Shown here piece after piece: positions 1 through 64,000 of a stretch of DNA of 64,000 bases. The position numbers and the translations under genes are program-made. Positions within the stretch are counted from its first letter, which is position 1; every line of letters begins with the position of its first letter. Under the pieces are notes generated by a model. It saw only the letters and a program-made list of their open reading frames with translations, had not been told where the DNA came from and did not search any database. The stretch is taken from contig NZ_VAJM01000001.1 of assembly GCF_005771675.1 (NCBI RefSeq), positions 496,001 through 560,000 on the forward strand. Direction: 5' to 3'. Source of the stretch: Hymenobacter jeollabukensis. GTDB taxonomy: Bacteria > Bacteroidota > Bacteroidia > Cytophagales > Hymenobacteraceae.

Positions 1-177
1 CCGGCGGTGCAGGAGCAGAGCACCGAGTTCGTGGAGCAGCTCAGCCGGCGCATTCCGCTGGGCCGCATCGGGCAGCCCCAGGACCTGGCCGGCTCGTTTG
101 TGTTTCTGGCGTCCCGGGCCTCGGATTTCGTGACGGGCCACAACTTAGTTGTCGACGGCGGATGGACCATCAAGTAA
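1..177 (+). CDS. SDR-family oxidoreductase, C-terminal part (5' end outside window)
   Basis: This is the last 58 codons of a short-chain dehydrogenase/reductase, open from base 1 to TAA at 175-177. The segment [16 protein letters not shown] followed by a short helix and VVDGGWTIK is the typical end of classical SDRs: the P-L-G-R-x-G-x-P-x-D-x-A motif, then the terminal DGG strand. The Rossmann nucleotide site and the YxxxK catalytic pair lie upstream, so the substrate cannot be read here. The next gene starts inside it (ATG 162), which implies translational coupling. SDRs of this type (PtmA-like) occur in nonulosonic-acid clusters; that role is inferred from the neighbours. Confidence 0.9.
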
Positions 178-899
178 CGCGCATCGGGGCGCTGCTGCAG
201 GCGCGCATGGGTTCGATGCGCCTGCCGGGCAAGGCGCTGATGCCCCTGCCGCTGGGCGGCCCGACCACGGTGCTGGCGCAGGTGCTGGCCCGCGCCGGCC
301 GCGCCACCACCCTGCATACCACCGTGGTAGCCACCTCCACCTTGCCCGCCGACGACGTGCTGGCCACCGCGGCGGCGGCCCTGGGCGCACCCGTATTCCG
401 CGGCGACGAGGCCGATGTGCTGGGGCGCTTCCAGCAAGCCGCCGTCGAGCACCGGCTCGACGTCATCGTGCGGCTCACCGGCGACAACCCAGCCCTCGAC
501 CCGCAGTACCTCGATGAAGCCGTGCGCAGCCACCTCGCCGCCGCCGCCGACTACACGCTCACGACCGGCCTGCCACTGGGAACCAACCTGGAAATCATCG
601 GGCGGGCCGCTTTGGATCGGGCCGCTGCCGAGGCCCGGCAACCCGAGGAGCGGGAACACGTGACGCCCTACCTGCGCCGCCACCCCGAGCTGTTTCGGCT
701 GCAGACGCTGCCGCTGACGGCCCCGGGCGCCCCGGCTGATCTGCGGCTGACCCTGGATTATCCGAGCGACTACGCCCTGCTGCACCTGCTGTTTACCACC
801 CTGCCCGCCGGTTTTGGCTTGGCCGAGGTGGGGCAGCTGCTGGCCGCGCAACCCTGGCTGCGCTTCATCAATCATGACAACCAACAGGTAAAAGTATGA
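162..899 (+). CDS. SpsF-type sugar cytidylyltransferase (probable CMP-nonulosonate synthase)
   Basis: A 245-residue nucleotidyltransferase of the SpsF/NeuA-like GT-A fold. The N-terminus reads [19 protein letters not shown], the CTP-binding signature of the SpsF group (QARMGSxRLPGK). Residues about 95-110 ([21 protein letters not shown]) hold the conserved R-x-TGDxP metal/nucleotide region. The start ATG lies inside the preceding SDR gene, and the stop overlaps the next ATG as ATGA (896-899). Next to PseG and PseI homologues, the likely reaction is activation of a pseudaminic-acid-type sugar with CTP in the cytoplasm, the PseF step. The sequence is SpsF-like rather than classical PseF/NeuA (ARGGSKRxP), so the exact substrate is inferred. 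Confidence 0.85.
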
Positions 900-2479
900 G
901 CCGCCCCGATCTGCCCCGCTTGGTGCTGCGCGCCGACGGCAACCCGCGCATCGGCCTGGGCCACGTGATGCGCCTGCTGGCCCTGGCCGATATGCTGCGC
1001 CCGGATTTTCGCACCACGTTCGTCATCCAGGAGCCCTCCGCTGAGCTGCTGGCGCTACTGACGGCTGCGGTGGATGAGGTGGTGGAAATGACTGCCCAGC
1101 CGGCCGCCGGGGAGCCAGCATGGTTAGCACAGCACGTCCTACAACCCGATGACATTCTGATTCTTGATGGCTACGGCTTCGAGTACAACTATCAGCAGGA
1201 CGTGCGCCCGCACGTGGCCCGGCTCGTCTGCCTCGACGACCTGCACAGCTTCCCCTCGGCGGCCAATCTGGTTATCAATCCCGCCGGCGGCGTATCGGCG
1301 GCTGACTACGACCTGCGCCAGCCCGGCGCCCGACTGCTGAGCGGCCCGGCCTACGCCCCGCTGCGCCCCGCCTTCCTGGCTGCTGCTGCTTCGGCCGCCA
1401 AACGACAACCCGCCGAGCCCGATACCATCCTGATCTGCCTGGGTGGCGCCGACCCGTCGCAGCAAACCCAGCGCGTGGCCGAAGCGTTGCTGGCGCTGGC
1501 ATCGGTGCGGCAGGTCAATGCCGTAGTCGGCAGCGCTTACCAGGGCTGGGACGCCCTGCAGCAGTGGGCCACCGACCAGCCCCGCCTGCTGCTGCACCGC
1601 AACCTCGCGGCGGCCGACCTAGTGGCGCTGATGCAGCTCTGCGGAGCGGCCGTGTGCGCCCCCAGCACCGTCAGCTACGAGTACTGCGCCAGCGGCGGCG
1701 GCCTGCTGTTCACCCAGCCCCTGGCCGATAATCAGCGCGGCATCGACCGGTTTTTGCGCGAGCAGGGCCTGGCCCTGCCCTACCACTCGGCCGCCAACGT
1801 GCTGACCTCCGGCGAAGCGGCCCGCGTGGCCGAACGCATGCGCCTAGCCCAGCACCAGCACTTCGACGGCCGCGTGGCCGAGCGCATCCGGCGGGCTTTT
1901 GCGGAGCTGGCAGCTGCTGATTCGCCGGCCGAGCAAGGCGCTGTAGCAACTTCCGCCGCCAGCCCTTCAACGGCGGCCCCCGACGGCCTCACCATCCGCC
2001 GCGCCACGGCCGACGATGCCCGGCTGTACTTCGACTGGGCCAACGACCCGGCCGTGCGCCGGAACGCGGTGCATACCGAGCCCATCGAGTGGGAAGGGCA
2101 CGTCGGCTGGTTTGGCCGCCGCCTCGCCGACTCGGCCGCCTACCTCTACGTGCTGGAGCAGGACGGCACGCCGGTCGGGCAGGTGCGCATCGAGTTTGAC
2201 GGTGAGCATGTTGCCGCCTCCGGCATTATCGACTACTCGGTGGATGCGGCTTGGCGCGGGCGCGGACTGGGTACGGCCATTCTGCACCGGGCACTGCAGC
2301 AGCTGCGGCAGGATCGGGCGGGCGACTGGACAGTGGTCGGCCAGGTGAAACCGCAGAACGAGGCCTCGGCGCGGGTGTTTGAGCGGCTGGGCTTTCGGCG
2401 CTGGGGCACCAGGCGGCTGCACGATGAGCCCTACGACGTATTTTTGCACGCGGCGGCCGCATTCGGTTCGCCCGCTTAG
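896..2479 (+). CDS. pseG: PseG-PseH fusion: UDP-sugar hydrolase plus GNAT N-acetyltransferase
   Basis: A 527-residue two-domain protein. Residues 1 to about 340 match PseG, the UDP-2,4-diacetamido-2,4,6-trideoxy-beta-L-altropyranose hydrolase: LRADGNPRIGLGHVMRLLAL at the N-terminus (family signature RADxxxxIGxGHxMR), a mid-protein ILICLGGADPSQQTQRV loop, and PLADNQRGIDRFL near the end of the GT-B-like fold. An Ala/Ser/Pro-rich linker (about 340-360) leads to a GNAT domain (about 363-515) with LTIRRATADDARLYFDWAND and an acetyl-CoA loop RGRGLGTA. PseH is a separate acetyltransferase acting one step earlier than PseG in the Campylobacter/Helicobacter pathway, so the fusion would join the two consecutive steps. 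ATGA overlap with the upstream gene; 10 bases before pseI. The assignment of the GNAT domain to PseH rests on position and context. Confidence 0.88.
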   Translation: MSRPDLPRLVLRADGNPRIGLGHVMRLLALADMLRPDFRTTFVIQEPSAELLALLTAAVDEVVEMTAQPAAGEPAWLAQHVLQPDDILILDGYGFEYNYQQDVRPHVARLVCLDDLHSFPSAANLVINPAGGVSAADYDLRQPGARLLSGPAYAPLRPAFLAAAASAAKRQPAEPDTILICLGGADPSQQTQRVAEALLALASVRQVNAVVGSAYQGWDALQQWATDQPRLLLHRNLAAADLVALMQLCGAAVCAPSTVSYEYCASGGGLLFTQPLADNQRGIDRFLREQGLALPYHSAANVLTSGEAARVAERMRLAQHQHFDGRVAERIRRAFAELAAADSPAEQGAVATSAASPSTAAPDGLTIRRATADDARLYFDWANDPAVRRNAVHTEPIEWEGHVGWFGRRLADSAAYLYVLEQDGTPVGQVRIEFDGEHVAASGIIDYSVDAAWRGRGLGTAILHRALQQLRQDRAGDWTVVGQVKPQNEASARVFERLGFRRWGTRRLHDEPYDVFLHAAAAFGSPA

Positions 2480-2489
2480 TTGCGCTTCT

Positions 2490-3539
2490 ATGCAGGATAT
2501 ACTCATCGGTGACTACCGCATCGGCGCGGGGCACGCGCCGTTCATCATTGCCGAAATGTCGGGCAACCACGGCCAGAGTTTGGAAAAAGCCCTGGAAATC
2601 GTGGATGCCGCCGCTGCCGCGGGCTGTCAGGGTTTGAAGATTCAGACCAGCACGCCGGACATGCTCACGCTGAACAGCCGTGAGCCGGACTTTATCGTGC
2701 GCGGGGCCAACCAGGACTGGGAAGGCCAGTCGCTCTACGAGCTGTACACCACCAACTACACCCCCTACGAGTGGCACGCGGCCATTTTTGCCCGCGCCCG
2801 GGAGCACGGCATGGTGGCCTTCAGCTCCCCCTTCGGCACCGAAGCCGTTGATTTTCTGGAGTCGGTGGGCTGCCCGGCCTACAAGATTGCCTCCTTCGAA
2901 AACAACTGGACCGAGCTGATTCGCCACGCCGCCCGCACCGGCAAGCCTGTCATCATCAGCACCGGCATGGCCGATCTGGCCGACCTGGAGCGCATGGTGC
3001 AGGCCGTCCGAGCCGAGGGCAACGAGCAGGTGATTCTGCTCAAGTGTACCAGCACCTACCCCGCCCTGCCGCACAATACCAACCTGGCCACCATTCCGCA
3101 CCTGCGCCAGATGCTGGGCTGCCACGTGGGCCTCTCCGACCACACCATGGGCACCGGCGTGGCCGTAGCCGCCACGGTCATGGGCGCAGTCGTCATCGAA
3201 AAGCACCTGACCATGCGCCGCGCCGACGGCGGCCCCGACTCGTCCTTCTCGATGGAGCCCGAGGAAATGGCACGCCTAGTAGTGGAGTGCCGGCAGGCGC
3301 AGCAGGCCCTGGGCACCGTGCAGTACGGCCCCACCCAGGCCGAGCTGAAGTCCCTGGCCTTCCGCCGCTCCATCTACGTGGTGGAAGACGTGGCCGCCGG
3401 CGAAGCGCTGACCCGCAAAAACGTGCGCGTCATCCGGCCCGGCCACGGCCTGCCGCCCCACCTGCTGGAGCAGGTGCTGGGCCGTGCGGTGCGCCAGGCC
3501 GTGCGCCGCGGCACCGCCCTGAGCTGGGACTTGTTGTAA
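2490..3539 (+). CDS. pseI: Pseudaminic acid synthase
   Basis: A 349-residue NeuB-family synthase that condenses a 6-deoxy-AltdiNAc-type sugar with phosphoenolpyruvate to give a nonulosonic acid. Visible features: FIIAEMSGNHGQSLEKALEI at residues about 14-33 (NeuB/PseI signature AExSxNHxG), a TIM-barrel core with the KIAS and ISTGM motifs, LLKCTSTYP, GLSDHTMG, VIEKHLT, and a C-terminal antifreeze-like SAF domain (FRRSIYVVEDVAAGE onward, from about 290). The start is ATG 2490, 10 bases after the PseG-PseH stop; the in-frame upstream extension overlaps that gene and has no family similarity. It defines the operon as a nonulosonic-acid pathway. PseI is preferred over NeuB/LegI because the neighbours are PseG/PseH-like. 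Confidence 0.9.
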   Translation: MQDILIGDYRIGAGHAPFIIAEMSGNHGQSLEKALEIVDAAAAAGCQGLKIQTSTPDMLTLNSREPDFIVRGANQDWEGQSLYELYTTNYTPYEWHAAIFARAREHGMVAFSSPFGTEAVDFLESVGCPAYKIASFENNWTELIRHAARTGKPVIISTGMADLADLERMVQAVRAEGNEQVILLKCTSTYPALPHNTNLATIPHLRQMLGCHVGLSDHTMGTGVAVAATVMGAVVIEKHLTMRRADGGPDSSFSMEPEEMARLVVECRQAQQALGTVQYGPTQAELKSLAFRRSIYVVEDVAAGEALTRKNVRVIRPGHGLPPHLLEQVLGRAVRQAVRRGTALSWDLL

Positions 3540-3547
3540 GCAATGTT

Positions 3548-3664
3548 GAACGTCATGCAGAGCACAGCGAAGCATCTCGCGTGCTGCCCCTGGATGGTAA
3601 AATCCTCGTTCAACGAAGGAATTACTATCGAGCGAGATGTCTCAACAAGCGCGACATGACGTTC
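3548..3664. repeat. Intergenic inverted-repeat element, CGTCATG family
   Basis: Imperfect 33-base arms, GAACGTCATGCAGAGC... at 3548-3580 and ...GACATGACGTTC at 3632-3664, enclose a spacer containing AATTACTATCGAG. The same design recurs at 39526-39624 and 61406-61510, and in variant form at 36559-36745. It begins 8 bases after the pseI stop and may form a large hairpin between pseI and the acyltransferase gene. Confidence 0.85.
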
Positions 3665-3686
3665 TGTTTTTCCATCTTGACGACCT

Positions 3687-4625
3687 ATGGAAATCCGCAA
3701 ATTCGATAACGGCAGCTACATCATTGCCGACCGCCTGAGCATCGGCGCAAACTTCCGCATCGGGCCGAACACCACGATTCGGGCCTCGGAGTGCATCATC
3801 GGCGACAACGTGAGCATCGGCGCGGGCAACGTGTTTCTGGTGAGCCAGCGCCTGGAAATTGAGGAGCTGACCATATTCGGCAACCAGAACAACGTGACGG
3901 CCCGCACGGTGCAGGTCGGTCGGTACGTGTACTGGGACTCGAACGTGGTGGTGGGGCACGGCGGCAAGTTCAGCCAGGACGCGCACCTGACGGTTGGGGG
4001 CTACTCCATGATCTGCGCCCGCATCACGCTGAACGTCAACCACCGCATTGACATCGGCGAGTACGTGGGCATCGGCGAGGACGTGGCCGTGTGGACGCAC
4101 GGCTCCTACCTACCCATTCTGGAAGGATTTCCGGCCGATTTCGGGCCGGTGAGCATCGGCAACCGGGTGTGGCTGCCCGCCAAGTCGACGGTGCTGCCCA
4201 ACCGGCGCATCGGCAACAACGTGGTTATCGGCACCAACTCGCTCATCAACAAGGACCTGCCCGACGGCTGCCTCGCGGGCGGCATTCCGGTGAAGATTCT
4301 GCGCGAAAACGTGTACCCCAGCCACGACCAGCAGCGCAACGACCAGCTCGTAGAGCGCGTGCTGGCCGATTACCAGGAGCTGGCTGCCTACAAACAGCTG
4401 TCCGCAACGCTGCGCTTCGATACTGACAGCCAGCGCATTTACTGCAACGAAGTGGTATTTGACCTCACGACCATGCAAGCCGCCGGGGCCTTCGGCGAAG
4501 TCGAGGAGGATTTCCGCGACTTCCTTCGCCGCCGGGGCATCAAGTTTTACACCGGCCGCCCATTTAGCTCGGTACTGCCCGAGGAATACCGCCGCCTGCT
4601 AGCCGTTTCGCCCGATGCCGTTTGA
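3687..4625 (+). CDS. Hexapeptide-repeat (left-handed beta-helix) acyltransferase
   Basis: A 312-residue protein with [LIV]-G-x4 hexapeptide turns through residues about 10-210: DRLSIGANFRIGPNTTI, IIGDNVSIGAGNVF, RIDIGEYVGIGEDVAVWTHG, NVVIGTNSLINKDLP and AGGIPVKILREN. This pattern is typical of acetyl- or acyl-CoA-dependent sugar O-/N-acetyltransferases. WTHGSY has a histidine at the place of the catalytic His in this family. The C-terminal 100 residues are not beta-helix and look like a specificity or oligomerisation domain. The gene overlaps the following PIG-L deacetylase gene by 11 bases, which suggests the two act on the same substrate, presumably acyl decoration of the nonulosonic acid or glycan; that is inferred. 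Confidence 0.82.
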   Translation: MEIRKFDNGSYIIADRLSIGANFRIGPNTTIRASECIIGDNVSIGAGNVFLVSQRLEIEELTIFGNQNNVTARTVQVGRYVYWDSNVVVGHGGKFSQDAHLTVGGYSMICARITLNVNHRIDIGEYVGIGEDVAVWTHGSYLPILEGFPADFGPVSIGNRVWLPAKSTVLPNRRIGNNVVIGTNSLINKDLPDGCLAGGIPVKILRENVYPSHDQQRNDQLVERVLADYQELAAYKQLSATLRFDTDSQRIYCNEVVFDLTTMQAAGAFGEVEEDFRDFLRRRGIKFYTGRPFSSVLPEEYRRLLAVSPDAV

Positions 4626-5325
4626 TTTCGAAGGGAAGAAAGTCCTGGTCGTGGTAGCTCACCCCGACGACGAGTTGTTGGGGTTGGGCGCCACCATTCA
4701 CCGCCTGGTTCACCACCACGGCTGCACGGCCCGCGCCGTCATCCTGGGTGAGGGCATCACCTCCCGCTCGGAAGTGCGCGACCCGGAAAAGTGGGCCGAG
4801 GAGCTACGCGTGCACCGCTCCAACATTGAGCGGGCCGCCGCGGCCATCGGCTACAGCTCCACCGGTATCTACGATTTCGCCGACAACCGCTTCGACTCGG
4901 TGAATTTGCTGGATCTGGTGAAGGTATTTGAGCAGGAGAAGGAGCAGTTTCAGCCCGACTACATCTTCACCCACCACGGCGGCGACACCAACATTGACCA
5001 CCGCCGCACCTTCGAGGCCGTGGTGACCGGCAGCCGCCCCGTGCCGGGGGAGCCGATGCGCACCATCCTGGCCTGCGAAACGCCATCAAGCACCGAATGG
5101 CAGGCGGCCAGCTATCCGAATCCGTTTCTGCCGAACGTCTTCCTGGCCGTGACGGAAGAAGACGTGCAGGCCAAAATCACCGGTATGGAGGCCTACGAGT
5201 TTGAGAAGCGCCCCTACCCGCACCCCCGCTCCCCGGAGGCCCTGCGCATTCAGGCCCAGCGCTGGGGCGTGGTTATCGGCCAGCCGTTTGCCGAGGCGTT
5301 TATGCTGGTGAGGCATATCGGGTAG
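4615..5325 (+). CDS. PIG-L family deacetylase
   Basis: A 236-residue protein with the PIG-L zinc-hydrolase signature AHPDDE at residues 15-20 and a downstream HHGGDTNIDHRRT segment supplying the remaining metal-binding histidine. Members hydrolyse N-acetyl groups from GlcNAc-type sugars or related amides. The length is normal for the family and no signal peptide is visible, so it should act on a nucleotide or free sugar in the cytoplasm. The ATG at 4615 lies inside the acyltransferase gene, giving an overlapped deacetylase/acyltransferase pair that could swap the acyl group on an amino sugar (inference). Confidence 0.87.
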   Translation: MPFDFEGKKVLVVVAHPDDELLGLGATIHRLVHHHGCTARAVILGEGITSRSEVRDPEKWAEELRVHRSNIERAAAAIGYSSTGIYDFADNRFDSVNLLDLVKVFEQEKEQFQPDYIFTHHGGDTNIDHRRTFEAVVTGSRPVPGEPMRTILACETPSSTEWQAASYPNPFLPNVFLAVTEEDVQAKITGMEAYEFEKRPYPHPRSPEALRIQAQRWGVVIGQPFAEAFMLVRHIG

Positions 5326-5337
5326 CAGCGCTGGTGG

Positions 5338-5449
5338 CGCGAACCGAAGGTCAACGTCGTCAACTTTCAGTTCGCGCATTACACGCTTATTGGCCGCATC
5401 CAGCTCTGATTCGTTGTTCTGTTAAACGAGAACTGAAAGTTCGCGCTAC
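5338..5449. repeat. Intergenic element with three GCGCGAACTGAAAGTT-like copies
   Basis: A 12-base arm AACTTTCAGTTC at 5362-5373 is exactly complementary to GAACTGAAAGTT at 5430-5441. A third, diverged copy (GCGCGAACCGAAGGTC) opens the element near 5338, so direct and inverted copies coexist. It fills the gap between the PIG-L gene and the next gene and ends just before the TTG start at 5458. Confidence 0.75.
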
Positions 5450-5457
5450 ACCCCGCC

Positions 5458-6780
5458 TTGCCCCGCTTCACTCCCACCGACGCCGTTCCGCCTACCCGCA
5501 CCACCCGGCTGCGCGACCTGCTGTACGTGCGCTTCACCGACCACTTCGAGGCGTTTCCGAAGGCGCTACTGGAGTCGATTTCGCCCAGCAACCCGCTCAA
5601 GCGCCTGGCCAAGGTGCTGGGCTACGCGGCCCTGCGGCTGGTCGGGAACGTGTTCAAACCCTTCAAAAACCCCGAGCAGCTGCGCGGGGCGGTCTGGCTG
5701 TACGTGGTTAGTCAGAACAACTACGACTCGCTACGCTTCATCAAGGAGCACCGGGCCGACGCGGTGCTGCTGGCCGGGCAGGCCAAGCAGATCGGGCGCT
5801 ACAACCAGCAGGTAAACCGCCTTTCGCTGCGGCGCAAGCTGCTGTACTATTGGCAGCTGCCGCTGGTACTGGTGGGGCTGCTGCGCACGGAGGGGCGCCG
5901 GGCCTGGCGCTTCTTCGACTTGATTTTCAACGCCATCGGCTACTACGAGGTGTACCGCCGGGCCCTGCGGCACTACCGGCCGCGGGCGGTGGTCTTCGCC
6001 AACGACCACAACGACGACGCCCGGGCCCTGCTGCTGGCCTGCCGCCGGGAGGGCGTGCCCACGGCCTACGTGCAGCACGCCAGCGTCAGCACCAACTTCC
6101 CGCCCCTGGGCTTCGACCTGAGTTTGCTCGAAGGCCAGGACGCGCTGGACAAATACCGGCTCTGCGGCCCCGTACCGGGCCAGACGCGCTTGGTAGGCAT
6201 GCCCAAGGCCGACGCTTTTGTGCGGCAACGCAACGAGCAGCCCCGGGTGCAGCGCGTAGCCCTGGCCACGAATACGCTGGACGATACGGCCGGCATCGAG
6301 GCGGCGGTGACGTACCTGCTGACTGCGTTTCCGGCGCTACAGTTCACCTACCGCGCCCACCCCAGCGACCCGCGCCGCTTCCAGGAGCTGCGCACCCGCT
6401 TTCCACAGCTCGCGTTTTCGGATGCCCGGCAGGAGTCGGTGTTTGAGTTTCTGCAGCGTCACGACGCGCTGATTGCGGCCGACACCTCCACTCACCTCGA
6501 AGCCACCCTGCTAAACCTGGTGAGCCTGTACTACCGCTTCGGCCAGCACGGCGTGGCCGATGACTACTACGGCTACGCCGCCCACGGCCTGGTGGACCGC
6601 GCCTTTTCGCTGGACGAGCTGGGCCAGCTGCTGCGCGGCTACGTGGCCCACAAGCCCGCCGACCACTACCGCCGCGCCGGCTATTACTGCGCCACCCTCG
6701 GCACGCCCGACGAAGGCCGCAGCCAGCAGCTGGCCCTGCGGGAGCTGGACGCCTGGCTGGCGAAGGGCGGCGCGGCGTAA
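5458..6780 (+). CDS. GT-B-like surface-polysaccharide biosynthesis protein
   Basis: A 440-residue protein not confidently assigned to a named family. The first 140 residues contain a basic, partly hydrophobic segment (LRRKLLYYWQLPLVLVGLL, about 123-141). The second half has a GT-B-like pattern: VVFANDHNDDARAL, PTAYVQHASVSTNFPPLGFD, a nucleotide-sugar-domain-like FTYRAHPSDPRRFQEL, and DALIAADTSTHLEATLL near the C-terminus, where GT-B enzymes have a D/E-S-xx-xE donor-binding loop. This resembles capsule/teichoic-acid-type transferases. In this operon it could transfer the nonulosonic acid or a linked sugar (inference). The start used is TTG 5458; no ATG lies near the conserved start. Confidence 0.65.
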   Translation: MPRFTPTDAVPPTRTTRLRDLLYVRFTDHFEAFPKALLESISPSNPLKRLAKVLGYAALRLVGNVFKPFKNPEQLRGAVWLYVVSQNNYDSLRFIKEHRADAVLLAGQAKQIGRYNQQVNRLSLRRKLLYYWQLPLVLVGLLRTEGRRAWRFFDLIFNAIGYYEVYRRALRHYRPRAVVFANDHNDDARALLLACRREGVPTAYVQHASVSTNFPPLGFDLSLLEGQDALDKYRLCGPVPGQTRLVGMPKADAFVRQRNEQPRVQRVALATNTLDDTAGIEAAVTYLLTAFPALQFTYRAHPSDPRRFQELRTRFPQLAFSDARQESVFEFLQRHDALIAADTSTHLEATLLNLVSLYYRFGQHGVADDYYGYAAHGLVDRAFSLDELGQLLRGYVAHKPADHYRRAGYYCATLGTPDEGRSQQLALRELDAWLAKGGAA

Positions 6781-6789
6781 TTTGCGCCT

Positions 6790-8163
6790 ATGGCTGCTCC
6801 TGTTCCTCCGCTCCCGCCGCTGGAAGCCTCACCCGTTTCGGCCGACACCCGACTGGCTTACGTGCTCCGGCATTTCCGCCTAGCCTACGAAGTCGAGGGC
6901 GGGCTGCCCAGCATTGGCTACGCCGACACGCAGCCAGATATCGAAGTAGCCGATGCGGCCGGGGATTTTTTCAGCGGCACCGAGCCGTACGCACCCCCGC
7001 CGGCTTTCCTGGTGTGGATGGGTCGGGAACTGCCGTTCTTTTTTGCTCCGGGTACTACCGGCCCGCTGCTCACGCTGGCGCCGGGCCGGGCCGAAATCCA
7101 CGTGGACGTCGTTTCCGCCGCCTTTTACCTGCTCAGCGGCTGGCAGGAATATTACTCGGAGGAACGCGACCAGCACGGCCGCTTTCCATTCGCGGCCAGC
7201 GTGCAGGACTTCTTCGGCTTTGTGGAAGTACCGGTAGTTAATTACTACTTCGACGTGCTGCGCCGGGCCGTGGAACACGTAACGGGCCGGCCGCTGCGCC
7301 CGCGCCGCTGGGCCGATGGCGCACCCTTTGCCACCTTCGTCACCCACGACATCGACAACCTGTACAGCGCCTGGAAGGAGCCGGCCAAGGCGGCGCTGCG
7401 GCGCGTCAATGCTATCGACTTTTTACGTCAGGTTGGCCGGCGCTTCACGCACGCCGATGCCTGGGACAATCTGGCGCAGCTACAGCAAGCCGTAGCCCAA
7501 TACGGAGCGCGGAGCACGTACTTTTTTTTGGGCAACCACCGGCCGAGCCCCGCTGGTACGCCCAATGCCGACTACCGACTGCGTGCCCCTGCCGTGCAAC
7601 AGCAGATTCGGCAGCTCCACGACCTGGGCGCCGAAATAGCTATCCACGGCAGCTTAGGCACCGACACCCACGAGGCCGACTTGTGGCTGGAAACTGAGAT
7701 GCTGCCCGTCAAACCGCGCGGCAACCGCTTTCATTACCTGCGCTGGGAGCCGCGCATCACGCCCCACGTGGTAGAAAGTACCGGTTTCGAGTACGACTCC
7801 ACCCTGGGCTTCGCCGAGCACTTCGGCTTCCGCCACAGCTACTGCCTGCCCTTCCACCCGTTCAACTTTGAGGAAGGCGAAGCCTGCCGCTTCCTCGAAA
7901 TTCCGCTGAACCTGATGGACGCCACCCTGCACCACCCCCGCTACCTGCAGCTGGCCCCCGACGAAATCCTGCCCGCCATCGAGCCGATGCTGCAGGAAAT
8001 CGAGCGGTTCGGGGGCGTCTTCACCCTGCTCTGGCACAACGAAAACTTCGACCCGGCCAACACCGTGAACGGCCCGCGGGAGTTCCACCGCATCATGGCC
8101 TACCTTCGCAGCCGCCAAACCGCCTTCTTGACGGGACGGGCAATCTGTGAGATGGTGAAATAG
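6790..8163 (+). CDS. Polysaccharide deacetylase family protein
   Basis: A 457-residue protein. The N-terminal half (about 1-175) looks like the accessory domain found in Bacteroidota polysaccharide deacetylases of glycan clusters. The C-terminal half carries NodB-type motifs: FVTHDIDNLYSAW (the T-H-D-x-D metal motif, about residues 181-193), IAIHGSLGTDTHEADL and the later HNENFDP. No signal peptide is evident. It starts 9 bases after the previous stop, within TAATTTGCGCCTATG. The last codons (EMVK-stop) are written in GAGATGGTGAAATAG, the first units of the repeat that fills the following gap. De-N-acetylation of a lipid-linked or exported glycan is the likely role. Confidence 0.82.
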   Translation: MAAPVPPLPPLEASPVSADTRLAYVLRHFRLAYEVEGGLPSIGYADTQPDIEVADAAGDFFSGTEPYAPPPAFLVWMGRELPFFFAPGTTGPLLTLAPGRAEIHVDVVSAAFYLLSGWQEYYSEERDQHGRFPFAASVQDFFGFVEVPVVNYYFDVLRRAVEHVTGRPLRPRRWADGAPFATFVTHDIDNLYSAWKEPAKAALRRVNAIDFLRQVGRRFTHADAWDNLAQLQQAVAQYGARSTYFFLGNHRPSPAGTPNADYRLRAPAVQQQIRQLHDLGAEIAIHGSLGTDTHEADLWLETEMLPVKPRGNRFHYLRWEPRITPHVVESTGFEYDSTLGFAEHFGFRHSYCLPFHPFNFEEGEACRFLEIPLNLMDATLHHPRYLQLAPDEILPAIEPMLQEIERFGGVFTLLWHNENFDPANTVNGPREFHRIMAYLRSRQTAFLTGRAICEMVK

Positions 8164-8243
8164 TGAACTGGTGAGTTTGTCGTTCTGGCAACAGCCACGC
8201 CGCTAGGCCGTCACTCACCAGTTCACCATTTCACCATTTCACC
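8148..8243. repeat. Intergenic inverted-repeat element, GGTGAAATGGTGA family
   Basis: The left arm (8148-8178) is a run of 9-10-base degenerate units such as GAGATGGTGAAATAGTGAAC. The right arm (8212-8243) is its complement, CACTCACCAGTTCACCATTT and so on. The left arm overlaps the 3' end of the deacetylase gene and supplies its stop; the right arm ends 2 bases before the flippase start. Other copies: 21672, 29857, 52692 and 58376. Confidence 0.9.
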
Positions 8244-8245
8244 GC

Positions 8246-9721
8246 TTGGGCATCGTTCAGCGCCAGGGGCTGCGCAATACCGTTATTTCCTACTTCGGGC
8301 TGGGGCTGGGCTTCGTCAATACGGCCCTGCTGATGCCGCGCTTTCTGGCCTCCGACCAGGTGGGCCTGACGCGGGTGCTGCTGAGCCTGGCCACCATCTA
8401 CGCCCAGCTGGCGGCTTTCGGCTTTGCCAGCGCGGGCATCCGCTTCTTCCCTTATTTCCGCAACCGCGAAGCTGGCCACCAGGGCTTTCTGCCGCTGCTG
8501 CTGGGGCTGCCCATGCTCGGCTTCGCCGTGATTTCGCTGGCCTACTGGCTGGGCCGCCCGCTAATTTTGGCCGCCTACGACGCCGACGCGGCCCTGCTCG
8601 GGCCCTACTACGGCTGGTGCGCCCTGCTGGCCCTGTTTACCCTGCTCTACTCCCTGCAGGACGCTTACCTGAAGGGCCTCTACCACACCGCGTTTTCCTC
8701 GTTTCTGCAGGAAGTGCTGCTGCGCGTGCTCATTGCCGGCGTCACGCTGGCCTTCGGGCTAGGCTACCTCACGTTTCACCAGTTCGTGCTGGCCTACATC
8801 GGCGTCAACAGCGCGCTGACCTTGCTGCTGACCGGCTACCTGGCCTACATCGGCGAGCTGCACCTGCGGCCCACCCGGGCGGCCCTGCGGGTGCGGCCGG
8901 TGCGCGAGTTGCTCAGCTTCGGGGCCTTTGCGCTGCTCTCCAATATTTCCGGCACCGTCATCAGCTCCATCGACGCCTTGATGGTGGGCTCCAAGGTGAA
9001 TCTGAAGGCGGCCGGCGTCTACACCACGGCCTTTTTTATCAGCACGGCGCTGACCATTCCGTTCCGCTCGCTCTACAAGATTGCCTTTCCGCTGCTGGCC
9101 GATTACTGGAAGGAGCAGGACATGGCCCGCATGGCCGATTTCTACCGCCGTACCACCCGCCTCAACACCGTGCTGGGCTGCTACCTGGCCCTGGGCATCG
9201 GCCTGAACCTGGACTTTATCTACTCGCTGATGAAGCCCGAGTACGCCGCCGGCACCACCATCGTCTGGATTCTGCTGGCCGGCCGCCTCCTGGACGGCAT
9301 CACCGGCGTCAACGGGCTCATCGTCGTCACCTCCCCGCGCTACCGCTTCGATCTGGTGTTCAACGTGGCCCTGGCTGCGGGTACCGTGGGGCTGAACCTG
9401 CTGCTGATTCCGCCGCTGGGCATGGTGGGCGCGGCCTGGGCGGCGCTGCTGGCCCTTACCAGCATCAACGTGGCCCGCACCTGGTTTGTGTGGCACGCCT
9501 ACCGACTGCAGCCCTTCGACGGGCGCATTCCGCTGATCCTGGGCGTGGCCGCCGCCGCCGCGCTGGCCGGCTGGCTGGTGCCGGCGCTGCACTCGTTCTT
9601 CGTGACGATGGTGCTGCGCTCCGCCGCCCTGACGCTGGTGTACGCCGTCGGTCTGCTGCTCACCCGGGCCGTACCGGAAGTGCAGCCGCTGCTGCAGAAA
9701 CTCCGCGCCCGCTTGCGCTGA
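8246..9721 (+). CDS. Oligosaccharide flippase (MATE/Wzx superfamily)
   Basis: A 491-residue integral membrane protein with about 12-14 hydrophobic helices and no soluble domain. The opening QRQGLRNTVISYFGLGLGFVNTALLMPRFL, then VGLTRVLLSLATIYAQLAAFGF, is the first-helix pattern of polysaccharide-transport (Wzx/PST) proteins. A central FGAFALLSNISGTVISSIDALMVG segment is the start of the second half. It would flip the lipid-linked glycan made by the upstream enzymes across the inner membrane. The likely start is TTG 8246, directly after the repeat; there is no ATG before the first helix. Confidence 0.87.
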   Translation: MGIVQRQGLRNTVISYFGLGLGFVNTALLMPRFLASDQVGLTRVLLSLATIYAQLAAFGFASAGIRFFPYFRNREAGHQGFLPLLLGLPMLGFAVISLAYWLGRPLILAAYDADAALLGPYYGWCALLALFTLLYSLQDAYLKGLYHTAFSSFLQEVLLRVLIAGVTLAFGLGYLTFHQFVLAYIGVNSALTLLLTGYLAYIGELHLRPTRAALRVRPVRELLSFGAFALLSNISGTVISSIDALMVGSKVNLKAAGVYTTAFFISTALTIPFRSLYKIAFPLLADYWKEQDMARMADFYRRTTRLNTVLGCYLALGIGLNLDFIYSLMKPEYAAGTTIVWILLAGRLLDGITGVNGLIVVTSPRYRFDLVFNVALAAGTVGLNLLLIPPLGMVGAAWAALLALTSINVARTWFVWHAYRLQPFDGRIPLILGVAAAAALAGWLVPALHSFFVTMVLRSAALTLVYAVGLLLTRAVPEVQPLLQKLRARLR

Positions 9722-9736
9722 TTTCGGACTGAAAAG

Positions 9737-10009
9737 CCAAACACTGGACGCAGTCATCCAATGCTATGGCACGAGCCGCCAACCCTTGGCCGCAGTCCTT
9801 CAAGCCTGCGCCCCAATCGTCCAAGGCTTGGTCGCAGCCAGCCAAGCCTCTGCCTCGACCATCAAAGCCTTGGGCGCAGCCAGCCAAGCCTACGTTCCGA
9901 TGCTCCAAAGCTTCGCCTCAACCCTCCAAGGCTCGGACGCAGTCGTTCAAGCCTTGGTCACGATCTTCCAAAGCGAAGTCCCGGTCGTCCAGCCCTCGGT
10001 TTCGGTTGT
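9737..10009. repeat. Tandem array of 13 degenerate 21-bp units (array 1)
   Basis: Thirteen contiguous 21-base units, with consensus CCAAGCCTTGG, one variable base, CGCAGTC, then two variable bases. They begin at 9737, 9758, 9779, 9800, 9821, 9842, 9863, 9884, 9905, 9926, 9947, 9968 and 9989. CAA/CCAA near each unit start is nearly invariant while the middle drifts, so copies are old or held only by key positions. There are no spacers. Several frames are open as heptapeptide repeats, which follows from the period (7 codons), and no ribosome site or family was recognised. It sits between the convergent flippase and CPBP genes. A second array of the same period and copy number lies at 40892-41164. 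Confidence 0.92.
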
Positions 10010-10041
10010 TCACGGCCGCACGGCAGGCACAGCGGGCCGGC

Positions 10042-10944
10042 TCAGTCCTCGGCTGGCCAGTGAGAAGCCGCCACCTCCAGGGCGTCCGGCTGGCCGGCGG
10101 CGGTTAGTCGATGCAGGTACCAGATGCCGGCGGCGGCTACCAGCGCTCCGGCCCCGATGCTGGCCAAATCCCCGGCCGAGGTTTGAGCCCAGGACGTCGC
10201 CTGGCCGTACGGCTGCCGGGTGAAGTACATGCCGGCCCAGGCCGCCGTGTTCACCGTGGCGTGCGACAGCACGCAGACGCGCACCGACCGGGTGCGGGTA
10301 TACAGCCAGCCCTGAAACAGCCCTAGGCAAAAAGCCATCAGGCTTTGGGCGGGGTTGAAGTGAATGATGCCAAACAGCAGGCTGCTCTGCAGAATGGCGC
10401 GCGTCGGGCCGTAGTTGCGCGCCAGGCCCGGCAGCAGCAGCCCCCGAAACAGCCACTCTTCAATGACGGGCGCCGCCACGCAGATCAGCCCGAAGCTCAA
10501 CGCCGGGTTCAGCATGAGCTGGTTGAACGCCGCATCCACGCCCCAGTGCGGCAGCCGCAGCCACTGCAGCGCCGACACGGCCAGGGCCACGCCGTAGGTG
10601 GTGAGTACCACCACGGCGCCCAGCACCGGACCATCGAAGCGGCCCCGCCAGCGCACGGGCTGAGCACGCCCTCCCGCCTGCGCCACCAGCCAAAACACCA
10701 GCCCCAGCTGCGCCAACTCGCCGAGCAGCATGGTCGGGCCGGTGCGCGTCGATTTGGGCAGCCACAGCAGGAAGCCCCCGGCCACAATGCCCGTCAACAG
10801 CATGGTGAGCAGGTACCAGCCCAGCACGCCCCAGCTTTCGGCGTAAGTCGGGTAGGCCGGCGGTGGCACGGCGGCCCGCTCAGCCGCTGCGGCTTCAATA
10901 AGTTCAGTCGGGGAAGCTTCGGCTTCGGAATAGGTAGGCTCCAT
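10042..10944 (-). CDS. CPBP family intramembrane glutamic endopeptidase
   Basis: A 300-residue membrane protein with a soluble Ala/Glu-rich N-terminus (1-40) and about 7-8 hydrophobic segments. It shows the CPBP/Abi (Rce1-like) motifs: APVIEEWLFRGLL with EE at 162-163 and R at 167 (EExxxR), FGIIHFN (the conserved F-xxx-H), and a third motif ending LSHATVNTAA. These residues are the proposed glutamate/histidine active site in the membrane. Bacterial members do CAAX-type cleavage, bacteriocin immunity or signalling roles; nothing here indicates which. It is transcribed alone, convergent to the glycan operon. Confidence 0.88.
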   Translation of the reverse strand: MEPTYSEAEASPTELIEAAAAERAAVPPPAYPTYAESWGVLGWYLLTMLLTGIVAGGFLLWLPKSTRTGPTMLLGELAQLGLVFWLVAQAGGRAQPVRWRGRFDGPVLGAVVVLTTYGVALAVSALQWLRLPHWGVDAAFNQLMLNPALSFGLICVAAPVIEEWLFRGLLLPGLARNYGPTRAILQSSLLFGIIHFNPAQSLMAFCLGLFQGWLYTRTRSVRVCVLSHATVNTAAWAGMYFTRQPYGQATSWAQTSAGDLASIGAGALVAAAGIWYLHRLTAAGQPDALEVAASHWPAED

Positions 10945-11031
10945 TACGTGACGCGGATACCCTGCAAAATAGCCATTCTGCCCGGGCTAAAAACGACGCC
11001 GCCGCGTGTGGTCTGCTACCAGCCGGCCAGC

Positions 11032-12513
11032 CTACGCCACCTGGTTGCCTACCGGTTCCACCGTCGCATCCACCCCGATGCCCCGGCCCAGCTTGCTGTG
11101 CTTCTTGCCGTAGCCGAAGTAAATCACCAGGCCAATGGCCAGCCACACGAACAGGCGAATCCAGGTATCCAGGGGCAAACTCAGCATCATCACCAGGCAG
11201 GTGACGATGCCCAGGATGGGCACCAGCGGCACCCAGGGCGTGCGGAAGGCACGCGGGGCGTCGGGCTCCCGCTTGCGCATGATGAGCACGCCCACGCACA
11301 CCATCACGAAGGCCAGCAGGGTGCCGATGCTGCACATCTCGCCCACCACCTGAATGGGCACCAGCCCCGCGAACAGGCTGATAAACGCGCCCAGCAGCAG
11401 GTTGGACTTGTGGGGCGTCTGAAAGCGCGGGTGAATTTCGGCGAAGACCCGCGGCAGCAGCCCGTCCCGGCTCATGGAGAAGAACACCCGGCTCTGGCCC
11501 AGCAAGTCGACCAGGATAACCGACGTATAGCCGATCAGAATGGCCCCGATAATGGCCGTTGACAGCCAGCCGTAAGGCGTCTTTTCGATGGCCACGGCCA
11601 CCGGCGCGGCGCTGTTCTTGAACTCGGTGTAATGCGCCAGCCCCGTCATCACGTAGCCGAACACCACGAACAAAACCGTGCACACCACCAGCGAGCCAAT
11701 GATGCCGATAGGCATGTTGCGCTGCGGATTTTTGGCCTCCTGCGCCATCGTGGCCACGATGTCGAAGCCGATGAACACGAAGAACACCACGCCCGCCCCG
11801 CGCAGAATGCCGCTCCAGCCAAACTCGCCGAATTTGCCGGTATTCTCGGGGATGTAGGGGTGGTAGTTGGCCGGATCGATGTAGCGCCAGCCCAGCCCGA
11901 TGAACACCAGCACCACCGCCACCTTCAGGGCCACCACCACGGCGTTGAACCAGGCCGAGCCCTGCGTGCCGCGCACGATGATGGCCGTAATGGCCAGCAC
12001 CACCAGCACCGCCGGTAGGTTCACCCAGCCGTGCACCACCGCGCCATCAGCCAGCTGCGCCGTTTCCCAGGGCGACATCACCAGCTGCGGCGGCAGGTGC
12101 AAGCCGTATTTAGCGAGGAACTTCACCAGGTACTGCGACCAGCTGATGGCCACCGTAGCCGCGCCCACCGAATATTCCAGCACCAAATCCCAGCCGATAA
12201 TCCAGGCAAACAGCTCCCCCATCGTGGCGTAGGAGTAGGTGTAGGCCGAGCCGGCCACCGGTACCATGGAGGCAAATTCGGCGTAGCACAGGGCCGAAAA
12301 CGCGCAGCCGATGGCCGCCACGATAAAGGAGAGCGTAACGGCCGGGCCGGTGTGGTTGGCGGCGGCAATGCCGGTGAGCGAAAACAGCCCCGCCCCGATG
12401 ATGACACCCACGCCAATGGCAATGAGGTTGAGCGGGCCCAGGCTGCGCTTGAGCGTGTGCGAGCCGCTTTCCGCGGCTTCCAGCCGCAGCAGCTCCAAGG
12501 ATTTTTTGAGCAT
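11032..12513 (-). CDS. APC superfamily amino-acid permease (CAT-type), SAM-riboswitch controlled
   Basis: A 493-residue secondary transporter with about 12-14 transmembrane helices. Starting at ATG 12513 (MLKKSLELLRLE), it shows the cationic-amino-acid-transporter pattern KRSLGPLNLIAIGVGVIIGA in helix 1 (consensus G-x-G-x-x-x-G), followed by LCYAEFASMVPVAGSAYTYS in helix 3, and GFDIVATMAQEAKNPQRNMP. The frame stays open to 12690, but that extension is non-conserved leader sequence. A SAM-I riboswitch and a strong promoter lie 0.3-0.45 kb upstream on the same strand with no other gene between, so expression should fall when S-adenosylmethionine is plentiful. Methionine or a related sulfur compound is therefore the best substrate guess, although the protein alone would be annotated as a lysine/arginine-type carrier. 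Confidence 0.88.
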   Translation of the reverse strand: MLKKSLELLRLEAAESGSHTLKRSLGPLNLIAIGVGVIIGAGLFSLTGIAAANHTGPAVTLSFIVAAIGCAFSALCYAEFASMVPVAGSAYTYSYATMGELFAWIIGWDLVLEYSVGAATVAISWSQYLVKFLAKYGLHLPPQLVMSPWETAQLADGAVVHGWVNLPAVLVVLAITAIIVRGTQGSAWFNAVVVALKVAVVLVFIGLGWRYIDPANYHPYIPENTGKFGEFGWSGILRGAGVVFFVFIGFDIVATMAQEAKNPQRNMPIGIIGSLVVCTVLFVVFGYVMTGLAHYTEFKNSAAPVAVAIEKTPYGWLSTAIIGAILIGYTSVILVDLLGQSRVFFSMSRDGLLPRVFAEIHPRFQTPHKSNLLLGAFISLFAGLVPIQVVGEMCSIGTLLAFVMVCVGVLIMRKREPDAPRAFRTPWVPLVPILGIVTCLVMMLSLPLDTWIRLFVWLAIGLVIYFGYGKKHSKLGRGIGVDATVEPVGNQVA

Positions 12514-12805
12514 AACACAAGGGCGGCGCCCGCCGCGGCGGACACCCGAAAACACCCGCGCATCCGCAGCGCGGCCTTCCTCCGACGCACCGGCGCGCAA
12601 AGCAGCCAGCCCGCATCGGCGGAAATCAGAAATAGAGAAAGGATGAAAAGGGCGGCCCGGGCGGCGCTTAGCGGCGGCTACGGGCGGCAATCAGCCGGCG
12701 ACTCAGCCGACGGGAGCTTCAGCAACAACAGCAACAATGCGGCGCGGCGGCGGCAAAGCGGTTGGCAAACGAAGCGAAAAACGGGTGCGAAAAGCCCACG
12801 GCAAC
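12514..12805 (-). other. Long untranslated leader between SAM-I aptamer and permease
   Basis: About 290 bases separate the aptamer from the permease ATG and hold no recognisable gene. Just after the aptamer, on the minus strand, GTGGG pairs with CCCGT around a CTTTTCGCA loop and is followed by a short U run (12777-12800). This could be a weak intrinsic terminator acting as the expression platform, although two of its five pairs are G-U. The rest is G+C-rich and low in complexity, including a CAGCAACAACAGCAACAA stretch near 12718-12736. Confidence 0.45.
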
Positions 12806-12904
12806 TTGTTTTTATATGGTCAGGACTTGGCACCGTTCGGGACGTTCCCGGGGGTTGCCGGCGCTTCACGGAGCCTGTCTCTCCACGCCTCTGTATAAAA
12901 ACAA
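12806..12904 (-). promoter_or_regulatory. SAM-I (S-box) riboswitch aptamer
   Basis: Read on the minus strand from 12904, a perfect 11-bp closing stem (TTGTTTTTATA with TATAAAAACAA, positions 12894-12904 and 12806-12816) encloses the SAM-I core in order: AGAGGCGTGGAGAGACAGG, CTCCGTGAAGCGCCGGCAACC, a variable P3 hairpin, then CGGTGCCAAGTCCTGACC. These match the S-box consensus blocks GAGGxGGAGGGAxxGGC, UGAAxCCxxGGCAACC and GGUGCxAAxUCC. It binds S-adenosylmethionine and here lies upstream of an amino-acid permease gene. Its start is about 28 bases downstream of the promoter -7 element. Confidence 0.94.
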
Positions 12905-12931
12905 TCCTTCAGCAGTAAAGAATTGGTGCCG

Positions 12932-12963
12932 CAAAGGTAGCCCCGGCGGCGCCCACTGTGCAA
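12932..12963 (-). promoter_or_regulatory. Bacteroidota promoter for the riboswitch/permease transcript
   Basis: On the minus strand TTG (12961-12963), 21 bases, then TACCTTTG (12932-12939), an exact match to the Bacteroidota primary-sigma consensus TTG-N19-21-TAnnTTTG. It points into the SAM-I aptamer. Confidence 0.85.
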
Positions 12964-13072
12964 GCCCACGCCACCCGCAAACGCCGGCAGCCCGGCGCAG
13001 CGGCGGCCGCACGGCCTCCACCCCACCGGGCTGCACAAGTAAGTTTGGTTTCCTAGCTCAGAAAACGCGCGG

Positions 13073-13969
13073 CTAGTAATTGTACGACACGCCCGCCGAC
13101 ACGCCCGTCGACTGGCCCACGTTGCGGCCGGCCAGGTACTGGCTGGCGCCCAGAATGATGCCGACGCCCTTGCTCAGCGGCTTGTAGAGGCTCACGCCCA
13201 CGCGGGTGTAGTTGACGCGGGTGGCGGTGAACAGCCCCGTGAAGCCGGGCTGCAGAATGTCGGTGCCCTTGCTGCTCGACTGCTGGTACGACACCCAGGC
13301 TTCGCCGTAGAGCTTCAGGCCGGCGTAGCCCACCTTGCCGTCGGCCACGAAGGCGTCGGGCACCGGGTTGGTGCGGGCGCTGTAGCCGGCCTGCCCCGTC
13401 ACGAACACGCCCGAGGGCGTGCGCAGGTGCGCCACGCCCACCGTGGTGTACTTGGTGGCCCGGTTGCCGATGGCAATGATGTAGCCCAGATCGGCCTTGC
13501 TCTGGTAGCTGCTGGCGGGCGTACTCACGCCCACCGCGCCCAGCAGGTCGAGCTGGCTGTTGCCGACCGGCGCCGAATACGCCTTGAACTTCACGAAGGC
13601 CGAGAAGTCCTGCAAGCCGCTGCGGGTGTTGGTGTAGGTCGAACCCAGGGCGTCGAGCACCGTCTTGTTGGCCCGCCCCGTCGACTGGATAAACGGCAGA
13701 CTCACCACGGCCTCGATCTTGTCGGTGAGGCCGTAGTTGGCAAACAGGCTCACCGAGGACACGCGCACTTCCCGGTAAATCGGCACGGCGTCGACTTTCT
13801 CGGGCACCAGAAACACGTTGCGGTAGCGCTCGGCCGTGCCGGTGAAAACCACCGAGCCGTGGCTTTTGCCGGCCATGAATCCGGTAATCAGACTTTGGGC
13901 CTGACCGGCCGTGGCAAGGCACAGCAGCGCGGCTCCGGTCAGGACGATGCGGCGGTAAGAGTGTGGCAT
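13073..13969 (-). CDS. Outer-membrane beta-barrel-like protein of unknown function
   Basis: A 298-residue protein with a clear signal peptide (MPHSYRRIVLTGAALLCLATAGQAQS, cleavage after AQA at about 24). The remainder alternates short amphipathic strands ending in aromatic residues and closes with a terminal GVSAGVSYNY strand, typical of Bacteroidota outer-membrane barrels. Phrases such as FANYGLTDKIEAVVSLPFIQ, and later GFTGLFTATRVNYTRVGVSL, resemble transporter-like or MetA-pathway-of-phenol-degradation barrels, but no specific assignment is made. It is monocistronic; the 0.23 kb upstream shows no clear consensus promoter. Confidence 0.75.
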   Translation of the reverse strand: MPHSYRRIVLTGAALLCLATAGQAQSLITGFMAGKSHGSVVFTGTAERYRNVFLVPEKVDAVPIYREVRVSSVSLFANYGLTDKIEAVVSLPFIQSTGRANKTVLDALGSTYTNTRSGLQDFSAFVKFKAYSAPVGNSQLDLLGAVGVSTPASSYQSKADLGYIIAIGNRATKYTTVGVAHLRTPSGVFVTGQAGYSARTNPVPDAFVADGKVGYAGLKLYGEAWVSYQQSSSKGTDILQPGFTGLFTATRVNYTRVGVSLYKPLSKGVGIILGASQYLAGRNVGQSTGVSAGVSYNY

Positions 13970-14197
13970 AGAGGAGCAGGAAGTGGTGGAGGAAAGGGCG
14001 CTTCAGCGAGCAAGTCGGGCCGTTGAGAGGGCAGTTTCCGGTGCTTACCTAATTGAGGCGCGCTAGCTACGGGAACAAGATTACCTTCGGATTCCCATAG
14101 CGGGAGAAAAATTTGTTGAACGGGTAAATCCGCTCGCCCAACGCCCCCCGTTTGTAGTCGGCTTCGCCGTCAATCCGCCCAAATCACCTCCTCCGCC

Positions 14198-15199
14198 ATG
14201 CCCACACCCCTACGCCTGTTTCTTCCCATCCTGGGAATAACCGCCGCTTCCCTGCTCGGCGGCTGCAACAAAAACACCGAAACGAACCCGTCGATTGCCG
14301 GCATTGCCGTGGCCAACGACGACTTCAGCGTGCTCGAAGACGCGGCTGTGCGCGGCGGGGTGGTGGGCATTCTGTCGAACCGAAACCCCGACCCGGCGTC
14401 CCAGGGCAACTACACCGTGTTTGCCCCCAACAATGCCGCCTTTGCCCGCCTCGGCCTGCGCAGCGCCCCCGATCTGCTGGCGCTCAACAAGGAATTTCTG
14501 ACCAACACGCTGTTTTACCACGTGACGGGTGGCACCCTGCCGGGCAGCGCCCTGCAAGCCGGCAGCACCTCTGCTTCAGCACTTCAGGGCCTCACGCGGC
14601 GCGTCATCACCCGCGGCGGCAGCACCTACGTCAACGGCTCGCGCATTCTGGCCACCGACGTGCGCGCCTCCAACGGCACGGTCCACGTCATCGACAAAGT
14701 GCTGCTGGCCACGGGCGCCAACATCGTGGGCTCGGCCGTGGCCGTAAGCCAGGGCCAGGTGTTCGTGCAGCCCGACCTGACGTTCCTAGTAGAAGCCGTC
14801 CTTTACGCCGATCTGGCCGCCACGCTTTCCGGCCCCGGGCCGTTCACCGTGTTTGCCCCCAACGACCAGGCCTTCCGCAACCTGCTGACGACCGAGCGCG
14901 TCACGCCCGGCTCGCCCGCCGGCTACGTGCCCGCCGACGTGCGCAAGCTACCCAAAAGCACGGTAGAGGCGGTGCTGCTGCAGCACGCCCTGCCCGGCGC
15001 CAAATTCACCCCGGAGCTGCCCGAAAACGCCACGGCGGGCTCGGCTGGCGGCGGCAACGTCACCTTCGGCCCCTTCGTGGACGGCACGCTGACGGTGCGT
15101 GCCAACGGCAACAACGGGCAGACGGCCAACATGGTCATTCCCGATATCCAGTGCACCAACGGCGTGGTGCACGTCATCGACCGGGTGCTGATGCCCTAG
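14198..15199 (+). CDS. Fasciclin (FAS1) domain lipoprotein, two domains
   Basis: A 333-residue protein. A lipoprotein signal peptide with lipobox LLGGC puts the acylated cysteine at about residue 25. Two FAS1 repeats follow: the first (about 40-180) has YTVFAPNNAAFARLG and a closing NGTVHVIDKVLL; the second (about 190-333) has GPFTVFAPNDQAFRNLL and NGVVHVIDRVLMP at the C-terminus. These are the H1 and H2 FAS1 motifs. Such proteins are anchored in a membrane and act in adhesion or matrix contacts. ATG 14198 fits the signal peptide exactly. Confidence 0.9.
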   Translation: MPTPLRLFLPILGITAASLLGGCNKNTETNPSIAGIAVANDDFSVLEDAAVRGGVVGILSNRNPDPASQGNYTVFAPNNAAFARLGLRSAPDLLALNKEFLTNTLFYHVTGGTLPGSALQAGSTSASALQGLTRRVITRGGSTYVNGSRILATDVRASNGTVHVIDKVLLATGANIVGSAVAVSQGQVFVQPDLTFLVEAVLYADLAATLSGPGPFTVFAPNDQAFRNLLTTERVTPGSPAGYVPADVRKLPKSTVEAVLLQHALPGAKFTPELPENATAGSAGGGNVTFGPFVDGTLTVRANGNNGQTANMVIPDIQCTNGVVHVIDRVLMP

Positions 15200-15294
15200 C
15201 CGTTCGGCCACGCTTTGTTCCTCTTCGGCGACGCCCGCCGCTGGTTAGTCGCCCCGGGTGCGGCTGCAGCGGCGGGCTTGGCTACTTTTACGGC

Positions 15295-16839
15295 ATGAAG
15301 AAGTTGTTTGCCAGCGGATTCGGCTGGTTGTTGCTCGTAGTACTCTGCCCATTGCTGGCCGCGGCCCAAACCCAGCCGGCCGTGAAAGCCACGCTCGAAG
15401 GCGAGTGGAAAGGCCCGCTGACGGTGCCCGGCGGCACTTTGCCGCTGAGCATCACGGTGACGGAGCTGGCCAACGGCACCCGCTTTGCCGTGCTCAGCGT
15501 GCCCGCCCAACGCATCAACCGCGCCCTGCTCACCGTCGACCTCAAGGCCGACACCGTCATTTTCGACTCGCAGGAGCTGGGCTGCAGCTACGTGTGCCTG
15601 CGCTCGGCCGACGGCCAGCAGCTGCAGGGCCAGTGGCGCCAGCAGGGCTTTGCTCCGTCCAGCCTCACGCTGCAGTTTACCCCGCTGCCGCCCCAGCCTA
15701 AGACGTTTAAGTTTCCGCCGCCCTACCGCGTGGAGGACGTGGCCTTCACCAGCGCCCACGACAACACCAAGCTGGCCGGCACGCTCACCGTGCCGCCCGG
15801 CGAGGGGCCCTTCCCCGCCGTACTGCTCCTCTCCGACCTCGGCCCCCAGGACCGCGACGCCACCCAGGGCGACTACAAGCTGTTCGGGGCCATGGCCGAT
15901 TACCTCACCCGCCACGGCGTGGCCGTGCTCCGCCTCGACGATCGGGGCGTGGGCCAGTCGGGCGGCGACTGGCGCAGCGCCACCCCGCTCGATCTGCAGA
16001 AGGACGCCCAGGTGGCGCTGAACTTCCTGCGTACCCGCCCCCGCATCGACATTGCCCAGCTGGGCATCATCGGCGTTGGCACGGGGGCCAACGTGGCGCT
16101 GGAAGTGGCGGCCCAGCCGCTGGGGCCGGCCTTTGTGGTGTCGCTGGCCGGGGCGGGCACGCCCGGCTACGAGGTAATGGCGCAGCGCCCCGCGCTGGGC
16201 TTCCTGAAAGCCGGTGAAGCCGATACGGCCCAGGAAAACGCTGCCCGCCGCCGCCTGCGCCAGCAGCAGACCACGGCTGAGAAAGTGGCCGAGCTGCGCG
16301 CCAAAGGGGCCAACTCGGCCCAGATCGACACCTACGTGGGCCAGCAGCAGATGCGCCAGCGCGCCGCCGACAAAAAACAGCTCGACGGCCGCTACAAGCG
16401 CCAGCGCCCGATGATGGAAATCGTGCGCCACACCGCCGACAACGGCCAGGCCCAGGCCATCGTGCTGAACATGCTGCGCCAGCAGCAGCCCGACCTACCC
16501 GTCGCCGACGCCCAGGCCCTGGCGGCGGAAATGACCGCGCCCTGGTACCGCGCCTACCTCAACTACACGCCCACCGCCAACTTCGGGCAGCTGCGCGCCG
16601 CCATGCTCCTGCTCCACGGCACCGACGACCAGCAGCTGCAGCCCAGCAACCTCAACGCGCTGGAAAAGGCCCTGAAAGACAACAAACGCGCCCAGTTCCG
16701 CCGCCTCGAGGGCTTCAACCACACCTTCCAGGCCCCGCCGCAGGAGTGGCCGCTCATCAACGGCCAGCAGCAGCCCGTCGTGTCGCAGCAGGTGCAGCTG
16801 CTGATCCTGGAGTGGATTCGCAAGCAGGTGAAGGGCTAG
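15295..16839 (+). CDS. Secreted alpha/beta-hydrolase-fold protein with altered nucleophile elbow
   Basis: A 514-residue protein from ATG 15295 (MKKLFASGFGWLLL signal peptide, cleavage near AAAQTQ). Residues about 25-140 form an N-terminal lipocalin-like or DUF3887-like domain. The hydrolase domain begins at about 145: AVLLLSDLGPQDRDATQGDY, HGVAVLRLDDRGVGQSGGDW, LHGTDDQ (D444/D445) and GFNHTF (H476). In this family the nucleophile elbow is G-x-S-x-G; here residues 260-264 read GVGTG, so the serine position is glycine (262) and the nearest hydroxyl is T263. The Asp and His are kept. It is either a non-catalytic member or uses another nucleophile. The extension above ATG 15295 runs into the preceding gene. 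Confidence 0.85.
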   Translation: MKKLFASGFGWLLLVVLCPLLAAAQTQPAVKATLEGEWKGPLTVPGGTLPLSITVTELANGTRFAVLSVPAQRINRALLTVDLKADTVIFDSQELGCSYVCLRSADGQQLQGQWRQQGFAPSSLTLQFTPLPPQPKTFKFPPPYRVEDVAFTSAHDNTKLAGTLTVPPGEGPFPAVLLLSDLGPQDRDATQGDYKLFGAMADYLTRHGVAVLRLDDRGVGQSGGDWRSATPLDLQKDAQVALNFLRTRPRIDIAQLGIIGVGTGANVALEVAAQPLGPAFVVSLAGAGTPGYEVMAQRPALGFLKAGEADTAQENAARRRLRQQQTTAEKVAELRAKGANSAQIDTYVGQQQMRQRAADKKQLDGRYKRQRPMMEIVRHTADNGQAQAIVLNMLRQQQPDLPVADAQALAAEMTAPWYRAYLNYTPTANFGQLRAAMLLLHGTDDQQLQPSNLNALEKALKDNKRAQFRRLEGFNHTFQAPPQEWPLINGQQQPVVSQQVQLLILEWIRKQVKG

Positions 16840-16882
16840 GCTGAAAAGCAGCGGTGCCAGCCAGCCGACCACGACAACACCA

Positions 16883-17072
16883 GCCGTCATTGCGAGCAAC
16901 GCGAAGCAATCTTTCCCCTCGCGGCCCAACGGCCCAACTGGCAGAAGCCCAAAACAACGCCGCCCGAAACCTACTATCTGCAGGTTCGGGCGGCGCTGTT
17001 TCGGTTGGTGCGTGCTGTGGCGGCGGTGCTACTAGAGGAAGGATTGCTTCGGCTACGCCTCGCAATGACGGC
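16883..17072. repeat. Inverted-repeat element, CGTCATTGCGAGC family (copy 1)
   Basis: Outer arms GCCGTCATTGCGAGCAACGC... (16883-16911) and ...CTCGCAATGACGGC (17042-17072) enclose a G+C-rich inner hairpin (CGCCGCCCGAAACC with GGTTCGGGCGGCG, 16958-16997) followed by GTTT. A second copy at 53626-53852 shares the outer arms, the inner hairpin and the stretch GGCGGTGCTACT between them. It lies between the convergent hydrolase-fold and EcsC genes, so the inner hairpin can also act as a terminator. Confidence 0.9.
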
Positions 17073-17092
17073 CGGCGTGGCCGTTGGCTAAG

Positions 17093-17866
17093 CTATTCTG
17101 GCTTGCCTTCCGCCGCTTCCGCCTCAAAATACCGCATCCGGTAGCAGTTCATGGCCGTTTCGCCGAGCTGCTCCAGCAGGCGGTAGTTGGCCACTGCCCC
17201 CACGGCCGCGCCGATGAACGGTATCAGCTGGGCCAGCTTGGCCAGGTCGATGTAGTCGCGGTACTCCTGCTGGAAGGTGCGCCAGTCGAAGTCGGCGGCG
17301 TCGGGCGGGAGGCTTTGGCGGTACTCTTCCCAGTGGGCCAGGCGCTGGTAGGTGGCGTTGCGGGTGTGCTGGCTGCTGAAAGCCAGCTGAAACACGTGCA
17401 GCAGGTATAGCCGCTCGGTGTAATCCTTCACGTCGTAGCCGTAGAGCGCGGCCACGTCGAAGAGCAGCTTGAGCTTGATGCCCAGCAGCAGCGGAAAATC
17501 CGTCAGCCCGACGAAGAAGCCGGCCGCGCCGGTGGCGGCGCCCTCCACCACGGCCACGTGCCGGTAGCGGCGGATGCGCTGGCGCACCACCGTCTCCCGC
17601 TCGGCCAGGGTGCCCTCGGTCAGCGGACGGCGCGTGAGGTGGGTGGAGCCGAACAGCACCCCGCGCACCATCTGCTTGATGGTGGCGGTTATGGCCTGAT
17701 GCAGCTTCTCGGGCAGCAGGGCGTTCAGGCGCGTCTGCACCGTGCGGGTGAGGCGGTCGAGCGGGCCGGGCGCGGCCTGCATCTTCTGCTGCCAGCGGTG
17801 CAGTTCGGTGTAAGCGTGTTGGTCGGTGGGGCTCATTTTCAAGTTGGGGTATCCGGTGACGGCCAA
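17093..17866 (-). CDS. EcsC family protein
   Basis: A 257-residue protein (247 if started at ATG 17836, MSPTDQHAY). It has the EcsC arrangement: an N-terminal amphipathic helix-rich part, then VVEGAATGAAGFFVGLTDFPLLLGIKLKLL (about 108-137), a glycine-rich hydrophobic segment with the conserved TDxP, and a C-terminal FIGAAVGAVANYRLLEQLGETAMNCYR. The molecular role of these membrane-associated proteins is unknown; in Bacillus EcsC accompanies an ABC transporter, which is absent here. Confidence 0.85.
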   Translation of the reverse strand: MAVTGYPNLKMSPTDQHAYTELHRWQQKMQAAPGPLDRLTRTVQTRLNALLPEKLHQAITATIKQMVRGVLFGSTHLTRRPLTEGTLAERETVVRQRIRRYRHVAVVEGAATGAAGFFVGLTDFPLLLGIKLKLLFDVAALYGYDVKDYTERLYLLHVFQLAFSSQHTRNATYQRLAHWEEYRQSLPPDAADFDWRTFQQEYRDYIDLAKLAQLIPFIGAAVGAVANYRLLEQLGETAMNCYRMRYFEAEAAEGKPE

Positions 17867-17880
17867 TAATGATTATTCCC

Positions 17881-19377
17881 TCAGTGCAGATTGACGTCGG
17901 CTGGCGGCAGGACCAGATGCTTTACCCGCAGGGAATCCAGGCGGTACCAGGCCGCTACGGCCTTATTCAGGTCGCTTGCGGCCTGCGTATCCAGCGTTTC
18001 GCCCAGAATCAGTACTTGCTGCGGCCTGATGTTTCGGATGGGTTCGACGACTAGGCGGCGCACGCCCTGCCGCCGCGCGGCGAGGATGGCGGCGTGCCGG
18101 TCCTGGTGCTGCTGCTGCCAGGCGCGGGCATTTTCGCGCAGTTCCTGCCAAGCCGCCCGCTCGGTGCCGCCGCCCATGATCAAGGTCACATACACTGCGG
18201 TGGGCCACCGGAGGCGACGTAAAAGTGGTTGCCAGATTCTCGGGCCGGACGTGGGCACGGCGGCCCATAGTGCCAGCAGCCAGCCGATCAGCACCCAGAA
18301 GTACAGAAAGTTCTGGGTGCGCGCGGCCGGGTAGCCCGACCAGGTTCGACCCAGCAGCAGTAGCAGCAGCAGCAGTCCGAGCAGCAGGAAGCTCAGACTA
18401 CGGCCCAGCGGCATGGCCAGACCGGCCGGCCGCAGGTGCCGGTAGCGGTGGCCCACTCCAGACAGGAGCAGGGGCAGCACAGCCAGAGCCGTAGCCAGCC
18501 GCGGCTCGCTAAGCAGGGTATAGCTATGCGTGAGGCCGCGCCAGGCAATGCGTAGCAGGCCCGGCGAAGCGGCTTTGCCCTCGTAGACCATGCGGGCAAC
18601 GTTGCCGGGCGCCAGCAGCGCCACGCTGCCGGCCAGCACCGCTACGCCCAGCAGAACCGCCCAGTAGCGCAGCGCCCGACGCAGGCCCTGCCGATAACAA
18701 ACTGCGCAGCCCCCCGCCAGCACCCAGCCCAGCAGCAACAGGGCCAGTTCGTTGGCCCCGGCAATGGCCAATACGCATCCCACAGCCAGCCCGTACCAGG
18801 CTACGCGCCCAAAACCGGACCGGGCCCGCAAGGCCTGCAGCACCGCAATCGGCAACAGCAAGAGTAGGATGGCCGCCAGCTGGTAGACCACCACGCTGGC
18901 AAACCAGTAAAACGCCGAATTTGGACTTGGGTAGATATAGAGCTGGGCCAGCAGCAACAGCGCCGACCAGCCCGCGGCGCCCGGCCATGCCAGTTGTTGC
19001 CGGGTGAGCACGCGCAAGGCAAACGCCTGTACCCACCAGGTAGCGGCAAACACCAGCAGGGAAAAAGCCGGCAGCCCCCCGAGCCAGCCGTAGGTGAGCG
19101 GGTTCAGTGCCGTCAGCATCCACAGCGAGAAGTAGCGGCCGCTCCACGTAACGTACAGCTGCTTCAGGGCCGGCCAAGCACCCAGGTCGCGGGCCAGTGC
19201 GGCGTTGCCGTAGTCGTCCCAGTACGGAACGTTGAAGTAGCACAGCGCCAAGAAGGGCAACAGCAGGAGCACCAACAGCCCCCCCAGCAGCACCGGGCGA
19301 CTGGCCAGCAGGCGGCGGCGCAACTTCCAGCTCGAAAGTATCTGTACTCTTTCGCGACGCGAATTGGGCATGTGCAC
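17881..19377 (-). CDS. Multi-pass membrane protein, DUF6056/GT-C-like
   Basis: A 498-residue protein with about 10-12 transmembrane helices and a C-terminal soluble tail (about 420-498). Directly after the first helix is FNVPYWDDYGNAALARDLG; acidic Asp-Asp pairs in the first periplasmic loop are typical of GT-C glycosyltransferases and of the DUF6056 family seen in polysaccharide loci. It ends with a small soluble part containing NIRPQQVLILGETLDTQA. It starts 12 bases after the dehydrogenase stop (19390), so the two genes are co-transcribed. A lipid-linked sugar transfer or polymerisation role is inferred. Confidence 0.7.
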   Translation of the reverse strand: MHMPNSRRERVQILSSWKLRRRLLASRPVLLGGLLVLLLLPFLALCYFNVPYWDDYGNAALARDLGAWPALKQLYVTWSGRYFSLWMLTALNPLTYGWLGGLPAFSLLVFAATWWVQAFALRVLTRQQLAWPGAAGWSALLLLAQLYIYPSPNSAFYWFASVVVYQLAAILLLLLPIAVLQALRARSGFGRVAWYGLAVGCVLAIAGANELALLLLGWVLAGGCAVCYRQGLRRALRYWAVLLGVAVLAGSVALLAPGNVARMVYEGKAASPGLLRIAWRGLTHSYTLLSEPRLATALAVLPLLLSGVGHRYRHLRPAGLAMPLGRSLSFLLLGLLLLLLLLGRTWSGYPAARTQNFLYFWVLIGWLLALWAAVPTSGPRIWQPLLRRLRWPTAVYVTLIMGGGTERAAWQELRENARAWQQQHQDRHAAILAARRQGVRRLVVEPIRNIRPQQVLILGETLDTQAASDLNKAVAAWYRLDSLRVKHLVLPPADVNLH

Positions 19378-19389
19378 CAGGGCAAGAGG

Positions 19390-20445
19390 TTAGGTGTAGC
19401 GGGGCTTCAGACCATAAATCCGCTCAATAATCTCCACCACCTTCAGCCCTTCCAAGGCGTTGGTCGTGGCGTAGCTGCGGCGCTGCACCGTGTCCACTAC
19501 GTTTTCGATGACCTGCACGTGGTTGGCCGCCGAGCCCTGGTAAGGGCCGTAGTTATTGGCCGGGTTGGTGGGCGGCAGCGCGGGCATCACGTAATCCTGC
19601 ACGTGGCAGTACTCCACTTTGTCCATGTACTGCCCGCCGAGGCGCAGGCTGCCGTGCTCGGCCACCACCGTCAGGGAGCTTTCCAGATTCCGGTCCCACA
19701 CGGCGGTGCTGTACTGCAGGGTGCCCGAGCCGCCGCGCACCAGGTCGAACGTCACCAGCCCGCTGTCCTCAAATTCGGTGAGCTGCTGGTGGTTGAAGTC
19801 GCGGAAGCGGGCCGTGATGTTGTGGATGTCGCCGAACACCCAGTAGAGCAGATCGATGAAGTGGCTGAACTGGGTGAATAGCGTGCCGCCATCCTGCTCG
19901 CGGGTGCCGTGCCAGCTGCCGGGGCGGTAGTAGCGGGCGTCGCGGTTCCAGAAGCAGTTGAGCTGCACCAGGTAGATTTGGCCTAGGCGGCCCTCGTCGA
20001 CCACCTGCTTCAGCCAGGCGGCGGGCGGCGAGTAGCGGTTCTGCATCACTCCGAACACCAGCCGGCCGGTTTGCAGGGCCGTGTGCACGAGGTCTTCGGC
20101 GTCGGCTTTGCGCAGGGCAATGGGCTTTTCGACCACCGCGTGCAGCCCCGCGCGCAGCCCCCGGATGGCCTGCGGGGCGTGCAGGTAATTCGGCGTGGCC
20201 ACCGTCAGCACGTCGGCCTGGGGGCCGTGGGCGAGGTAATCGTCGAGGGAGGCGAAGAAGGGCACGCCCGGAAACTCGGCTTCGAGGCCCGGGCGCAGCG
20301 CCTCGTTGGTATCGATGAGGGCCGTGAGCGTGGCGCCGGGGTGGCGGGCCACCAGCGAGGCATGGCGCCGGCCGATGTGGCCCACGCCGCAGATAACAAA
20401 GCGGACCGGCGCCGCAGCAGCAGAAATAGAGTCGGAGGACAGCAC
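19390..20445 (-). CDS. Gfo/Idh/MocA-family NAD(P)-dependent sugar dehydrogenase
   Basis: A 351-residue oxidoreductase from GTG 20445, preceded by GGAG 8 bases upstream; a TTG at 20496 is possible but the added residues look non-native. An N-terminal Rossmann site FVICGVGHIGRRHASLV, the family EKP motif (HAVVEKPIAL) with catalytic Lys, and a C-terminal beta-sheet domain containing WHGTREQDGGTLFTQFSHFIDLL are visible. The His-x3-Asp motif and the QDGGT context recall WbpB/WlbA-type UDP-GlcNAcA 3-dehydrogenases. The DegT aminotransferase at 21716 could be its WbpE-like partner, although an M48 protease gene lies between. Substrate is inferred. Confidence 0.85.
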   Translation of the reverse strand: MLSSDSISAAAAPVRFVICGVGHIGRRHASLVARHPGATLTALIDTNEALRPGLEAEFPGVPFFASLDDYLAHGPQADVLTVATPNYLHAPQAIRGLRAGLHAVVEKPIALRKADAEDLVHTALQTGRLVFGVMQNRYSPPAAWLKQVVDEGRLGQIYLVQLNCFWNRDARYYRPGSWHGTREQDGGTLFTQFSHFIDLLYWVFGDIHNITARFRDFNHQQLTEFEDSGLVTFDLVRGGSGTLQYSTAVWDRNLESSLTVVAEHGSLRLGGQYMDKVEYCHVQDYVMPALPPTNPANNYGPYQGSAANHVQVIENVVDTVQRRSYATTNALEGLKVVEIIERIYGLKPRYT

Positions 20446-20510
20446 GCCGCAAGCTCCGAAAAAAGCGCCGGATGCAATGACGACGCCCTGGCGCAAGTGC
20501 TTCGACGGGA

Positions 20511-20613
20511 GCCGCAGCGTGTACGAACCGATTCAGATTTCTGAAAAGAGTCGTACAACCGCTGCGGCATTCTTGTACGAGTGTTTTCAAAAAGGCTCAC
20601 TTACTCGTACAAC
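20511..20613. promoter_or_regulatory. Four TCGTACAA-type sites in alternating orientation upstream of the dehydrogenase gene
   Basis: GCCGCAGCGTGTACGA (20511-20526) is an imperfect inverted copy of TCGTACAACCGCTGCGGC (20551-20568). A second pair follows, TTGTACGAG (20573-20581) with CTCGTACAA (20604-20612). All four share the core GTACGA/TCGTAC. They lie 65-170 bases upstream of the minus-strand dehydrogenase start, where a repressor or activator could bind. No regulator gene is adjacent. Confidence 0.5.
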
Positions 20614-20639
20614 CCCACGCTGCAAAGCTGGTCCAGGTA

Positions 20640-20682
20640 AAAGCGCCGCCGCTCCTTCGTCGGAAGAAGCAGCGGCGCTTAA
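20640..20682 (-). terminator. Intrinsic terminator of the M48 protease gene
   Basis: AAGCGCCGCCGCT (20641-20653) pairs with AGCGGCGCTT (20671-20680) around a short loop. On the minus strand the stem is followed by TTTTACC. It lies about 90 bases downstream of the protease stop. Confidence 0.8.
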
Positions 20683-20770
20683 CAGGTGGCGGAAGGCCCG
20701 CCGGCAACTCCTGCGCGGCACGGCTTCAGAGTGGCTCGTTGGTTGCTCGCATTGGCGGGCCGGGTTGCGG

Positions 20771-21607
20771 CTACAGCAGGCGCTTCAGCTCCTCGAAGTT
20801 GCTGTTGCTTACCGATCGGCCGGTGCAGCCCAGGGAGCGGGCGTTGTTCTGGATGGCCTGAATGCGGGAGCCGGGGTTGGGGTGGGTGCTCAGAAACTCC
20901 GGCGGGTTGGCGCTGCCCTGCTTTTCGGCCTTGATGAAGAAGCCGGCGGCCCCGTCACAGGCGTAGTAGCGGGTGCCGTTGAGGTACACCGTGGAGTACT
21001 TATCGGCTTCCTGCTCGAAGGTGCGGCTGAATTTCAACGTGCCCAGCCCGGCCAAGCCGCCGGCAATTTGGGCGACTAACCCTTGGTTTTTGCCCAGAAT
21101 CATGCTGGCCAGAATGCCCACCCCGTACTGGCGCTGCAGCAGCTGGGTGCTGTGCCGCCGGTCGGCGTGGGCAATTTCGTGGCCGAGCACGCCCGCCAGC
21201 TGGCTTTCGTTGTCGAGGAACTTCACCAGGCCGGTAAACACGTAGATATGCCCGCCGGGCGTGGCAAAGGCGTTCTGGGTGGCGTCGTCCTTGATGAGCT
21301 TCACGTCCCAGGGAAACTTCGTGCGGTACTTCAGGTTGCCGTTGTCGAGCACGCGGTTTACCACGCCGTCGAGCAGCTGGTAGGCGCGGGCGTTGCTGCC
21401 GCGGGCCATCAACTGGCCCTTGGCCTGGTACATCGAGTCGGTCTGGTGGGCTACCTGGGCGCCCAGCGCTACATCCTGGTCGACGGAGAAAATATTGAAG
21501 CCCTGGGCCGGAGCGGCGGGCTTGGCTGCGGGCTGGTGTACGGCGGCGGCCGTCAGCCCGGCTACGGCCAGGGCGGAGGCGGCAAGGGTGTGCAGGGAAC
21601 GGTTCAT
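20771..21607 (-). CDS. M48 family metalloprotease, exported
   Basis: A 278-residue protein with an N-terminal signal sequence (MNRSLHTLAASALAVAGLTA). The M48 zincin motif HEIAH is at 143-147 (LGHEIAHADRRHS) and FSRTFEQEADKYS near 200 supplies the third zinc ligand (ExxxD), the arrangement of BepA/LoiP-type periplasmic proteases. The segment AFATPGGHIYVFTGLVKFL is also typical. It has no TPR tail, so it is closer to LoiP/YcaL than to BepA. Probable role: turnover of misfolded envelope proteins. It has its own terminator. Confidence 0.9.
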   Translation of the reverse strand: MNRSLHTLAASALAVAGLTAAAVHQPAAKPAAPAQGFNIFSVDQDVALGAQVAHQTDSMYQAKGQLMARGSNARAYQLLDGVVNRVLDNGNLKYRTKFPWDVKLIKDDATQNAFATPGGHIYVFTGLVKFLDNESQLAGVLGHEIAHADRRHSTQLLQRQYGVGILASMILGKNQGLVAQIAGGLAGLGTLKFSRTFEQEADKYSTVYLNGTRYYACDGAAGFFIKAEKQGSANPPEFLSTHPNPGSRIQAIQNNARSLGCTGRSVSNSNFEELKRLL

Positions 21608-21671
21608 GGTCGGTTGAGAATCAATGGTGGCTTGTACGGCCGCCTAGAAAAAACGGTGCCAGCGCCGTTAT

Positions 21672-21737
21672 GAGGTGGTGAATTGGTGAAATAGTGAGTT
21701 TCGCGTCAACGACACTCACCAGCTCACCATTCGCACC
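21672..21737. repeat. Intergenic inverted-repeat element, GGTGAAATGGTGA family
   Basis: The left arm GAGGTGGTGAATTGGTGAAA... (21672-21701) and right arm CACTCACCAGCTCACCATTC (21713-21737) enclose a spacer with CGCGTCAACGA. The right arm is also the 3' end of the DegT aminotransferase gene (stop at 21716), whose last residues MVSW are therefore repeat-encoded. Confidence 0.88.
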
Positions 21738-22879
21738 GCCGCCGCCACGTAAGCCACCTGCTCCGGCGTCAGCCCGGGGTGAATGGGCAGCGACAACACC
21801 GTGCGGCACAGCTGCTCGGCCACCGGAAACCGCCCTTCGCCGTAGCCCAGGTACGCGTAGGCCGGCTGCCGGTGCACCGGCACCGGGTAATACACCACCG
21901 AGGGCACGCCGTGGTGCTGCAGGTGCTGCTGCAGCGCGTCGCGCCGGGCTTCGGAGTGGAGCGTGAGGGTGTATTGGTGGAAGACGTGGCTGCTGCCGGC
22001 CTGCCGCTGCGGCGTGCGCAGACCGGGCACATCGGCCAGCAGGGCGTCGTACTGGGCGGCCACGCGCTGGCGGGCGGCCGTCCAGTCGGCCAGGTGGCGC
22101 AGCTTCACCCGCAGCAAAGCGGCCTGCAGGGTGTCGAGGCGGGAATTCAAGCCCAGGCGCTGGTGCACGTACTTGCGGCCGCGGGCCTGGCCGTGGTTGG
22201 CCAGCTCGTAGAGCAGGGTGGCGCGGGCCTCGTCGCGGGTGAGCAGGGCGCCGCCGTCGCCGAGGCAGCCCAGGTTTTTGGAGGGGAAAAACGACGTGGT
22301 GCCCACCTCCCCTACCGTGCCGGCGTGGGCCACAGCGCCATCGGGCATCTGCCAGGTGGCGCCGATGGCCTGGGCGTTGTCTTCGATCAAGGCCAGGCCG
22401 TGCCGGTCGGCCAGGGCGCGCAGTGCCGTCAGGTCGGCGCACTGCCCGTAGAGGTGTACGCAGAGAATGGCACGGGTGCGCGGCGTGATGGCGGCTTCGG
22501 CGGCGGCCGGGTCGAGGTTGAAGGTGCCGGGGTCGACGTCGGCGGGCACGGGGCGCAGGCCCAGGATGGCGGCGGCTTCGGCGGTGGCCACGTAGGTGAA
22601 AGCCGGCACGATGACCTCGTCGCCGGGCTGCAGGGCGAGGCTCATCAGGGCCAGCTGCAGGGCATCGGTGCCGTTGGCGCAGGGCACCACGCGGGCCCCG
22701 CCGAGGTAGCGGCCCAGCTCGTCGGCGAACAGCTGCACGTCGGCGCCCTGGATGAAAGCGCCCTCCTGCATCACGCGCCGCAGGGCCGCGTCAAGCTCGG
22801 GTTGAATGGCGGCGTGCTGGGCGGGCAGATCGAGCAGGCGGATGGGCGCGGGCGGGGCGGCGGGCAGCGGAGCAGGCAA
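21716..22879 (-). CDS. DegT/DnrJ/EryC1/StrS sugar aminotransferase
   Basis: A 387-residue PLP-dependent (fold type I) sugar aminotransferase. Signature elements: PCANGTDALQLALMSL (substrate/PLP phosphate loop), GDEVIVPAFTYVATAEA, ALIEDNAQAIGATWQ (Asp binding the pyridine N), and TTSFFPSKNLGCLGDGGAL with the Schiff-base lysine in SKNLG. These match WbpE/WlbC-like UDP-3-keto-sugar aminotransferases, which pair with Gfo/Idh/MocA dehydrogenases such as 19390-20445. The C-terminal VRMVSW is written in the flanking repeat (GGTGAGCTGGTGAG), so the natural end has been overwritten by a few residues. A near-consensus TATCTTTA lies about 45 bases upstream of the start. Confidence 0.9.
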   Translation of the reverse strand: MPAPLPAAPPAPIRLLDLPAQHAAIQPELDAALRRVMQEGAFIQGADVQLFADELGRYLGGARVVPCANGTDALQLALMSLALQPGDEVIVPAFTYVATAEAAAILGLRPVPADVDPGTFNLDPAAAEAAITPRTRAILCVHLYGQCADLTALRALADRHGLALIEDNAQAIGATWQMPDGAVAHAGTVGEVGTTSFFPSKNLGCLGDGGALLTRDEARATLLYELANHGQARGRKYVHQRLGLNSRLDTLQAALLRVKLRHLADWTAARQRVAAQYDALLADVPGLRTPQRQAGSSHVFHQYTLTLHSEARRDALQQHLQHHGVPSVVYYPVPVHRQPAYAYLGYGEGRFPVAEQLCRTVLSLPIHPGLTPEQVAYVAAAVRMVSW

Positions 22880-23082
22880 AGCGGCAGATCGAAACGAAAC
22901 CGCGCCACGCGGCGCGGGGCGCTAAAGATAGGCGACGCCGGCCGCTGCTGGCCCGAAAATCCGCCCGGGCTGATCCTTTCGCGGGCTGTATGCGTAACCT
23001 GCTATGTTGAGGCTGCGTTAATGCGGCCCAAACGCCCGCTGCCGCAACGCGGGCCCTTCCCCACCGTAACCTAGCTACGACC

Positions 23083-23994
23083 ATGTTTAAGAAGACCCTG
23101 ACCATCCACGCCCTCGCCCTGCTGCTGCTCGGTGGCGGCGTGGCTTTCACCAGCACCAGCTGCAACCGCGCCGACCGCCAGGAGGCCGCCGCCGAAACCG
23201 ACCAGGCCTACGACGACTTTAAAACCTTCGTGGCCAACACCGAAACCAACGCCGAAGCCGTGGGCAACAAAACCCAGGCCGAGTGGGACGAGGAAACCAA
23301 GCAGCTCAAGGACGAATACGACGCCAAAGTGGCTGCCGCCGAAGCCGATATGGGCAACTGGGACGAGGCCCGCAAGCAGGAGTATGAGCAGCTCAAAACC
23401 CGCTACACCACCGCCTACGACAAGCGCGCCGCCGCCTACACGGCCAGCATGAGCGCCGGCGGGGCTTCGGCCAGCGCGGCCATGCCCACCAAGCCCGGCA
23501 AGTACTACACGCCGATGAACCCGGCCGCTCAGATTACGGCTGCCAACGCCCGCCAGACCTACGAGTCGTTTGTCAACAACGTCAAGCAAAACGGTGGCCA
23601 GTACGACATCGACGACTGGCGCTACGTGAATGCCGAATGGCGGGCCCTGGACGAGGCCTACGACAAAGTCAAAGGCGACATTCCGGCCAAGGACCTGGCT
23701 GAAATTCAGAAAGAGAAACTGAAGTACGCGGGCATCAAATCGGCCAATAAGACGGCCGTACGAGCCGAGCAAGCCGTTACCGACGTGAAAGGCGAGGCCC
23801 AGCAAGCCGAGGTAGACACCCGCGACGAGCGTAGCAAAGTCGGCCAGGCCGCTTCGAACACCGCCCAGGACGTGAAGCAGGCCGGCAAGGACGTAGGCCA
23901 CGGCATCGGCCACGTCGCCAAGAAAGTCGGCGAGAAAACCAAGGAAGGCTACAAGGAAGTGAAGTCGGAAGTCAAAAACACCGACAACGACTAA
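23083..23994 (+). CDS. Lipoprotein with coiled, LEA-like C-terminus, unknown function
   Basis: A 303-residue protein. Its signal peptide ends in FTSTSCNRAD, a plausible Bacteroidota lipobox with acylated Cys at about 27. Residues 30-110 are very charged and helix-forming (EEAxK-like, ETKQLKDEYDAKVAAAEAD), and a middle globular part contains YDIDDWRYVNAEWRALDEAY. The tail (about 240-303), with SNTAQDVKQAGKDVGHGIGH followed by Lys/Glu-rich 11-mer-like units, resembles late-embryogenesis-abundant or apolipophorin-type stress proteins. Desiccation or envelope stress protection is plausible but unproven. Followed by a strong terminator at 24058. Confidence 0.75.
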   Translation: MFKKTLTIHALALLLLGGGVAFTSTSCNRADRQEAAAETDQAYDDFKTFVANTETNAEAVGNKTQAEWDEETKQLKDEYDAKVAAAEADMGNWDEARKQEYEQLKTRYTTAYDKRAAAYTASMSAGGASASAAMPTKPGKYYTPMNPAAQITAANARQTYESFVNNVKQNGGQYDIDDWRYVNAEWRALDEAYDKVKGDIPAKDLAEIQKEKLKYAGIKSANKTAVRAEQAVTDVKGEAQQAEVDTRDERSKVGQAASNTAQDVKQAGKDVGHGIGHVAKKVGEKTKEGYKEVKSEVKNTDND

Positions 23995-23995
23995 G

Positions 23996-24040
23996 GACCA
24001 CGGATTCGACGGATTTATCCGGATTCCACGGATTTTGTGG
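23996..24040. repeat. CGGATT 9-10-bp repeat element (copy 1)
   Basis: Four CGGATTT-like units in phase: CCACGGATTCG, ACGGATTTAT, CCGGATTCC, ACGGATTTTGTGG. The ends (CCACGGATT near 23998 and the final GTGG at 24037-24040) are partly complementary. A second copy lies at 26941-26982. Another short-period degenerate intergenic repeat, starting 2 bases after a stop codon. Confidence 0.75.
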
Positions 24041-24057
24041 ACGATTGTCGTCGAGTG

Positions 24058-24093
24058 AAGCGGCCCCTTCGGTTTTCCGAAGGGGCCGCTTTT
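24058..24093. terminator. Strong intrinsic terminator (bidirectional)
   Basis: AAGCGGCCCCTTCGG, TTT, then TCCGAAGGGGCCGCTT followed by TT: a 13-14 bp G+C-rich stem with U tails on both strands. It lies between the lipoprotein gene (+) and the GT2 gene (-). Confidence 0.92.
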
Positions 24094-24133
24094 CATTCCT
24101 CGCTGCACTCGGAATGAGCCCCGAAATGCCCGA

Positions 24134-25030
24134 TTACGTCAATTCCTGCAGCAGCCACAGCAGCTTCAGCAGGTCGAAGGCGCGCAGGTTGGGCTTGGCT
24201 CCCAGTACTTGCCGGCGCAGGCGCGGCTCCAGCAGCTGCAGGGTGCGGCGGGCAGCAGTGGCCAGGCCCAGGCGGCCCAGCCGCAGCGCCATCGTCAGCA
24301 GCCGGGAGTCGGTGCCGAGGCCCTCGGCGCGGTACAGGGCGGCTAGGTTGCGCACCGCGTCGCGGGACTTGCGCAGAAACGCCTCGGCGGGTTCCAGGCC
24401 GTCGTGCAGCACGGGGTTGTCGAGGTGCAGCACCGGCACGCCCGCTTCGCGCAGGTGCCAGCCGAATTTGGTGTCCTCGTGGCCATAGCGGGTCAGTTCT
24501 TCATCGAGGCCGAACTGACGAAACACCGCAGCTTGAATCAGCAGGTTGTTGACCGTGAGCTGGGCGTAGGGCAGCTGCTGCCGCAGGGTGGCGGGGCGCT
24601 GCTCGCGCTGCCGGCCGTAGTGCCAGCGCAGGCGCAGGGCCGCGTCGGCAGGCGGAGTGGCGGGGTAGCAGGTGCCGCCCACGAGCACCGGTGCTTGGGC
24701 ACTGGCAGCGGCGTAGCGGGCCAGAAACTGCGCGTCGGGCAGCGAGGAGTCGTTGTCGAGCAGCAGCAGCCAGGGGTATTGCGCCCGCGCCACCAGCTGG
24801 TTGCGAATGGCGGCGCGGCCCACGTTGCGCGGCAGCTCCTCGTACTGCACTCCCGGCAGCTCGGCCAGCAGCCGGTTTCGCTGCCGAAATTCCGGGGCCG
24901 AGCCGTCGTCGAGCAGCAGGATTTCGGCGGGGCCGGGCCAGTCGGGCAGCTGGGCCAGCAGGGCGCGCACCAGGCCTTCCACGGGCCAGTTGTACACCGG
25001 AATCAGCACCGAAAGCCCTGCGGGTTTCAA
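24134..25030 (-). CDS. Family 2 glycosyltransferase
   Basis: A 298-residue GT-A enzyme. The N-terminus KPAGLSVLIPVYNWPVEGLV is the GT2 start; EILLLDDGSAPEFRQRNRLL carries the first Asp-rich nucleotide site; NVGRAAIRNQLVARAQYPWL and LLLLDNDSS (residues about 90-98) give the DxD-like metal site; a later RYGHEDTKFGWHLREAG contains the ED motif of the acceptor side. There is no transmembrane helix, so it acts at the cytoplasmic face, adding a sugar to a lipid-linked or surface glycan. It is downstream of ftsE, separated by an AT-rich inverted repeat that ends at its start codon. Confidence 0.88.
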   Translation of the reverse strand: MKPAGLSVLIPVYNWPVEGLVRALLAQLPDWPGPAEILLLDDGSAPEFRQRNRLLAELPGVQYEELPRNVGRAAIRNQLVARAQYPWLLLLDNDSSLPDAQFLARYAAASAQAPVLVGGTCYPATPPADAALRLRWHYGRQREQRPATLRQQLPYAQLTVNNLLIQAAVFRQFGLDEELTRYGHEDTKFGWHLREAGVPVLHLDNPVLHDGLEPAEAFLRKSRDAVRNLAALYRAEGLGTDSRLLTMALRLGRLGLATAARRTLQLLEPRLRRQVLGAKPNLRAFDLLKLLWLLQELT

Positions 25031-25164
25031 TTAAAAATTCAGAATTAAAAATTAAAAATCAGCCGTTCGACCTGGCAGCCCAATGGCTATTTGCGACTCG
25101 TGGAAAAGTCGAGTCAGGCAGTTTAGCCCTCCCAATTCTTAATTCTTAATTCTTCATTATTAAT
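25029..25164. repeat. AT-rich inverted-repeat element (AATTAAGAATT family) overlapping ftsE
   Basis: The left arm (25029-25062) is AATTAAAAATTCAGAATT and similar units; the right arm (25131-25164) is AATTCTTAATTCTTAATTC and so on, complementary in style with a 9-10-base beat. The right arm lies inside the 3' end of ftsE and the left arm touches the GT2 start codon. Related elements: 26149, 37781 and 56346. Confidence 0.88.
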
Positions 25165-25833
25165 TACCGATACCTGCCCGTCGGCGCAGCGGAATACGCG
25201 CTTGGGGTAGCGGTGAATCAGGTCGTAGTTGTGGGTGGCCATGAGCACGGCCGTGCCCGCGTTGTTGATTTCCAGAAACAGGCGCATGATGCCGTCGGTC
25301 ACGTCCGGGTCGAGGTTGCCGGTGGGCTCGTCGGCCAGCAGCAGCACCGGCTCGTTGAGCAGGGCGCGGGCAATGACCACGCGCTGCTGCTCGCCGCCCG
25401 AGAGTTGGTGCGGCATTTTGGTGCCCACGCTGCTCAGGCCCACGCGCATGAGCACGTCCTGCACGCGCTGCTTCATCTTGGCGCGGTCCTGCCAGCCGGT
25501 GGCCTGCAGTACGAACAGCAGGTTCTGGGCCACGCTCCGGTCGTAGAGCAGCTGAAAATCCTGGAATACGATGCCCAGCTTGCGACGCAGGTAGGGCACT
25601 TTGGCCACAGCCAGCTTCTGCAGGGGGTAGCCCACCACCGTGCCCATGCCCTCGGGCAGCGGCAAATCGGCATAGAGCGTCTTCAGCAACGAGGTTTTGC
25701 CCGAGCCGGTGCGGCCTACCAGGTAGGCAAACTCGCCCTTGGCCACCGTCAATGACACATGCTGCAGCACCGTGTGAAAGTCCTGCATGATGCGCGCGTC
25801 GCGCAGCTCGATAACGGCGGGGGAAGATTCCAT
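25123..25833 (-). CDS. ftsE: FtsE-like ABC ATPase (cell-division transporter) with repeat-encoded tail
   Basis: A 236-residue ABC ATPase. Walker A is GRTGSGKTS (about 39-47), then VFQDFQLLYDRSVAQNLLF (Q-loop), LSGGEQQRV signature, LLLADEPTGNLDP Walker B/D-loop and MATHNYDLI H-loop: the order and wording typical of FtsE, which with FtsX controls peptidoglycan hydrolases at the division septum. ftsX is not adjacent in this window. The last 12 residues, NNEELRIKNWEG, are translated from the AT-rich intergenic repeat, so the element has replaced the original C-terminus and supplied the stop. Confidence 0.9.
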   Translation of the reverse strand: MESSPAVIELRDARIMQDFHTVLQHVSLTVAKGEFAYLVGRTGSGKTSLLKTLYADLPLPEGMGTVVGYPLQKLAVAKVPYLRRKLGIVFQDFQLLYDRSVAQNLLFVLQATGWQDRAKMKQRVQDVLMRVGLSSVGTKMPHQLSGGEQQRVVIARALLNEPVLLLADEPTGNLDPDVTDGIMRLFLEINNAGTAVLMATHNYDLIHRYPKRVFRCADGQVSVINNEELRIKNWEG

Positions 25834-25878
25834 GCGGGGTCTTACGGGCGAAACAGTGGGGACCGGGCGCTAAAATAA

Positions 25879-25919
25879 GTATCCTGGGCGCCCGGCGCAC
25901 GGCCCGACACCCAGGATAC
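25879..25919 (-). terminator. Intrinsic terminator downstream of the 67-residue protein gene
   Basis: GTATCCTGGG (25879-25888) pairs with CCCAGGATAC (25910-25919). On the minus strand the stem is followed by TTATTTTAG. It separates the small gene at 25936 from ftsE. Confidence 0.85.
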
Positions 25920-25935
25920 CTAAAAACCAGTCGGC

Positions 25936-26139
25936 TTAAATGGCCAGCGGCTGCAGCTTGCCGAACTCCAGCTGCTCGATAACGGCGGCCAGCTCGGCTT
26001 CCTTGCCCTCCAGCCCGTAGCGGTGCAAATCCTTCAGCGGGCGGTCGGCGCGGAAGTAGGCAATGAGCACGAAGTCACTGTCGCGGAGCTGGATGTAGTC
26101 CGGAATCTTCGCCTTGCCTTTGACTTTGATGATGTACAC
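25936..26139 (-). CDS. Small conserved protein of unknown function (67 aa)
   Basis: MYIIKVKGKAKIPDYIQLRD... is a compact alpha/beta protein with a basic N-terminal strand, a central DFVLIAYFRADRP strand and a C-terminal helix (GKEAELAAVIEQLEF). No known motif is recognised. Its own terminator follows, and the fsa gene is about 100 bases upstream across an AT-rich repeat. Small proteins of this appearance recur in Bacteroidota genomes without assigned function. Confidence 0.75.
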   Translation of the reverse strand: MYIIKVKGKAKIPDYIQLRDSDFVLIAYFRADRPLKDLHRYGLEGKEAELAAVIEQLEFGKLQPLAI

Positions 26140-26148
26140 CGGGGTAGG

Positions 26149-26240
26149 AATTATGAATTATGAATGCTGAATTCTGAATTGAAGCCGCTAAACCGGTCCA
26201 AAACAGAATTCATAATTCATAATTCAACATTCATAATTCA
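26149..26240. repeat. AT-rich inverted-repeat element (AATTATGAATTATGAAT family)
   Basis: The left arm 26149-26181 (AATTATGAATTATGAATGC then TGAATTCTGAATT) and right arm 26206-26240 (GAATTCATAATTCATAATTC...) are complementary with a 9-10-base beat. It fills the gap from the small gene start to the fsa stop (26242). Confidence 0.9.
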
Positions 26241-26241
26241 T

Positions 26242-26898
26242 TTAGCCGTTGACCTTTTTGTGGTCGGCCAGGAAGGTGGCCAGGCCTTTGTCGGTCAGGG
26301 GGTGGTTCAGCAGGCCGGTGATGACGCTGAGCGGGCAGGTCACCACGTCGGCGCCCACTTCGGCGCACTGAATCAGGTGCGGCACGTGGCGCAGCGAGGC
26401 GGCCAGCACCTGCGTGGGGTAGCCGTAGTTGCCGAAAATCTGCACGATCTGCTCGATGAGCTGAATGCCGTCGTGGCCGATGTCGTCGAGACGGCCGACG
26501 AAGGGCGACACGTAGGTGGCGCCGGCTTTGGCGGCCAGCAGAGCCTGCCCGGCCGTGAAAATCAGCGTGCAGTTGGTTTTGATGCCTTTCTCCGAGAAGT
26601 ACTTGATGGCCTTCACGCCGTCGCGGATCATGGGCACTTTCACCACGATGTTGGGGTGCAGCTCGGCCAGCTCCTCGCCTTCGCGGATGATGTCCTCGTA
26701 GGTGGTGCCGATAACTTCGGCCGACACGTCGCCGTCCACCAGCTCGCAGATGCGCTTGTAGTGGGCCATCACGTTGTCCACGCCGCCGATGCCTTCCTTG
26801 GCCATCAGCGAGGGGTTGGTGGTTACGCCGTCGAGCACACCAAGCTCCACGGCTTCCTGAATGTCCTTCAGGTTGGCGGTGTCAATGAAAAACTTCAT
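26242..26898 (-). CDS. fsa: Fructose-6-phosphate aldolase (transaldolase-like)
   Basis: A 218-residue single-domain TIM barrel of the FSA/TalC class: [32 protein letters not shown], the Schiff-base lysine K87 in [28 protein letters not shown], and SPFVGRLDD. Its length is that of FSA (about 215), not of full transaldolase (about 310). It catalyses reversible aldol cleavage of fructose 6-phosphate, or in Bacteroidota often serves as transaldolase in the pentose phosphate pathway. The start ATG 26898 is certain from the first beta strand. Confidence 0.93.
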
Positions 26899-26940
26899 CG
26901 GGGGAAACGCTTAAAAAAGGAAAATGCTGGCCCAAAGCTA

Positions 26941-26982
26941 ACCACGGATTCACCGGATTTTGCGGATGTCACGGATTTTGTG
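26941..26982. repeat. CGGATT 9-10-bp repeat element (copy 2)
   Basis: ACCACGGATT, CACCGGATTTT, GCGGATGTC, ACGGATTTTGTG: the same units as at 23996-24040. It lies upstream of fsa, between it and the SRP RNA terminator. Confidence 0.75.
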
Positions 26983-27082
26983 ACCGGCACGGCATCGAAA
27001 ACGAGGCCGATAGCCGGGCGTCGCGGGGCATCCCGCCGTGGACATGGCCCCACGGACGCGCTAGGGATAGGGCAAAAAAAAA

Positions 27083-27171
27083 GCGAACCAGTATCGCACC
27101 GCTTCAACCGCCTGCCCTTGCTACCTTCCGGTCCTGGGGGAGTTCAGCGGGAGCTGGTCGTACTGATTCGC
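27083..27171 (-). ncRNA. ffs: Signal recognition particle RNA (4.5S type)
   Basis: On the minus strand, a perfect terminal stem GCGAATCAGTA (27161-27171) / TACTGGTTCGC (27083-27093) encloses the universally conserved apical hairpin CCAGGACCGGAAGGTAGCAA, where GGACCGGAAGG is the SRP GNRA-tetraloop and symmetric loop that binds Ffh. Total about 89 nt, bacterial short type. A nine-base U tract (27074-27082, poly-A on the plus strand) terminates it, and an exact TTG-N21-TATCTTTG promoter precedes it. It targets nascent membrane proteins to SecYEG with Ffh and FtsY. Confidence 0.96.
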
Positions 27172-27176
27172 CGCTG

Positions 27177-27208
27177 CAAAGATACAACGGCAATTCGGCC
27201 CGAAACAA
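27177..27208 (-). promoter_or_regulatory. Promoter of the SRP RNA gene
   Basis: On the minus strand TTG (27206-27208), 21 bases, TATCTTTG (27177-27184), 5 bases before the RNA's first paired base. An exact Bacteroidota consensus for a constitutive RNA. Confidence 0.88.
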
Positions 27209-27306
27209 GCTCGGGCATCGAATTGCCGCAAAAAACTGCGTCAGGAGCTTCCCCAGCCCGCCAAACAAGCTGGTTTATAACCACTCCGGGCCGCAAAAAA
27301 AACAGC

Positions 27307-28092
27307 TCAGCGCAGCGGCGCCACGCGCAAAGCCGCCCCAAAGCTGATCTGGGTAGCGAAGTGCCGGAAGGCGTAGCGCTGCCCGTCGAGCTCGATGTCG
27401 CGGGCCACGTGCAGCAGGCTGCGCTCGTAGCGGGCGGTGAGCAGCACGCGGCCCAGCTCGTAGCCCACGCCGGCCTGCCAGGCCAGCCCGTTGCGGCGCA
27501 TGCTGTGGTTGATGCTCTCCACGATGCGCATCGCGTAGCCCTGGTCGAGCCGCTCGTAGCCGGTGGGAATGCGCCGGGCCAGCACCGGGCCGCCCAGCAC
27601 CAGCAGGCGCCGGGTGAGGCGGTAGCCCACGGGCAGGGCCAGGTTGAGCCGCTGCCAGTCCTGGCTGGTGGAGAGGGCGCTGAAGTCGGCGTTGGGCGGC
27701 GTGCCCGGGCCGTTATTGGCGGCCGTATTGGTGACGCGGTGCCAGCTCTGGCTGCGCGAATACGAGGCCTCGGGCTGCACCAACCAGCGGCGGCCGGGGC
27801 CGAAGTTGTAGCGCGCCCAGAACCCAATGCGGAAGCCGGGGGCGGGCGTGGTCATGCGCGGCACCACCCGGTACTGGCCCACCGAAAAGGCTGGGCGCTG
27901 GTTGGTGACGCGAAACAAATCGTGGCCCATGAGCAGGCCGCCCTGCCAGGCCGAGGGCGCTGGAGCAACAGGCTTGGGTGTTACGGCCGGGGGCGGCGGG
28001 GGTACGGCCGCCCCGCCGGGCGGCAGCATATCCAGCGACTGGGCCTGTGCGGCGCCGGTCGTGAGGAGGAGGAGAAGTAAAAGTTTTTGCAC
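27307..28092 (-). CDS. Outer-membrane beta-barrel protein, unknown function
   Basis: A 261-residue protein from GTG 28092: VQKLLLLLLLTTGAAQAQS is a signal peptide, so the longer frame up to 28191 is rejected. After a Pro-rich linker (about 20-50) come alternating strands with terminal aromatics (FRIGFWARYNFGPGRRWLVQ, then LNLALPVGYRLTRRLLVLGG, and QAGVGYELGRVLLTARYE), the pattern of PorT/OmpA-like 8-stranded barrels. It ends ISFGAALRVAPLR. No specific function is assigned. It is followed by the ffs gene on the same strand with its own promoter. Confidence 0.78.
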   Translation of the reverse strand: MQKLLLLLLLTTGAAQAQSLDMLPPGGAAVPPPPPAVTPKPVAPAPSAWQGGLLMGHDLFRVTNQRPAFSVGQYRVVPRMTTPAPGFRIGFWARYNFGPGRRWLVQPEASYSRSQSWHRVTNTAANNGPGTPPNADFSALSTSQDWQRLNLALPVGYRLTRRLLVLGGPVLARRIPTGYERLDQGYAMRIVESINHSMRRNGLAWQAGVGYELGRVLLTARYERSLLHVARDIELDGQRYAFRHFATQISFGAALRVAPLR

Positions 28093-28280
28093 GCGGGTAA
28101 GAGGAGGGCAGAATTTCGGAACGTGGTGTAAGAAAGCGAATTCCGCATATTCAATGCAAGCCGTTTCCCGCGTTTTCGGCGGCGTGCCCAAATAATCAAG
28201 CCGGGTCTTTTTCGCATCCTAATCGGCCCCGCCCGCCCGGGCCCACGCGGGCCGCCGGCGCATTAGCCCGCGCCCCGAGC

Positions 28281-28312
28281 TTGGATGGCAAGGGTTTGCG
28301 GCCCTACCTTTG
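28281..28312 (+). promoter_or_regulatory. Promoter of guaA; predicted transcript start at or next to the ATG
   Basis: TTG 28281-28283, 21 bases, TACCTTTG 28305-28312, then CCC and the ATG at 28316. Because Bacteroidota transcripts begin a few bases after the -7 element, the mRNA would be leaderless or nearly so. Confidence 0.85.
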
Positions 28313-28315
28313 CCC

Positions 28316-29848
28316 ATGCCTCAACAGATTCTGATCCTTGATTTCGGGTCGCAGTACACCCAGCTGATTGCGCGGCGCATCCGCGAGCTGAACGTGTTCT
28401 GCGAAATTCACCCCTTCACGCACGCCCCGGACCTCACTGAGGATATCCGGGGCGTTGTGCTTTCAGGTAGTCCGTGCTCGGTGCGCGACCCGGAGGCACC
28501 CAACCCCGACCTCAGCAAGTACCTGGGCCACGTGCCGGTGCTCGGCGTGTGCTACGGGGCGCAGTTGCTAGCCCAGCAGGGCGGCGGCGAAGTGCTGCCG
28601 GCCACCATCCGCGAGTACGGCCGCGCCCGGCTGCACCACATCGAGCAAAGCTCCCCGCTGATGCAAGGCCTGAGCCTGGACTCGCAGGTGTGGATGTCGC
28701 ACGGCGACACGATTAAGACCTTGCCCAAGGGCTACGAGGTCATTGCCAGCACCCCGGAAGTGGAAGTGGCCGCCTACCACATCGAAGGGCAGCCCACCTA
28801 CGGCATCCAGTTTCACCCCGAAGTCACGCACTCGACGCAGGGCAAGCAGCTGCTGCGCAACTTCGTGGTCGACATCTGCCAGTGCGCCCAGGACTGGACG
28901 CCCGAGCACTACGTCGATTCCTCGGTGGTGGCGCTGCAGCGCACCATCGGCCCCGACGACCAGGTGATTCTGGGCCTCTCGGGCGGCGTCGACTCGTCGG
29001 TGGCAGCCCTGCTGCTGCACCGGGCCATCGGGCCGCGCCTACACGGCATCTTCGTCAACAACGGGCTGCTGCGCAAAGAGGAGTTTGAGAGCGTGCTTCA
29101 CTCCTACCAGGGCCTGGGCCTGAACGTGACCGGCGTGGACGCGTCGGAGGAGTTTTACGCCGCGCTCAAGGGCCTCTCCGACCCCGAGCAGAAGCGCAAG
29201 GCCATCGGCCGCACCTTCATCGAGGTGTTCGACCGGGAGGCGCACAAAGTAGAGGGCGCCCGGTGGCTGGCCCAGGGCACCATCTACCCCGACGTGATTG
29301 AGTCGGTGTCGGTGAAGGGCCCGGCGGTGACTATCAAGAGCCACCACAACGTGGGCGGGCTGCCCGAGCAGATGAACCTGAAGGTGGTGGAGCCGCTGCG
29401 CATGCTCTTCAAGGACGAGGTGCGCGAAGTGGGCGAAACCCTCGGGCTGCCCCACCACATCTTGCACCGCCACCCCTTCCCCGGCCCCGGCCTGGGCATC
29501 CGCATCCTGGGCGACATCACGCCCGAAAAAGTGCAGCTGTTGCAGGCGGCCGACGCGGTGTTTATCGACGCCCTGCACCAGACCGGCCTCTACGAGAAGG
29601 TGTGGCAGGCCGGCGCCATCCTGCTGCCCATTCACAGCGTGGGCGTGATGGGCGACGAGCGGACCTACGAGCAGGTGGTGGCCCTGCGCGCCGTCACCAG
29701 CGTCGACGGCATGACGGCCGACTGGGCCCACCTGCCCTACGAGTTCCTGGCCGACGTGTCGAACAAAATCATCAACCAAGTGCGCGGCATCAACCGCGTG
29801 GTGTACGACATTTCGTCGAAGCCGCCGGCGACGATTGAGTGGGAATAA
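28316..29848 (+). CDS. guaA: GMP synthase (glutamine-hydrolysing)
   Basis: A 510-residue two-domain enzyme making GMP from XMP, glutamine and ATP. N-terminal class I amidotransferase: [20 protein letters not shown], nucleophile Cys in [14 protein letters not shown], oxyanion GSP, and FHPE with His-Glu of the triad. ATP-pyrophosphatase domain: [20 protein letters not shown] (SGGxDS P-loop). C-terminal dimerisation domain: [14 protein letters not shown] and the final [21 protein letters not shown]. The start is ATG 28316 because the promoter -7 element occupies 28305-28312; the in-frame TTG at 28310 is inside it. The length is standard. Confidence 0.96.
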
Positions 29849-29856
29849 ACCAAAGT

Positions 29857-30019
29857 GGTGAAATGGAGAGGTGGTGAACTGGTGAGTTGACGTTCCGACG
29901 GCCTCTCATCCTACCATACCTCCGTTAGCGTCAACGGCCCCGGCAACACGTGTTGCCGGGGCCGTTTGCGCATTCACCCCAAATGTCAAACTCACCAGTT
30001 CACCATCTCACCATTTCAC
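29857..30019. repeat. GGTGAAATGGTGA-family inverted-repeat element with nested palindromic terminator
   Basis: The left arm (29857-29890) is GTGGTGAAATGGAGAGGTGG and following units; the right arm (29990-30019) is CTCACCAGTTCACCATCTCA and following units. Between them is the perfect terminator palindrome at 29933-29966. The right arm provides the TGA stop of the convergent gene at 30016. Confidence 0.88.
29933..29966. terminator. Perfect 34-base palindromic bidirectional terminator
   Basis: AACGGCCCCGGCAACAC and its exact complement form a 17-bp palindrome centred on CACGTG, with T runs on both strands. It serves the convergent guaA and the gene at 30016-32013. Confidence 0.93.
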
Positions 30020-32013
30020 CTAATGCCCACCGGGTTTTGCACCTCGATTTCGAGGCGCTCCAGCTTGGTGATGGGCACGTACTGGTTGTCGTGGGCCTGC
30101 TGGGGGTAGCCGATGCCCGGAAACAGCGTGCCCGACACGGGGCCGCTATTGGCCAGCGGCTGCTGGAAAGCGGGGCCGTTCTGGTGCAGCTGCGAGCCGA
30201 AATAGTAGAGCAGCTCGTAGCCCGAGGCGGCAAACACCGAGGGCGGAATATTCTGCTGCTGGGTGTAAAGCTGGCGGAAGCGGCGCACGCCGGGCAGAGC
30301 GAGGTCGAGGTACTTGGGCTGCAGGAAGTGAATGTCGCGTCGGTCGAGCTGGCCGAGGCTGATGCTGGGGTTTTCCTGCCAGGAAGCGTAGGTAATCAGC
30401 GGCATGGTCAGGCCCTGGGTCTGCATCACGCCCAGCGCGAAGGGTCCGGCCTTGCGGTGGTCGGAGGCCACCACGAGGTGCCCGGCGCTTGTCAAATCGA
30501 GCCCGCCGAAGCCGGCGTTGAGGCTTTCTGCGTTGTCGGAATCGATGCGGCGCATGGCCGATACCTTGCCGCCGAGGGCCTCGTAGGTTTTCTTGTAGGC
30601 CTCGGCGAAGGCCGCGTCGTCCTTGGTGTCTTCGTAGAACACCACGGCCGGGCGACTATTATTAAAGGTGCGGTAGGCGTATTCGGCGGCCACGCGGCCC
30701 TGGGTGGCGGTGCTTGGCTCGTAGAGGTAGTACCAGGCGTTGTCCTGCACCAGGGAGCCGTCCTGCGAGAGGGGATTCACGGCCACAATCTGGTTTTGCT
30801 GGGCGTAGCGGGCCAGAATGCGGGCGCCGGTCTTATACACCGGCCCGATAATCAGGTCCATGCCGGCCAGCTCGGGCTGCTGCAGGAGCTGCTTAAGCTG
30901 CAGGGTGTCGGCGCCGGTATCGTATGCGTAGAGGTTCACGAAACGGCCCTCGCGCTGCAGCGAGTCCTGGGCCAGCTTCATGCCGGCGTACAGATCGGTG
31001 ACGAACTGCAGGCGGCGGCGCGTCTCCCAGCTCGGGTCGTCGAACTCGAACGGGAGCAGCACGGCCACGTTGTAGCTGGTCTTTTTCTGGGGCCGGGGGC
31101 GTGGGGAGTAGCGGGTGCGGTCGAGGCCGTACTGCTGCACCAGCTGGTCGAGCTGCGGGCGGTCGGCATCGGTGTAGAGGCCGCCGAAGACCAGCTGCTC
31201 GGCGTAGGCGCGGGCCAGCACGGTGTCCTGGGGGTAGCGGCGCACCAGGTTTTGCCAGAGGGCTTTGTCGCGCAGGCGGGCCAGGTAGGTGGTTTTCATG
31301 GCCGTGCGCGGAGCGCGCAGCTGGGTGGCCGGAATCTGGCCGAGCACCTGCAGGGCGTTATCGGTGTCGCCCTGCTCGAAGGACACCTGTCCCTGCAGGA
31401 AGTACGCGTCGGGCAGGCCCGGCCACTGCGGGTACTCGGTGCGCAGCAGGTTGAGCATCTGCTCGGCCTCGGCCCAGCGCCGGGCGCGGCTGGCGGCCAC
31501 GGCGTAGAGGTAAGCCGCTTCGGGCGCTTTGGCAAACTTAGCCGCGGGCGCCGTGAGCGGCAGCAGCTCCTCCATGGCCAGGTCGTAGCGGGTTTGGTCG
31601 ATGAGCGTCTTGCCGTTGCGGTAGCGGGTGTTCGGGTCCTGGGAGCCGAGGTTGGCGGGCAGCGGCGGGGCGGGTTTCGGCGCGGGCTTCGGGGCGGCCG
31701 GGGCCGTGACGGGCGCGGCGGTAGTGGCTGCTTTGGCCGGGGTGCTGGTGCCAGCGGCGGGCTTGGCAGTGGTGCCGGCGGCCTTGGGCGCGGTGGTGGT
31801 CGTGGGCTTGGCGCCGGGGGCGGTGCTGCCGGGCTTCGCGGGCGTTTGCGTGGTTTTGCCGGGCGCCGCCGCGGGCTTCGGGGTGGCACTGGTCGCCGGC
31901 TTGGTAGCCGCTGGTTTGGCCGGGGCTGGCTTGGTCGGCGTGGGCTGCTGGGCCAGCACCGGCCCGGCCAGCACCGACGACGTCACGAGAAAGCACGCGA
32001 GAAAGGACCGCAT
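30016..32013 (-). CDS. Exported periplasmic-binding-protein-like (LppC/LivK-type) protein with TPR region
   Basis: A 665-residue protein. The signal peptide (MRSFLACFLVTSSVLAGPVLAQQ) is followed by about 100 residues of low-complexity Ala/Pro/Lys/Thr linker (20-125), a helical TPR-like region (about 125-300, with AEAEQMLNLLRTEYPQWPGL), and a type I periplasmic-binding fold (about 310-640: YNVAVLLPFEFDD, GMDLIIGPVYKTGARILARY, IVAVNPLSQDGSLV). This arrangement resembles LpoA-type activators of penicillin-binding proteins and LivK-like receptors; a ligand-binding or cell-wall regulatory role is inferred. The stop TGA lies in the neighbouring repeat. A TACCTTTG (32070-32077) upstream is a probable -7 element. 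Confidence 0.78.
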   Translation of the reverse strand: MRSFLACFLVTSSVLAGPVLAQQPTPTKPAPAKPAATKPATSATPKPAAAPGKTTQTPAKPGSTAPGAKPTTTTAPKAAGTTAKPAAGTSTPAKAATTAAPVTAPAAPKPAPKPAPPLPANLGSQDPNTRYRNGKTLIDQTRYDLAMEELLPLTAPAAKFAKAPEAAYLYAVAASRARRWAEAEQMLNLLRTEYPQWPGLPDAYFLQGQVSFEQGDTDNALQVLGQIPATQLRAPRTAMKTTYLARLRDKALWQNLVRRYPQDTVLARAYAEQLVFGGLYTDADRPQLDQLVQQYGLDRTRYSPRPRPQKKTSYNVAVLLPFEFDDPSWETRRRLQFVTDLYAGMKLAQDSLQREGRFVNLYAYDTGADTLQLKQLLQQPELAGMDLIIGPVYKTGARILARYAQQNQIVAVNPLSQDGSLVQDNAWYYLYEPSTATQGRVAAEYAYRTFNNSRPAVVFYEDTKDDAAFAEAYKKTYEALGGKVSAMRRIDSDNAESLNAGFGGLDLTSAGHLVVASDHRKAGPFALGVMQTQGLTMPLITYASWQENPSISLGQLDRRDIHFLQPKYLDLALPGVRRFRQLYTQQQNIPPSVFAASGYELLYYFGSQLHQNGPAFQQPLANSGPVSGTLFPGIGYPQQAHDNQYVPITKLERLEIEVQNPVGIR

Positions 32014-32159
32014 AGGGGAAAGTGGTCAACGGGGAGGACAACCCAGGCCGCTCAGGCCGGCCCGGTGGGCAAAGGTACACAGTTGCCCTGCCCCGCGATA
32101 CGGCTCGCGCCCGCCGCCCCCAGGAGCTTCCGTCATTTTGCCCGCCGAATCCAGCTTTT

Positions 32160-32214
32160 TTAACGCAGGTTTAAGCTCACCTTAATCTGAGCTTAAGACG
32201 CTTCTCATTACTTG
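32160..32214 (+). promoter_or_regulatory. Four TTAA half-sites at exact 11-bp spacing upstream of a -7-like element
   Basis: TTAA at 32160, 32171, 32182 and 32193, each 11 bases apart, followed by ATTACTTGC (TTG at 32212-32214). Direct repeats at 11 bp are the hallmark of OmpR/PhoB-family response-regulator operators, and TTAA-type 11-bp repeats are known from PhoP/SphR-type boxes. The distance to the -7-like element matches that of the CTAAT array at 60005-60060 to within one base, which argues for a shared promoter geometry. Confidence 0.65.
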
Positions 32215-32241
32215 CGGGTGAATGCTGCATGAGTGTGAGTC

Positions 32242-32284
32242 GTGAAGCGCGTCGTCCAATCGGGCGGGGCGCTTCACCTTTTCA
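32242..32284 (+). terminator. Terminator hairpin 30 bases after the putative regulated promoter
   Basis: GTGAAGCGC (32242-32250) pairs with GCGCTTCAC (32270-32278) and is followed by CTTTTC. A transcript starting near 32220 would be only about 60 nt. It could encode the 7-codon frame ATG 32222 to TGA 32245 or be a small RNA, or the hairpin may be an attenuator for the gene at 32403. From 32285 to 32402 nothing further is recognised. Confidence 0.6.
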
Positions 32285-32402
32285 TCAGCGCCCAGCGCAA
32301 CTTCGCCCCGCAGTGCCAGCCTCACTGTCTTTTCGTTACCTTCCCGTATACCAATTACCGCTGCTGCCGCGTTGAAGCGGCTTCGCCCTTTTCTTAGCTG
32401 CT

Positions 32403-33092
32403 ATGGCTACCCTATCCCCCGCTGCCAGCTCCCTGCTGCGCCAACGTTTCGGCCTCGTGCTCATTCTCGGTGCCTCGCTGGCCCTGAGCACGGTGCTCAT
32501 CGTATTCCGCGTGTTCTGGACGCACCACATCACCTTCGTCTTCCTGCTCTGGAACCTGTTTCTGGCCGCCATTCCGCTGGGCCTGAGCTTGCTGCTGGGG
32601 CTGCTGACGCCCAATGCCCGCCGCCGCTGGCTGCTGCCGGTGGGCCTGCTCTGGCTGCTGTTCTTCCCCAACGCACCCTACATCCTCACCGATCTGCTGC
32701 ACCTGGGCCAGTACCCCGGCGTGCCGCGCTGGTACGACCTGACGCTTATTCTCACCGCGGGCTGGAATGGCCTGATGCTCGGCTACGCCTCCCTGCTCGA
32801 CATGCAGCGCTTCGTAGAGGAGCGCCTGGGCTGGGCGACGGGCTGGGTGTTCAGCACGGTGGCCCTCACGCTCAGTTCCTACGGCGTGTACCTGGGCCGC
32901 TTTCTGCGCTGGAACAGCTGGGACATCCTCACCAACCCCTTCAGCCTCGCCTACGACATCCTCGGCACCCTGCTGCACCCGGCTTCGCACCCCCGCGCCT
33001 GGGGGGTCACCGTGCTACTCGGCGCCTTCCTGCTGCTGGGCTACCTCACGCTACGGGCCTTGGGGCGGCTGCAGGTGACGGCGGAAGAGTAA
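32403..33092 (+). CDS. DUF1361 family membrane protein
   Basis: A 229-residue protein with about seven hydrophobic helices. LLWNLFLAAIPLGLSLLLGL, FFPNAPYILTDLLHL and the polar loop WYDLTLILTAGWNGLMLGYASL match the DUF1361 family (conserved N-x-P-Y-I-x-T-D). It is a conserved inner-membrane protein of unknown function in Bacteroidota and Firmicutes. It is monocistronic, 120 bases downstream of the candidate attenuator. Confidence 0.85.
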   Translation: MATLSPAASSLLRQRFGLVLILGASLALSTVLIVFRVFWTHHITFVFLLWNLFLAAIPLGLSLLLGLLTPNARRRWLLPVGLLWLLFFPNAPYILTDLLHLGQYPGVPRWYDLTLILTAGWNGLMLGYASLLDMQRFVEERLGWATGWVFSTVALTLSSYGVYLGRFLRWNSWDILTNPFSLAYDILGTLLHPASHPRAWGVTVLLGAFLLLGYLTLRALGRLQVTAEE

Positions 33093-33192
33093 GAATGGCT
33101 TTACTACGTGCTGTCTTATGCCTTCCAAAGCCACCAATGTGTTTGAGTAATTTAGCTCCTACTCAAATAGTTGAGCTGCCAATTATTGCCCC

Positions 33193-33480
33193 ATGCCGCT
33201 CTATACCTTCTTCTTCGATTACCGCTGCACAACATTCACCTCGCAGGTACATGCAGAGAAACCTGAACACGCTCCCTCGAATTGGGCGGAGCAGCAGACC
33301 TCACTGCTCCTCAAAGTACCCGGCATTGGTCGTAAAACCATTGTTAGATTATTATCTGACTTAGCTGAGCCAGAAAACCACCCAACTGCAATTCCTTGGC
33401 TGCACAACGCTTACCATCTGTCGGTACTAATTCGCGGTTATACTGCTTTCATTGACTTTGTAAAAACAGAGGAGGAATAG
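33193..33480 (+). CDS. Hypothetical protein, AT-richer than neighbours
   Basis: A 95-residue protein, MPLYTFFFDYRCTTFTSQVH..., with no recognised motif. The phrase LLKVPGIGRKTIVRLLSDL resembles a helix-hairpin-helix segment (PGIGxxT) but is too short to assign. Base and codon use are visibly lower in G+C than the flanking genes, as is the 100 bases upstream (33093-33192), consistent with recent acquisition. It ends 59 bases before the dgt start. Confidence 0.6.
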   Translation: MPLYTFFFDYRCTTFTSQVHAEKPEHAPSNWAEQQTSLLLKVPGIGRKTIVRLLSDLAEPENHPTAIPWLHNAYHLSVLIRGYTAFIDFVKTEEE

Positions 33481-33539
33481 GAAGCTTGCCCCCTGCGTAT
33501 CTTGCCTACCGCATGCACCTCGCCTCCTCCCCCGCCCCC

Positions 33540-34937
33540 ATGTCCTGGCCGCGGCTGCTCTCGCGCCGCCGCTACCCCGACCAGCCTCAGCTGCACGTCG
33601 TGACCGACGCGGCGCCCGTGCGCGGGGCCTTTGTGCAGGACTACGACCGGGTGGTGTTCAGCTCGGCCTTCCGCCGCCTGCAGCGCCAAGCCCAGAACGT
33701 GCCCCTGCCCGAAACTGATTTCGTGCACACCCGCCTCACGCACTCCCTCGAAACCGCCTGCGTGGGCCGCTCCCTGGGCCGTTTCGGCGGGCGCCTGCTG
33801 ATGGAGCATGACCCCACGCTGGCCGAGGAGCTGCCCTTCTTCGACGCCGACTGCGGCGACATCGTGGCCGCCGCCTGCTTGGCCCACGACATCGGCAACC
33901 CGCCCTTCGGCCATGCCGGCGAAGATGCCATTGCGGCTTACTTCAACAGCCCCGCCGCCGAGCCCTTCGTGCGCACCCTCTCCGCCGCCCAACGCGCCGA
34001 TCTGCAGCACTTCGGCGGCAACGCGGCGGGCTTCCGCGTGCTCACCCACACCTACCCGGCCCACAGCAGCGGCACGGCCGGCCTGGGCCTGACCTACGCC
34101 ACGCTCGGCGCCTTTACCAAGTATCCGCGCCCCTCGCAGGTGGAGGCCAGCGACCAGACCGGCGGGGCCAGCGACCAGACCGGCGGGGCCAGCGAAAAGA
34201 AGTTCGGCCACTTCCAGACCGAGGCCGCCCGCTTCCAGCACGTGGCCCAGGACCTGGGCCTGCTGCCCAAGGCCGACGACGCCCAGGGCTTCTACCACCG
34301 CCACCCGCTGGCCTTCCTCGTCGAAGCCGCCGACGACATCTGCTACCGCATCATCGACTTCGAGGACGCGCTTAAGCTGGGTCTGCTGCCCCCGGCCGAG
34401 GGCCTGCAGCGCCTGCGCGCCATCCTGGCCGACCCCGCCGACCGTCCCCGCACCGTGCAGTGGCACGACTGGCGCGAGGAGCTGGGCTACCTGCGTGCCC
34501 GCCTCATCGGCAAGCTGGTGGCCGAAACCGCCCAGGTCTTTGCCCGGCACGCCCCCGCCATGCTCACCGGCGACTACGACGACTGCCTGATCCAGGAGCT
34601 GGAATGCTGGCCCCAGCTGCAGGAAATCCAGCAGCTCTCGGTGCAGCACCTCTACCGCAGCCACCCCGTGCTGCAAATCGAGGCCGCCGGCTTCGAGGTG
34701 CTGGCTGGCCTGCTCGACGCCTTCCTGCACGCCGCCTTCGACCCTTCGGCTTCCGCCCGCTCGCGCAAGCTGCTCGACCTGCTGCCCGCTCACTACCGCG
34801 CCACCGGCGCCCAGGCCGACCTCCCGGCCTACGAGCAGATCATCCTGCTGACCGACTACGTGGGCACCCTCACCGACCAGAACGCCCTCAGCCTCTTCCG
34901 CACCATCAAGGGTATCGACCTGCCGAAAGGGTTCTGA
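33540..34937 (+). CDS. dgt: dGTP triphosphohydrolase (HD domain)
   Basis: A 465-residue protein from ATG 33540 (MSWPRLLSRRRYPDQ, the usual Dgt opening); ATG 33513 is an alternative. It hydrolyses dGTP to deoxyguanosine and tripolyphosphate. Motifs: FSSAFRRLQRQAQNVPL, RLTHSLET (first His), CLAHDIGNPPFGHAGEDAI (HD metal pair, then GNPPFGHxGE), LVEAADDICYRIIDFED. At about residue 203-216 a 7-residue unit ASDQTGG occurs twice in tandem (21-base repeat, 34146-34187) in a surface loop before KKFGHFQ, a length polymorphism-like insertion. dGTPase limits dGTP pools and can restrict phage. Confidence 0.92.
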   Translation: MSWPRLLSRRRYPDQPQLHVVTDAAPVRGAFVQDYDRVVFSSAFRRLQRQAQNVPLPETDFVHTRLTHSLETACVGRSLGRFGGRLLMEHDPTLAEELPFFDADCGDIVAAACLAHDIGNPPFGHAGEDAIAAYFNSPAAEPFVRTLSAAQRADLQHFGGNAAGFRVLTHTYPAHSSGTAGLGLTYATLGAFTKYPRPSQVEASDQTGGASDQTGGASEKKFGHFQTEAARFQHVAQDLGLLPKADDAQGFYHRHPLAFLVEAADDICYRIIDFEDALKLGLLPPAEGLQRLRAILADPADRPRTVQWHDWREELGYLRARLIGKLVAETAQVFARHAPAMLTGDYDDCLIQELECWPQLQEIQQLSVQHLYRSHPVLQIEAAGFEVLAGLLDAFLHAAFDPSASARSRKLLDLLPAHYRATGAQADLPAYEQIILLTDYVGTLTDQNALSLFRTIKGIDLPKGF

Positions 34938-34989
34938 GGAGTTAGGAGTTAGGAGTTAGGAGTTAGGAGTTAGGAGTTAGGAGTTAGGA
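34937..34989. repeat. Heptanucleotide tandem repeat GGAGTTA
   Basis: Seven to eight near-perfect copies of GGAGTTA begin at the dgt stop. Unlike the other intergenic elements these copies are almost identical, suggesting recent expansion by slippage. It is one arm only; no complementary arm was found nearby. Confidence 0.9.
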
Positions 34990-35095
34990 TTGAACGACAA
35001 GCTTCCCTCCTCGGATGAGGAGGGGACGCGGCAGGTTTACTTGCCGCTGGGGTGGCTGACCGCCGTTGCTGGCGTTGGTCAACTACTCACGTTCA
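34990..35095. repeat. GGAGGGGACG-family intergenic element (partial copy)
   Basis: CTTCCCTCCTCGGATGAGGA then GGGGACG, with GCTGGGGTGGCTG and two smaller hairpins (GGCAGGTTTACTTGCC; GACCGCCGTTGCTGGCGTTGGTC). The phrases GAGGGGACG and CTGGGGTGG are shared with the larger element at 48022-48179. It lies between dgt and hemL. Confidence 0.65.
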
Positions 35096-35211
35096 GAAAC
35101 ATCTACCGTCAGCCAGCACGCACCCATATCCGGCAGCATATAACTCGCGGCGGTCTACCTTTGCCTGCACCGCGCCGGGCCAAACCCACCCCGCCGCGCC
35201 CTCGGCCCATT

Positions 35212-36534
35212 ATGCAGCAAGCCTCTTCCGCTCCCGACCTCAACCTCTCGACCAGCGACCAGCTCTTCACCCGCGCCAAAGACCTGATTCCGGGCGGCGT
35301 CAACTCGCCGGTGCGCGCCTTCCGCGCCGTGGGCGGCCACCCGGTGTTCATGCAGTCGGCCCAGGGCGCCTGGCTCACCGACGTCGACGGCAACCGCTAC
35401 CTGGACTTCATCAACAGCTGGGGCCCGATGATTTTGGGCCACGCCCCGCAAATCGTGCTCGACGCCGTGGCGCAGGCCCTGCCCTCGTCGCTGTCGTTCG
35501 GCGCCCCCACGCGCCGCGAGGTCGACATGGCTGAGCTTATCATTGAGATGGTGCCCAGCATCGAAAAGGTGCGCCTGGTCAACTCCGGCACCGAGGCTAC
35601 CATGTCGGCCATCCGGGTGGCCCGCGGCTACACCGGCCGCCCCAAGATCCTGAAGTTTGAGGGCTGCTACCACGGCCACGGCGACTCGTTCCTGATTGCG
35701 GCCGGCTCGGGCGCCCTCACCCTGGGCACCCCCGATTCGCCCGGCGTGACCGAAGGCGTGGCGAAGGATACCCTGACGGTGCCCTACAACGACCTCGCCG
35801 CTGTGGCCGCGGCCATCGAGGCCAACCCCGAGCAGATTGCCGCCATCATTCTGGAGCCCGTCGTCGGCAATATCGGCCTGGTGCCGCCCGCCGAAGGCTT
35901 CCTGCAGGGCCTGCGCGAGCTGTGCACCCGGCACGGCATCGTTTACATCTTCGACGAGGTGATGACCGGCTTCCGCCTGGCCCGCGGCGGCGCGCAGGAG
36001 CTCTACGGCATCGAGCCGGACATGACCACCCTGGGCAAAATCATCGGCGGCGGCATGCCGGTGGGCGCCTACGGCGGCAAAAAGGAAATCATGGACCAGG
36101 TGGCCCCGGCCGGCAAGGTGTACCAAGCCGGCACGCTCTCCGGCAACCCCATTGCCACCGCCGCCGGCCTGGCCCAGCTGCGCTACCTCAACGAGCACCC
36201 CGAGGTGTACCAGCAGCTGGAGCGCACCAGCGCCCTGCTGGCCGACGGTACCCGGCAGATTGCCGCCGAGCTGGGCCTGAACTACACCGTCAACCGCGTC
36301 GGCTCGATGTGGAACGTGTTCTTCACCACTCAGCCCGTCACCGACCTGGCTTCGGCTAAAACCTCCGACCTGGAAGCCTTCGGCCGCTACTTCCGCGCCA
36401 TGCTGCACCGCGGCATCTACCTGGCGCCCTCGCAGTTCGAGGCCCTCTTCGTCAGCACCGCCGTCACCGACGACCTGGTGGACCTCTACCTGAGCGCCTG
36501 CCGCGCCGCCATGCGCGAAGCCCACGGGTTGTAG
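35212..36534 (+). CDS. hemL: Glutamate-1-semialdehyde 2,1-aminomutase
   Basis: A 440-residue PLP enzyme converting glutamate-1-semialdehyde to 5-aminolevulinate, the C5 route to heme. The start ATG 35212 gives MQQASSAPDLNLSTSDQLFT. Signatures: DLIPGGVNSPVRAFRAVGGHP, GATxPxRRE-like SFGAPTRREVDMAELI, VNSGTEATMSAIRVARG, FEGCYHGHGDSFL, YIFDEVMTGFRLARGGAQEL and the Schiff-base lysine K276 in TTLGKIIGGGMPVGAYGG. A TACCTTTG -7 element at 35156-35163 lies about 50 bases upstream. The open frame upstream to 34990 is repeat sequence. Confidence 0.95.
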   Translation: MQQASSAPDLNLSTSDQLFTRAKDLIPGGVNSPVRAFRAVGGHPVFMQSAQGAWLTDVDGNRYLDFINSWGPMILGHAPQIVLDAVAQALPSSLSFGAPTRREVDMAELIIEMVPSIEKVRLVNSGTEATMSAIRVARGYTGRPKILKFEGCYHGHGDSFLIAAGSGALTLGTPDSPGVTEGVAKDTLTVPYNDLAAVAAAIEANPEQIAAIILEPVVGNIGLVPPAEGFLQGLRELCTRHGIVYIFDEVMTGFRLARGGAQELYGIEPDMTTLGKIIGGGMPVGAYGGKKEIMDQVAPAGKVYQAGTLSGNPIATAAGLAQLRYLNEHPEVYQQLERTSALLADGTRQIAAELGLNYTVNRVGSMWNVFFTTQPVTDLASAKTSDLEAFGRYFRAMLHRGIYLAPSQFEALFVSTAVTDDLVDLYLSACRAAMREAHGL

Positions 36535-36558
36535 GAGGAGGATTGGCAGGGGTAAAAG

Positions 36559-36745
36559 CCCGTCATCCTGAGCAGAGCGAAGGACCTTCCTCCCACCCTG
36601 CACCGCCGCTACCTACGAAGTACAACCGCTTTCCCGCTAACGTCAAAGCGCAGCCACCTTGCCCGGACGACTGGGCGTTGGTGGCTGCGCTTCTCAGTTG
36701 GTGCAGGCTACGAGGAAGGTCCTTCGCTCTGCTCAGGCTGACGGG
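36559..36745. repeat. Large inverted-repeat element with nested hairpin (CGTCATCCTGAGC family)
   Basis: 34-base arms (36559-36592: CCCGTCATCCTGAGCAGAGC...; 36712-36745: ...CTCAGGCTGACGGG) enclose a second stem, AAGCGCAGCCACC (36646-36658) with GGTGGCTGCGCTT (36680-36692). The right arm runs into TTTTT, so the element can terminate hemL transcription. Confidence 0.9.
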
Positions 36746-36824
36746 TTTTTATCCCTCTGACACAACCAACATTTTAGCTTATTCCAAGCCCCAAGCCCTC
36801 ATTTTCCGCATTATAGCCATCCGT

Positions 36825-36857
36825 TTGGCATCATACCCTATCCGCGGTCTATCTTTG
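36825..36857 (+). promoter_or_regulatory. Promoter upstream of the membrane-protein gene at 36882
   Basis: TTG 36825-36827, 22 bases, TATCTTTG 36850-36857, 24 bases before the ATG. Consensus Bacteroidota promoter. Confidence 0.78.
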
Positions 36858-36881
36858 CCCCCAAACCGTTTGCTGCCTGCT

Positions 36882-37772
36882 ATGCCTTACCGCTACCGTT
36901 TGGGGTTCTGGAGCCTGCTGCTCGTGCTGTTGGTGGTGCCGTCGATGCTGCGCGCCCAAACCGAAAAAACCACCGCGCAAAACAAGCAGCTCTACGACCG
37001 CGCCGTCGATGAGATGAACTTCCGCACCATGGAAGCCGTCTACGACAAGGCCTTTACCCGCCGCAAGTTTCCCGTGACGCTGCGCACGGCCAAGGCCCGC
37101 CGCGAGTTCGACGACTTCGCCGGCCGCGACGACCTCAAGACCCTGTTCCGCAACTACAACGGCGTGGCCGAGCGGTTCAAGAACCGCTTCGGCAAGGGCC
37201 GCACCGACCTGGTGGAGTTCGAGAAGCAGCTCAACGGCATCCTCATCGACTCCAACTTCGAGTTCTTCATCCGTGGCCTGCCGCGCGACGAGCGGGCCGG
37301 CCTCATCCACGGCCTGCAACGCTACATCAAGCAGGCCAGCGCCCAGTTTAACGCCTCCGAAGACCCGGCGCCCGAGGAGCTGCTGGTCGACGCGGCCAAT
37401 GTGCCCCCGGCCGACGTGGACGCCAACGCCGAAGCCCCGCTGACCAAGCCGCTGGAAGACGCCGCCCCTACTGCCGAAGCCGAGGCTGAAGCGGCAGCCT
37501 CCACCGAGTCGGCTACCGCCCGCACCCGCGCCCTTGGCGACTACGGCGCCCCCCGCCACGACTGGCTCGACTACACCACCCTGCTCTGCGCGGTGACCTC
37601 GCTGGCCCTGCTGCTGTACCTGACCATGTCGGTCATTCCCGGCATGCGCGCCCAGCTCAACAGCCTCACCGTGGAGCCCGAGCCCTTTGAAGAGGACGAA
37701 GAGGCCCCCGCCCCGGCCAAGCGCCCCGCCGCCGTGCTGCCCGAGGACCGCTACGAAGACGACGAAGCCTAG
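36882..37772 (+). CDS. Membrane-anchored exported protein, unknown function
   Basis: A 296-residue protein. Signal sequence MPYRYRLGFWSLLLVLLVVP, cleavage near LRAQ (about 26). A helical, charged globular region (30-150) contains EKQLNGILIDSNFEFFIRGL, followed by a low-complexity Ala/Glu/Pro linker (about 155-215), one transmembrane helix (LLCAVTSLALLLYLTMSVI, about 228-246), and an acidic cytoplasmic tail (EPEPFEEDEEAPAPAKRP). It has no recognised domain; the topology suggests an envelope scaffold or sensor. Its own promoter lies 24 bases upstream. Confidence 0.75.
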   Translation: MPYRYRLGFWSLLLVLLVVPSMLRAQTEKTTAQNKQLYDRAVDEMNFRTMEAVYDKAFTRRKFPVTLRTAKARREFDDFAGRDDLKTLFRNYNGVAERFKNRFGKGRTDLVEFEKQLNGILIDSNFEFFIRGLPRDERAGLIHGLQRYIKQASAQFNASEDPAPEELLVDAANVPPADVDANAEAPLTKPLEDAAPTAEAEAEAAASTESATARTRALGDYGAPRHDWLDYTTLLCAVTSLALLLYLTMSVIPGMRAQLNSLTVEPEPFEEDEEAPAPAKRPAAVLPEDRYEDDEA

Positions 37773-37780
37773 TGCTTCGC

Positions 37781-37870
37781 CTAATTCTGAATTATGAATG
37801 CGGAATTATGAATTGGCTGTGGAAGTCAATCCCCTAATTCAGCATTCATAATTCTTAATTCATAATTCCC
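37781..37870. repeat. AT-rich inverted-repeat element (AATTATGAATG family)
   Basis: The left arm 37781-37816 (CTAATTCTGAATTATGAATG...) and right arm 37831-37870 (...CAGCATTCATAATTCTTAAT...) form the same design as 26149-26240. It fills the gap before dcd and ends 4 bases before its ATG. Confidence 0.9.
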
Positions 37871-37874
37871 AAAG

Positions 37875-38411
37875 ATGATTCTCACCGACGAGCAAATCCT
37901 GGCCGAGATGGAGCGCGGCACCATCGTAATCGAACCCTACGACCGCGCCTGCCTCGGCACCAACTCCTACGACGTGCACCTGGGCCGCTACCTGGCTACC
38001 TACCGCGACCGGGTGCTCGATGCCCGTCGGCACAACCAGATCAACGTTTTCGAAATCCCCGAGGAGGGCTTTGTACTTGAGCAGAACACCCTGTACCTGG
38101 GCGTGACCGAGGAATACACCGAAACCCACGCCCACGTGCCCTTCCTCGAAGGCAAAAGCTCGGTGGGCCGCCTCGGCATCGATATTCACGCCACCGCCGG
38201 CAAGGGCGACGTGGGCTTCTCCAACACCTGGACGCTGGAAATCAGCGTGACGCAGCCCGTGCGTATCTACCGCGGCATGCCCATCGGCCAGCTGATCTAC
38301 TTCACCGTGGAAGGCGCCATCCAGAACTACTACAACCGCAAGCCCAACGCCAAGTACAACCAGCGCACCGACCAGCCCGTGGAGTCGATGATGTGGATGA
38401 ACAAGTTTTAG
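37875..38411 (+). CDS. dcd: dCTP deaminase
   Basis: A 178-residue trimeric enzyme of the dCTP deaminase/dUTPase fold, converting dCTP to dUTP for dTTP synthesis. MILTDEQILAEMERGTIVIE, LGTNSYDVHLGRYLATY, PFLEGKSSVGRLGI (nucleotide phosphate motif), GFSNTWTLEIS carrying the catalytic Glu in LE, and YNRKPNAKYNQRTDQP near the C-terminus are all standard. Monofunctional rather than bifunctional type by length. Its start abuts an AT-rich repeat. Confidence 0.95.
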   Translation: MILTDEQILAEMERGTIVIEPYDRACLGTNSYDVHLGRYLATYRDRVLDARRHNQINVFEIPEEGFVLEQNTLYLGVTEEYTETHAHVPFLEGKSSVGRLGIDIHATAGKGDVGFSNTWTLEISVTQPVRIYRGMPIGQLIYFTVEGAIQNYYNRKPNAKYNQRTDQPVESMMWMNKF

Positions 38412-38588
38412 CCCGCTGGTGGCGCTTCTGAATCCCGGGCCCCGCGGGGCTTGGAATGGTGTTTTCAGGCAGATTTGGTTTGAGGCCGAACCGGTTGGCA
38501 CACTTTTTCGTTAGGAAAGGGCGTTGGTTGCTTTGGCAGCCTGATTCTCAGTCTCCGTGGCTTCGGCCCGCTAACGATACAACTTGCC

Positions 38589-39077
38589 ATGACGATGAAG
38601 AAGATCCTAGCAACGGCCGCGCTGGCAACGGGAGTAGCCCTTGGCGTGCAGGCCCAAGCCAAGAAAACTCCGGTGGTGCAGCAGCGCGCCGAACGCCTCT
38701 CCAACCAGATGGCCCGCGAGTTGCGGCTGAACAACTACCAGACCACCAAGCTGCGCGCCATCAACGAGGATAAAGTGGCCAAGATGGCCGCCATCGAGAC
38801 CAAGCTGGCCGGCAACAACCAGCTGATCGACCAGCAATGCCAGGGCGTGTGCCAGGAGCGCGACCGGGAGCTGCGCGCCGTACTGACGACCGATCAGTAC
38901 AGCAATTACTTCAGCAACCGCTCGGTGTACTACAAGTACGACAAGGACTACGCGGCCCAGGCTTCGGACATCATGCTCGTGAAGTCGGTGCAGAACCCGC
39001 TGCCGGCCAGTGCCAAGGGTGCAACCATCACCCAGACCCGCGACGACAGCAAGTCGGCCGCCGCGCGTACGCGCTAA
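38589..39077 (+). CDS. Small exported protein (possible Spy/LTXXQ-like), unknown function
   Basis: A 162-residue protein; the start may be 38589 or the second ATG at 38595. Signal peptide MKKILATAALATGVALGVQA with cleavage at AQA. The mature part is helical and basic: RAERLSNQMARELRLNNYQTTKLRAINEDK resembles the periplasmic Spy/CpxP-type repeat (LxLxxYQxxKLxxI), with two cysteines close together in QQCQGVCQERDRELR. Possible chaperone-like or DUF4890-like protein; no firm assignment. A strong terminator follows at 39101. Confidence 0.7.
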   Translation: MTMKKILATAALATGVALGVQAQAKKTPVVQQRAERLSNQMARELRLNNYQTTKLRAINEDKVAKMAAIETKLAGNNQLIDQQCQGVCQERDRELRAVLTTDQYSNYFSNRSVYYKYDKDYAAQASDIMLVKSVQNPLPASAKGATITQTRDDSKSAAARTR

Positions 39078-39100
39078 GCCCCACGCTATATAAAAATGAG

Positions 39101-39135
39101 AAGCCCGCCCGGCAATTCGCCGGGCGGGCTTTTTT
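39101..39135. terminator. Intrinsic terminator between convergent genes
   Basis: AAGCCCGCCCGGC, AATTC, GCCGGGCGGGCTT followed by TTTT: a 13-bp G+C stem with a U tract, U-rich on both strands. Serves the small exported protein gene and gldC. Confidence 0.93.
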
Positions 39136-39155
39136 GTGCGCTAGCACAACGTTTT

Positions 39156-39494
39156 CTAGCGCTGGCTGCGCTCCTCCTGCTCCACGTGCTGGGCCAGCTC
39201 CTTGCCCAGGGCCCGGAGCTTGGCACCCATGTACTCGTCGTTGGTGGCGGCGATGATGCCCTCGGCCAGGGAGCCGATCATGTCCACGTAGAAGCGCTTC
39301 ATCTCGTCGACGGGCATGTCCTTGGTCCAGAGGTCAATTTTCATGGTGCCGGCCTGCTCCCGGTCCCAGATCGAGATGTTCATGGCCTTGGCGAAGTGAA
39401 TGTCGGCGCCGGCGTCGGTGGCGCTCCAGCTGATGGCCTCGGGAATTTTCTGGTCGTCGAGGGCAATGCTGAAGCGGATTTCGGATTTTTTCAT
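39156..39494 (-). CDS. gldC: Gliding motility protein GldC
   Basis: A 112-residue cytoplasmic protein, KKSEIRFSIALDDQKIPEAI, then WSATDAGADIHFAKAMNISI, WDREQAGTMKIDLWTKDMPV. These are the conserved GldC sequences from Bacteroidota (size about 110). GldC is a non-essential helper of gliding/T9SS, enriched in gliding clades. Located next to dnaN, downstream on the same strand, separated by a large inverted repeat. With gldA/F/G at 45.5-49.1 kb it supports a gliding-lineage host. Confidence 0.92.
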   Translation of the reverse strand: MKKSEIRFSIALDDQKIPEAISWSATDAGADIHFAKAMNISIWDREQAGTMKIDLWTKDMPVDEMKRFYVDMIGSLAEGIIAATNDEYMGAKLRALGKELAQHVEQEERSQR

Positions 39495-39525
39495 GCGTGT
39501 GTGAGTAAGTCAGAGCAAAAAAGAA

Positions 39526-39624
39526 CGTCATGCTGAGCTTGCCGAAGCATCTCTACCGCTGATGTCAGATAGAAATTACTATCGAGCGAAGCGGGAGAGA
39601 TGCTTCGACAAGCTCAGCATGACG
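39526..39624. repeat. Intergenic inverted-repeat element, CGTCATGCTGAGC family
   Basis: 34-base arms CGTCATGCTGAGCTTGCCGA... (39526-39559) and ...TCAGCATGACG (39591-39624), nearly perfect, enclose TCAGATAGAAATTACTATCG. The spacer is shared in part with 3548, 48022 and 61406. Confidence 0.92.
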
Positions 39625-39649
39625 GGCTTGGGAAGCGTGTAAACCGGGA

Positions 39650-40774
39650 TTACACGTAGTTGTTCAGCATCACCGGCATCACCAGCATCAGGATGCTCTC
39701 GTTGTCTTCGGCCAGGGTGGGCATCAGCAGGCCGGCGCGGTTGGGCGTGCTCAGCTCCAGGGTAATTTCCTCGGAGTCGATGTTGGAGAGCATTTCGATG
39801 AGGAAGCGGGCGTTGAAGCCGATTTCCATGTCCTCGCCGTCGTACTGGCAGGGCAGCTTTTCGTTGGCTTCATTGCTGAAGTCCAGGTCTTCGGCCGAAA
39901 TGGTCAGCTCGGAGCCGGCGAGGCGCAGACGCACCTGGTGAGTGGTCTTGTTGGAGTAGATGGCAATGCGCCTCACCGAGTTCAGCAGCTGGCCGCGGTC
40001 GATGATGAGCTTGTTGGGGTTCGAGACGGGAATTACGTTCTCGTAGTCGGGGTACCGCTCGTCGATGAGGCGGCACACGAGGCGCATCTGGTTGAACGAG
40101 AAAAAGGCGTTCGACTGGTTGAACTCCATGCGCACGGGGGTGGCTTCGGAGGGCAGGGCGCCTTTCAGCAGGTTGAAGGCTTTGCGCGGGATGATGAGGT
40201 TGGCCGTCTGGCCGGCGGCCACGTCCTGGCGGCGGTAGCGGAGCAGGCGGTGCCCGTCGGTGGCGACGAAGGTAGCCTGGTTGTCGGCCAGCTGCACCAG
40301 GATGCCGGTCATGGCCGGGCGCAGCTCGTCGGTGCTGACGGCGAAGATGGTCTTGGTGATGGCGCGCAGCAGGGAGCTGGATGGAATTTCGACCGGAGCC
40401 GAGCCTTTCACCACCGGCACGCGGGGGAAGTCGGTGGCGTTTTCGCCGGCCAGCTTGTAGCGGCCGTTGGCGGAGCTGATTTCGATGCCGTAGGTTTCCT
40501 CGTCCAGGGTGAAGGTGACGGGCTGGTCGGGCAGGTTCTTGAGGGTATCGAGCAGGATGCGGGCGGGGGCGGCAATGCGGCCACTTTCGCGGGCTTCGAC
40601 GGGCAGCTCGGTAATCATGCTGGTTTCGAGGTCGGAGGCCGTGATGGTGAGCTTGCCGTTCTCGATTTCAAAGAGGAAGTTCTCCAGGATGGGTACCACG
40701 GGGTTGCTCGTGACGACGCCGTTGATGCTCTGGAGCTGCTTGAGGAGCGCCGAGGACGAGACGATGAACTTCAT
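39650..40774 (-). CDS. dnaN: DNA polymerase III beta subunit (sliding clamp)
   Basis: A 374-residue clamp: MKFIVSSSALLKQLQSINGV, a first domain with FEIENGKLTITASDLETSM, a middle domain with ATDFPRVP and FVATDGHRLLRYRRQ, and a C-terminal ending MPVMLNNYV, where clamps end in M-P-M-R-x. It is a homodimeric ring that tethers polymerase and repair enzymes to DNA. TATCTTTG (40810-40817 on the minus strand) lies about 35 bases upstream. No dnaA is adjacent, as often in Bacteroidota. Confidence 0.96.
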   Translation of the reverse strand: MKFIVSSSALLKQLQSINGVVTSNPVVPILENFLFEIENGKLTITASDLETSMITELPVEARESGRIAAPARILLDTLKNLPDQPVTFTLDEETYGIEISSANGRYKLAGENATDFPRVPVVKGSAPVEIPSSSLLRAITKTIFAVSTDELRPAMTGILVQLADNQATFVATDGHRLLRYRRQDVAAGQTANLIIPRKAFNLLKGALPSEATPVRMEFNQSNAFFSFNQMRLVCRLIDERYPDYENVIPVSNPNKLIIDRGQLLNSVRRIAIYSNKTTHQVRLRLAGSELTISAEDLDFSNEANEKLPCQYDGEDMEIGFNARFLIEMLSNIDSEEITLELSTPNRAGLLMPTLAEDNESILMLVMPVMLNNYV

Positions 40775-40870
40775 ATAGGGCTTTGGGAAATGTGTCGGTT
40801 TGGGGAGGACAAAGATAAAAGGGTAAGCGGGTAAAACTAGGCTTCGGGGGCGGGAATGGGCGGGGTTTGT

Positions 40871-41164
40871 GGCGCGGCGCTGCCGACCTTGTAATGGCCG
40901 CTACCGAAGCTGTAATGGCGTCTGCCGACCTTGCAATGGCATCTGTCGGGGATGTAATGGCTGCTGTCGACCTTGTAATGCCTGCTGTCGGGCATGTAAT
41001 GGCGTCTGTCAAGCTTGTAATGGCGTCTGTCAAGCTTGTAATGGCTTCTGCCGACCTTGTAATGGCCACTGTCGACCTTGTAATGGCCACTGTCGACCTT
41101 GTAATGGCCGCTGTCGGGCGCGTTACTGGTTCTGGCGACCTTGTTACTCGTTCTGGCGGGCTGG
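40871..41164. repeat. Tandem array of 13-14 degenerate 21-bp units (array 2)
   Basis: Thirteen contiguous 21-base units start at 40892 and then every 21 bases to 41144, with a diverged fourteenth at 40871. Consensus: TAATGGC, two variable bases, CTGTCGACCTTG. Two pairs are identical neighbours (40997/41018 and 41060/41081), showing recent unit duplication; the ends are most diverged. Both strands have open frames that are pure heptapeptide repeats, but TAA occupies one plus frame in most units and no start context or protein family is seen. It sits between the divergent dnaN and receiver-like genes. Period and number match array 1 at 9737-10009. Confidence 0.93.
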
Positions 41165-41241
41165 TGAGAGGTGTTGATATGCTGTACGCATATTTGCGTT
41201 TCCGCCGTGGCGGCTTCCCTCCTGCTACATCGTTCAACGAC

Positions 41242-41261
41242 GAGACGCAAGGTTGCGTCTC
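41242..41261. repeat. GAGACGCAA hairpin (copy 1), flanked by CGTTCAACGAC
   Basis: GAGACGCAA, GG, TTGCGTCTC form a 9-bp hairpin just downstream of CGTTCAACGAC (41231-41241). The identical motif with AATA as loop occurs at 43878-43908, at the breakpoint of the truncated receiver gene. Confidence 0.85.
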
Positions 41262-41282
41262 TGCATTCGGCCTTCTCTACTT

Positions 41283-41603
41283 ATGCCCTACAAGCTCTAC
41301 CTGGATGACCTGCGCACGCCCCGCAACGAGGGTTGGGTGGTGGTGCGCAGCTTCGAGGAATTCGTGGCTACCATCGAGCAGCGGGGCGTACCCGAGGAAA
41401 TTTCCTTCGACCACGACCTGGGCTGGGACGAAACCCGGAACTGTGAGCTGCCCAGCGGCTACGACTGCGCCAAGTGGCTGGTGGCGCAGGGGCTGCTGGT
41501 GGAGCGGTTCAACGTGCATTCGGCCAACCCGGTGGGGGCGGCGAATATTCGGGGGCTGCTGGAGAATTATCGGCGGTGGCGGGCGGATGAGGCAGGCGTT
41601 TGA
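41283..41603 (+). CDS. Receiver-like domain protein (cyclic-phosphate-processing receiver type)
   Basis: A 106-residue stand-alone domain, MPYKLYLDDLRTPRNEGWVV, then VRSFEEFVATIEQRGVPEEI, SFDHDLGWDETRN and GYDCAKWLVAQGLLVERFNV. The LDDLRTP start and SFDHDLG acidic site match the family of cyclic-phosphate-processing receiver (cREC) domains, in which the phosphorylatable Asp region is rebuilt into an acidic pocket. Such domains often sit beside RNA- or nucleotide-signalling systems; none is apparent here. A truncated copy lies at 43900-44076. The start ATG 41283 follows array 2 and a hairpin. Confidence 0.78.
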   Translation: MPYKLYLDDLRTPRNEGWVVVRSFEEFVATIEQRGVPEEISFDHDLGWDETRNCELPSGYDCAKWLVAQGLLVERFNVHSANPVGAANIRGLLENYRRWRADEAGV

Positions 41604-41736
41604 GTGGCCGGCGGTGCGATTTTGCGGCTGGGACGGCAGTAGATGTATATTGTAGCTGGGCACGAGCGGTGTTGCGCTGAACGTGGGTCAGTGGGGCGGC
41701 AGCCAACCATGTATCTTGCGTCATCACGATGGCGCG

Positions 41737-43857
41737 ATGAAACGAAATACTGCTGTTTGCCGAATGGCCCTGGCCTGGGTGCTGGGGATGCTGATTCTGG
41801 GCCCGGTCGGGGCACGGGCGCAATCGGGCTGCCTGCTGACGCCGGTACCGCTGGCCGAACGGGTGCAACTGGCCACGCGGGTGGTGGAGGCGCAGATCGT
41901 TGAGCAACGGGCGGAGCTGTGGCCCGGCGGCCGCATCGGCACGCGCTCCACGCTGCGGGTATTCGCGGTGCTCAAGGGCCCGGCGGCCAGCTCCCTGGAG
42001 CTGCTGACGCCGGGCGGCACCGTGGGCCGGCGGCGCGAAGTGGTCAGTGGTTCGCTCACCCCGGCGCCGGGGCAGCAGGGCATTTTCCTGCTGGAGCCCG
42101 ACCCCGAACACCCCGGCGCACTGCGCCTGGCGGCCGGGCCCCAGGGGTTGCTGGCCTACGACCTGGGCACCCTCACCGCCACTGACCCGTTTGCCCGCTA
42201 CCCCGCCATCGGGGCCGGCCTCTACCCCACCCTCGCGGTCCTGACCAACCAAACCGCCCGCCCGGTGCAGCCCAACACTGGCCTGGAGGCGGCGCGGGCA
42301 CGGGCGGCGCAGACCGCCGCGCACCGGCCCGCCGCCACGCCCAGCATCAGCAGCCTCTCGCCGACGGCCCTCCCGGCGGGCACCAATACCGTTACCACGC
42401 CGTCGAACCCCGGTATTCTGACCATTAACGGCTCGGGCTTCAACGCCAGCCGGGGCACGGGCTACGTGGCATTTCGCAACGCCGACAACGGCGGCGCCGG
42501 CGCCACCCAGCCTCTAGCCGGCGACTACCTGGCCTGGAGCGACACCCAGATCCGGGTGCGGGTGCCCTCCAACAGCGCCAGCGGCAACACGGCCGGCACC
42601 GGCCCGGTAACGGTCGTCAACAGCGACGGCAGCGCGGGCAGCAGCGCCAGCCTCACCGTCACCTACGCCCTCACCAACATCGACGACAGCGGCCAGAACT
42701 ACCGCATCGGGCTGGTGGGTCCCGGCGGCACCGCCAACCCGGGCGGCTACGTGCTGCGCTACACCGCCAGTGCGGCCGCGGGCACGGCGGTGCCGGCCGC
42801 CGCCCGCACCGCCTTCGAAACCGCCCTGGCTACCTGGGCCTGCCAGGGCGGCGCCAACCGCGTTATCGGCAGCATCGACGCCAGCCAGACCCAGGCCAAC
42901 CAGGATGGGGTAAATCTGGTCAGCTTCGGGGCGCTGCCGGCCGGGGTGCTGGGCGTCACCAGCAGCTACTACAGCGGCTGCTTCAGCGGCGGCACCCTCT
43001 ACTGGGTGCTGACCGAAACCGACTACACGTTTTCCAACTCAGCCGACTTCTACTACGGCACCGGCACGCCGGGCGGCGGGCAGTCCGACTTTCAAAGCGT
43101 GGCCCTGCACGAGCAGGGCCACGGCATTCAGCTGGGGCACATTATTTCCAGCACCGGGGTGATGAATTTTGCCCTGACCACGGGCACCACCCGCCGCACC
43201 CTCGACGCCGGCACCGACCTGGCCGCCGCCAGCGACGAAACCAGCTACAGCACCAGCGCCACCGCGGCCCAGCGCTGCTCCTTCGCCGCCTATGCTGCTA
43301 CCAGCGCCTGCCCGCTGCCCGTGGAGCTGGTGGCCTTTACGGCCCGCTACGCGCCCGGCCAGGGCACCCGGCTGAACTGGTCTACGGCCTCGGAGCTGGA
43401 CGCGGCCTATTTCGCGGTGGAAAGCCAGGAAGCCGGCATCAACACCTGGCAGGAGCTGACGCGCCAGCCCGCCGCCGGCCACAGCACCAGCCTGCGCCAC
43501 TACCAGGCCCAGGACGCGCGCCCGGTGGCAGGGCTGCGCTACTTCCGCCTGCGCCAGGTAGATCAGGACGGCACCGTGGCGTACTCGTCCGCGGTGGCGG
43601 TGCAGGGCGAAGCCGGGGCCCTCAGCGCCTACCCCAACCCCGCCACCGGGCTGGTGCACCTGCGCGGGCCGTTGGCCCCGGCCGGCCGCGCCCGCGTGCA
43701 GCTGCTCGACGCGCTGGGCCGCCCGGTACGCACGGCCACCGGCCCCACCGACCAGCCCGCTTTCGACCTGCCGCTCACGAATCTGCCCGCCGGCTTCTAC
43801 GTGCTGACCTGGGACGGCGGCACCGGCGTGCAGCGCCTGCGTCTGACGGTGGAGTAA
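41737..43857 (+). CDS. Secreted zinc metalloprotease with IPT/TIG domain and T9SS type A sorting domain
   Basis: A 706-residue protein from ATG 41737 with signal peptide (MKRNTAVCRMALAWVLGMLI..., cleavage near ARAQ). Order: N-terminal domain (30-190); an IPT/TIG-like Ig domain (about 205-310: SISSLSPTALPAGTNTV, GILTINGSGFNASRG, TQIRVRVPSNSAS); a matrixin-like catalytic domain with VALHEQGHGIQLGH (HExxHxxxxxH from His 458) and a Met-turn GVMNFA; and a C-terminal domain with the Bacteroidota LPVELVAFTAR...LNWSTASELD module and the type IX sorting end (SAYPNPATGLVHLRG to QRLRLTVE). It is exported by T9SS and probably surface attached. The gene is bracketed by the complete and truncated copies of the receiver-like gene. 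Confidence 0.88.
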   Translation: MKRNTAVCRMALAWVLGMLILGPVGARAQSGCLLTPVPLAERVQLATRVVEAQIVEQRAELWPGGRIGTRSTLRVFAVLKGPAASSLELLTPGGTVGRRREVVSGSLTPAPGQQGIFLLEPDPEHPGALRLAAGPQGLLAYDLGTLTATDPFARYPAIGAGLYPTLAVLTNQTARPVQPNTGLEAARARAAQTAAHRPAATPSISSLSPTALPAGTNTVTTPSNPGILTINGSGFNASRGTGYVAFRNADNGGAGATQPLAGDYLAWSDTQIRVRVPSNSASGNTAGTGPVTVVNSDGSAGSSASLTVTYALTNIDDSGQNYRIGLVGPGGTANPGGYVLRYTASAAAGTAVPAAARTAFETALATWACQGGANRVIGSIDASQTQANQDGVNLVSFGALPAGVLGVTSSYYSGCFSGGTLYWVLTETDYTFSNSADFYYGTGTPGGGQSDFQSVALHEQGHGIQLGHIISSTGVMNFALTTGTTRRTLDAGTDLAAASDETSYSTSATAAQRCSFAAYAATSACPLPVELVAFTARYAPGQGTRLNWSTASELDAAYFAVESQEAGINTWQELTRQPAAGHSTSLRHYQAQDARPVAGLRYFRLRQVDQDGTVAYSSAVAVQGEAGALSAYPNPATGLVHLRGPLAPAGRARVQLLDALGRPVRTATGPTDQPAFDLPLTNLPAGFYVLTWDGGTGVQRLRLTVE

Positions 43858-43899
43858 GGCGGAGGTTACCAGCTGGTCGTTCAACGACGAGACGCAAAT

Positions 43900-44076
43900 A
43901 TGCGTCTCTACAGCGGCTACGACTGCGCTAAGTGGCTGGTGGAGCAGGAGCTGCTGGTGGAGCGGTTTAACGTGCATTCGGCCAACCCGGTGGGCGCGGC
44001 CAATATTCGGGGGTTGCTGGAGAATTATCGGCGGTGGCGGGAGGAACACCTCAAAGACAACACCAGCCACATGTAA
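43900..44076 (+). pseudogene. Truncated duplicate of the receiver-like gene (3' half only)
   Basis: From 43909 to about 44045 the sequence repeats 41450-41590 at high identity: SGYDCAKWLV, ELLVERFNVHSANPVGAANI, RGLLENYRRWR, then a different end (EEHLKDNTSHM). The first 57 residues, with the acidic LDD and FDHD residues, are missing, so it cannot form a working domain. The break is exactly at a GAGACGCA hairpin, whose last ATG (43900) is in frame, so a 58-residue peptide beginning MRLYSGYD could be translated. With 41283-41603 it forms about 135-bp direct repeats around the metalloprotease gene. Confidence 0.88.
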
Positions 44077-44122
44077 GCTTTGGCTTATCGCATTGTTTCA
44101 ACGCTACCACAACTCAAAGCTC

Positions 44123-44704
44123 ATGAATCAAATAAAATTAACCATATCGGCTTTAGCACTATTGTGCATTATTATACCAAGTAAATTGTGTAGTCAAAGC
44201 ACAAGTAGCAAAATCAATCATTCCATATTTTATGAAGAAATGACCAAAGAAGATACCATTTCAAGTATACTACAGTTGCGCTCATTACAATGGCGCAATA
44301 AGATACCTTATGATTACAGAAACATATTCATAGTCAAAACACCGACTGCGTTCTACTCATACCTGTTTGAATTGGCACCTGAATTAGTCGAGCAAGGAGG
44401 CAAATTAGAATTTAAAGGCATAAAAAAGATAAGACAGTCTGTTGGTCATAGAATATTCAAACGCAGTTGCAAAACACCTAAGATACCTTCAGTTGACGGT
44501 TCCGGGCAGACATACCAAAATGGCTCTACCATGTGGATGATACACGGCTTTGTCATAAACAAATGTAGATTCTATCTTGCAAGCTTTCCGTATTCAAATC
44601 ACGCCTACTACAATGTAGTTCAAAACTATAGGGCAAGAAGAATTTATAGATCTATAATCCGTTCTACAAGGAGCCTCACAACCAACGATTCATTACCCAG
44701 GTGA
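44123..44704 (+). CDS. Exported hypothetical protein, strongly AT-rich (foreign-looking)
   Basis: A 193-residue protein from ATG 44123 with signal peptide MNQIKLTISALALLCIIIPS (cleavage near LCSQS). The mature part is basic and rich in Ile, Lys, Tyr and Arg, with no recognised motif; two cysteines flank a central KIPSVDGSGQTYQNGSTMWM segment. Codon use (AAA, ATA, AGA, TTA) is opposite to the G+C-rich genes around it, which points to recent horizontal transfer. It lies directly between the receiver pseudogene and an IS remnant. Function unknown. Confidence 0.7.
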   Translation: MNQIKLTISALALLCIIIPSKLCSQSTSSKINHSIFYEEMTKEDTISSILQLRSLQWRNKIPYDYRNIFIVKTPTAFYSYLFELAPELVEQGGKLEFKGIKKIRQSVGHRIFKRSCKTPKIPSVDGSGQTYQNGSTMWMIHGFVINKCRFYLASFPYSNHAYYNVVQNYRARRIYRSIIRSTRSLTTNDSLPR

Positions 44705-44708
44705 CAAA

Positions 44709-44753
44709 ACCGAATAAAAGAAAAGCCCTTCCGGTGGCTTATCCTTACCCAAA
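44709..44753. repeat. Left arm of a 45-bp inverted repeat copied from the gldG 3' end
   Basis: The 45 bases ACCGAATAAAAGAAAAGCCC ... TTATCCTTACCCAAA match the reverse complement of 45474-45518 except for three central bases, where GGT in one copy is ACC in the other (an apparent micro-inversion within CC-GGT-GG). The right copy includes the last two codons and stop of gldG and its downstream hairpin. Confidence 0.9.
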
Positions 44754-44758
44754 ACTCG

Positions 44759-44794
44759 AAGCCGCCCCGGTTAAGTGACTGGGGCGGCTTTTTC
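44759..44794. terminator. Intrinsic terminator
   Basis: AAGCCGCCCC (44759-44768) pairs with GGGGCGGCTT (44781-44790) followed by TTT; U-rich on both strands. It separates the AT-rich gene from the IS remnant. Confidence 0.88.
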
Positions 44795-44801
44795 GTAAGT
44801 G

Positions 44802-44942
44802 ATGGGCATGAGGGTTTCGACTGATTTTGGGGATGCCGTCGGCTGGGCGCAACGGCATTTCGGCACCGTGCAACTGGGCGACGTCCGGCGTACACGCCGC
44901 GTCTACCGCTTGGCCGCCGGCTGGGCGCGGCAGCCAGGATGA
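44802..44942 (+). pseudogene. IS4-family/Tn5-like transposase N-terminal remnant
   Basis: A 46-residue frame reading DFGDAVGWAQRHFGTVQLGD, then VRRTRRVYRLAAGWARQPG and a TGA at 44940-44942. The pattern W-A-x-x-x-F-G-x-x-x-L-G-D-x-R-R-T-x-R-x-x-x-L-A is the N-terminal DNA-binding domain of Tn5-type IS4 transposases. The catalytic DDE part (about 400 residues) is absent from this window, so it is a dead fragment. It sits inside the 45-bp inverted-repeat pair, in the accessory zone. Confidence 0.85.
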
Positions 44943-44994
44943 CTGGTCATAGATGAATGTATATTGGACACTTTAGCTTTACTTCTTGTTCGTT

Positions 44995-45321
44995 ATGTCT
45001 TCAAGACCTACTCCTGAGTTTCCTGCTAGAATTCATGCCGGCGCGTGGCGTCTCAACGGCGTCGTGTGGGGCCTCTTACTCGTGGACGGGCTGGCTGTGG
45101 CCGCTACGTCGGGTAGCTACGCAACTTTGGGCCCGCTCATGATCTTGCTACCCCTGGCGGGCATCGGCTTGGCTGCTAACCTAATGCTCTTCTGCTGGAA
45201 ATTGGTTACCCGCCGCTTTCGCCAAGCCCTAGGCTATGGGATTGGTTTCATGCTTTTGACCGTGTTCTTTGTCGGAATCTACCTCTTTTTAAATGCTATC
45301 CGCATAGAAAAATGGTGGTAA
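44995..45321 (+). CDS. Small membrane protein, unknown function
   Basis: A 108-residue protein from ATG 44995 (MSSRPTPEFPARIHAGAWRL). Three hydrophobic helices: NGVVWGLLLVDGLAVAAT, LGPLMILLPLAGIGLAANLM and GYGIGFMLLTVFFVGIYLFL, with a basic loop WKLVTRRFRQ. No family recognised. It lies between the transposase remnant and the right arm of the inverted repeat, so it may be cargo of a past rearrangement. 45322-45473 holds no gene. Confidence 0.6.
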   Translation: MSSRPTPEFPARIHAGAWRLNGVVWGLLLVDGLAVAATSGSYATLGPLMILLPLAGIGLAANLMLFCWKLVTRRFRQALGYGIGFMLLTVFFVGIYLFLNAIRIEKWW

Positions 45322-45473
45322 GACCAACTAACTGCCCTTTTGTCTGAACATAACGGACACCTATCCTCGGTGTACTAAATGTGCGTCCTGCCACTGTAAA
45401 TCCCTACGGCACTTAACGTGCTATTTAGTCCGCCTTCTCAGAAGGCCCCAATTAAGCAGAATCACTTCTAAGA

Positions 45474-45518
45474 TTTGGGTAAGGATAAGCCGGTGGAAGG
45501 GCTTTTCTTTTATTCGGT
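45474..45518. repeat. Right arm of the 45-bp inverted repeat (gldG 3' end and hairpin)
   Basis: Reverse complement of 44709-44753. It includes the gldG stop (45510-45512) and a hairpin AAGCC...GGCTT followed by a T-rich stretch that probably terminates gldG. Confidence 0.9.
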
Positions 45519-47249
45519 GGCGAAGGAGGCGTACTTCCGCTTGCGTAGCCAGGCCCGCACCAGCCCGAACACGGCCAGCAAGGCCAGCGGGGCGCCCAGG
45601 TTCAGCAGCTGCCACTGGCGCTTCTCGGCGTTGATTTTCACCTTATCCAGGGGGCGCAGGGTGATTTGCTTACCGCGCACGCCGATCAGGCCGGATTCGT
45701 CGAGCAGGTAGTCGACGGCGTTCTGGGTCAGCTCGCGGTTGGCAAATTCGGTGGTGGCGAGGCGGTCATAGCCCAGGCGCAGGGGGCGCTTGGTTTTGGG
45801 GTCCACGTCGTTTCGCACGAAGTCGCCGTCGGAGATGAGCAGGATTTTGCTGGGCTTGGCCTGGGGGCTCTGGGCGGGCAGGAATTGGGTGGTACCGGGC
45901 TTGGCGCGGTTGGCGAAGAGAGAGCGGAACTGGCCTTCGAGCAGGTAGCCGACGGGTTTGGGGCCGCTTTTGTACAGCTTGGGGTCGGGGGGCAGGCGGG
46001 CGTCATTGAGGTTGATGGGCACCGGGGCGGGCAGCACGCGGGTGTAGCGCGAGGTGAACATCAGGGGGGTTTTGCGGATGCCGCGGGCCTTCACCGTGTC
46101 GATGCTGCTGACGAACTTGAGGTACACCGCGTCGAGGTTGCGGGTGATGGGGTGCGGGCTGAAGTTGTTGACGACCGGGTAGAACGGCCAGGGCATGGGC
46201 TCCACCTGCGGCTTGTTGCCCGACATGCCCGTCACCAGCGGAATCAGGCCGCAGTTCACGTCCAGGATCAGGTCCCCGTTGACGCGCACGCCGTAGGTGA
46301 ACAGCAGGTCGGTCAGGCCCAACTCCTGCGGGAAGGAGAGCATGCCGCCGCGGTTGGCGCTGTCGAGGTTCACGCGCATGGCATCCACGAAGAACAGCGC
46401 CCGGCCGCCCTCGGTGATGAACTTATCGAGCTGGTACTTCTCGGGGTCGGAGTACGGGCGTTCGGGCTTGGCCACGATGACGGCCGAGAGGGCCTTCATG
46501 TTCTGCTCGGTGACCTTGTTCAGGTCGATGCGGTACACGTTGTAGTCGCGCTGCAGGGTGCCGATAAGGTCGGCTACGTGCTCATTATCCGGCTCCCCGT
46601 GGCCCTCCACGATGCCGATGAGCTTACGCTTCGAGGGTTCCAGGCGGCGGATGGCGCTGGCCAGCTCGTATTCGAGGCCCTCGATGCTCTGGTTGAGGCG
46701 CACGTCGGGCGGGGCGGCCTGGTTGCCGCGCAGCAGCAGCACGTTTTCCTCGCGGTTGCCCACCGTGATGGTGGCCCAGGGGAAGATGATTTTCTCGACC
46801 CGCTTGCCGCCCTCGTTGGCGCCGAGGTTGGTGGGGCGCAGGCCTTTCTGCACCAGGCGGGCGTACTCCTTGTTGCGGTCGGCCTCGGAGCTGGCGGCGG
46901 AGGGGTCGACGAAGACGTAGCGCAGCTTGGAGCCGGCGTGAATCTGCATTTCGTCGAGGGTTTCGCGGGTGGCCTGGGCGAGGCGGCGAAAGGCGGGCGG
47001 AAAGTCGCCGGCCAGGTACACCGTCACGGTAATGGGCTCCGGGGCGGTTTCGAGCAGCTGCTTGGTGGCGGGAGCCATGCTGTAGCGCTTGTCCTCCGTC
47101 AGGTCGAGGCGGACGAAGAACTGCTGGGCCAGCACGTTGAGCACCAGCAGCGCCAGCAGGACAAGGCCGAAGCGGAGCAGGTCGCGCTGCTTGCGGGAGG
47201 AAGCGGGGGCAACCGGGGCGGGCGAAGTGGCGGCGGGAGTGGTTTCCAT
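45510..47249 (-). CDS. gldG: Gliding-motility ABC transporter auxiliary protein GldG
   Basis: A 579-residue protein. It opens with a cytoplasmic tail, one transmembrane helix (LLRFGLVLLALLVLNVLAQQ), then VRLDLTEDKRYSMAPATKQLL, the hallmark of GldG/ABC-2 auxiliary (DUF4350-like) proteins. The body includes PITVTVYLAGDFPPAFRRLA and GIVEGHGEPDNE, plus a second transmembrane helix near the C-terminus (LLNLGAPLALLAVFGLVRAW). It forms a transporter with GldF and GldA needed for gliding in Flavobacterium johnsoniae. Last in the gldA-gldF-gldG order; 17 bases after gldF. Confidence 0.93.
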   Translation of the reverse strand: METTPAATSPAPVAPASSRKQRDLLRFGLVLLALLVLNVLAQQFFVRLDLTEDKRYSMAPATKQLLETAPEPITVTVYLAGDFPPAFRRLAQATRETLDEMQIHAGSKLRYVFVDPSAASSEADRNKEYARLVQKGLRPTNLGANEGGKRVEKIIFPWATITVGNREENVLLLRGNQAAPPDVRLNQSIEGLEYELASAIRRLEPSKRKLIGIVEGHGEPDNEHVADLIGTLQRDYNVYRIDLNKVTEQNMKALSAVIVAKPERPYSDPEKYQLDKFITEGGRALFFVDAMRVNLDSANRGGMLSFPQELGLTDLLFTYGVRVNGDLILDVNCGLIPLVTGMSGNKPQVEPMPWPFYPVVNNFSPHPITRNLDAVYLKFVSSIDTVKARGIRKTPLMFTSRYTRVLPAPVPINLNDARLPPDPKLYKSGPKPVGYLLEGQFRSLFANRAKPGTTQFLPAQSPQAKPSKILLISDGDFVRNDVDPKTKRPLRLGYDRLATTEFANRELTQNAVDYLLDESGLIGVRGKQITLRPLDKVKINAEKRQWQLLNLGAPLALLAVFGLVRAWLRKRKYASFATE

Positions 47250-47266
47250 GCGTCAGAAAGTCCGGG

Positions 47267-47992
47267 TTACCAGTTGCGGCTACGCAGCACGAGGCGGGTA
47301 GCCAGCAGCATGGCGGCTACCACGGAAAAGAAATACAGCAGGTCGCGGGAGTCGATGAGGCCTTTGCTCAAGTCGCGGTAGTGGGCCGCAATACCGAGCT
47401 GGCCGATGTAGTAGGCCGGACCGCCGTCGAAGAGCGAGGCCAGCGAATCGAAGCCGGAGTAGACCAGGAAGCAGCCGACCACGGCGACGAGGAAGGCAAT
47501 GATCTGGTCGCGCGTGAGGGCCGAGGCCAGCACACCGATGGCGGCGAAGACGGCGGCCAGCAGGGCCAGGCCGATGAGCGAGCCGGCAAAGGCGGCCGAG
47601 TCGATGTTACCCTGCGGGGAGCCGAGCTGGTAGACGGAGTAGTAGTAGAGCAGCGTGGGCACCAGCGCCAGCAGGGCCAGCAGCAGGCAGGCCAGGTACT
47701 TCCCTCCTACCAATTGCCCGTCGGTGAGCGGGCGGGTGAGCAGCAGCTCGATGGTGCCGGCCTTCTTCTCCTCGGCGAAGGTGCGCATGGTAATGGCCGG
47801 AATCAGGAACAGGAAAATCCAGGGCGCGAGGTTGAACAGTGTCTGCAGGTCGGCAAAGCCGTAGTCGAGCACGCTGCTATCGGGGAAGACCCACACGAAC
47901 AGGCCGGTGGCCACCAGAAACACCCCGAGCACCACGTAGGCCACCGGGGAGTTGAGAAAGGCGTTGAATTCTTTGCGAAGGACGGCGAACAT
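47267..47992 (-). CDS. gldF: Gliding-motility ABC transporter permease GldF
   Basis: A 241-residue ABC-2 type permease with six helices: MFAVLRKEFNAFLNSPVAYV, a GLFVWVFPDSSVLDYG loop, LAPWIFLFLIPAITMRTFAEE followed by KKAGTIELLLTRPLTDGQLV (the permease-ATPase coupling region typical of this family). Tightly followed by gldG. GldF is the membrane part of the GldAFG complex, whose transported substrate is unknown. Confidence 0.94.
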   Translation of the reverse strand: MFAVLRKEFNAFLNSPVAYVVLGVFLVATGLFVWVFPDSSVLDYGFADLQTLFNLAPWIFLFLIPAITMRTFAEEKKAGTIELLLTRPLTDGQLVGGKYLACLLLALLALVPTLLYYYSVYQLGSPQGNIDSAAFAGSLIGLALLAAVFAAIGVLASALTRDQIIAFLVAVVGCFLVYSGFDSLASLFDGGPAYYIGQLGIAAHYRDLSKGLIDSRDLLYFFSVVAAMLLATRLVLRSRNW

Positions 47993-48021
47993 TCAGAGGA
48001 ATGTGCTGATGATAGGACGGT

Positions 48022-48179
48022 AAACTCCCCTCCTTTTTGAAGGAGGGGACGCCAACGCGCCAGCGTTGGCTGGGGTGGTTTCACGTCAGATAGTAATCTA
48101 CCGGACGCCTGACGTTCACTGCCGAAAACCACCCCGGCCTTCGGCCACCCCTCCTTGAAAAAAGGAGGGGAGTTGACGT
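48022..48179. repeat. Large inverted-repeat element, GGAGGGGACG family
   Basis: The left part (48022-48081) has CTCCCCTCCTTTTTGAAGGA, GGGGACG, a hairpin CCAACGCGCCAGCGTTGG and CTGGGGTGGTTT. The right part (48125-48179) has AAACCACCCCGGCC, TTCGGCCACCCCTCC and AAAAAAGGAGGGGAGTTGAC. The spacer has TCAGATAGTAATCTACC, as in the CGTCAT family. It separates gldA from gldF. Confidence 0.9.
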
Positions 48180-48181
48180 TC

Positions 48182-49108
48182 TTACTTTTCAGATTTGGTG
48201 GAGGTCGTCAGTTCCTGGAACACCTGCTCCAGCGACTGTTCTTCCTGGCGCAGCCCGAGCAGCAGCCAGCCCTGCTGGGCGGCCAGCTGCGAAATGGCGC
48301 GGCGCTGGTCGCCCTTGCCTTCGGTGCGGATAATCCAGGCGCCGCCCTGCCCCTGCTCGACGGCTTTCACGCCGGGCAGCTGCCAGAGCGGGGCCGGGTC
48401 GATCGGGCCCTCGAACTCGGCGCGGATGACGGCGCCGCCCTTGGTGAGGCCGGCCAGCTCGCGCACGGGCGCATCGGCCACCAGCTGCCCGCGGCTGATG
48501 ATGACCACCCGGTCGCAGAGGGCCTGCACTTCGGGCAGGATGTGGGTGCTAAAAATGACCGTTTTATCCTGGCCCAGCTCCCGGATCAGCGTGCGGATTT
48601 CGCCAATCTGGTTGGGGTCGAGGCCGGTGGTGGGCTCGTCGAGGATGAGTACCTGCGGGTCGTGAATCAGGGCCTGGGCCAGCCCCACGCGCTGCCGGTA
48701 GCCCTTCGAGAGGGCCCCGATCTGCTTGTTCTGCTCGCGGGTGAGGCCCACGCGGCCCACCAGCTCCTGCACCCGCTGGCGCAGCGCGCTGCCCCCCAGG
48801 CCGTGCACGCGGCCGATGAAGTCGAGGTACTCGTGCACGTACATGTCGAGGTAGAGCGGGTTGTGCTCGGGCAGGTAGCCCACGCGGCGGCGCACTTCCA
48901 GGGGCTGCTCCACCACGTCGAAATCGGCCACGCGCACCGTGCCGCTGCTGGGCGGCAGGTAGCCGGTGGCAATTTTCATGGTGGTGGACTTGCCGGCGCC
49001 GTTCGGGCCCAGGAAGCCCAGGATTTCGCCCCGGCCGGCCGTAAACGAAATGTCATTGACGGCGGCCTGCGAACCGAAGAGCTTGGTCAGGTGAGAAATT
49101 TCAACCAT
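48182..49108 (-). CDS. gldA: Gliding-motility ABC transporter ATPase GldA
   Basis: A 308-residue ATPase from ATG 49108 (MVEISHLTKLFGSQAAVNDI). Walker A FLGPNGAGKSTTMKI, LPEHNPLYLDMYVHEYL (Q-loop region in the form of GldA), ALSKGYRQRVGLAQALIHDP (signature LSKGYRQRV), VLILDEPTTGLDPNQIGEIR, and a C-terminal regulatory domain. It powers GldF. TATCTTCG occurs 3 bases before the ATG, suggesting a near-leaderless mRNA. The long open frame beyond 49108 is shadow. Confidence 0.93.
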   Translation of the reverse strand: MVEISHLTKLFGSQAAVNDISFTAGRGEILGFLGPNGAGKSTTMKIATGYLPPSSGTVRVADFDVVEQPLEVRRRVGYLPEHNPLYLDMYVHEYLDFIGRVHGLGGSALRQRVQELVGRVGLTREQNKQIGALSKGYRQRVGLAQALIHDPQVLILDEPTTGLDPNQIGEIRTLIRELGQDKTVIFSTHILPEVQALCDRVVIISRGQLVADAPVRELAGLTKGGAVIRAEFEGPIDPAPLWQLPGVKAVEQGQGGAWIIRTEGKGDQRRAISQLAAQQGWLLLGLRQEEQSLEQVFQELTTSTKSEK

Positions 49109-49128
49109 TGCGCGAAGATACACGTCCG

Positions 49129-49362
49129 TTAAGCCTCGGGCGGCATGGATTGCCAATCTTCGAGGCTGCAGCCATACTCGGCCGCCATATCCAGGGCCTC
49201 GGCCAGGGTTTCGTGCCAGCTGTCGAAGCCCTGCGCGGGGTTGATGGTGCTCAGGTAGTAGACGTAGGCGCCGCCCGTGCCGTCGATGTCGTCTTCCGCC
49301 ACCAGGTAATCCGTGCCGTTTTCCTGCGCCTGCGGCAGCGGCAATTTCCACTTCTGGCCCAT
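49129..49362 (-). CDS. Small acidic hypothetical protein (77 aa)
   Basis: MGQKWKLPLPQAQENGTDYL, then VAEDDIDGTGGAYVYYLSTI, and a C-terminal helix (WHETLAEALDMAAEYGCSLE). It looks like a compact beta-beta-alpha protein, with a conserved-looking DSWHETLxEAL phrase as in small Bacteroidota proteins of unknown role. Upstream of gldA by 20 bases on the same strand and possibly co-transcribed with the next two genes. Confidence 0.65.
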   Translation of the reverse strand: MGQKWKLPLPQAQENGTDYLVAEDDIDGTGGAYVYYLSTINPAQGFDSWHETLAEALDMAAEYGCSLEDWQSMPPEA

Positions 49363-49391
49363 ATTAAATCCGCTATCAGTCAGACAACTAT

Positions 49392-49589
49392 TTACGGCTT
49401 CCGCAGCAGGTACTCCCCGACCCAGGAAGCCACCAGCGGGAAAATCACCCAGATGCCGAGCAGCACAATCCAGGCCAGGGCCAGGAAAACGAACGTCCGC
49501 AGCACCGGCCGGCGCGGCGGCCGGGCGGCCCGGTACTGGCGCAGCGTGTACCAGAGCAGCAGCACCGACGCGGCCCAGATCAGCAACAC
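49392..49589 (-). CDS. Small membrane protein (65 aa)
   Basis: Two transmembrane helices (MLLIWAASVLLLWYTLRQY and FVFLALAWIVLLGIWVIFPL) joined by a very basic Arg/Pro loop (RAARPPRRPVLR). Starts 3 bases after the SDR stop (49593), so translationally coupled. Function unknown. Confidence 0.65.
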   Translation of the reverse strand: MLLIWAASVLLLWYTLRQYRAARPPRRPVLRTFVFLALAWIVLLGIWVIFPLVASWVGEYLLRKP

Positions 49590-49592
49590 GGC

Positions 49593-50291
49593 TTAGCGGC
49601 CTTTGGGTTGCAGGGGCCGCATTTCCATGTCCACGACGTGGAAGTTGAACGGTGTTTCGAGGGCGTAAACAATGGCGCCGGCAATGTCCGCGGGCTGCAT
49701 CATGTGCTCGTTGGCCGTGGTGCCGGGAATGTCGTCGAAGAAGTTGGTCTGCGTGGAGCCGGGATACAGGCAGGTGACCTTGATGCCGTCCTTGCGCACT
49801 TCCTTGAAGATGGAGTGCGAAAAGCCGCGCACCGCATACTTGGTGGCGCAGTAGCCGGCCATCATTTCGATGCCCGTCAGGCCGGCAATGGACGAAATAT
49901 TGACGATGTGGCCCAGCTGCTGGCGTTTCATCGGCGGCAGCACGGCCTTGGTGCAGTAGAACAGCCCGTGCACGTTGGTATCGAACATCTGGTGCCAGTC
50001 GGCGGAACTGAAGCCGTCGACGGCGCCCGAAATGCCCAGGCCGGCGTTGTTGACGAGCACGTGAATATCCGGGCCCAGCTCCCGCTGCGTGTTGGTCAGG
50101 GTTTCCTGCACCTGCACTTCGTCGCGCACGTCGCACTCGAAAAACGAAAACCGCTCGTGCTGCAGCCCGGCGGGCCGGCTGCGGCCCCAGCCGGCCACCA
50201 CGGCTCCGCGCTGGAGCAGCAGCTCCGCCGTGGCCAGCCCGATGCCTTTGCTGACGCCCGTGACAATGGCTACCTTGCCGTTCAGATCCAT
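49593..50291 (-). CDS. SDR-family NAD(P)-dependent oxidoreductase
   Basis: A 232-residue classical SDR from ATG 50291 (MDLNGKVAIVTGVSKGIGLA, with TGxxxGIG cofactor motif), ECDVRD (adenine site), VLVNNAGLGISGAVDGF (NNAG), NISSIAGLTGIEMMAGYCAT and the catalytic YCATK (YxxxK). After this, CLYPGSTQTNFFDDIPGT. Substrate unknown; the wording is of the 3-ketoacyl-reductase-like SDR group. It is divergent from the GIN-domain gene at 50319. Confidence 0.88.
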   Translation of the reverse strand: MDLNGKVAIVTGVSKGIGLATAELLLQRGAVVAGWGRSRPAGLQHERFSFFECDVRDEVQVQETLTNTQRELGPDIHVLVNNAGLGISGAVDGFSSADWHQMFDTNVHGLFYCTKAVLPPMKRQQLGHIVNISSIAGLTGIEMMAGYCATKYAVRGFSHSIFKEVRKDGIKVTCLYPGSTQTNFFDDIPGTTANEHMMQPADIAGAIVYALETPFNFHVVDMEMRPLQPKGR

Positions 50292-50318
50292 GATGTTGTT
50301 AGGTTGGAAAAAGTGTTG

Positions 50319-51101
50319 ATGAACCGCTGCAAAACGGGCGCGCAAGATAGCACGCGCCTCCGGCTAGGGGCATACGCGGCCCCGGCCCTGCTGGTGGCGG
50401 CCGTGCTGCTCGGCGGCTGCCGCAAAGACCACGAGGGCGACTGTTTCAAGAGCAGCGGCAAGGTGACGGAGGAGCGGCGCGAGCTGGCCCCGTTCCGGGT
50501 GCTGCGCCTCTACGACAACGTGGAAGTAACCGTGGTGCAGGACGCGGAAACCTACGCCCTGGTGCGCACCGGCCAGAACCTGCAGGAAGACCTGGAGCTG
50601 ACCGAGCAGGACGGCACGCTGACCATCCGCAACACCAGCCGCTGCAACTGGGTGCGCCGCTACGACGTGCCCCGGCAAGTCACGCTGCACACCCCGCGCC
50701 TCACCGACGTGTTTCATACCGGCGAGAAAACCCTGCGCACCCAGGGCGTTTTCCGCCAGGACACACTTTTTCTGCACCTGGCCCGCGCCGGCGATGTGGA
50801 GTTCGAAGTCGAAAGCAAGCGGCTGTGGGTCGACCTCTACGAGCTGGGCGACATGCGCCTTTCCGGCCGCACCGACGAGCTGGTGGCTACCGTCGGCGAC
50901 CTGGGCAGCCTCTACGCCCAGGGCTTGCGCGTCCGCCGCGCCAGCGTCGACCTGGACAAGCTCGGTGACGGCGACGCCCACGTGCTGGTCACCGACTTCC
51001 TCGGCGCCCGCGTGGCCGGCAATGGCAGCCTGTACTACAATGGCTCCGCCGCGCAGAAAGACATCAGCGTGACGGGTAAAGGCCGGGCGGTAAGCCAATG
51101 A
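50319..51101 (+). CDS. GIN-domain (DUF2807) lipoprotein
   Basis: A 260-residue protein with a lipoprotein signal peptide; lipobox VLLGGC puts the acylated Cys at about 34. After the Cys, FRVLRLYDNVEVTVVQDAE is the DUF2807 (putative auto-transporter adhesin, head GIN domain) start: V-x-x-x-x-x-V-x-V-x-x-G-x-x repeats of a right-handed beta-helix continue to the end. Bacteroidota have many such surface proteins; function unknown. The stop TGA is inside the repeat (CCAATGAACAATG) that follows. Confidence 0.85.
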   Translation: MNRCKTGAQDSTRLRLGAYAAPALLVAAVLLGGCRKDHEGDCFKSSGKVTEERRELAPFRVLRLYDNVEVTVVQDAETYALVRTGQNLQEDLELTEQDGTLTIRNTSRCNWVRRYDVPRQVTLHTPRLTDVFHTGEKTLRTQGVFRQDTLFLHLARAGDVEFEVESKRLWVDLYELGDMRLSGRTDELVATVGDLGSLYAQGLRVRRASVDLDKLGDGDAHVLVTDFLGARVAGNGSLYYNGSAAQKDISVTGKGRAVSQ

Positions 51102-51160
51102 ACAATGGCGCAAGGGTGTATTCCCTATTGTTCATTGCTTATTGATAATTGCTCATTGCC
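51095..51160. repeat. CAATGAACAATG/ATTGTTCATTGC inverted-repeat element
   Basis: Left CCAATGAACAATGG and right CTATTGTTCATTGCTTATTG, then ATAATTGCTCATTG: complementary arms with a 9-10-base beat and a shorter left arm. It lies between convergent genes; the left arm overlaps the stop of the GIN-domain gene. Confidence 0.8.
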
Positions 51161-51161
51161 C

Positions 51162-51875
51162 TCAAATATCTCCCAGCTGGGGCCGGATCAGTAGCTCCTC
51201 CACCACGGCCTGGGGTGAGAGGCTCCAGGTGCTGAACACGGCTTCGGCCACGTCTTCGGCCCGGATAAACCGCTCCCGGGGCAGCTCTACGCCTTCCCAG
51301 CTGGCGGTGTAGGTGGCGCCGGGCAGCACGGCCGTCACGCGCACGTTGGTGAGCTTCAACTCCTCGCGCAGGTTTTTGGTCAGGCCGTAGAGGGCAAACT
51401 TGGCCACCCCGTAGGAGCCGCCGTTGGGGTACGGCACTAGGCTGGCGGTGGAGCACATGGTGAAAATGTGCGCCGCCGGTTGCGCCAACAGCTGCGGCAG
51501 CAGGCCGCGGGTCACGTCGTAGGTGCTCAGCAGGTTCACGGCCAGCATGTCGCGCAGGGTCGAGCCATCAGCGGCGTCGTCCTGCAGGCGGCCGGGCACG
51601 AAGGAGCCGGCGTTGTTGACCAGCACGTCCACGTCGCCGCCCAGGCCGAGCACGAAATCCACGAAGCGGCGGGCTTCGTTGGGCTTGCTCAGGTCGGCGG
51701 GCAGGGCCTGAACCTCGGCGTCCGGGAATTGTTGCTCCAAATCGGTGCGCAGCGCGTCGAGGTCTTCGGCCGAGCGGGCGCAGGTGACCAGGCGCCAGCC
51801 GGCGCGGGCAAAACGTTCCAGAATGGCGCGGCCAATGCCCTTGCTGCCGCCCGTCACCACAATTGTTTTCTGCAT
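51162..51875 (-). CDS. SDR-family NAD(P)-dependent oxidoreductase
   Basis: A 237-residue SDR from ATG 51875 (MQKTIVVTGGSKGIGRAILE). TGxxxGIG site, ALPADLSKPNEA, VDVLVNNAGSFVPGRL, FTMCSTASLVPYPNGGSYGV followed by AKFALYGL: the catalytic pair is Y-x-x-x-K (YGVAK). Then VLPGATYTASWEGVEL. Probably a carbonyl reductase or sepiapterin-reductase-like enzyme; substrate unknown. Divergent from mlaE. Confidence 0.87.
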   Translation of the reverse strand: MQKTIVVTGGSKGIGRAILERFARAGWRLVTCARSAEDLDALRTDLEQQFPDAEVQALPADLSKPNEARRFVDFVLGLGGDVDVLVNNAGSFVPGRLQDDAADGSTLRDMLAVNLLSTYDVTRGLLPQLLAQPAAHIFTMCSTASLVPYPNGGSYGVAKFALYGLTKNLREELKLTNVRVTAVLPGATYTASWEGVELPRERFIRAEDVAEAVFSTWSLSPQAVVEELLIRPQLGDI

Positions 51876-51958
51876 ATCGCGTAAGATTGTTTCGCGGTTT
51901 GTACGTATGTAAGCTCGCACCGCTCCGGCGGTTTCATTTTTTCTCTCCAGCCCCTACT

Positions 51959-52690
51959 ATGGTCAAAGTTTTCGGCCAATTTCTGCTTTTCCTGCAGAGC
52001 ATGCTCGTGCGCACCGAGCGCGTCAAAGTTATCTGGAACCGCACCCTCGACGAAGCCGTGCTCATCGGCATCGATTCGATTCTCATCGTCAGCATCGTTT
52101 CCGCCTTTATCGGGGCCGTAACCTGCGTGCAGATTGCCTACAACCTCATCAACCCGCTCATTCCGAAGTCGACCATCGGCTACATGGTGCGCGAAATGAC
52201 CATTCTGGAGCTGGCCCCCACCATCACCAGCATCGTGCTAGCGGGCAAGGTGGGCAGCAGCATTGCCGGCGGCCTGGGCACCATGCGCATCACCGAGCAA
52301 ATCGACGCCCTGGAGGTCATGGGCATCAATTCCAGCAACTACCTGGTGCTGCCGCGCATTCTGGGCTCCATCATCACGTTTCCGCTGCTGGTTATCCTGG
52401 CCATGGTCCTCTCGATTCTGGGCGGCTACCTGGCCGGCACGCTCTCCGGCGCCATGACCGCCCAGGAATACGTGGAAGGCATCCGCGACACGTTTATTCC
52501 CTACAACATCGTGTTTGCGCTGATCAAGTCGGTGGTGTTTGCCTTCCTGGTATCGGCCATTTCGGCTTACCGCGGCTACTTCACCGTAGGCGGCGCGCTG
52601 GAAGTGGGCGCCAGCAGCACCACGGCCGTCACGCACTCCATCATTGCCATCCTGATCGGCGACTTCGTCCTGGCCTACACGCTCCTTTAA
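51959..52690 (+). CDS. mlaE: MlaE-family ABC permease (phospholipid transport)
   Basis: A 243-residue membrane protein from ATG 51959 (MVKVFGQFLLFLQSMLVRTE). Typical MlaE sequences: an interfacial N-terminal helix, ELAPTITSIVLAGKVGSSIA, then GGLGTMRITEQIDALEVMGI (the conserved coupling helix with E-Q-I-D-A-L), PRILGSIITFPLLVILAMVL and the final SSTTAVTHSIIAILIGDFVL. In Gram-negative bacteria MlaE with MlaF and an MCE protein traffics phospholipids between membranes. The MCE protein is not in this window after mlaF. Confidence 0.92.
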   Translation: MVKVFGQFLLFLQSMLVRTERVKVIWNRTLDEAVLIGIDSILIVSIVSAFIGAVTCVQIAYNLINPLIPKSTIGYMVREMTILELAPTITSIVLAGKVGSSIAGGLGTMRITEQIDALEVMGINSSNYLVLPRILGSIITFPLLVILAMVLSILGGYLAGTLSGAMTAQEYVEGIRDTFIPYNIVFALIKSVVFAFLVSAISAYRGYFTVGGALEVGASSTTAVTHSIIAILIGDFVLAYTLL

Positions 52691-52691
52691 A

Positions 52692-52782
52692 GGTGAAATG
52701 GTGAGCTGGTGAAGTGGTGAGTTTAACGTTTGGGAAGCCTAAACGACACTCACCACTTCACCACCTCACAATCTCACCACTT
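52692..52782. repeat. GGTGAAATGGTGA-family inverted-repeat element between mlaE and mlaF
   Basis: Left arm GGTGAAATGGTGAGCTGGTG... (52692-52722) and right arm CACTCACCACTTCACCACCT... (52747-52782) with TTAACGTTTGGG/AGCCTAAACG in the spacer. It begins 2 bases after the mlaE stop and ends 5 bases before mlaF, inside an otherwise tight operon. Confidence 0.92.
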
Positions 52783-52787
52783 GTGAC

Positions 52788-53594
52788 ATGATCGAAATTC
52801 ACAACGTCCATAAATCCTTCGGCGACGCGCCCATTCTGAAGGGCGTCACCTGCACCTTCGAGACTGGCAAGTGCAACCTGGTGCTCGGGGGCTCGGGCAC
52901 CGGCAAATCGGTGCTGCTCAAGTGCATCGTGGGCCTGCTCAAGCCCGACATCGGCTCCATCACCTTCGACGGCACCATCTTCACCAACAACAAGGTGGAA
53001 ATCCGCCAGGAAATCCGGAAGCAGATCGGGATGCTGTTCCAGGCCTCGGCGTTGTTCGACTCGATGAACGTGTTCGAGAACGTGGAATTTCCGCTGAAGA
53101 TGCTCACGCCCGACATGAGCCGGGCCGAGCGGCGCGACCGGGTGGAGTTCTGCCTGAAGCGCGTGGGCCTCGAAGCGGCCGGCAACAAGATGCCCTCCGA
53201 GCTGTCGGGCGGCATGAAGAAGCGCGTGGGCATTGCCCGCGCCATTGCCCCGAACTGTACCTACCTGTTCTGCGACGAGCCCAACTCCGGCCTCGACCCG
53301 CTCACCAGCATCAAAATCGACGAGCTGATCTACGAAATTACCCACGAGTACAACATCACCACCGTCATCATCACCCACGACATGAACTCAGTGGTGGAAA
53401 TCGGCGACCATATCGTGTACCTGCACAAGGGCCAGAAGCTTTGGGACGGCACCAAGGATGAAATTCTCAACGCCCAGGTGCCCGAGCTGAAGGAATTCAT
53501 CTTCAGCAGCAGCCTGGTGCGCGCCGCCAAGCGCATCGAAATGGAAGGCGGCAGCCTGGAGGAAATCCGCCAGGAACCCTCGAAGGACATCTAG
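52788..53594 (+). CDS. mlaF: MlaF-like ABC ATPase (phospholipid transport)
   Basis: A 268-residue ATPase. Walker A LGGSGTGKSVLLKCI, MLFQASALFDSMNVFENV (Q-loop with the MlaF phrase QxxALFDSxxVxENV), ELSGGMKKRVGIARAIAPNC (signature), FCDEPNSGLDPLTSIKIDEL (Walker B/D-loop) and THDMNSV (H-loop). The SGGMxKRVGxARAIA wording is characteristic of MlaF rather than other ABC ATPases. Works with MlaE (51959) for lipid transport at the inner membrane. Confidence 0.93.
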   Translation: MIEIHNVHKSFGDAPILKGVTCTFETGKCNLVLGGSGTGKSVLLKCIVGLLKPDIGSITFDGTIFTNNKVEIRQEIRKQIGMLFQASALFDSMNVFENVEFPLKMLTPDMSRAERRDRVEFCLKRVGLEAAGNKMPSELSGGMKKRVGIARAIAPNCTYLFCDEPNSGLDPLTSIKIDELIYEITHEYNITTVIITHDMNSVVEIGDHIVYLHKGQKLWDGTKDEILNAQVPELKEFIFSSSLVRAAKRIEMEGGSLEEIRQEPSKDI

Positions 53595-53625
53595 CCATCG
53601 GCAACACAAGCAGACGGCAGCACTG

Positions 53626-53852
53626 GCCGTCATTGCGAGCAGCGCGAAGCAATCGGTCCTGGCCAATGTGCCGCCGATGCAATGCCTGCAAACCGAAAGT
53701 CGACTGAGTAACAATGGCGCCGCCCGAAACCAAGTAACGCTGGTTTCGGGCGGTGCTGTTTTGGGTTTCTGCCAGTTGTAGCGGCGGTGCTACTGGAGGA
53801 AAGATTGGCTACGCCTTCCTGCGGTTGCCGCGCTTCGCTCGCAATGACGGCC
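53626..53852. repeat. Inverted-repeat element, CGTCATTGCGAGC family (copy 2)
   Basis: Left GGCCGTCATTGCGAGCAGCG (53626-53645 on) and right ...CTCGCAATGACGGCC (to 53852); inner hairpin CCGCCCGAAACC with GGTTTCGGGCGG (53720-53753), then TGCTGTTTT, a terminator. It shares the outer arms, inner hairpin and AGCGGCGGTGCTACT with copy 1 at 16883-17072, so the full about 200-bp element is a dispersed family. Between convergent mlaF and the DinB-family gene. Confidence 0.9.
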
Positions 53853-53867
53853 GGGGCAGCCGCTTGC

Positions 53868-54446
53868 TTATCCCTGCTGGAAGTTGCCCCAGCCCATGCG
53901 CTTGCGCAGGCTGGTGATGTGCGCAATATGGTGCCGGCCGTGCCAGGCGTACAGCACTAGGGCTTGGTCGAGGCGAATCGTCTGCTCCGTTGCCGGGTGG
54001 TACCAGGTGCGCTGCCACTGCTCGTCGGTGAGCTGGCTGAGCAGCACCACCCAGCGGGCGTGCAGCGCGTCGAGCAGGATCAGCGACACGTCGGGCGGCA
54101 CGATGGTCACGTCGGGCAGCTGGGCCCAGGCGGCTTCGTTGTAGGGCCGGATGGTGGGGTTGTCCTCGGTCAGAGCCAGCCGGAAGCGGGTGTAGCTGTT
54201 CACGTGCGAGTCGGGCAGGTGGTGCAGCACCTGGCGCACCGTCCAGCCGCCCGGACGGTAGGGCGTATCAAACTGCTCCCCGCTAAGGCCATCGAGGGCC
54301 ATGCGCAGCTCGGTGGGCAAAGCCATCAGCTGCTGAATGTAGCCGTGGCGCTGCTCGGCCGTCAGCGGCTGCTCGGGCAGTTGGTAGTGGCCAATGGGGT
54401 AGCGCAGGTCCTGCTCGGCGGCAGGTTGGGTTTCGGGAGTCGACAT
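53868..54446 (-). CDS. DinB/YfiT-family putative thiol (bacillithiol) transferase
   Basis: A 192-residue four-helix-bundle protein from ATG 54446 (MSTPETQPAAEQDLRYPIGH). Conserved metal-site histidines: HHLPDSHVNSYTRFRLALTE (HxxDSHxxxxxR) and AWHGRHHIAHI near the C-terminus, the YfiT/DinB-like triad. Also RPGGWTVRQVLHHLPDS, the WTxxQxxxHxxDS signature of bacillithiol transferases in Bacteroidota and Firmicutes. Role in thiol conjugation is inferred. Confidence 0.85.
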   Translation of the reverse strand: MSTPETQPAAEQDLRYPIGHYQLPEQPLTAEQRHGYIQQLMALPTELRMALDGLSGEQFDTPYRPGGWTVRQVLHHLPDSHVNSYTRFRLALTEDNPTIRPYNEAAWAQLPDVTIVPPDVSLILLDALHARWVVLLSQLTDEQWQRTWYHPATEQTIRLDQALVLYAWHGRHHIAHITSLRKRMGWGNFQQG

Positions 54447-54521
54447 AGGGGCAAAATTAAGCGCCGCAAGTCTACGGAATTGCGGCCAACCGATAGGTGC
54501 TTCCCTCCTGCCGGCAATACG

Positions 54522-54560
54522 CAAAGCGGCCCGTTTCCTTGCCGGAAACGGGCCGCTTTG
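54522..54560. terminator. Intrinsic terminator
   Basis: CAAAGCGGCCCGTTTCC (54522-54538) pairs perfectly with GGAAACGGGCCGCTTTG (54544-54560): a 17-bp stem. Between the DinB gene start and the bifunctional-nuclease stop on the minus strand, ending the transcript of the latter. Confidence 0.92.
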
Positions 54561-54597
54561 TTTCTGGATCAAACGACTGGAACAGCCGGCCAGGCCG

Positions 54598-55239
54598 CTA
54601 TTCGTGGCCTTTGTCCTTGTCGCCGCGCTTGTTTAGCTCGTCGCGGATTTTGGCGGCCTTCTCGTAGTCCTCGCGCTCCAGCGCCTGGGCCAGCATCTTG
54701 GTCAGCTCTTCCTGCGACACCTGGCCCGAGGGCTCCTTGTGCTCGGCCACCTCGCTGCGCGGGGTGCTCGGGGTGTCGTCGTCCTCGTCGTCATCGTCCT
54801 CGTCGTCGGTTTCGGCGCCTTCGTCGAGGTCGGAGAGGATGATACCGGCTTCGCTCATCACGCTTTCCACCGTGTAAATCGGCACGCCGAAGCGCAGGCC
54901 GATGGCAATGGCGTCGGAAGGCCGCGAGTCCAGCTCAAACGTGGTGGCCCCGTCGGAGCACACGATTTTGGAGTAGAACACGCCTTCCTTCAGGTCGGAG
55001 ATGAGCACCTCCAGGATGGTCACGTGTACCTGCTCGGCAAACGACTTGAACAGGTCGTGGGTGAGCGGACGGTTGGGGTTGATTTTCTCGATCTGGATGG
55101 CAATGCTCTGCGCCTCAAACATGCCAATGATGATGGGCAGGCGGCGGTTGCCGTGCTTTTCACCCAGAATCAGGGCAAACGACCCCGATTGCGACTGGCT
55201 GGAGGACAAGCCCAGAATTTCGAGCTGAATTTTCTTCAC
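54598..55239 (-). CDS. Bifunctional nuclease family (DUF151) protein with UVR motif
   Basis: A 213-residue protein. N-terminal BFN domain (1-140): KKIQLEILGLSSSQSQSGSF, ALILGEKHGNRRLPIIIG, EAQSIAIQIEKINPNRPLTH and ELDSRPSDAIAIGLRFG (the SRPSDAIALA motif). An acidic linker (about 140-155, Asp/Glu-rich) and a C-terminal UvrB/UvrC-like motif EREDYEKAAKIRDELNKRG. The BFN domain has RNase/DNase activity reported in plants and bacteria; the role here is unknown. Followed by a strong terminator at 54522. Confidence 0.9.
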   Translation of the reverse strand: MKKIQLEILGLSSSQSQSGSFALILGEKHGNRRLPIIIGMFEAQSIAIQIEKINPNRPLTHDLFKSFAEQVHVTILEVLISDLKEGVFYSKIVCSDGATTFELDSRPSDAIAIGLRFGVPIYTVESVMSEAGIILSDLDEGAETDDEDDDDEDDDTPSTPRSEVAEHKEPSGQVSQEELTKMLAQALEREDYEKAAKIRDELNKRGDKDKGHE

Positions 55240-55359
55240 GAGGGAGAAATGTATGCGAATGGGTGATGGGTGACTGAATTGCTTCTAACGCAATAATGCG
55301 AGCGGGGGGAAAATGTTAGCTGATTTTTTCCCGCCCGCACTTTTTGCGCAGTCACTCGG

Positions 55360-56337
55360 CTAGCCCAGCTCCTTGACGGCCTGGGTCAGCTTGGGCAGCA
55401 CCTCAAACACGTCGCCCACGATGCCGTAGTCGGCGGCCTTGAAGAAGGGAGCCTCGGGGTCCTTGTTGATGACCACGATAACCTTCGACGAGTTGACGCC
55501 GGCCAAGTGCTGGATGGCGCCCGAGATGCCGCAGGCAATATACAAGTTCGGCGACACGGTGATGCCCGTCTGGCCCACGTGCTCGTGGTGGGGGCGCCAG
55601 TCAACGTCCGACACCGGCTTGGAGCAGGCCGTAGCCGCACCCAGCGCCTTGGCCAGGTCCTCAATGAGGTGCCAGTTCTCCGGGCCCTTCATGCCGCGGC
55701 CACCCGATACCACTTTGTCGGCTTCCGGCAGCAGAATGCCGCCGGCCTGATCCTGCATAATCACCTGCTTGGGCGCGTCGGCGAAGTCAGCGTCGGACAG
55801 CTGGGCCGTGAACGACTCCACCTGGGCGGTCTGGCCGCCGTTGTGCTGGGCTTCGATGCTGTTTTTCTTAACGGCAATGATTTTCCGGTCGCCCGACAGG
55901 GTCACATCGGCGAAGGCCTTGCCCGAGAAGGCGCCGCGCTTCACCGTGAACTGGCCGCCGTCGGTTTTGGGCAGTTCCACCACGTTGGTGGCCAGGGAAG
56001 CCTTCAGGCGCACCGCCAGGCGCGAGCCGACCGAAGCCCCGATGTTGGAGTTGGCCAGCACGATTACCTTGGCCTGCTCCTTATCGGCGGCGGCGGCAAT
56101 CAGCTTGGTGTAGGCGCCGTTGACGAAGTCCTTCAGGCGCGGCTCCGCGTCGAACAGCACCTTCGTGATGCCCTGCTCGCCCAGGGCGGCCAGGTTGGCT
56201 TCGGTGGCCTCGCCCACGGCCACGGCCGTAGCCGTGGTGCCGAGCATCTGGGCCACCTGCGCGCCGTACGACGCTACTTCCAGCGAAGATTTTTTCACTT
56301 CGCCCTTATCGCATTCTACTACTACGAGAACAGACAT
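55360..56337 (-). CDS. etfA: Electron transfer flavoprotein alpha subunit
   Basis: A 325-residue subunit. Starts MSVLVVVECDKGEVKKSSLE; C-terminal FAD domain from about 195: VVSGGRGMKGPENWHLIEDL (the SGGRG FAD signature), TVSPNLYIACGISGAIQHLA (GISGAIQH) and VVINKDPEAPFFKAADYGIV (NKDxxAPIFxxADYG). All are diagnostic. It pairs with EtfB (56446) upstream on the same strand and shuttles electrons from acyl-CoA dehydrogenases to the membrane quinone pool. An AT-rich repeat separates the two genes. Confidence 0.95.
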   Translation of the reverse strand: MSVLVVVECDKGEVKKSSLEVASYGAQVAQMLGTTATAVAVGEATEANLAALGEQGITKVLFDAEPRLKDFVNGAYTKLIAAAADKEQAKVIVLANSNIGASVGSRLAVRLKASLATNVVELPKTDGGQFTVKRGAFSGKAFADVTLSGDRKIIAVKKNSIEAQHNGGQTAQVESFTAQLSDADFADAPKQVIMQDQAGGILLPEADKVVSGGRGMKGPENWHLIEDLAKALGAATACSKPVSDVDWRPHHEHVGQTGITVSPNLYIACGISGAIQHLAGVNSSKVIVVINKDPEAPFFKAADYGIVGDVFEVLPKLTQAVKELG

Positions 56338-56345
56338 GGTTCTAC

Positions 56346-56442
56346 AATTAAGAATTAATAATTAATAATTAAGAATTATGATTAGCCTGCCGCATTGACG
56401 GTCAAACCAATTATTAATTCTTCATTATTAATTATTAATTGA
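56346..56442. repeat. AT-rich inverted-repeat element between etfB and etfA
   Basis: Left arm ATTAAGAATTAATAATTAAT... (56346-56380), right arm AATTATTAATTCTTCATTAT... (56408-56442), near-perfect complements with 9-10-base units. It begins immediately after the etfB stop and interrupts an otherwise tight etfBA operon. Confidence 0.92.
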
Positions 56443-56445
56443 TTC

Positions 56446-57186
56446 TTAGATGACTTTGGCTTCGTTGCGCAGCAGCTTGATCAGCTCGCCGGCATTGGCG
56501 GCGTCGATGAGCTTCACGCCCTGCTTCTTGGGCGGCAGCTGGTACTCGGCCACGGCCGTAGCGGCGCCTTCGCCCACGGCTTCCACCACTTTCAGCGGCT
56601 TGGTGCGGGCCGTCATGATGCCGCGCATGTTCGGGATGCGGGGTTCGCACATCGGCTGCTGGCACGAGGCCACGAACGGGGCCGCAACCTCCACGATTTC
56701 CTTGCCGCCTTCGATTTCGCGCTCTAGCGTGGCGGTGTTGCCGCTCATGTCGAGCTTCATGGCCGGGGCTACCGTGGGAATGCCGAGAAGCTCACCCACC
56801 ATGCCGTGCACCTGAAAGCCGTTGTAGTCGATGCTTTCCTTGCCCATCAGGATGACCTCGTAGCCGCCTTCCTTGGCGTAGTGGGCAATCTGCTGGGCCA
56901 CAAACCAGGCGTCTTTGGGGGCGGCGTTGACGCGGATGGCGTCGTCGGCACCGATGGCCAGGGCTTTGCGGATGTTGGGTTCGGTGTCGGCTTCCCCGAC
57001 GTTGAGCACCGTGACGGTGCCGCTGCCCTGGGCTTCTTTGAGCTCAATGGCGCGAGTGAGTGCATACTCATCCCACGGATTGATGACGAACTGCACGCCC
57101 GCCTTGTTAAACTCCTTATTATCCGGGGTAAACGTGATTTTGGTCGTCGTGTCCGGGACGTTGCTAATGCAAACGAGGAACTTCAT
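56446..57186 (-). CDS. etfB: Electron transfer flavoprotein beta subunit
   Basis: A 246-residue subunit: MKFLVCISNVPDTTTKITFT, then FVINPWDEYALTRAIELKEA (NPFDExAIE-like), a VLNVGEADTEPNIRKALAIG beta-alpha unit, ESIDYNGFQVHGMVGELLGIP and CEPRIPNMRGIMTARTKPL, the EtfB signature. AMP-binding subunit that forms the heterodimer with EtfA for transfer of electrons from fatty-acid beta-oxidation dehydrogenases. A TATCTTCG (57235-57242, minus) about 50 bases upstream may be the -7 element. Confidence 0.95.
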   Translation of the reverse strand: MKFLVCISNVPDTTTKITFTPDNKEFNKAGVQFVINPWDEYALTRAIELKEAQGSGTVTVLNVGEADTEPNIRKALAIGADDAIRVNAAPKDAWFVAQQIAHYAKEGGYEVILMGKESIDYNGFQVHGMVGELLGIPTVAPAMKLDMSGNTATLEREIEGGKEIVEVAAPFVASCQQPMCEPRIPNMRGIMTARTKPLKVVEAVGEGAATAVAEYQLPPKKQGVKLIDAANAGELIKLLRNEAKVI

Positions 57187-57259
57187 CAGGTCGACTTAAG
57201 GGTCAGAAGATGCGGGCAATGCCCTAATTTCGGGCCGAAGATACTGGAAAATCCCGCCG

Positions 57260-57601
57260 ATGGAAACCGCACCTAGCCGCCTGGAGCAACTGCTCACCTT
57301 CTACAAGGAAGACCCGACCGACGCCTTTACCGTGTACGCGCTGGCCACCGAGTACCGCTCGGCCGGCGACCCGGACACGGCCTGGCAGTACTACCAGAAG
57401 CTCCTGACGGAACACCCTGATTACGTGGGCACTTACTACCACGCCGGCAAGCTCCGGCAGGAACAGGGGCACGTGGAAGAAGCCGAAAACATCCTGCGTA
57501 CGGGCCTCACCGTGGCCCGTAAAGCCGGGCAGATGCACGCCGCTTCGGAGCTGCAGGGCGCCCTCAATAACGTACTCGGACTGGACTACGAGGACGACTA
57601 A
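57260..57601 (+). CDS. Small TPR-repeat protein
   Basis: A 113-residue protein: LEQLLTFYKEDPTDAFTVYA, LATEYRSAGDPDTAWQYYQK, LLTEHPDYVGTYYHAGKLRQ, EQGHVEEAENILRTGLTVAR: two to three tetratricopeptide helix pairs (W/Y-x3-G-x2-Y-F/A pattern). Probably an adaptor; no partner is obvious. Divergent from etfB. Confidence 0.82.
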   Translation: METAPSRLEQLLTFYKEDPTDAFTVYALATEYRSAGDPDTAWQYYQKLLTEHPDYVGTYYHAGKLRQEQGHVEEAENILRTGLTVARKAGQMHAASELQGALNNVLGLDYEDD

Positions 57602-57695
57602 AATTTATTCGGCACGCCTAACATTTTTCGACAAATGGGCCGTGCGGGCCGTAGCGCGCACGGTGCGGACGATACACCTAGCCCAGCCCCACACG

Positions 57696-58379
57696 ATGAA
57701 AATATTGCTCGTCGAGGACGAACCCAAGGTATCAGCCTTCATTCGGAAAGGGCTGGAAGAAGAGCATTTCGACGTGGAGGTGGCCTACGACGGCACTTTC
57801 GGCGCCCGGCTGGCCCTGGGGCACAGCTTCGATCTGATTATCCTGGACGTGATTCTGCCCGGCATGAGCGGCTTTGAGGTGCTCAAAACCATCCGGCAGC
57901 GCGACCAGGACGTGCCGGTGCTCATGCTCACCGCCCTGGGCACCACCACCGACAAGCTGGAGGGCTTCAACGCCGGGGCCGACGATTACCTGGTCAAGCC
58001 CTTCGACTTTCCGGAGCTGCTGGCCCGGGTGCGGGCCCTCACCCGCCGCCGCGGGGGGCACGGCGTGAAGGGCGCCACCCTGACGTTGGCCGACCTCACG
58101 CTGGACACGGCCGCCAAAACCGTGACCCGGGCCGGGCAGCCGCTCAAGCTGACGGCCCGCGAGTTTGCCCTGCTGGAGCTGCTGCTGCGCAACCAGGGCC
58201 GCGTGCTCAGCCGGGCCGAAATAGCCGAGCACAGCTGGGAAGACTCCTTCGACGCGGGCTCCAACGTCATCGACGTGTACGTGAACTACCTGCGCAACAA
58301 AGTCGACAAGCCCTTCCCCACCAAGCTGATCCACACCGTGGTAGGCATGGGCTACGTGATGCGGGAAGACGAGCGGTGA
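57696..58379 (+). CDS. OmpR/PhoB-family response regulator
   Basis: A 227-residue DNA-binding regulator from ATG 57696. Receiver domain: MKILLVEDEPKVSAFIRKGL, phospho-acceptor D51 (LIILDVILPGMSG), MLTALGTTTDKLEGFNAGAD and the conserved Lys in DDYLVKPFDF. Winged-helix domain from about 125: LTLADLTLDTAAKTVTRAGQ, LKLTAREFALLELLLRNQGR, NVIDVYVNYLRNKVD, HTVVGMGYVMRED. Its stop (CGG TGA) is supplied by the repeat that follows. It is paired with the sensor kinase at 58465; the CTAAT operator at 60005 upstream of the efflux operon is the likely target. CusR/CzcR-like by context. Confidence 0.93.
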   Translation: MKILLVEDEPKVSAFIRKGLEEEHFDVEVAYDGTFGARLALGHSFDLIILDVILPGMSGFEVLKTIRQRDQDVPVLMLTALGTTTDKLEGFNAGADDYLVKPFDFPELLARVRALTRRRGGHGVKGATLTLADLTLDTAAKTVTRAGQPLKLTAREFALLELLLRNQGRVLSRAEIAEHSWEDSFDAGSNVIDVYVNYLRNKVDKPFPTKLIHTVVGMGYVMREDER

Positions 58380-58463
58380 AATGGTGAGATAGTGAAATAG
58401 TGAGTGCCGTTCTGACCTCCTGTTTACCTGCACATCAAACTCACCATTTCACTATTTCACCAC
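58376..58463. repeat. GGTGAAATGGTGA-family inverted-repeat element between regulator and kinase
   Basis: Left arm GGTGAAATGGTGAGATAGTG... (58376-58405), right arm CTCACCATTTCACTATTTCA... (58440-58463). It overlaps the regulator stop and ends 1 base before the kinase ATG, interrupting the two-component operon. Confidence 0.92.
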
Positions 58464-58464
58464 A

Positions 58465-59838
58465 ATGACCATTCGTAACCGCCTGACGCTGCTGTTCGTG
58501 GGCCTGGTGGGCGTTATTCTGCTCGGGGCGCTGTCGGCTACGCTCATCATCCACGCCGACTACACCCACGAGCAGTTTAATGACCGCCTGCGCGACCGGG
58601 CCGACGTGACGGGCTACATCTTTCTGGAGCGCGACGAGATGCGGGCCGCCGCGTTTCGGGATTTTCAGCGCCGCTTTATGCAGACGCTGCCCAACGAGAT
58701 TCTGCAGGTCTACGACTCGAAGATGGAGCCGACGTTCATCGAGGAAGACGAGCGAATCAAGGTATCGGATGAGCTGCTGGCGCGCATCGTGGCCGAAAAG
58801 GAGGTGTTCTTCAACATGGGGCGGCGGCAGGCCGTGGGCATTTTCTACCGCGACAACCAGGGCGAGTTTGTCATCGTGGCGGCGGCCCAGAACGCCTCCG
58901 GGCAGGACCGCACCGAGTACATGACCTTCTCGCTGGCGGCCGTGTTCGTCATCAGTCTGCTGCTGACTTACGTGGCCGGGCGCGTGTTTGCGGGCCGGGC
59001 CCTCACCCCCATTGCCGACATCAACGACCAGGTGGAGCGCATTACGGCCCGCGACCTGCACCTGCGCCTCGACGAAGGCCAGAACGAGAAGCCCGACGAA
59101 ATTTCGCGCCTGGCCCGCACCTTCAACCGCATGCTGCAGCGGCTGGAGGACTCGTTCGAGGGCCAGGGCACCTTCGTGCGCAATGCCTCCCACGAGCTGC
59201 GCACCCCACTCACGGCCACCATCGGCGAATTGCAGGTGCTGCTGGCCCGCGAGCGGGACGCCCCCGCCTATCGCGAAGCCCTGGGCTCGGTGCTGGCGGA
59301 GCTGCAGCAGTTCCGGGTGCTGGTCAACAACCTGCTGGAACTGGCCCAGGACGACTCCGCGCTGCCCCAGGCCGAGGAAATCCGCCTCGACGAGCTGGTG
59401 TGGGAAGTGCGCGACGGACTGCCGGCCGAGCAACGGCGCCGGGTGCAGGTGCAGCTGGGTGAGCTGCCCGACGACGCCGACCAGCTGGTGGTGCGCGGCA
59501 GCCGCTCCCTGCTGCTGCGGGCGGTGAGCAACCTGGTGGAAAATGCCCTGAAATACTCCCCCGACGAGCAGCCGGTGGAGCTCCGCCTTGAATACCAAGC
59601 CCCGCGCATCCTGCGCCTGCGCGTACTCGACCGGGGCATCGGCATTGCCGAAAAGGATTTTGCCCGGCTGTTTCAGCCTTTCTTCCGCGGCGACAACTCG
59701 CGCCAGGTGGTGGGCCACGGCGTGGGGCTGCCGCTGGCGCTGAACATCATCGGGCGGCACGGCGGGCAGCTAACGCTCCGGCCCCGCCCGGACGGCGGCA
59801 CGGTGGCCGAGGTGGTATTTGAGCCGGCGGCGGGCTAG
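58465..59838 (+). CDS. HAMP-containing sensor histidine kinase
   Basis: A 457-residue kinase. Transmembrane helix 1 (LFVGLVGVILLGALSATLII, about 10-29), a periplasmic domain (30-150), helix 2 (LAAVFVISLLLTYVAGRVFA, about 156-175), HAMP (RALTPIADINDQVERITARD), HisKA with H243 in NASHELRTPLTATIGELQVL, and HATPase_c: N-box SNLVENALKYSPDEQP, G1 DRGIGIA, F-box LFQPFFRG, G2 GHGVGLPLALNIIGRHGGQL. The first acidic periplasmic residues could bind metal (CusS/CzcS-like). Classical two-component partner of the regulator upstream. Confidence 0.93.
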   Translation: MTIRNRLTLLFVGLVGVILLGALSATLIIHADYTHEQFNDRLRDRADVTGYIFLERDEMRAAAFRDFQRRFMQTLPNEILQVYDSKMEPTFIEEDERIKVSDELLARIVAEKEVFFNMGRRQAVGIFYRDNQGEFVIVAAAQNASGQDRTEYMTFSLAAVFVISLLLTYVAGRVFAGRALTPIADINDQVERITARDLHLRLDEGQNEKPDEISRLARTFNRMLQRLEDSFEGQGTFVRNASHELRTPLTATIGELQVLLARERDAPAYREALGSVLAELQQFRVLVNNLLELAQDDSALPQAEEIRLDELVWEVRDGLPAEQRRRVQVQLGELPDDADQLVVRGSRSLLLRAVSNLVENALKYSPDEQPVELRLEYQAPRILRLRVLDRGIGIAEKDFARLFQPFFRGDNSRQVVGHGVGLPLALNIIGRHGGQLTLRPRPDGGTVAEVVFEPAAG

Positions 59839-60004
59839 CGCCGAATTGGCCTCAGAGGGGCGGTATGCCACGGCTGATTCGGCCAAGCCACGCGTCTGTT
59901 GTTTGCACCGCGCCGCTTACTTTCTAAAAAAAGCTGACTCTGGAGCGTTTCAAAAAAGCCCTTTAACAGCCTAAAAACCGACTTTTCCAGAAAAAAAAGC
60001 CGTT

Positions 60005-60060
60005 CTAATCTGTTTCTAATCCACCTCTAATTCTCGCCTAATACCCCCACGGTACACTTG
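60005..60060 (+). promoter_or_regulatory. Operator/promoter of the efflux operon: four CTAAT sites at 11-bp spacing
   Basis: CTAAT begins at 60005, 60016, 60027 and 60038, exactly 11 bases apart, then TACACTTG (60053-60060), a near-consensus -7 element, and the TolC-family ATG at 60084. The 11-bp direct-repeat geometry is that of OmpR-family operators overlapping the -33 region, as expected for activation by the adjacent response regulator. 59839-60004 shows no further feature. Confidence 0.8.
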
Positions 60061-60083
60061 CATTGTCAACTCACCAGACGACA

Positions 60084-61388
60084 ATGTTCCGCGCCCCTCT
60101 TCGCTTTCTTTCCCTGGCCGCCGGCCTGCTGCTGACGGCTGCCGCCGCCCGCGCCGCAGCGCCCGTCCAGGCTACCGCTGCCGATACCCTCCGCCTCGAC
60201 CTGAGCCAGGCCGAACGCCAGTTTACCGACAACAATTTCGCCCTGCTGGCCCAGCGCTACAACGTGTCGGCCGCCGAGGCGCAGATCCTGCAGGCCCGGC
60301 TGTGGGACAACCCGACGGTCAGCGTCGAGCAGAACACCTACAACCCGCAGACGCGCCGGTATTTCGACGTTACCAAGCAGGGCAACACCATCGTGCAGGT
60401 GCAGCAGCTGTTCGCCATTGCGGGCCGCCGCAAAGCCGCCGCGGCCGTGGCCCAGCAGAACGCGCTGGCCGAGCAGTACAACCTGCAGGACCTCTTGCGT
60501 ACGCTGCGCTTTCAGCTGCGCACCACCTTCTACGACCTGTACTTCAAGCAACGCTCCCTGAGCGTGTACGACCGGCAGATCAGCGAATTCCGGCGCACCA
60601 TCGGCCTCTACGAGCAGCAGCTGCAGAAGGGCAACATCGCGCTGAAGGACGTGGTGCGCCTGAAAGCCTTCCTCTTCGACCTGGAAACCGAGCGGCAGAC
60701 CCTGCTGCGCGACATGGCCCAGGACCAGGCCGACCTGCACGTGCTGCTGCGCGACGAAACCAGCTCTTACCTGGTTCCCCAGGCCTCGGTGGCCGCCCTG
60801 CGGGCCCTCTCGCTGGGCCAGGCCCCGGCCGAAACCGCCCTGGCCGACTCGGCCCAGACCTACCGCGCCGACGTGAAGGCCCGCATGGCCCAGGTGCAGC
60901 AGCAGCAGGCCAACCTACGCCTGCAGCACGCCCTGGCCACCCCCGACCTGGCCGTGGGCTACGTGTACGACCGCGCCGGCAACTACATCCAGAACTACAA
61001 CGCGCTGACCCTGGGCATTGCGGTGCCCATCTTCAACCGCAACCAGGGCAACATCCGCACGGCCAAGGCGCAGATGGAGGGCAGCCGGGCCCAACTCTCG
61101 CAGCAGCAGCTGCAGGTACGCCAGGACGTGTTTCAGGCTTACACCCTGGCCCAGCAGGCCGAGCAGCTCTCGGCCAACACCGACCGCAACACCGCCGACT
61201 TCGACAAGCTCATCGACGGCATCGAGCGCAGCTACGCCCAGCGCAACATCACCATCGTGGAATTCCTCGACTTCTACGAGAGCTACAAGGAAAACCTGCT
61301 CCAGCGCAATGAGCGCAGCAACAACCGCATCCGCGCCTACGAGCAGCTCAACTACGCCGTCGGCCGCCCGGTGCTGACGCCCCAGTAG
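60084..61388 (+). CDS. TolC-family outer-membrane efflux protein (CzcC/CusC-type)
   Basis: A 434-residue protein from ATG 60084: signal peptide MFRAPLRFLSLAAGLLLTAA, cleavage near ARAA. Long helical hairpin repeats follow: LDLSQAERQFTDNNFALLAQ, RYNVSAAEAQILQARLWDNP, VEQNTYNPQTRRYFDVTKQG, and a second repeat GNIRTAKAQMEGSRAQLSQQ then NITIVEFLDFYESYKENLLQ. This is the CzcC/OEP pattern. It forms the outer-membrane duct for the RND pump encoded downstream. The start is preceded directly by the CTAAT operator/promoter. Confidence 0.92.
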   Translation: MFRAPLRFLSLAAGLLLTAAAARAAAPVQATAADTLRLDLSQAERQFTDNNFALLAQRYNVSAAEAQILQARLWDNPTVSVEQNTYNPQTRRYFDVTKQGNTIVQVQQLFAIAGRRKAAAAVAQQNALAEQYNLQDLLRTLRFQLRTTFYDLYFKQRSLSVYDRQISEFRRTIGLYEQQLQKGNIALKDVVRLKAFLFDLETERQTLLRDMAQDQADLHVLLRDETSSYLVPQASVAALRALSLGQAPAETALADSAQTYRADVKARMAQVQQQQANLRLQHALATPDLAVGYVYDRAGNYIQNYNALTLGIAVPIFNRNQGNIRTAKAQMEGSRAQLSQQQLQVRQDVFQAYTLAQQAEQLSANTDRNTADFDKLIDGIERSYAQRNITIVEFLDFYESYKENLLQRNERSNNRIRAYEQLNYAVGRPVLTPQ

Positions 61389-61405
61389 AACATCATCTTA
61401 CAGAA

Positions 61406-61510
61406 CGTCAGGTCGAGCTTGTCGAGGCATCTCGCGTGCTCACTTTCAGATAGTAACCTAGTGATTGGACTTACTATCCGGCGAGATGTCTCGACAAGCT
61501 CGACATGACG
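61406..61510. repeat. Intergenic inverted-repeat element, CGTCAGGTCGAGC family
   Basis: Left arm CGTCAGGTCGAGCTTGTCGA... (61406-61435), right arm GCGAGATGTCTCGACAAGCT... ending GACATGACG (61481-61510). Spacer TCAGATAGTAACC and ACTTACTATCC, shared with related elements. Between the TolC-family and adaptor genes. Confidence 0.92.
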
Positions 61511-61599
61511 ACCTGGGGTGAGCCGCTTGCTCCCGCCAACCCCGAACACCTTCCGTCTTTCAACCTCAAGCGCCTGCCGCGCTCCTCACCAATACCGCC

Positions 61600-62706
61600 A
61601 TGCTTCGCGTTTCCCGCTCCCTTACCGCTCTGCTGTTTCCGCTGGCCGCCGCGGGCCTGCTGAGCAGCTGCACCGATTCCGACGCCAACCCGGCCGCCGA
61701 AGAAACCCAGCCCTTCGCCCTGTCCGACACGATGATGAAGGAAATCAAGCTCGACACGGTGCACGCCGAGGCGGTGCGCAACGAGCTGACCCTGTCGGGC
61801 CAGATTGCCACCAACGGCGACAAGACCGTACAGGTATTCCCGCTGGTGGGCGGCGTGGTCGAGCAGCTCAACGTGGAGCTGGGCGACCATGTGCAAAAGG
61901 GCCAGGTGCTGGCCGTTATCCGCTCGGGCGAAATAGCGGACCTGCAGAACCAGAGCAGCACCGCCGGCACCGACCTCGACATTGCCCGCAAAAACCTGGC
62001 GGTGGCCGAGGACCAGTTCCAATCTGGCCTGGCCTCGGAGCGTGACGTGGTGCTGGCCCGCAAGGAGCTGCAGAAAGCCCAGAGCAACGTGGGCAAGTCG
62101 CGCAAGCAGCTGAGCATCTACGGCGTATCGGCCGACGGCACCTACACCCTGCGGGCCCCAATTTCGGGCTTCATCACGGAGAAGAACGCCACCGACCACA
62201 TGCAGTTCAACGCCGACAACGTGCAGAACCTATTCACCGTGTCGAACCTCGACGACGTGTGGATTATGGCCAACGTGTTCGAGTCGGACATCTCGAAGGT
62301 GAAGGAGGGCTACCAGGCCGACGTGACCACGCTGGCCTACCCCGACAAGCACTTCCAGGGCCGCATCGACAAGGTATTCAACGTGCTCGACCCGCAGGCC
62401 AAGGTGATGAAAGTGCGGGTGCGCCTGGCCAACCCCGGCTACCTGCTCAAGCCCGAAATGTACGCCCGCATCAACGTGCTCAACACCGAGGACGCCAAGA
62501 TGCTGGCCGTGCCCGCCGAGGCCGTCATCTTCGACAAGGACCGCAACTACGTGATGGTCTACCGCGACCGGAAGCACGTGGACACCCGCGAGGTGAAAAT
62601 CGACAAGACCGTGGGCGACGTGAGCTACGTGGCCTCCGGTCTGAAGGACGGCGACGTCATCATCGCCAAAAACCAGCTGCTCGTGTACGACGAGCTTAAT
62701 GACTAG
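61600..62706 (+). CDS. RND efflux periplasmic adaptor lipoprotein (CzcB/CusB-type)
   Basis: A 368-residue membrane-fusion protein with lipobox GLLSSC (acyl Cys at about 25). Beta-barrel/lipoyl parts: LTLSGQIATNGDKTVQVFPL, VGGVVEQLNVELGDHVQKGQ (biotinyl-lipoyl-like), an alpha-hairpin (about 125-175: DLDIARKNLAVAEDQFQSGL), GTYTLRAPISGFITEKNATD, and the membrane-proximal domain MLAVPAEAVIFDKDRNYVMV. Bridges the TolC-family protein and the RND pump of the same operon. Confidence 0.93.
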   Translation: MLRVSRSLTALLFPLAAAGLLSSCTDSDANPAAEETQPFALSDTMMKEIKLDTVHAEAVRNELTLSGQIATNGDKTVQVFPLVGGVVEQLNVELGDHVQKGQVLAVIRSGEIADLQNQSSTAGTDLDIARKNLAVAEDQFQSGLASERDVVLARKELQKAQSNVGKSRKQLSIYGVSADGTYTLRAPISGFITEKNATDHMQFNADNVQNLFTVSNLDDVWIMANVFESDISKVKEGYQADVTTLAYPDKHFQGRIDKVFNVLDPQAKVMKVRVRLANPGYLLKPEMYARINVLNTEDAKMLAVPAEAVIFDKDRNYVMVYRDRKHVDTREVKIDKTVGDVSYVASGLKDGDVIIAKNQLLVYDELND

Positions 62707-62707
62707 G

Positions 62708-62865
62708 GAGCTGCAAGCTTCAGGCTACAAGCGGCAAGTTTTTCTGCGCCGCGGCGGCCTGACCGGCCAATTCCTACTGCCTCACCGTTGCCGGCTCTGC
62801 TGGCAGCCAGCCCCCCCTTTGCCTATTCTCATTGCTTGAAGCTTGCCGCTTAAAGCTTGCAGCTC
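62708..62865. repeat. Inverted-repeat element, AAGCTTGC family
   Basis: Left arm GAGCTGCAAGCTTCAGGCTA... (62708-62738), right arm CTTGAAGCTTGCCGCTTAAA... (62835-62865). The core AAGCTTGC/GCAAGCTT recurs within each arm. It starts 1 base after the adaptor stop and ends 6 bases before the next ATG. Confidence 0.9.
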
Positions 62866-62871
62866 AACAAA

Positions 62872-64000
62872 ATGAACAAGTTCATCCAGGGCATCATTGC
62901 CTTTTCGCTTAAAAACCGCGGGTTCGTCTTCCTGATGACGGCGGTGGCCATCGTGGCCGGGGTGGTGAGCTACCGGAATACGCCCATCGAAGCGTTTCCG
63001 GACGTCACCAACACCGAAATTACCATCATCACCCAGTGGCCCGGCCGCTCGGCGGAGGAGATTGAGAAGTTCGTGACGGCGCCGATTGAAATTGCGCTGA
63101 ACCCGGTGCAGAAGAAGACCTCGGTGCGCAGCACCTCGCTCTTCGGCCTGTCGGTGGTGAAGGTGATTTTCGACGACGGCGTGGAGGATTTCTTCGCCCG
63201 GCAGCAGGTGAATAACCTGCTGGCCGACGTGGATTTGCCCGACGGCATCGACCCGGAGGTGCAGCCGCCCTACGGCCCGACGGGCGAAATCTACCGCTAC
63301 ACCATCGAGAGCAAGGGCAAGACGGTGCGCGAGCTGAAAACCATCCAGGACTGGGTGATTGAGCGCAACCTGAAAGCCGTGCCCGGCGTGGCCGATGTGA
63401 ACAGCTTCGGCGGCGAGGTGAAGGACTACGAAATCAGCGTGGACCCCACCAAGCTGCAGACCTTCGGCATCACCCCGCTCGACGTGTACAACGCCGTGCA
63501 GCGCAGCAACATCAACGTGGGCGGTGACGTCATCAACGAGGGCCAGCAGAACTTCGTGGTGCGCGGCATCGGGCTGCTGAACAACATCAACGACATCAAC
63601 AACACGGTCATCAAGAACGTGAACGGGGCCCCGATTCTGATCAAGAACGTGGCTTCGGTGCAGGAGTCGGCGCTGCCGCGCCTGGGTAAAGTCGGGCGCG
63701 GGCTGGAGGACGACAAGGTGGAGGGCATCGTGGTGATGCGCAAGGGGGAAAACCCCTCGGAGGTCATTGCCCGCCTGCAGGACAAGGTGCAGGAGCTGAA
63801 CGAGAAGATCCTGCCCCCGGGCGTACAGATCAAGACCTTCTACGACCGGCAGCAGCTCATCGACTTCTCGACGGAGACGGTGATTCACAACCTGCTCGAA
63901 GGCATCGTGCTCGTCACGGTTATCGTGTTCCTGTTCATGGCCGACTGGCGCACCACCGTCATCGTGTCGGTGATTATCCCGCTGGCTTTGCTCTTCGCCT
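62872..64000 (+). CDS. CusA/CzcA-family heavy-metal RND efflux pump (3' end outside window)
   Basis: The first 376 codons of an RND inner-membrane pump: MNKFIQGIIAFSLKNRGFVF is the first helix; AIVAGVVSYRNTPIEAFPDV, TNTEITIITQWPGRSAEEIE, KFVTAPIEIALNPVQKKTSV are conserved CzcA/CusA porter-domain sequences; VYNAVQRSNINVGGDVINEG follows, and the second helix region (NLLEGIVLVTVIVFLFMADW) begins near the edge. These match heavy-metal efflux (HME) rather than drug (HAE) RND proteins. With the TolC-family and adaptor genes it completes a tripartite pump, probably for Cu/Ag or Co/Zn/Cd. The metal cannot be read from this part. Confidence 0.92.
   Translation, partial: MNKFIQGIIAFSLKNRGFVFLMTAVAIVAGVVSYRNTPIEAFPDVTNTEITIITQWPGRSAEEIEKFVTAPIEIALNPVQKKTSVRSTSLFGLSVVKVIFDDGVEDFFARQQVNNLLADVDLPDGIDPEVQPPYGPTGEIYRYTIESKGKTVRELKTIQDWVIERNLKAVPGVADVNSFGGEVKDYEISVDPTKLQTFGITPLDVYNAVQRSNINVGGDVINEGQQNFVVRGIGLLNNINDINNTVIKNVNGAPILIKNVASVQESALPRLGKVGRGLEDDKVEGIVVMRKGENPSEVIARLQDKVQELNEKILPPGVQIKTFYDRQQLIDFSTETVIHNLLEGIVLVTVIVFLFMADWRTTVIVSVIIPLALLFA

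Follow-up and report, generated by a model that had tools for sequence, protein, structure and literature searches.

Introduction

CGTC-tagged REP repeats, found among other bacteria in Bacteroidetes, Wolbachia and Rickettsia, are said to have no dedicated transposase (Di Nocera 2013, PMC3733652). Intergenic arrays of the heptamer TAACTGA are described from Beggiatoaceae, cyanobacteria and five Bacteroidetes (MacGregor 2015, PMC4679880). BrickBuilt of Porphyromonas gingivalis (Bacteroidetes) is given as a strictly intergenic case of a MITE (PMC10969869), and a Bacteroidetes subclass of RAYT with atypical structures has been described (PMC6006769). Palindromic repeats of bacteria are usually filed by sequence family; in the gaps between Hymenobacter genes analysed here, as it seems, site and shape are kept and the wording is swapped. 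The analysis follows up a sequence-only reading of a stretch of 64,000 nucleotides of Hymenobacter jeollabukensis (hereafter the window). No earlier account of one palindrome family taking the place of another at orthologous gaps was found among the titles and abstract beginnings listed from an open-access library, in which Hymenobacter together with repetitive extragenic palindromic sequences gave no match and six arm words, searched as text, gave nothing related.

Results

In this bacterium, at least one third of the gaps behind genes contain a hairpin-forming DNA repeat. In 464 kb of the genome that contains the window (G000; genes from our own gene caller), 72 of 299 gaps of 60–900 bp had a score of at least 18 versus 0 after shuffling, which shows that the inverted repeats are genuine; at a score of at least 12, there were 132 gaps versus 5 in shuffles. 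Where a gap held two palindromes, the best-scoring one alone entered the comparisons of scoring, family, flank identity, placement and word-keeping. The sequence-only reading had seen such elements in nearly every gap of the window, which is overstated: among 45 scored gaps (46 were at least 60 bp long, and one of more than 900 bp was left out), 15 reached a score of at least 16, or about 20 with the weak ones counted, so that occupancy is one third to under half rather than near-total. Fourteen of the 19 places that it listed (Table 1) have an in-gap palindrome with a score of at least 16; the other five (3548, 21672, 25029, 34990 and 51095) are decayed, imperfect or one-armed. Besides its one-sided array, the region at 34990 has one lone GGAGGGG word.

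Table 1. Repeat elements at the 19 listed places, in window positions; G002, G005 and G006 are other genomes, compared at the corresponding gap.
Element	Position	Strand	Remarks
CGTC-type unequal dimer	3548..3665		gap score 10; GGAGAGGGG palindrome in G002
TGGTGAnn (8-base unit) palindrome	8141..8248		arms 8141-8176 / 8213-8248; RNA fold z -8.0; same family in G002
CGTCATTGCGAGC palindrome	16871..17084		encloses GCCGCCCGAAACC terminator-like hairpin; convergent gap
decayed TGGTGAnn palindrome	21672..21729		second arm enters next reading frame; score 7.5; not seen in G002
one-armed AATTAAAA tandem stretch	25028..25060		no partner; gap score 6
AATTATG (7-base unit) palindrome	26145..26241		RNA fold z -7.9; GGAGTTAG family in G002, AATGTGCTG family in G006
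TGGTGAnn palindrome	29857..30020		GC-rich terminator-like hairpin inside loop
one-sided AGGAGTT tandem array, 7 copies	34937..34992	+	no inverted partner seen; score 8
CGTCATCCTGAGC palindrome	36548..36756		terminator-like hairpin in loop
AATTATG palindrome	37781..37868		
CGTCATGCTGAGC palindrome	39521..39629		AATGTGCGA family in G002, TGTCATCCTGAGC in G006; RNA fold z -12.3
GGAGGGG palindrome	48013..48184		GTCAGATAGTAA in loop, as in CGTC-type loops; CGTC elements here in G002 and G006
AATGAACAATG partial palindrome	51095..51160		score 11.5; GAGGGTAG-like family in G002, G006 and G005
TGGTGAnn palindrome	52692..52778		between MlaE permease and ABC ATPase genes (pfam)
CGTCATTGCGAGC palindrome	53608..53869		encloses terminator-like hairpin of the 16871..17084 kind; convergent gap
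AATTAAT palindrome	56345..56441		etfB-etfA gap (pfam)
TGGTGAnn palindrome	58376..58463		between response regulator and histidine kinase genes (pfam)
CGTCAGGTCGAGC palindrome	61401..61515		gap of 51 bp (G002) and 53 bp (G006), both without palindrome
AGCTTGC (7-base unit) palindrome	62708..62865		GGAGCTA family in G002

The palindromes favour convergent and co-directional gaps and shun divergent (promoter) gaps. Counted together with terminator-like ones across the Hymenobacter-group gaps, they lie in 120 of 201 gaps between convergent genes, in 272 of 849 co-directional gaps and in 17 of 239 divergent ones, and none of the seven divergent gaps among the 45 scored in the window reaches a score of 16. 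Several loops contain terminator-like hairpins.

The proposed architecture, with arms of 7–10-base units that span the gap between stop and start, applies to part of the elements. In the Hymenobacter-group gaps, 84 of 244 long palindromes are significantly periodic (p < 0.01) and the rest are not; the periods are 7 (25 palindromes), 14 (26), 8 (27), 9 (4) and 12 (2), and the first arm has less C than G in 78 of the 84 (arms of 7–9-base units). Gap filling holds for the periodic class and not for the terminator-like class (median fill 0.86 in 72 co-directional versus 0.21 in 47 co-directional palindromes). The five palindromes tested all had strongly negative computed RNA fold z values (-5.9 to -12.3) and would fold as RNA into a single strong hairpin. 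Different words with one grammar were borne out across families. The count of at least seven unrelated families changes in its composition: the CGTCATnCTGAGC and CGTCATTGCGAGC words are treated as one group, the CGTC type, because of their common tag and dimer layout, and there are further families beyond those listed earlier (GTTGTCA, AATGTGCTG, GAGACAT, CGGATTTC and TAGTGCC). Stop codons in all three frames occur in 31 of 84 first arms versus 11.4 in composition shuffles; permutation of the letters within units gives 27.1 (sd 3.9), and three-frame stop codons are not supported as the purpose of the 7–8-base period. Rho loading sites in the second arm were another idea, weighed from the words alone and set aside.

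TGGTGAnn loops are alike in 41 of 253 pairs versus 0 shuffled (39 copies aligned), and this family has the many copies and the conserved ends and interior of a MITE. Related loop pairs numbered 0 of 55 for AATTATG, 1 of 28 for GTTGTC and 1 of 21 for ATGTGC in a comparison of 11, 11 and 7 elements, drawn from returned loci and sampled gaps rather than from all copies, and the MITE-like conservation of the interior between copies was absent from these elements. TGGTGAnn behaves like a copied element, whereas the members of the other three families share arms and not loops; one mobile mechanism for all families does not follow from this. Solitary TGGTGAnn arms are scarce, at 10 of 52. Arm similarity is 0.71–0.75 within an element versus 0.40–0.58 to the arms of other members, and among palindromes preselected for arm match the own arm was the best partner in just 29 of 74 elements. 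In loop labelling, 131 of 214 loops were classed as 'other' and retained, and loop motifs were counted on the very loops from which they had been chosen, which makes these counts after the fact.

The sequence-only reading had named a family always kept at orthologous gaps as the observation that would speak against exchangeable elements; the comparison was run, and it supports exchange. Judged by eye, G002 (flanks about 93% identical) has another family in seven of the 19 listed gaps (3540, 26140, 39495, 47993, 51102, 56299 and 62707) and the same family in seven. Among 109 gap pairs, the median gap identity was 0.48 where both genomes have a palindrome (18 pairs) versus 0.75 where neither has one (70 pairs), with flank identities of 92.6 versus 91.3%. 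Some gaps carry a palindrome through a large part of the genus, yet close relatives differ in the family found in a given gap. The word was kept from G000 to G002 in 5 of 18 periodic, 1 of 12 CGTC and 6 of 14 terminator-like palindromes, and from G002 to G000 in 4 of 14, 1 of 6 and 7 of 22, respectively, with classes assigned by our script, which counted 16840 and 53595 as changed although both genomes carry the CGTC type there. In both-sided pairs (same script), it was kept in 10 of 13 terminator-like versus 5 of 11 periodic pairs. The terminator control differs modestly from the periodic class and is a weak control by the one-sided count.

If the palindromes were ordinary terminators or regulatory hairpins, conserved and drifting through compensatory changes, they would be placed at gene ends and avoid divergent gaps, and they would explain the terminator-like hairpins in the loops, the same-family orthologues with paired small changes (e.g. 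8164) and the frequent word changes of terminator-like hairpins in the one-sided count. As a complete account this is quite unlikely, being contradicted by the swapping of entire families at conserved flanks and by the lower conservation of palindrome-bearing than of palindrome-free gaps.

Two gaps were followed across the genus. The etfB-etfA gap has a palindrome with a score of at least 13, in many wordings, in 24 of 33 distinct Hymenobacter-group sequences; in the outgroup, 1–3 nt separate stop from ATG in 16 of 16 sequences. At gap 52691, 7 of 19 named Hymenobacter loci reach a score of 13; six wordings can be told apart among them by eye, and the window adds a seventh. In the etf gap, by eye, a single framework is common to G002, G005 and L035 and a different one to G006 and G001, which contradicts the order of etfA protein identity. 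This discordance would fit homologous recombination in the conserved genes on either side, by which complete gap alleles would be acquired from other species, an explanation that we consider decidedly improbable since the flanks of palindrome pairs are as similar as others (92.5–93.8%).

In the etf gap, the GAATTATG and GAGTTATG wordings (L055, L058, L048, L038 and L053) seem by eye to correspond unit by unit, a sequence alignment having matched mainly the 3' arm, and same-register unit differences were seen by eye at 134377 and -190514 on the scale of the window (both outside it). These changes, and the private loops of AATTATG, GTTGTC and ATGTGC, are consistent with evolution in place only, in which each gap has kept an ancestral palindrome while slippage and hairpin-templated copying rewrite the words of that palindrome. 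That nothing else has happened is unlikely, given the TGGTGAnn loops common to copies genome-wide, gap 61389 with a palindrome in G000 and none in G002 or G006, and the changes between CGTC-type and heptad families, which exceed small rewrites. Among 21 orthologous pairs inspected, no clean-edged insertion or target duplication was seen. Elements nested in an outer palindrome with a score of at least 10 numbered 5 of 181 versus 0 shuffled, and several look like one split element; insertion into older palindromes was rejected as a general route because these cases are too few.

The window was said to have no RAYT, and the single Y1 transposase match of G000 indeed sits on another contig (C3) than the window (C1). 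TGGTGAnn pattern matches numbered 379 in G000, 389 in G002, 116 in G005, 75 in G006, 4 in G007 and 0 in G001 and G003, while Y1 matches were absent from G005 and G006 and numbered four each in G003 and G007 and two in G001; the AATTnTG pattern had 6 matches in G006 (no Y1 match) and 0 in G001 (two Y1 matches). For these two families, presence does not follow the transposase across 8 genomes, and Y1/RAYT is not supported as their mover. A RAYT would be expected to be flanked by its repeats; the Y1 gene of G000 is flanked by its own GGTACTACGACT... palindromes and not by these families. That the palindromes are REP elements mobilised by RAYT (Y1 tyrosine transposase) is highly improbable in view of these flanks and of the mismatched counts, even with one Y1 transposase in the same genome and although the palindromes, like REP, lie close to the 3' ends of genes (PMC3733652). 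As far as tested there is no tie to a Y1/RAYT gene, in support of the earlier view that these are not classical REP elements, and neither a moving enzyme nor a target site was found for these repeats.

Discussion

On balance, we lean towards REP/MITE-like palindromes behind genes that are rapidly replaced and partly rewritten in place. Several kinds of short palindromic repeats of about 90–260 bp, with two long arms and a loop, occupy the gaps behind genes. TGGTGAnn, with its homologous loops, and probably the CGTC type too, may spread as whole copies by some enzyme, and newcomer elements may replace older occupants of a gap. In the heptad-armed families, with common arm words and private loops, arms may also be rewritten in place: slippage would homogenise the 7–8-base units, and template switching at the hairpin would copy one arm from the other and keep the arms complementary. 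Most palindromes are probably tolerated, as a hairpin from stop to start does little harm; at etfB-etfA and at convergent gene ends, it may serve to end, shield or insulate messages.

A related proposal, which we put forward tentatively and regard as rather doubtful, unites the heptad- and octad-armed palindromes in one class of self-rewriting hairpin loci. Selection and hairpin-templated copying would keep the site, arm length, 7–9-base period and C-poor first arm, and the word would be free, being rewritten in its entirety by the time genes have diverged by a few percent, so that a gap can come to hold unrelated words and identical words can surround unrelated loops.

Site and architecture seem to outlive sequence in these Hymenobacter gaps. 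If this persistence holds, counting by word overlooks many repeats that form a large class, a hairpin behind a gene can be functional although its sequence is not conserved, and Hymenobacter relatives offer a chance to catch the replacement step and to identify the process that mobilises or copies the elements.

BrickBuilt contains tandem units. The Hymenobacter palindromes resemble MITEs, as reviewed (PMC10969869), in being short, mostly intergenic and non-autonomous with terminal inverted repeats, and TGGTGAnn fits best; they differ in that neither a parent transposon nor a target duplication was found here and that three families have private loops. With the REP elements described for RAYT (PMC2817692, PMC6006769) they share the form of palindromes in gene-end gaps, but the GTAG tag was not seen in the Hymenobacter families and TGGTGAnn does not track Y1 presence. 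The TAACTGA arrays, as described, are likewise heptamers beside start codons with a patchy spread and no evident mechanism, and their word resembles the Hymenobacter 3' arms; they are direct repeats with one indirect case, whereas the Hymenobacter elements have two complementary arms and many words (PMC4679880).

The description of CGTC-tagged REP gives a CGTC tag with AT next to it, an arrangement as head-to-head dimers and a location in convergent or co-directional gene-end gaps, all of which recur in Hymenobacter (PMC3733652). The tag followed by AT is present at 16883, 36559, 39526 and 53626, the left end at 61406 reads CGTCAG, and all five elements carry CGTC on both outer ends, as head-to-head dimers do; the CGTC pattern gave 70 matches. 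The stem of 8–9 bp with a loop of 4–5 bases per CGTC unit is absent, four of four window units folding no better than shuffles, and 'CGTC-type' therefore denotes resemblance and not membership. Compared with the repeats in that description, the Hymenobacter elements have arms of about 28–57 bp and a loop motif, GATAGTAA, that is common to their wordings and to the GGAGGGG element, and they are replaced by other families at orthologous gaps.

Genes were called in the 6.18-Mb genome of Hymenobacter jeollabukensis (G000), whose named relatives by etfA protein are Hymenobacter species (identity up to 93%), using a purpose-written script, so start codons are approximate, and the one best palindrome was scored in each gap of 60-900 bp. 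In 464 kb of this genome, a score of at least 18 was reached in 72 of 299 gaps (24 of 47 convergent, 46 of 196 co-directional and 2 of 56 divergent) and in none of the shuffled gaps. The window had 15 of 45 scored gaps at 16 or more. The sequence-only reading had described seven or more arm-repeat families of one design, in nearly every gap, from 19 places; 14 of these 15 gaps belong there, and the remaining one was missing from its list (see table).

Features with coordinates in the window and elsewhere in G000
Feature	Position	Strand	Remark
Terminator-like hairpin	gap 54447		score at least 16; sole such window gap outside the 19 places
SAM riboswitch	window 12809-12901	-	exceeds Rfam gathering score
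Bacteroidales small SRP RNA	window 27077-27180	-	exceeds Rfam gathering score
GC-rich terminator-like hairpin in loop	window 16840-17092, 36535-36881, 53595-53867, 29849-30015		similar loops at further gaps; resemble portable terminators
Long perfect tandem array of palindrome units	G000:C6:73762-73829, G000:C1:55728-55801		partner arm far shorter (loci L212, L238)
Long perfect tandem array of palindrome units	window 34937-34992		no partner arm seen
Sole Y1 transposase match of G000	G000:C3:154920-155255		locus L009; between palindromes GGTACTACGACT..AGTCGTAGTACC, which seem to form a small repeat family of their own

Orthologous gaps were compared with the close relative G002, initially in 109 pairs. 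The gaps had a median identity of 0.48 where both genomes had a palindrome (18 pairs), 0.53 and 0.60 where one had it (9 and 12 pairs) and 0.75 where neither did (70 pairs), with flank identity at 91.0-92.6% in all four groups. A larger set paired 220 gaps between 364 kb of G000 and 500 kb of G002, 197 of them at least 60 bp long; of these 197 pairs, 38 had a score-15 palindrome in both genomes, 16 in G000 only, 21 in G002 only and 122 in neither. The family swapping for which the sequence-only reading had proposed a check was found, by eye, at 7 of its 19 places; the family was the same at seven (8164, 16840, 36535, 37773, 52691, 53595, 58380), missing from G002 at two (21608, 61389) and decayed in both genomes at 25010, and 29849 and 34938 were not comparable. 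At gap 26140, between flanks 97-100% identical, the arms read AATTATG in G000, GGAGTTAG in G002 and AATGTGCTG in a further genome, G006; at gap 39495 they read CGTCATGCTGAGC, AATGTGCGA and TGTCATCCTGAGC, respectively.

Word-keeping was also scored by script (see table), which counted the CGTC cases 16840 and 53595 as changed, yet both genomes carry the CGTC type there. Where the class was equal on both sides, the word was kept in 10 of 13 terminator-like and 5 of 11 periodic cases. Judged by the one-sided and equal-class counts, terminators exceed periodic palindromes in stability by a modest margin at best.

Fate of arm words between G000 and G002
From	Class	n	Same word	Different word	No palindrome
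G000	periodic	18	5	7	6 (3 with recognisable arm)
G000	CGTC	12	1	10	1
G000	terminator-like	14	6	6	2
G000	other	10	1	5	4
G002	periodic	14	4	10	0
G002	CGTC	6	1	4	1
G002	terminator-like	22	7	9	6
G002	other	17	0	8	9

Across all available genome pairs at window gaps with two palindromes of score at least 14, of any class, the same word was found in 5 of 13 pairs at 2-5% etfA DNA divergence (G000 against G002 alone), 6 of 12 at 5-8%, 8 of 26 at 8-12% and 57 of 627 above 12%, the pairs not being independent.

Occupancy was followed at single sites in the Hymenobacter group. The etfB-etfA gap held a palindrome of score at least 13 in 24 of 33 distinct sequences (L036 and L037 left out; L063 duplicates L035), with wordings that include, by eye, AATTAAT, GAGTTTATG, GAACTTAGA, GAGACATGA, GGTTTTTGGT, TTGAATGTTGA and two GTCAT types. 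Here locus L054 has a GTCATTGCGAGG palindrome followed by the apparent outer end of an older GAGTTATG arm, which persists in L053, and L045 retains one arm only. In the outgroup (Pontibacter, Rufibacter, Adhaeribacter, Botryobacter), 1-3 nt separate the etfB stop from the start of the aligned etfA at all 16 loci; the 83-131 bp tabulated for five of six outgroup gaps reflect an etfA start that the gene caller placed further in. Gap 52691 was occupied at this score in 7 of 19 named loci with six wordings by eye, the window adding a seventh. Among the 14 tabulated gaps, the divergent gaps 57187 (0/25), 51876 (0/18) and 50292 (0/16) held no score-13 palindrome, and the others ranged from 1/13 to 17/18. 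In L042, the gap matching window 62707 has a GGAGGGG palindrome apparently nested within an older AGCTAG-rich one.

Arm structure was analysed in 1289 Hymenobacter-group gaps of 30-900 bp (G000, G001, G002, G005, G006 and named loci L038-L065 longer than 8 kb), of which 409 held a palindrome of score at least 14: 66 CGTC-type (a resemblance to published CGTC-tagged repeats), 99 terminator-like and 244 other long. Arms were significantly periodic (p < 0.01) in 84 of the 244, with periods of 7 (25), 14 (26), 8 (27), 9 (4) and 12 (2), and in 3 of the 66 and 1 of the 99. In the first arms of these 84, C makes up 10.6% and G 30.7% of the bases; 78 arms have less C than G and three have more, a bias absent from 138 non-periodic long arms. 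In 72 co-directional cases the periodic element covers a median 0.86 of the gap, leaving at most 20 bp in 39. All five tested elements fold into a single hairpin (z -5.9 to -12.3), as expected of palindromes. Outgroup gaps (138) held 32 palindromes; because 5 of the 29 long ones are periodic, the class is not restricted to Hymenobacter. The long perfect tandem arrays are possibly slippage products.

Pattern matches were counted on both strands, overlaps included, with the pattern read backward as control. TGGTGAnn gave 379 matches in G000 (control 9), 389 in G002 (12), 116 in G005 (4), 75 in G006 (22), four each in G004 and G007 and none in G001 and G003; 21 of the control matches in G006 are reverse matches (0-10 in other genomes), perhaps another repeat family. 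AATTnTG gave 80 in G000, 72 in G007, 18 in G002, 12 in G003, 6 in G006, 4 in G004 and none in G001 and G005, and G000 has 173 GTTGTCA, 26 ATGTGC and 70 CGTCATGCTGAGC-type matches, all controls being 0. A longer form of the AATTATG word is present in 61 of 395 Bacteroidota genomes, from 29 of 171 genera. Y1 transposase matches number 1, 2, 1, 4, 1, 0, 0 and 4 in G000 to G007.

The 39 distinct TGGTGAnn copies aligned share arms and a loop of roughly GTCGTTCTG...TGCGC...GCCTCCCGAACATC; 41 of 253 loop pairs were alike (shuffled, none), against 0 of 55, 1 of 28 and 1 of 21 for AATTATG, GTTGTC and ATGTGC, hardly above shuffled. Short loop motifs, chosen after the fact, are common to different arm families: CAGAACG (13 in loops against 1.3 expected; 17 against 9.7 in palindrome-free gaps), GATAGTA (12 against 0.3; 2 against 3.3) and TCGTTGAA (9 against 0.2; 6 against 1.7). 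The last two lie mostly in CGTC-type loops, and the GGAGGGG palindrome at 48013 also has GATAGTA. In G000 and G002, CAGAACG / CGTTCTG is found in the loops of six or more arm families, exceeding shuffles. Arms match better within an element (0.71-0.75) than between family members (0.40-0.58), and the best-matching partner was the own arm in only 29 of 74 elements. Two gaps outside the window (coordinates on its scale), judged by eye, suggest rewriting in place: at 134377 the AATT units differ and loop and flanks partly match, and at -190514 AAATGG units face CATTG units without a shift of register, and the loop seems to be inverted.

Taken as one explanation, the findings fit best with many REP/MITE-like palindromes behind genes that are constantly replaced, together with in-place rewriting in heptad-armed families; in nearly all cases a given swap may stem from either process. 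Among titles and abstract openings of the open-access literature searched, we found no description of same-gap family exchange, nor in that literature of a period and a strand bias common to different words or of families whose members have the same arms but individual loops. Placement alone is not new, since published REPs lie in the same kind of position (PMC3733652).
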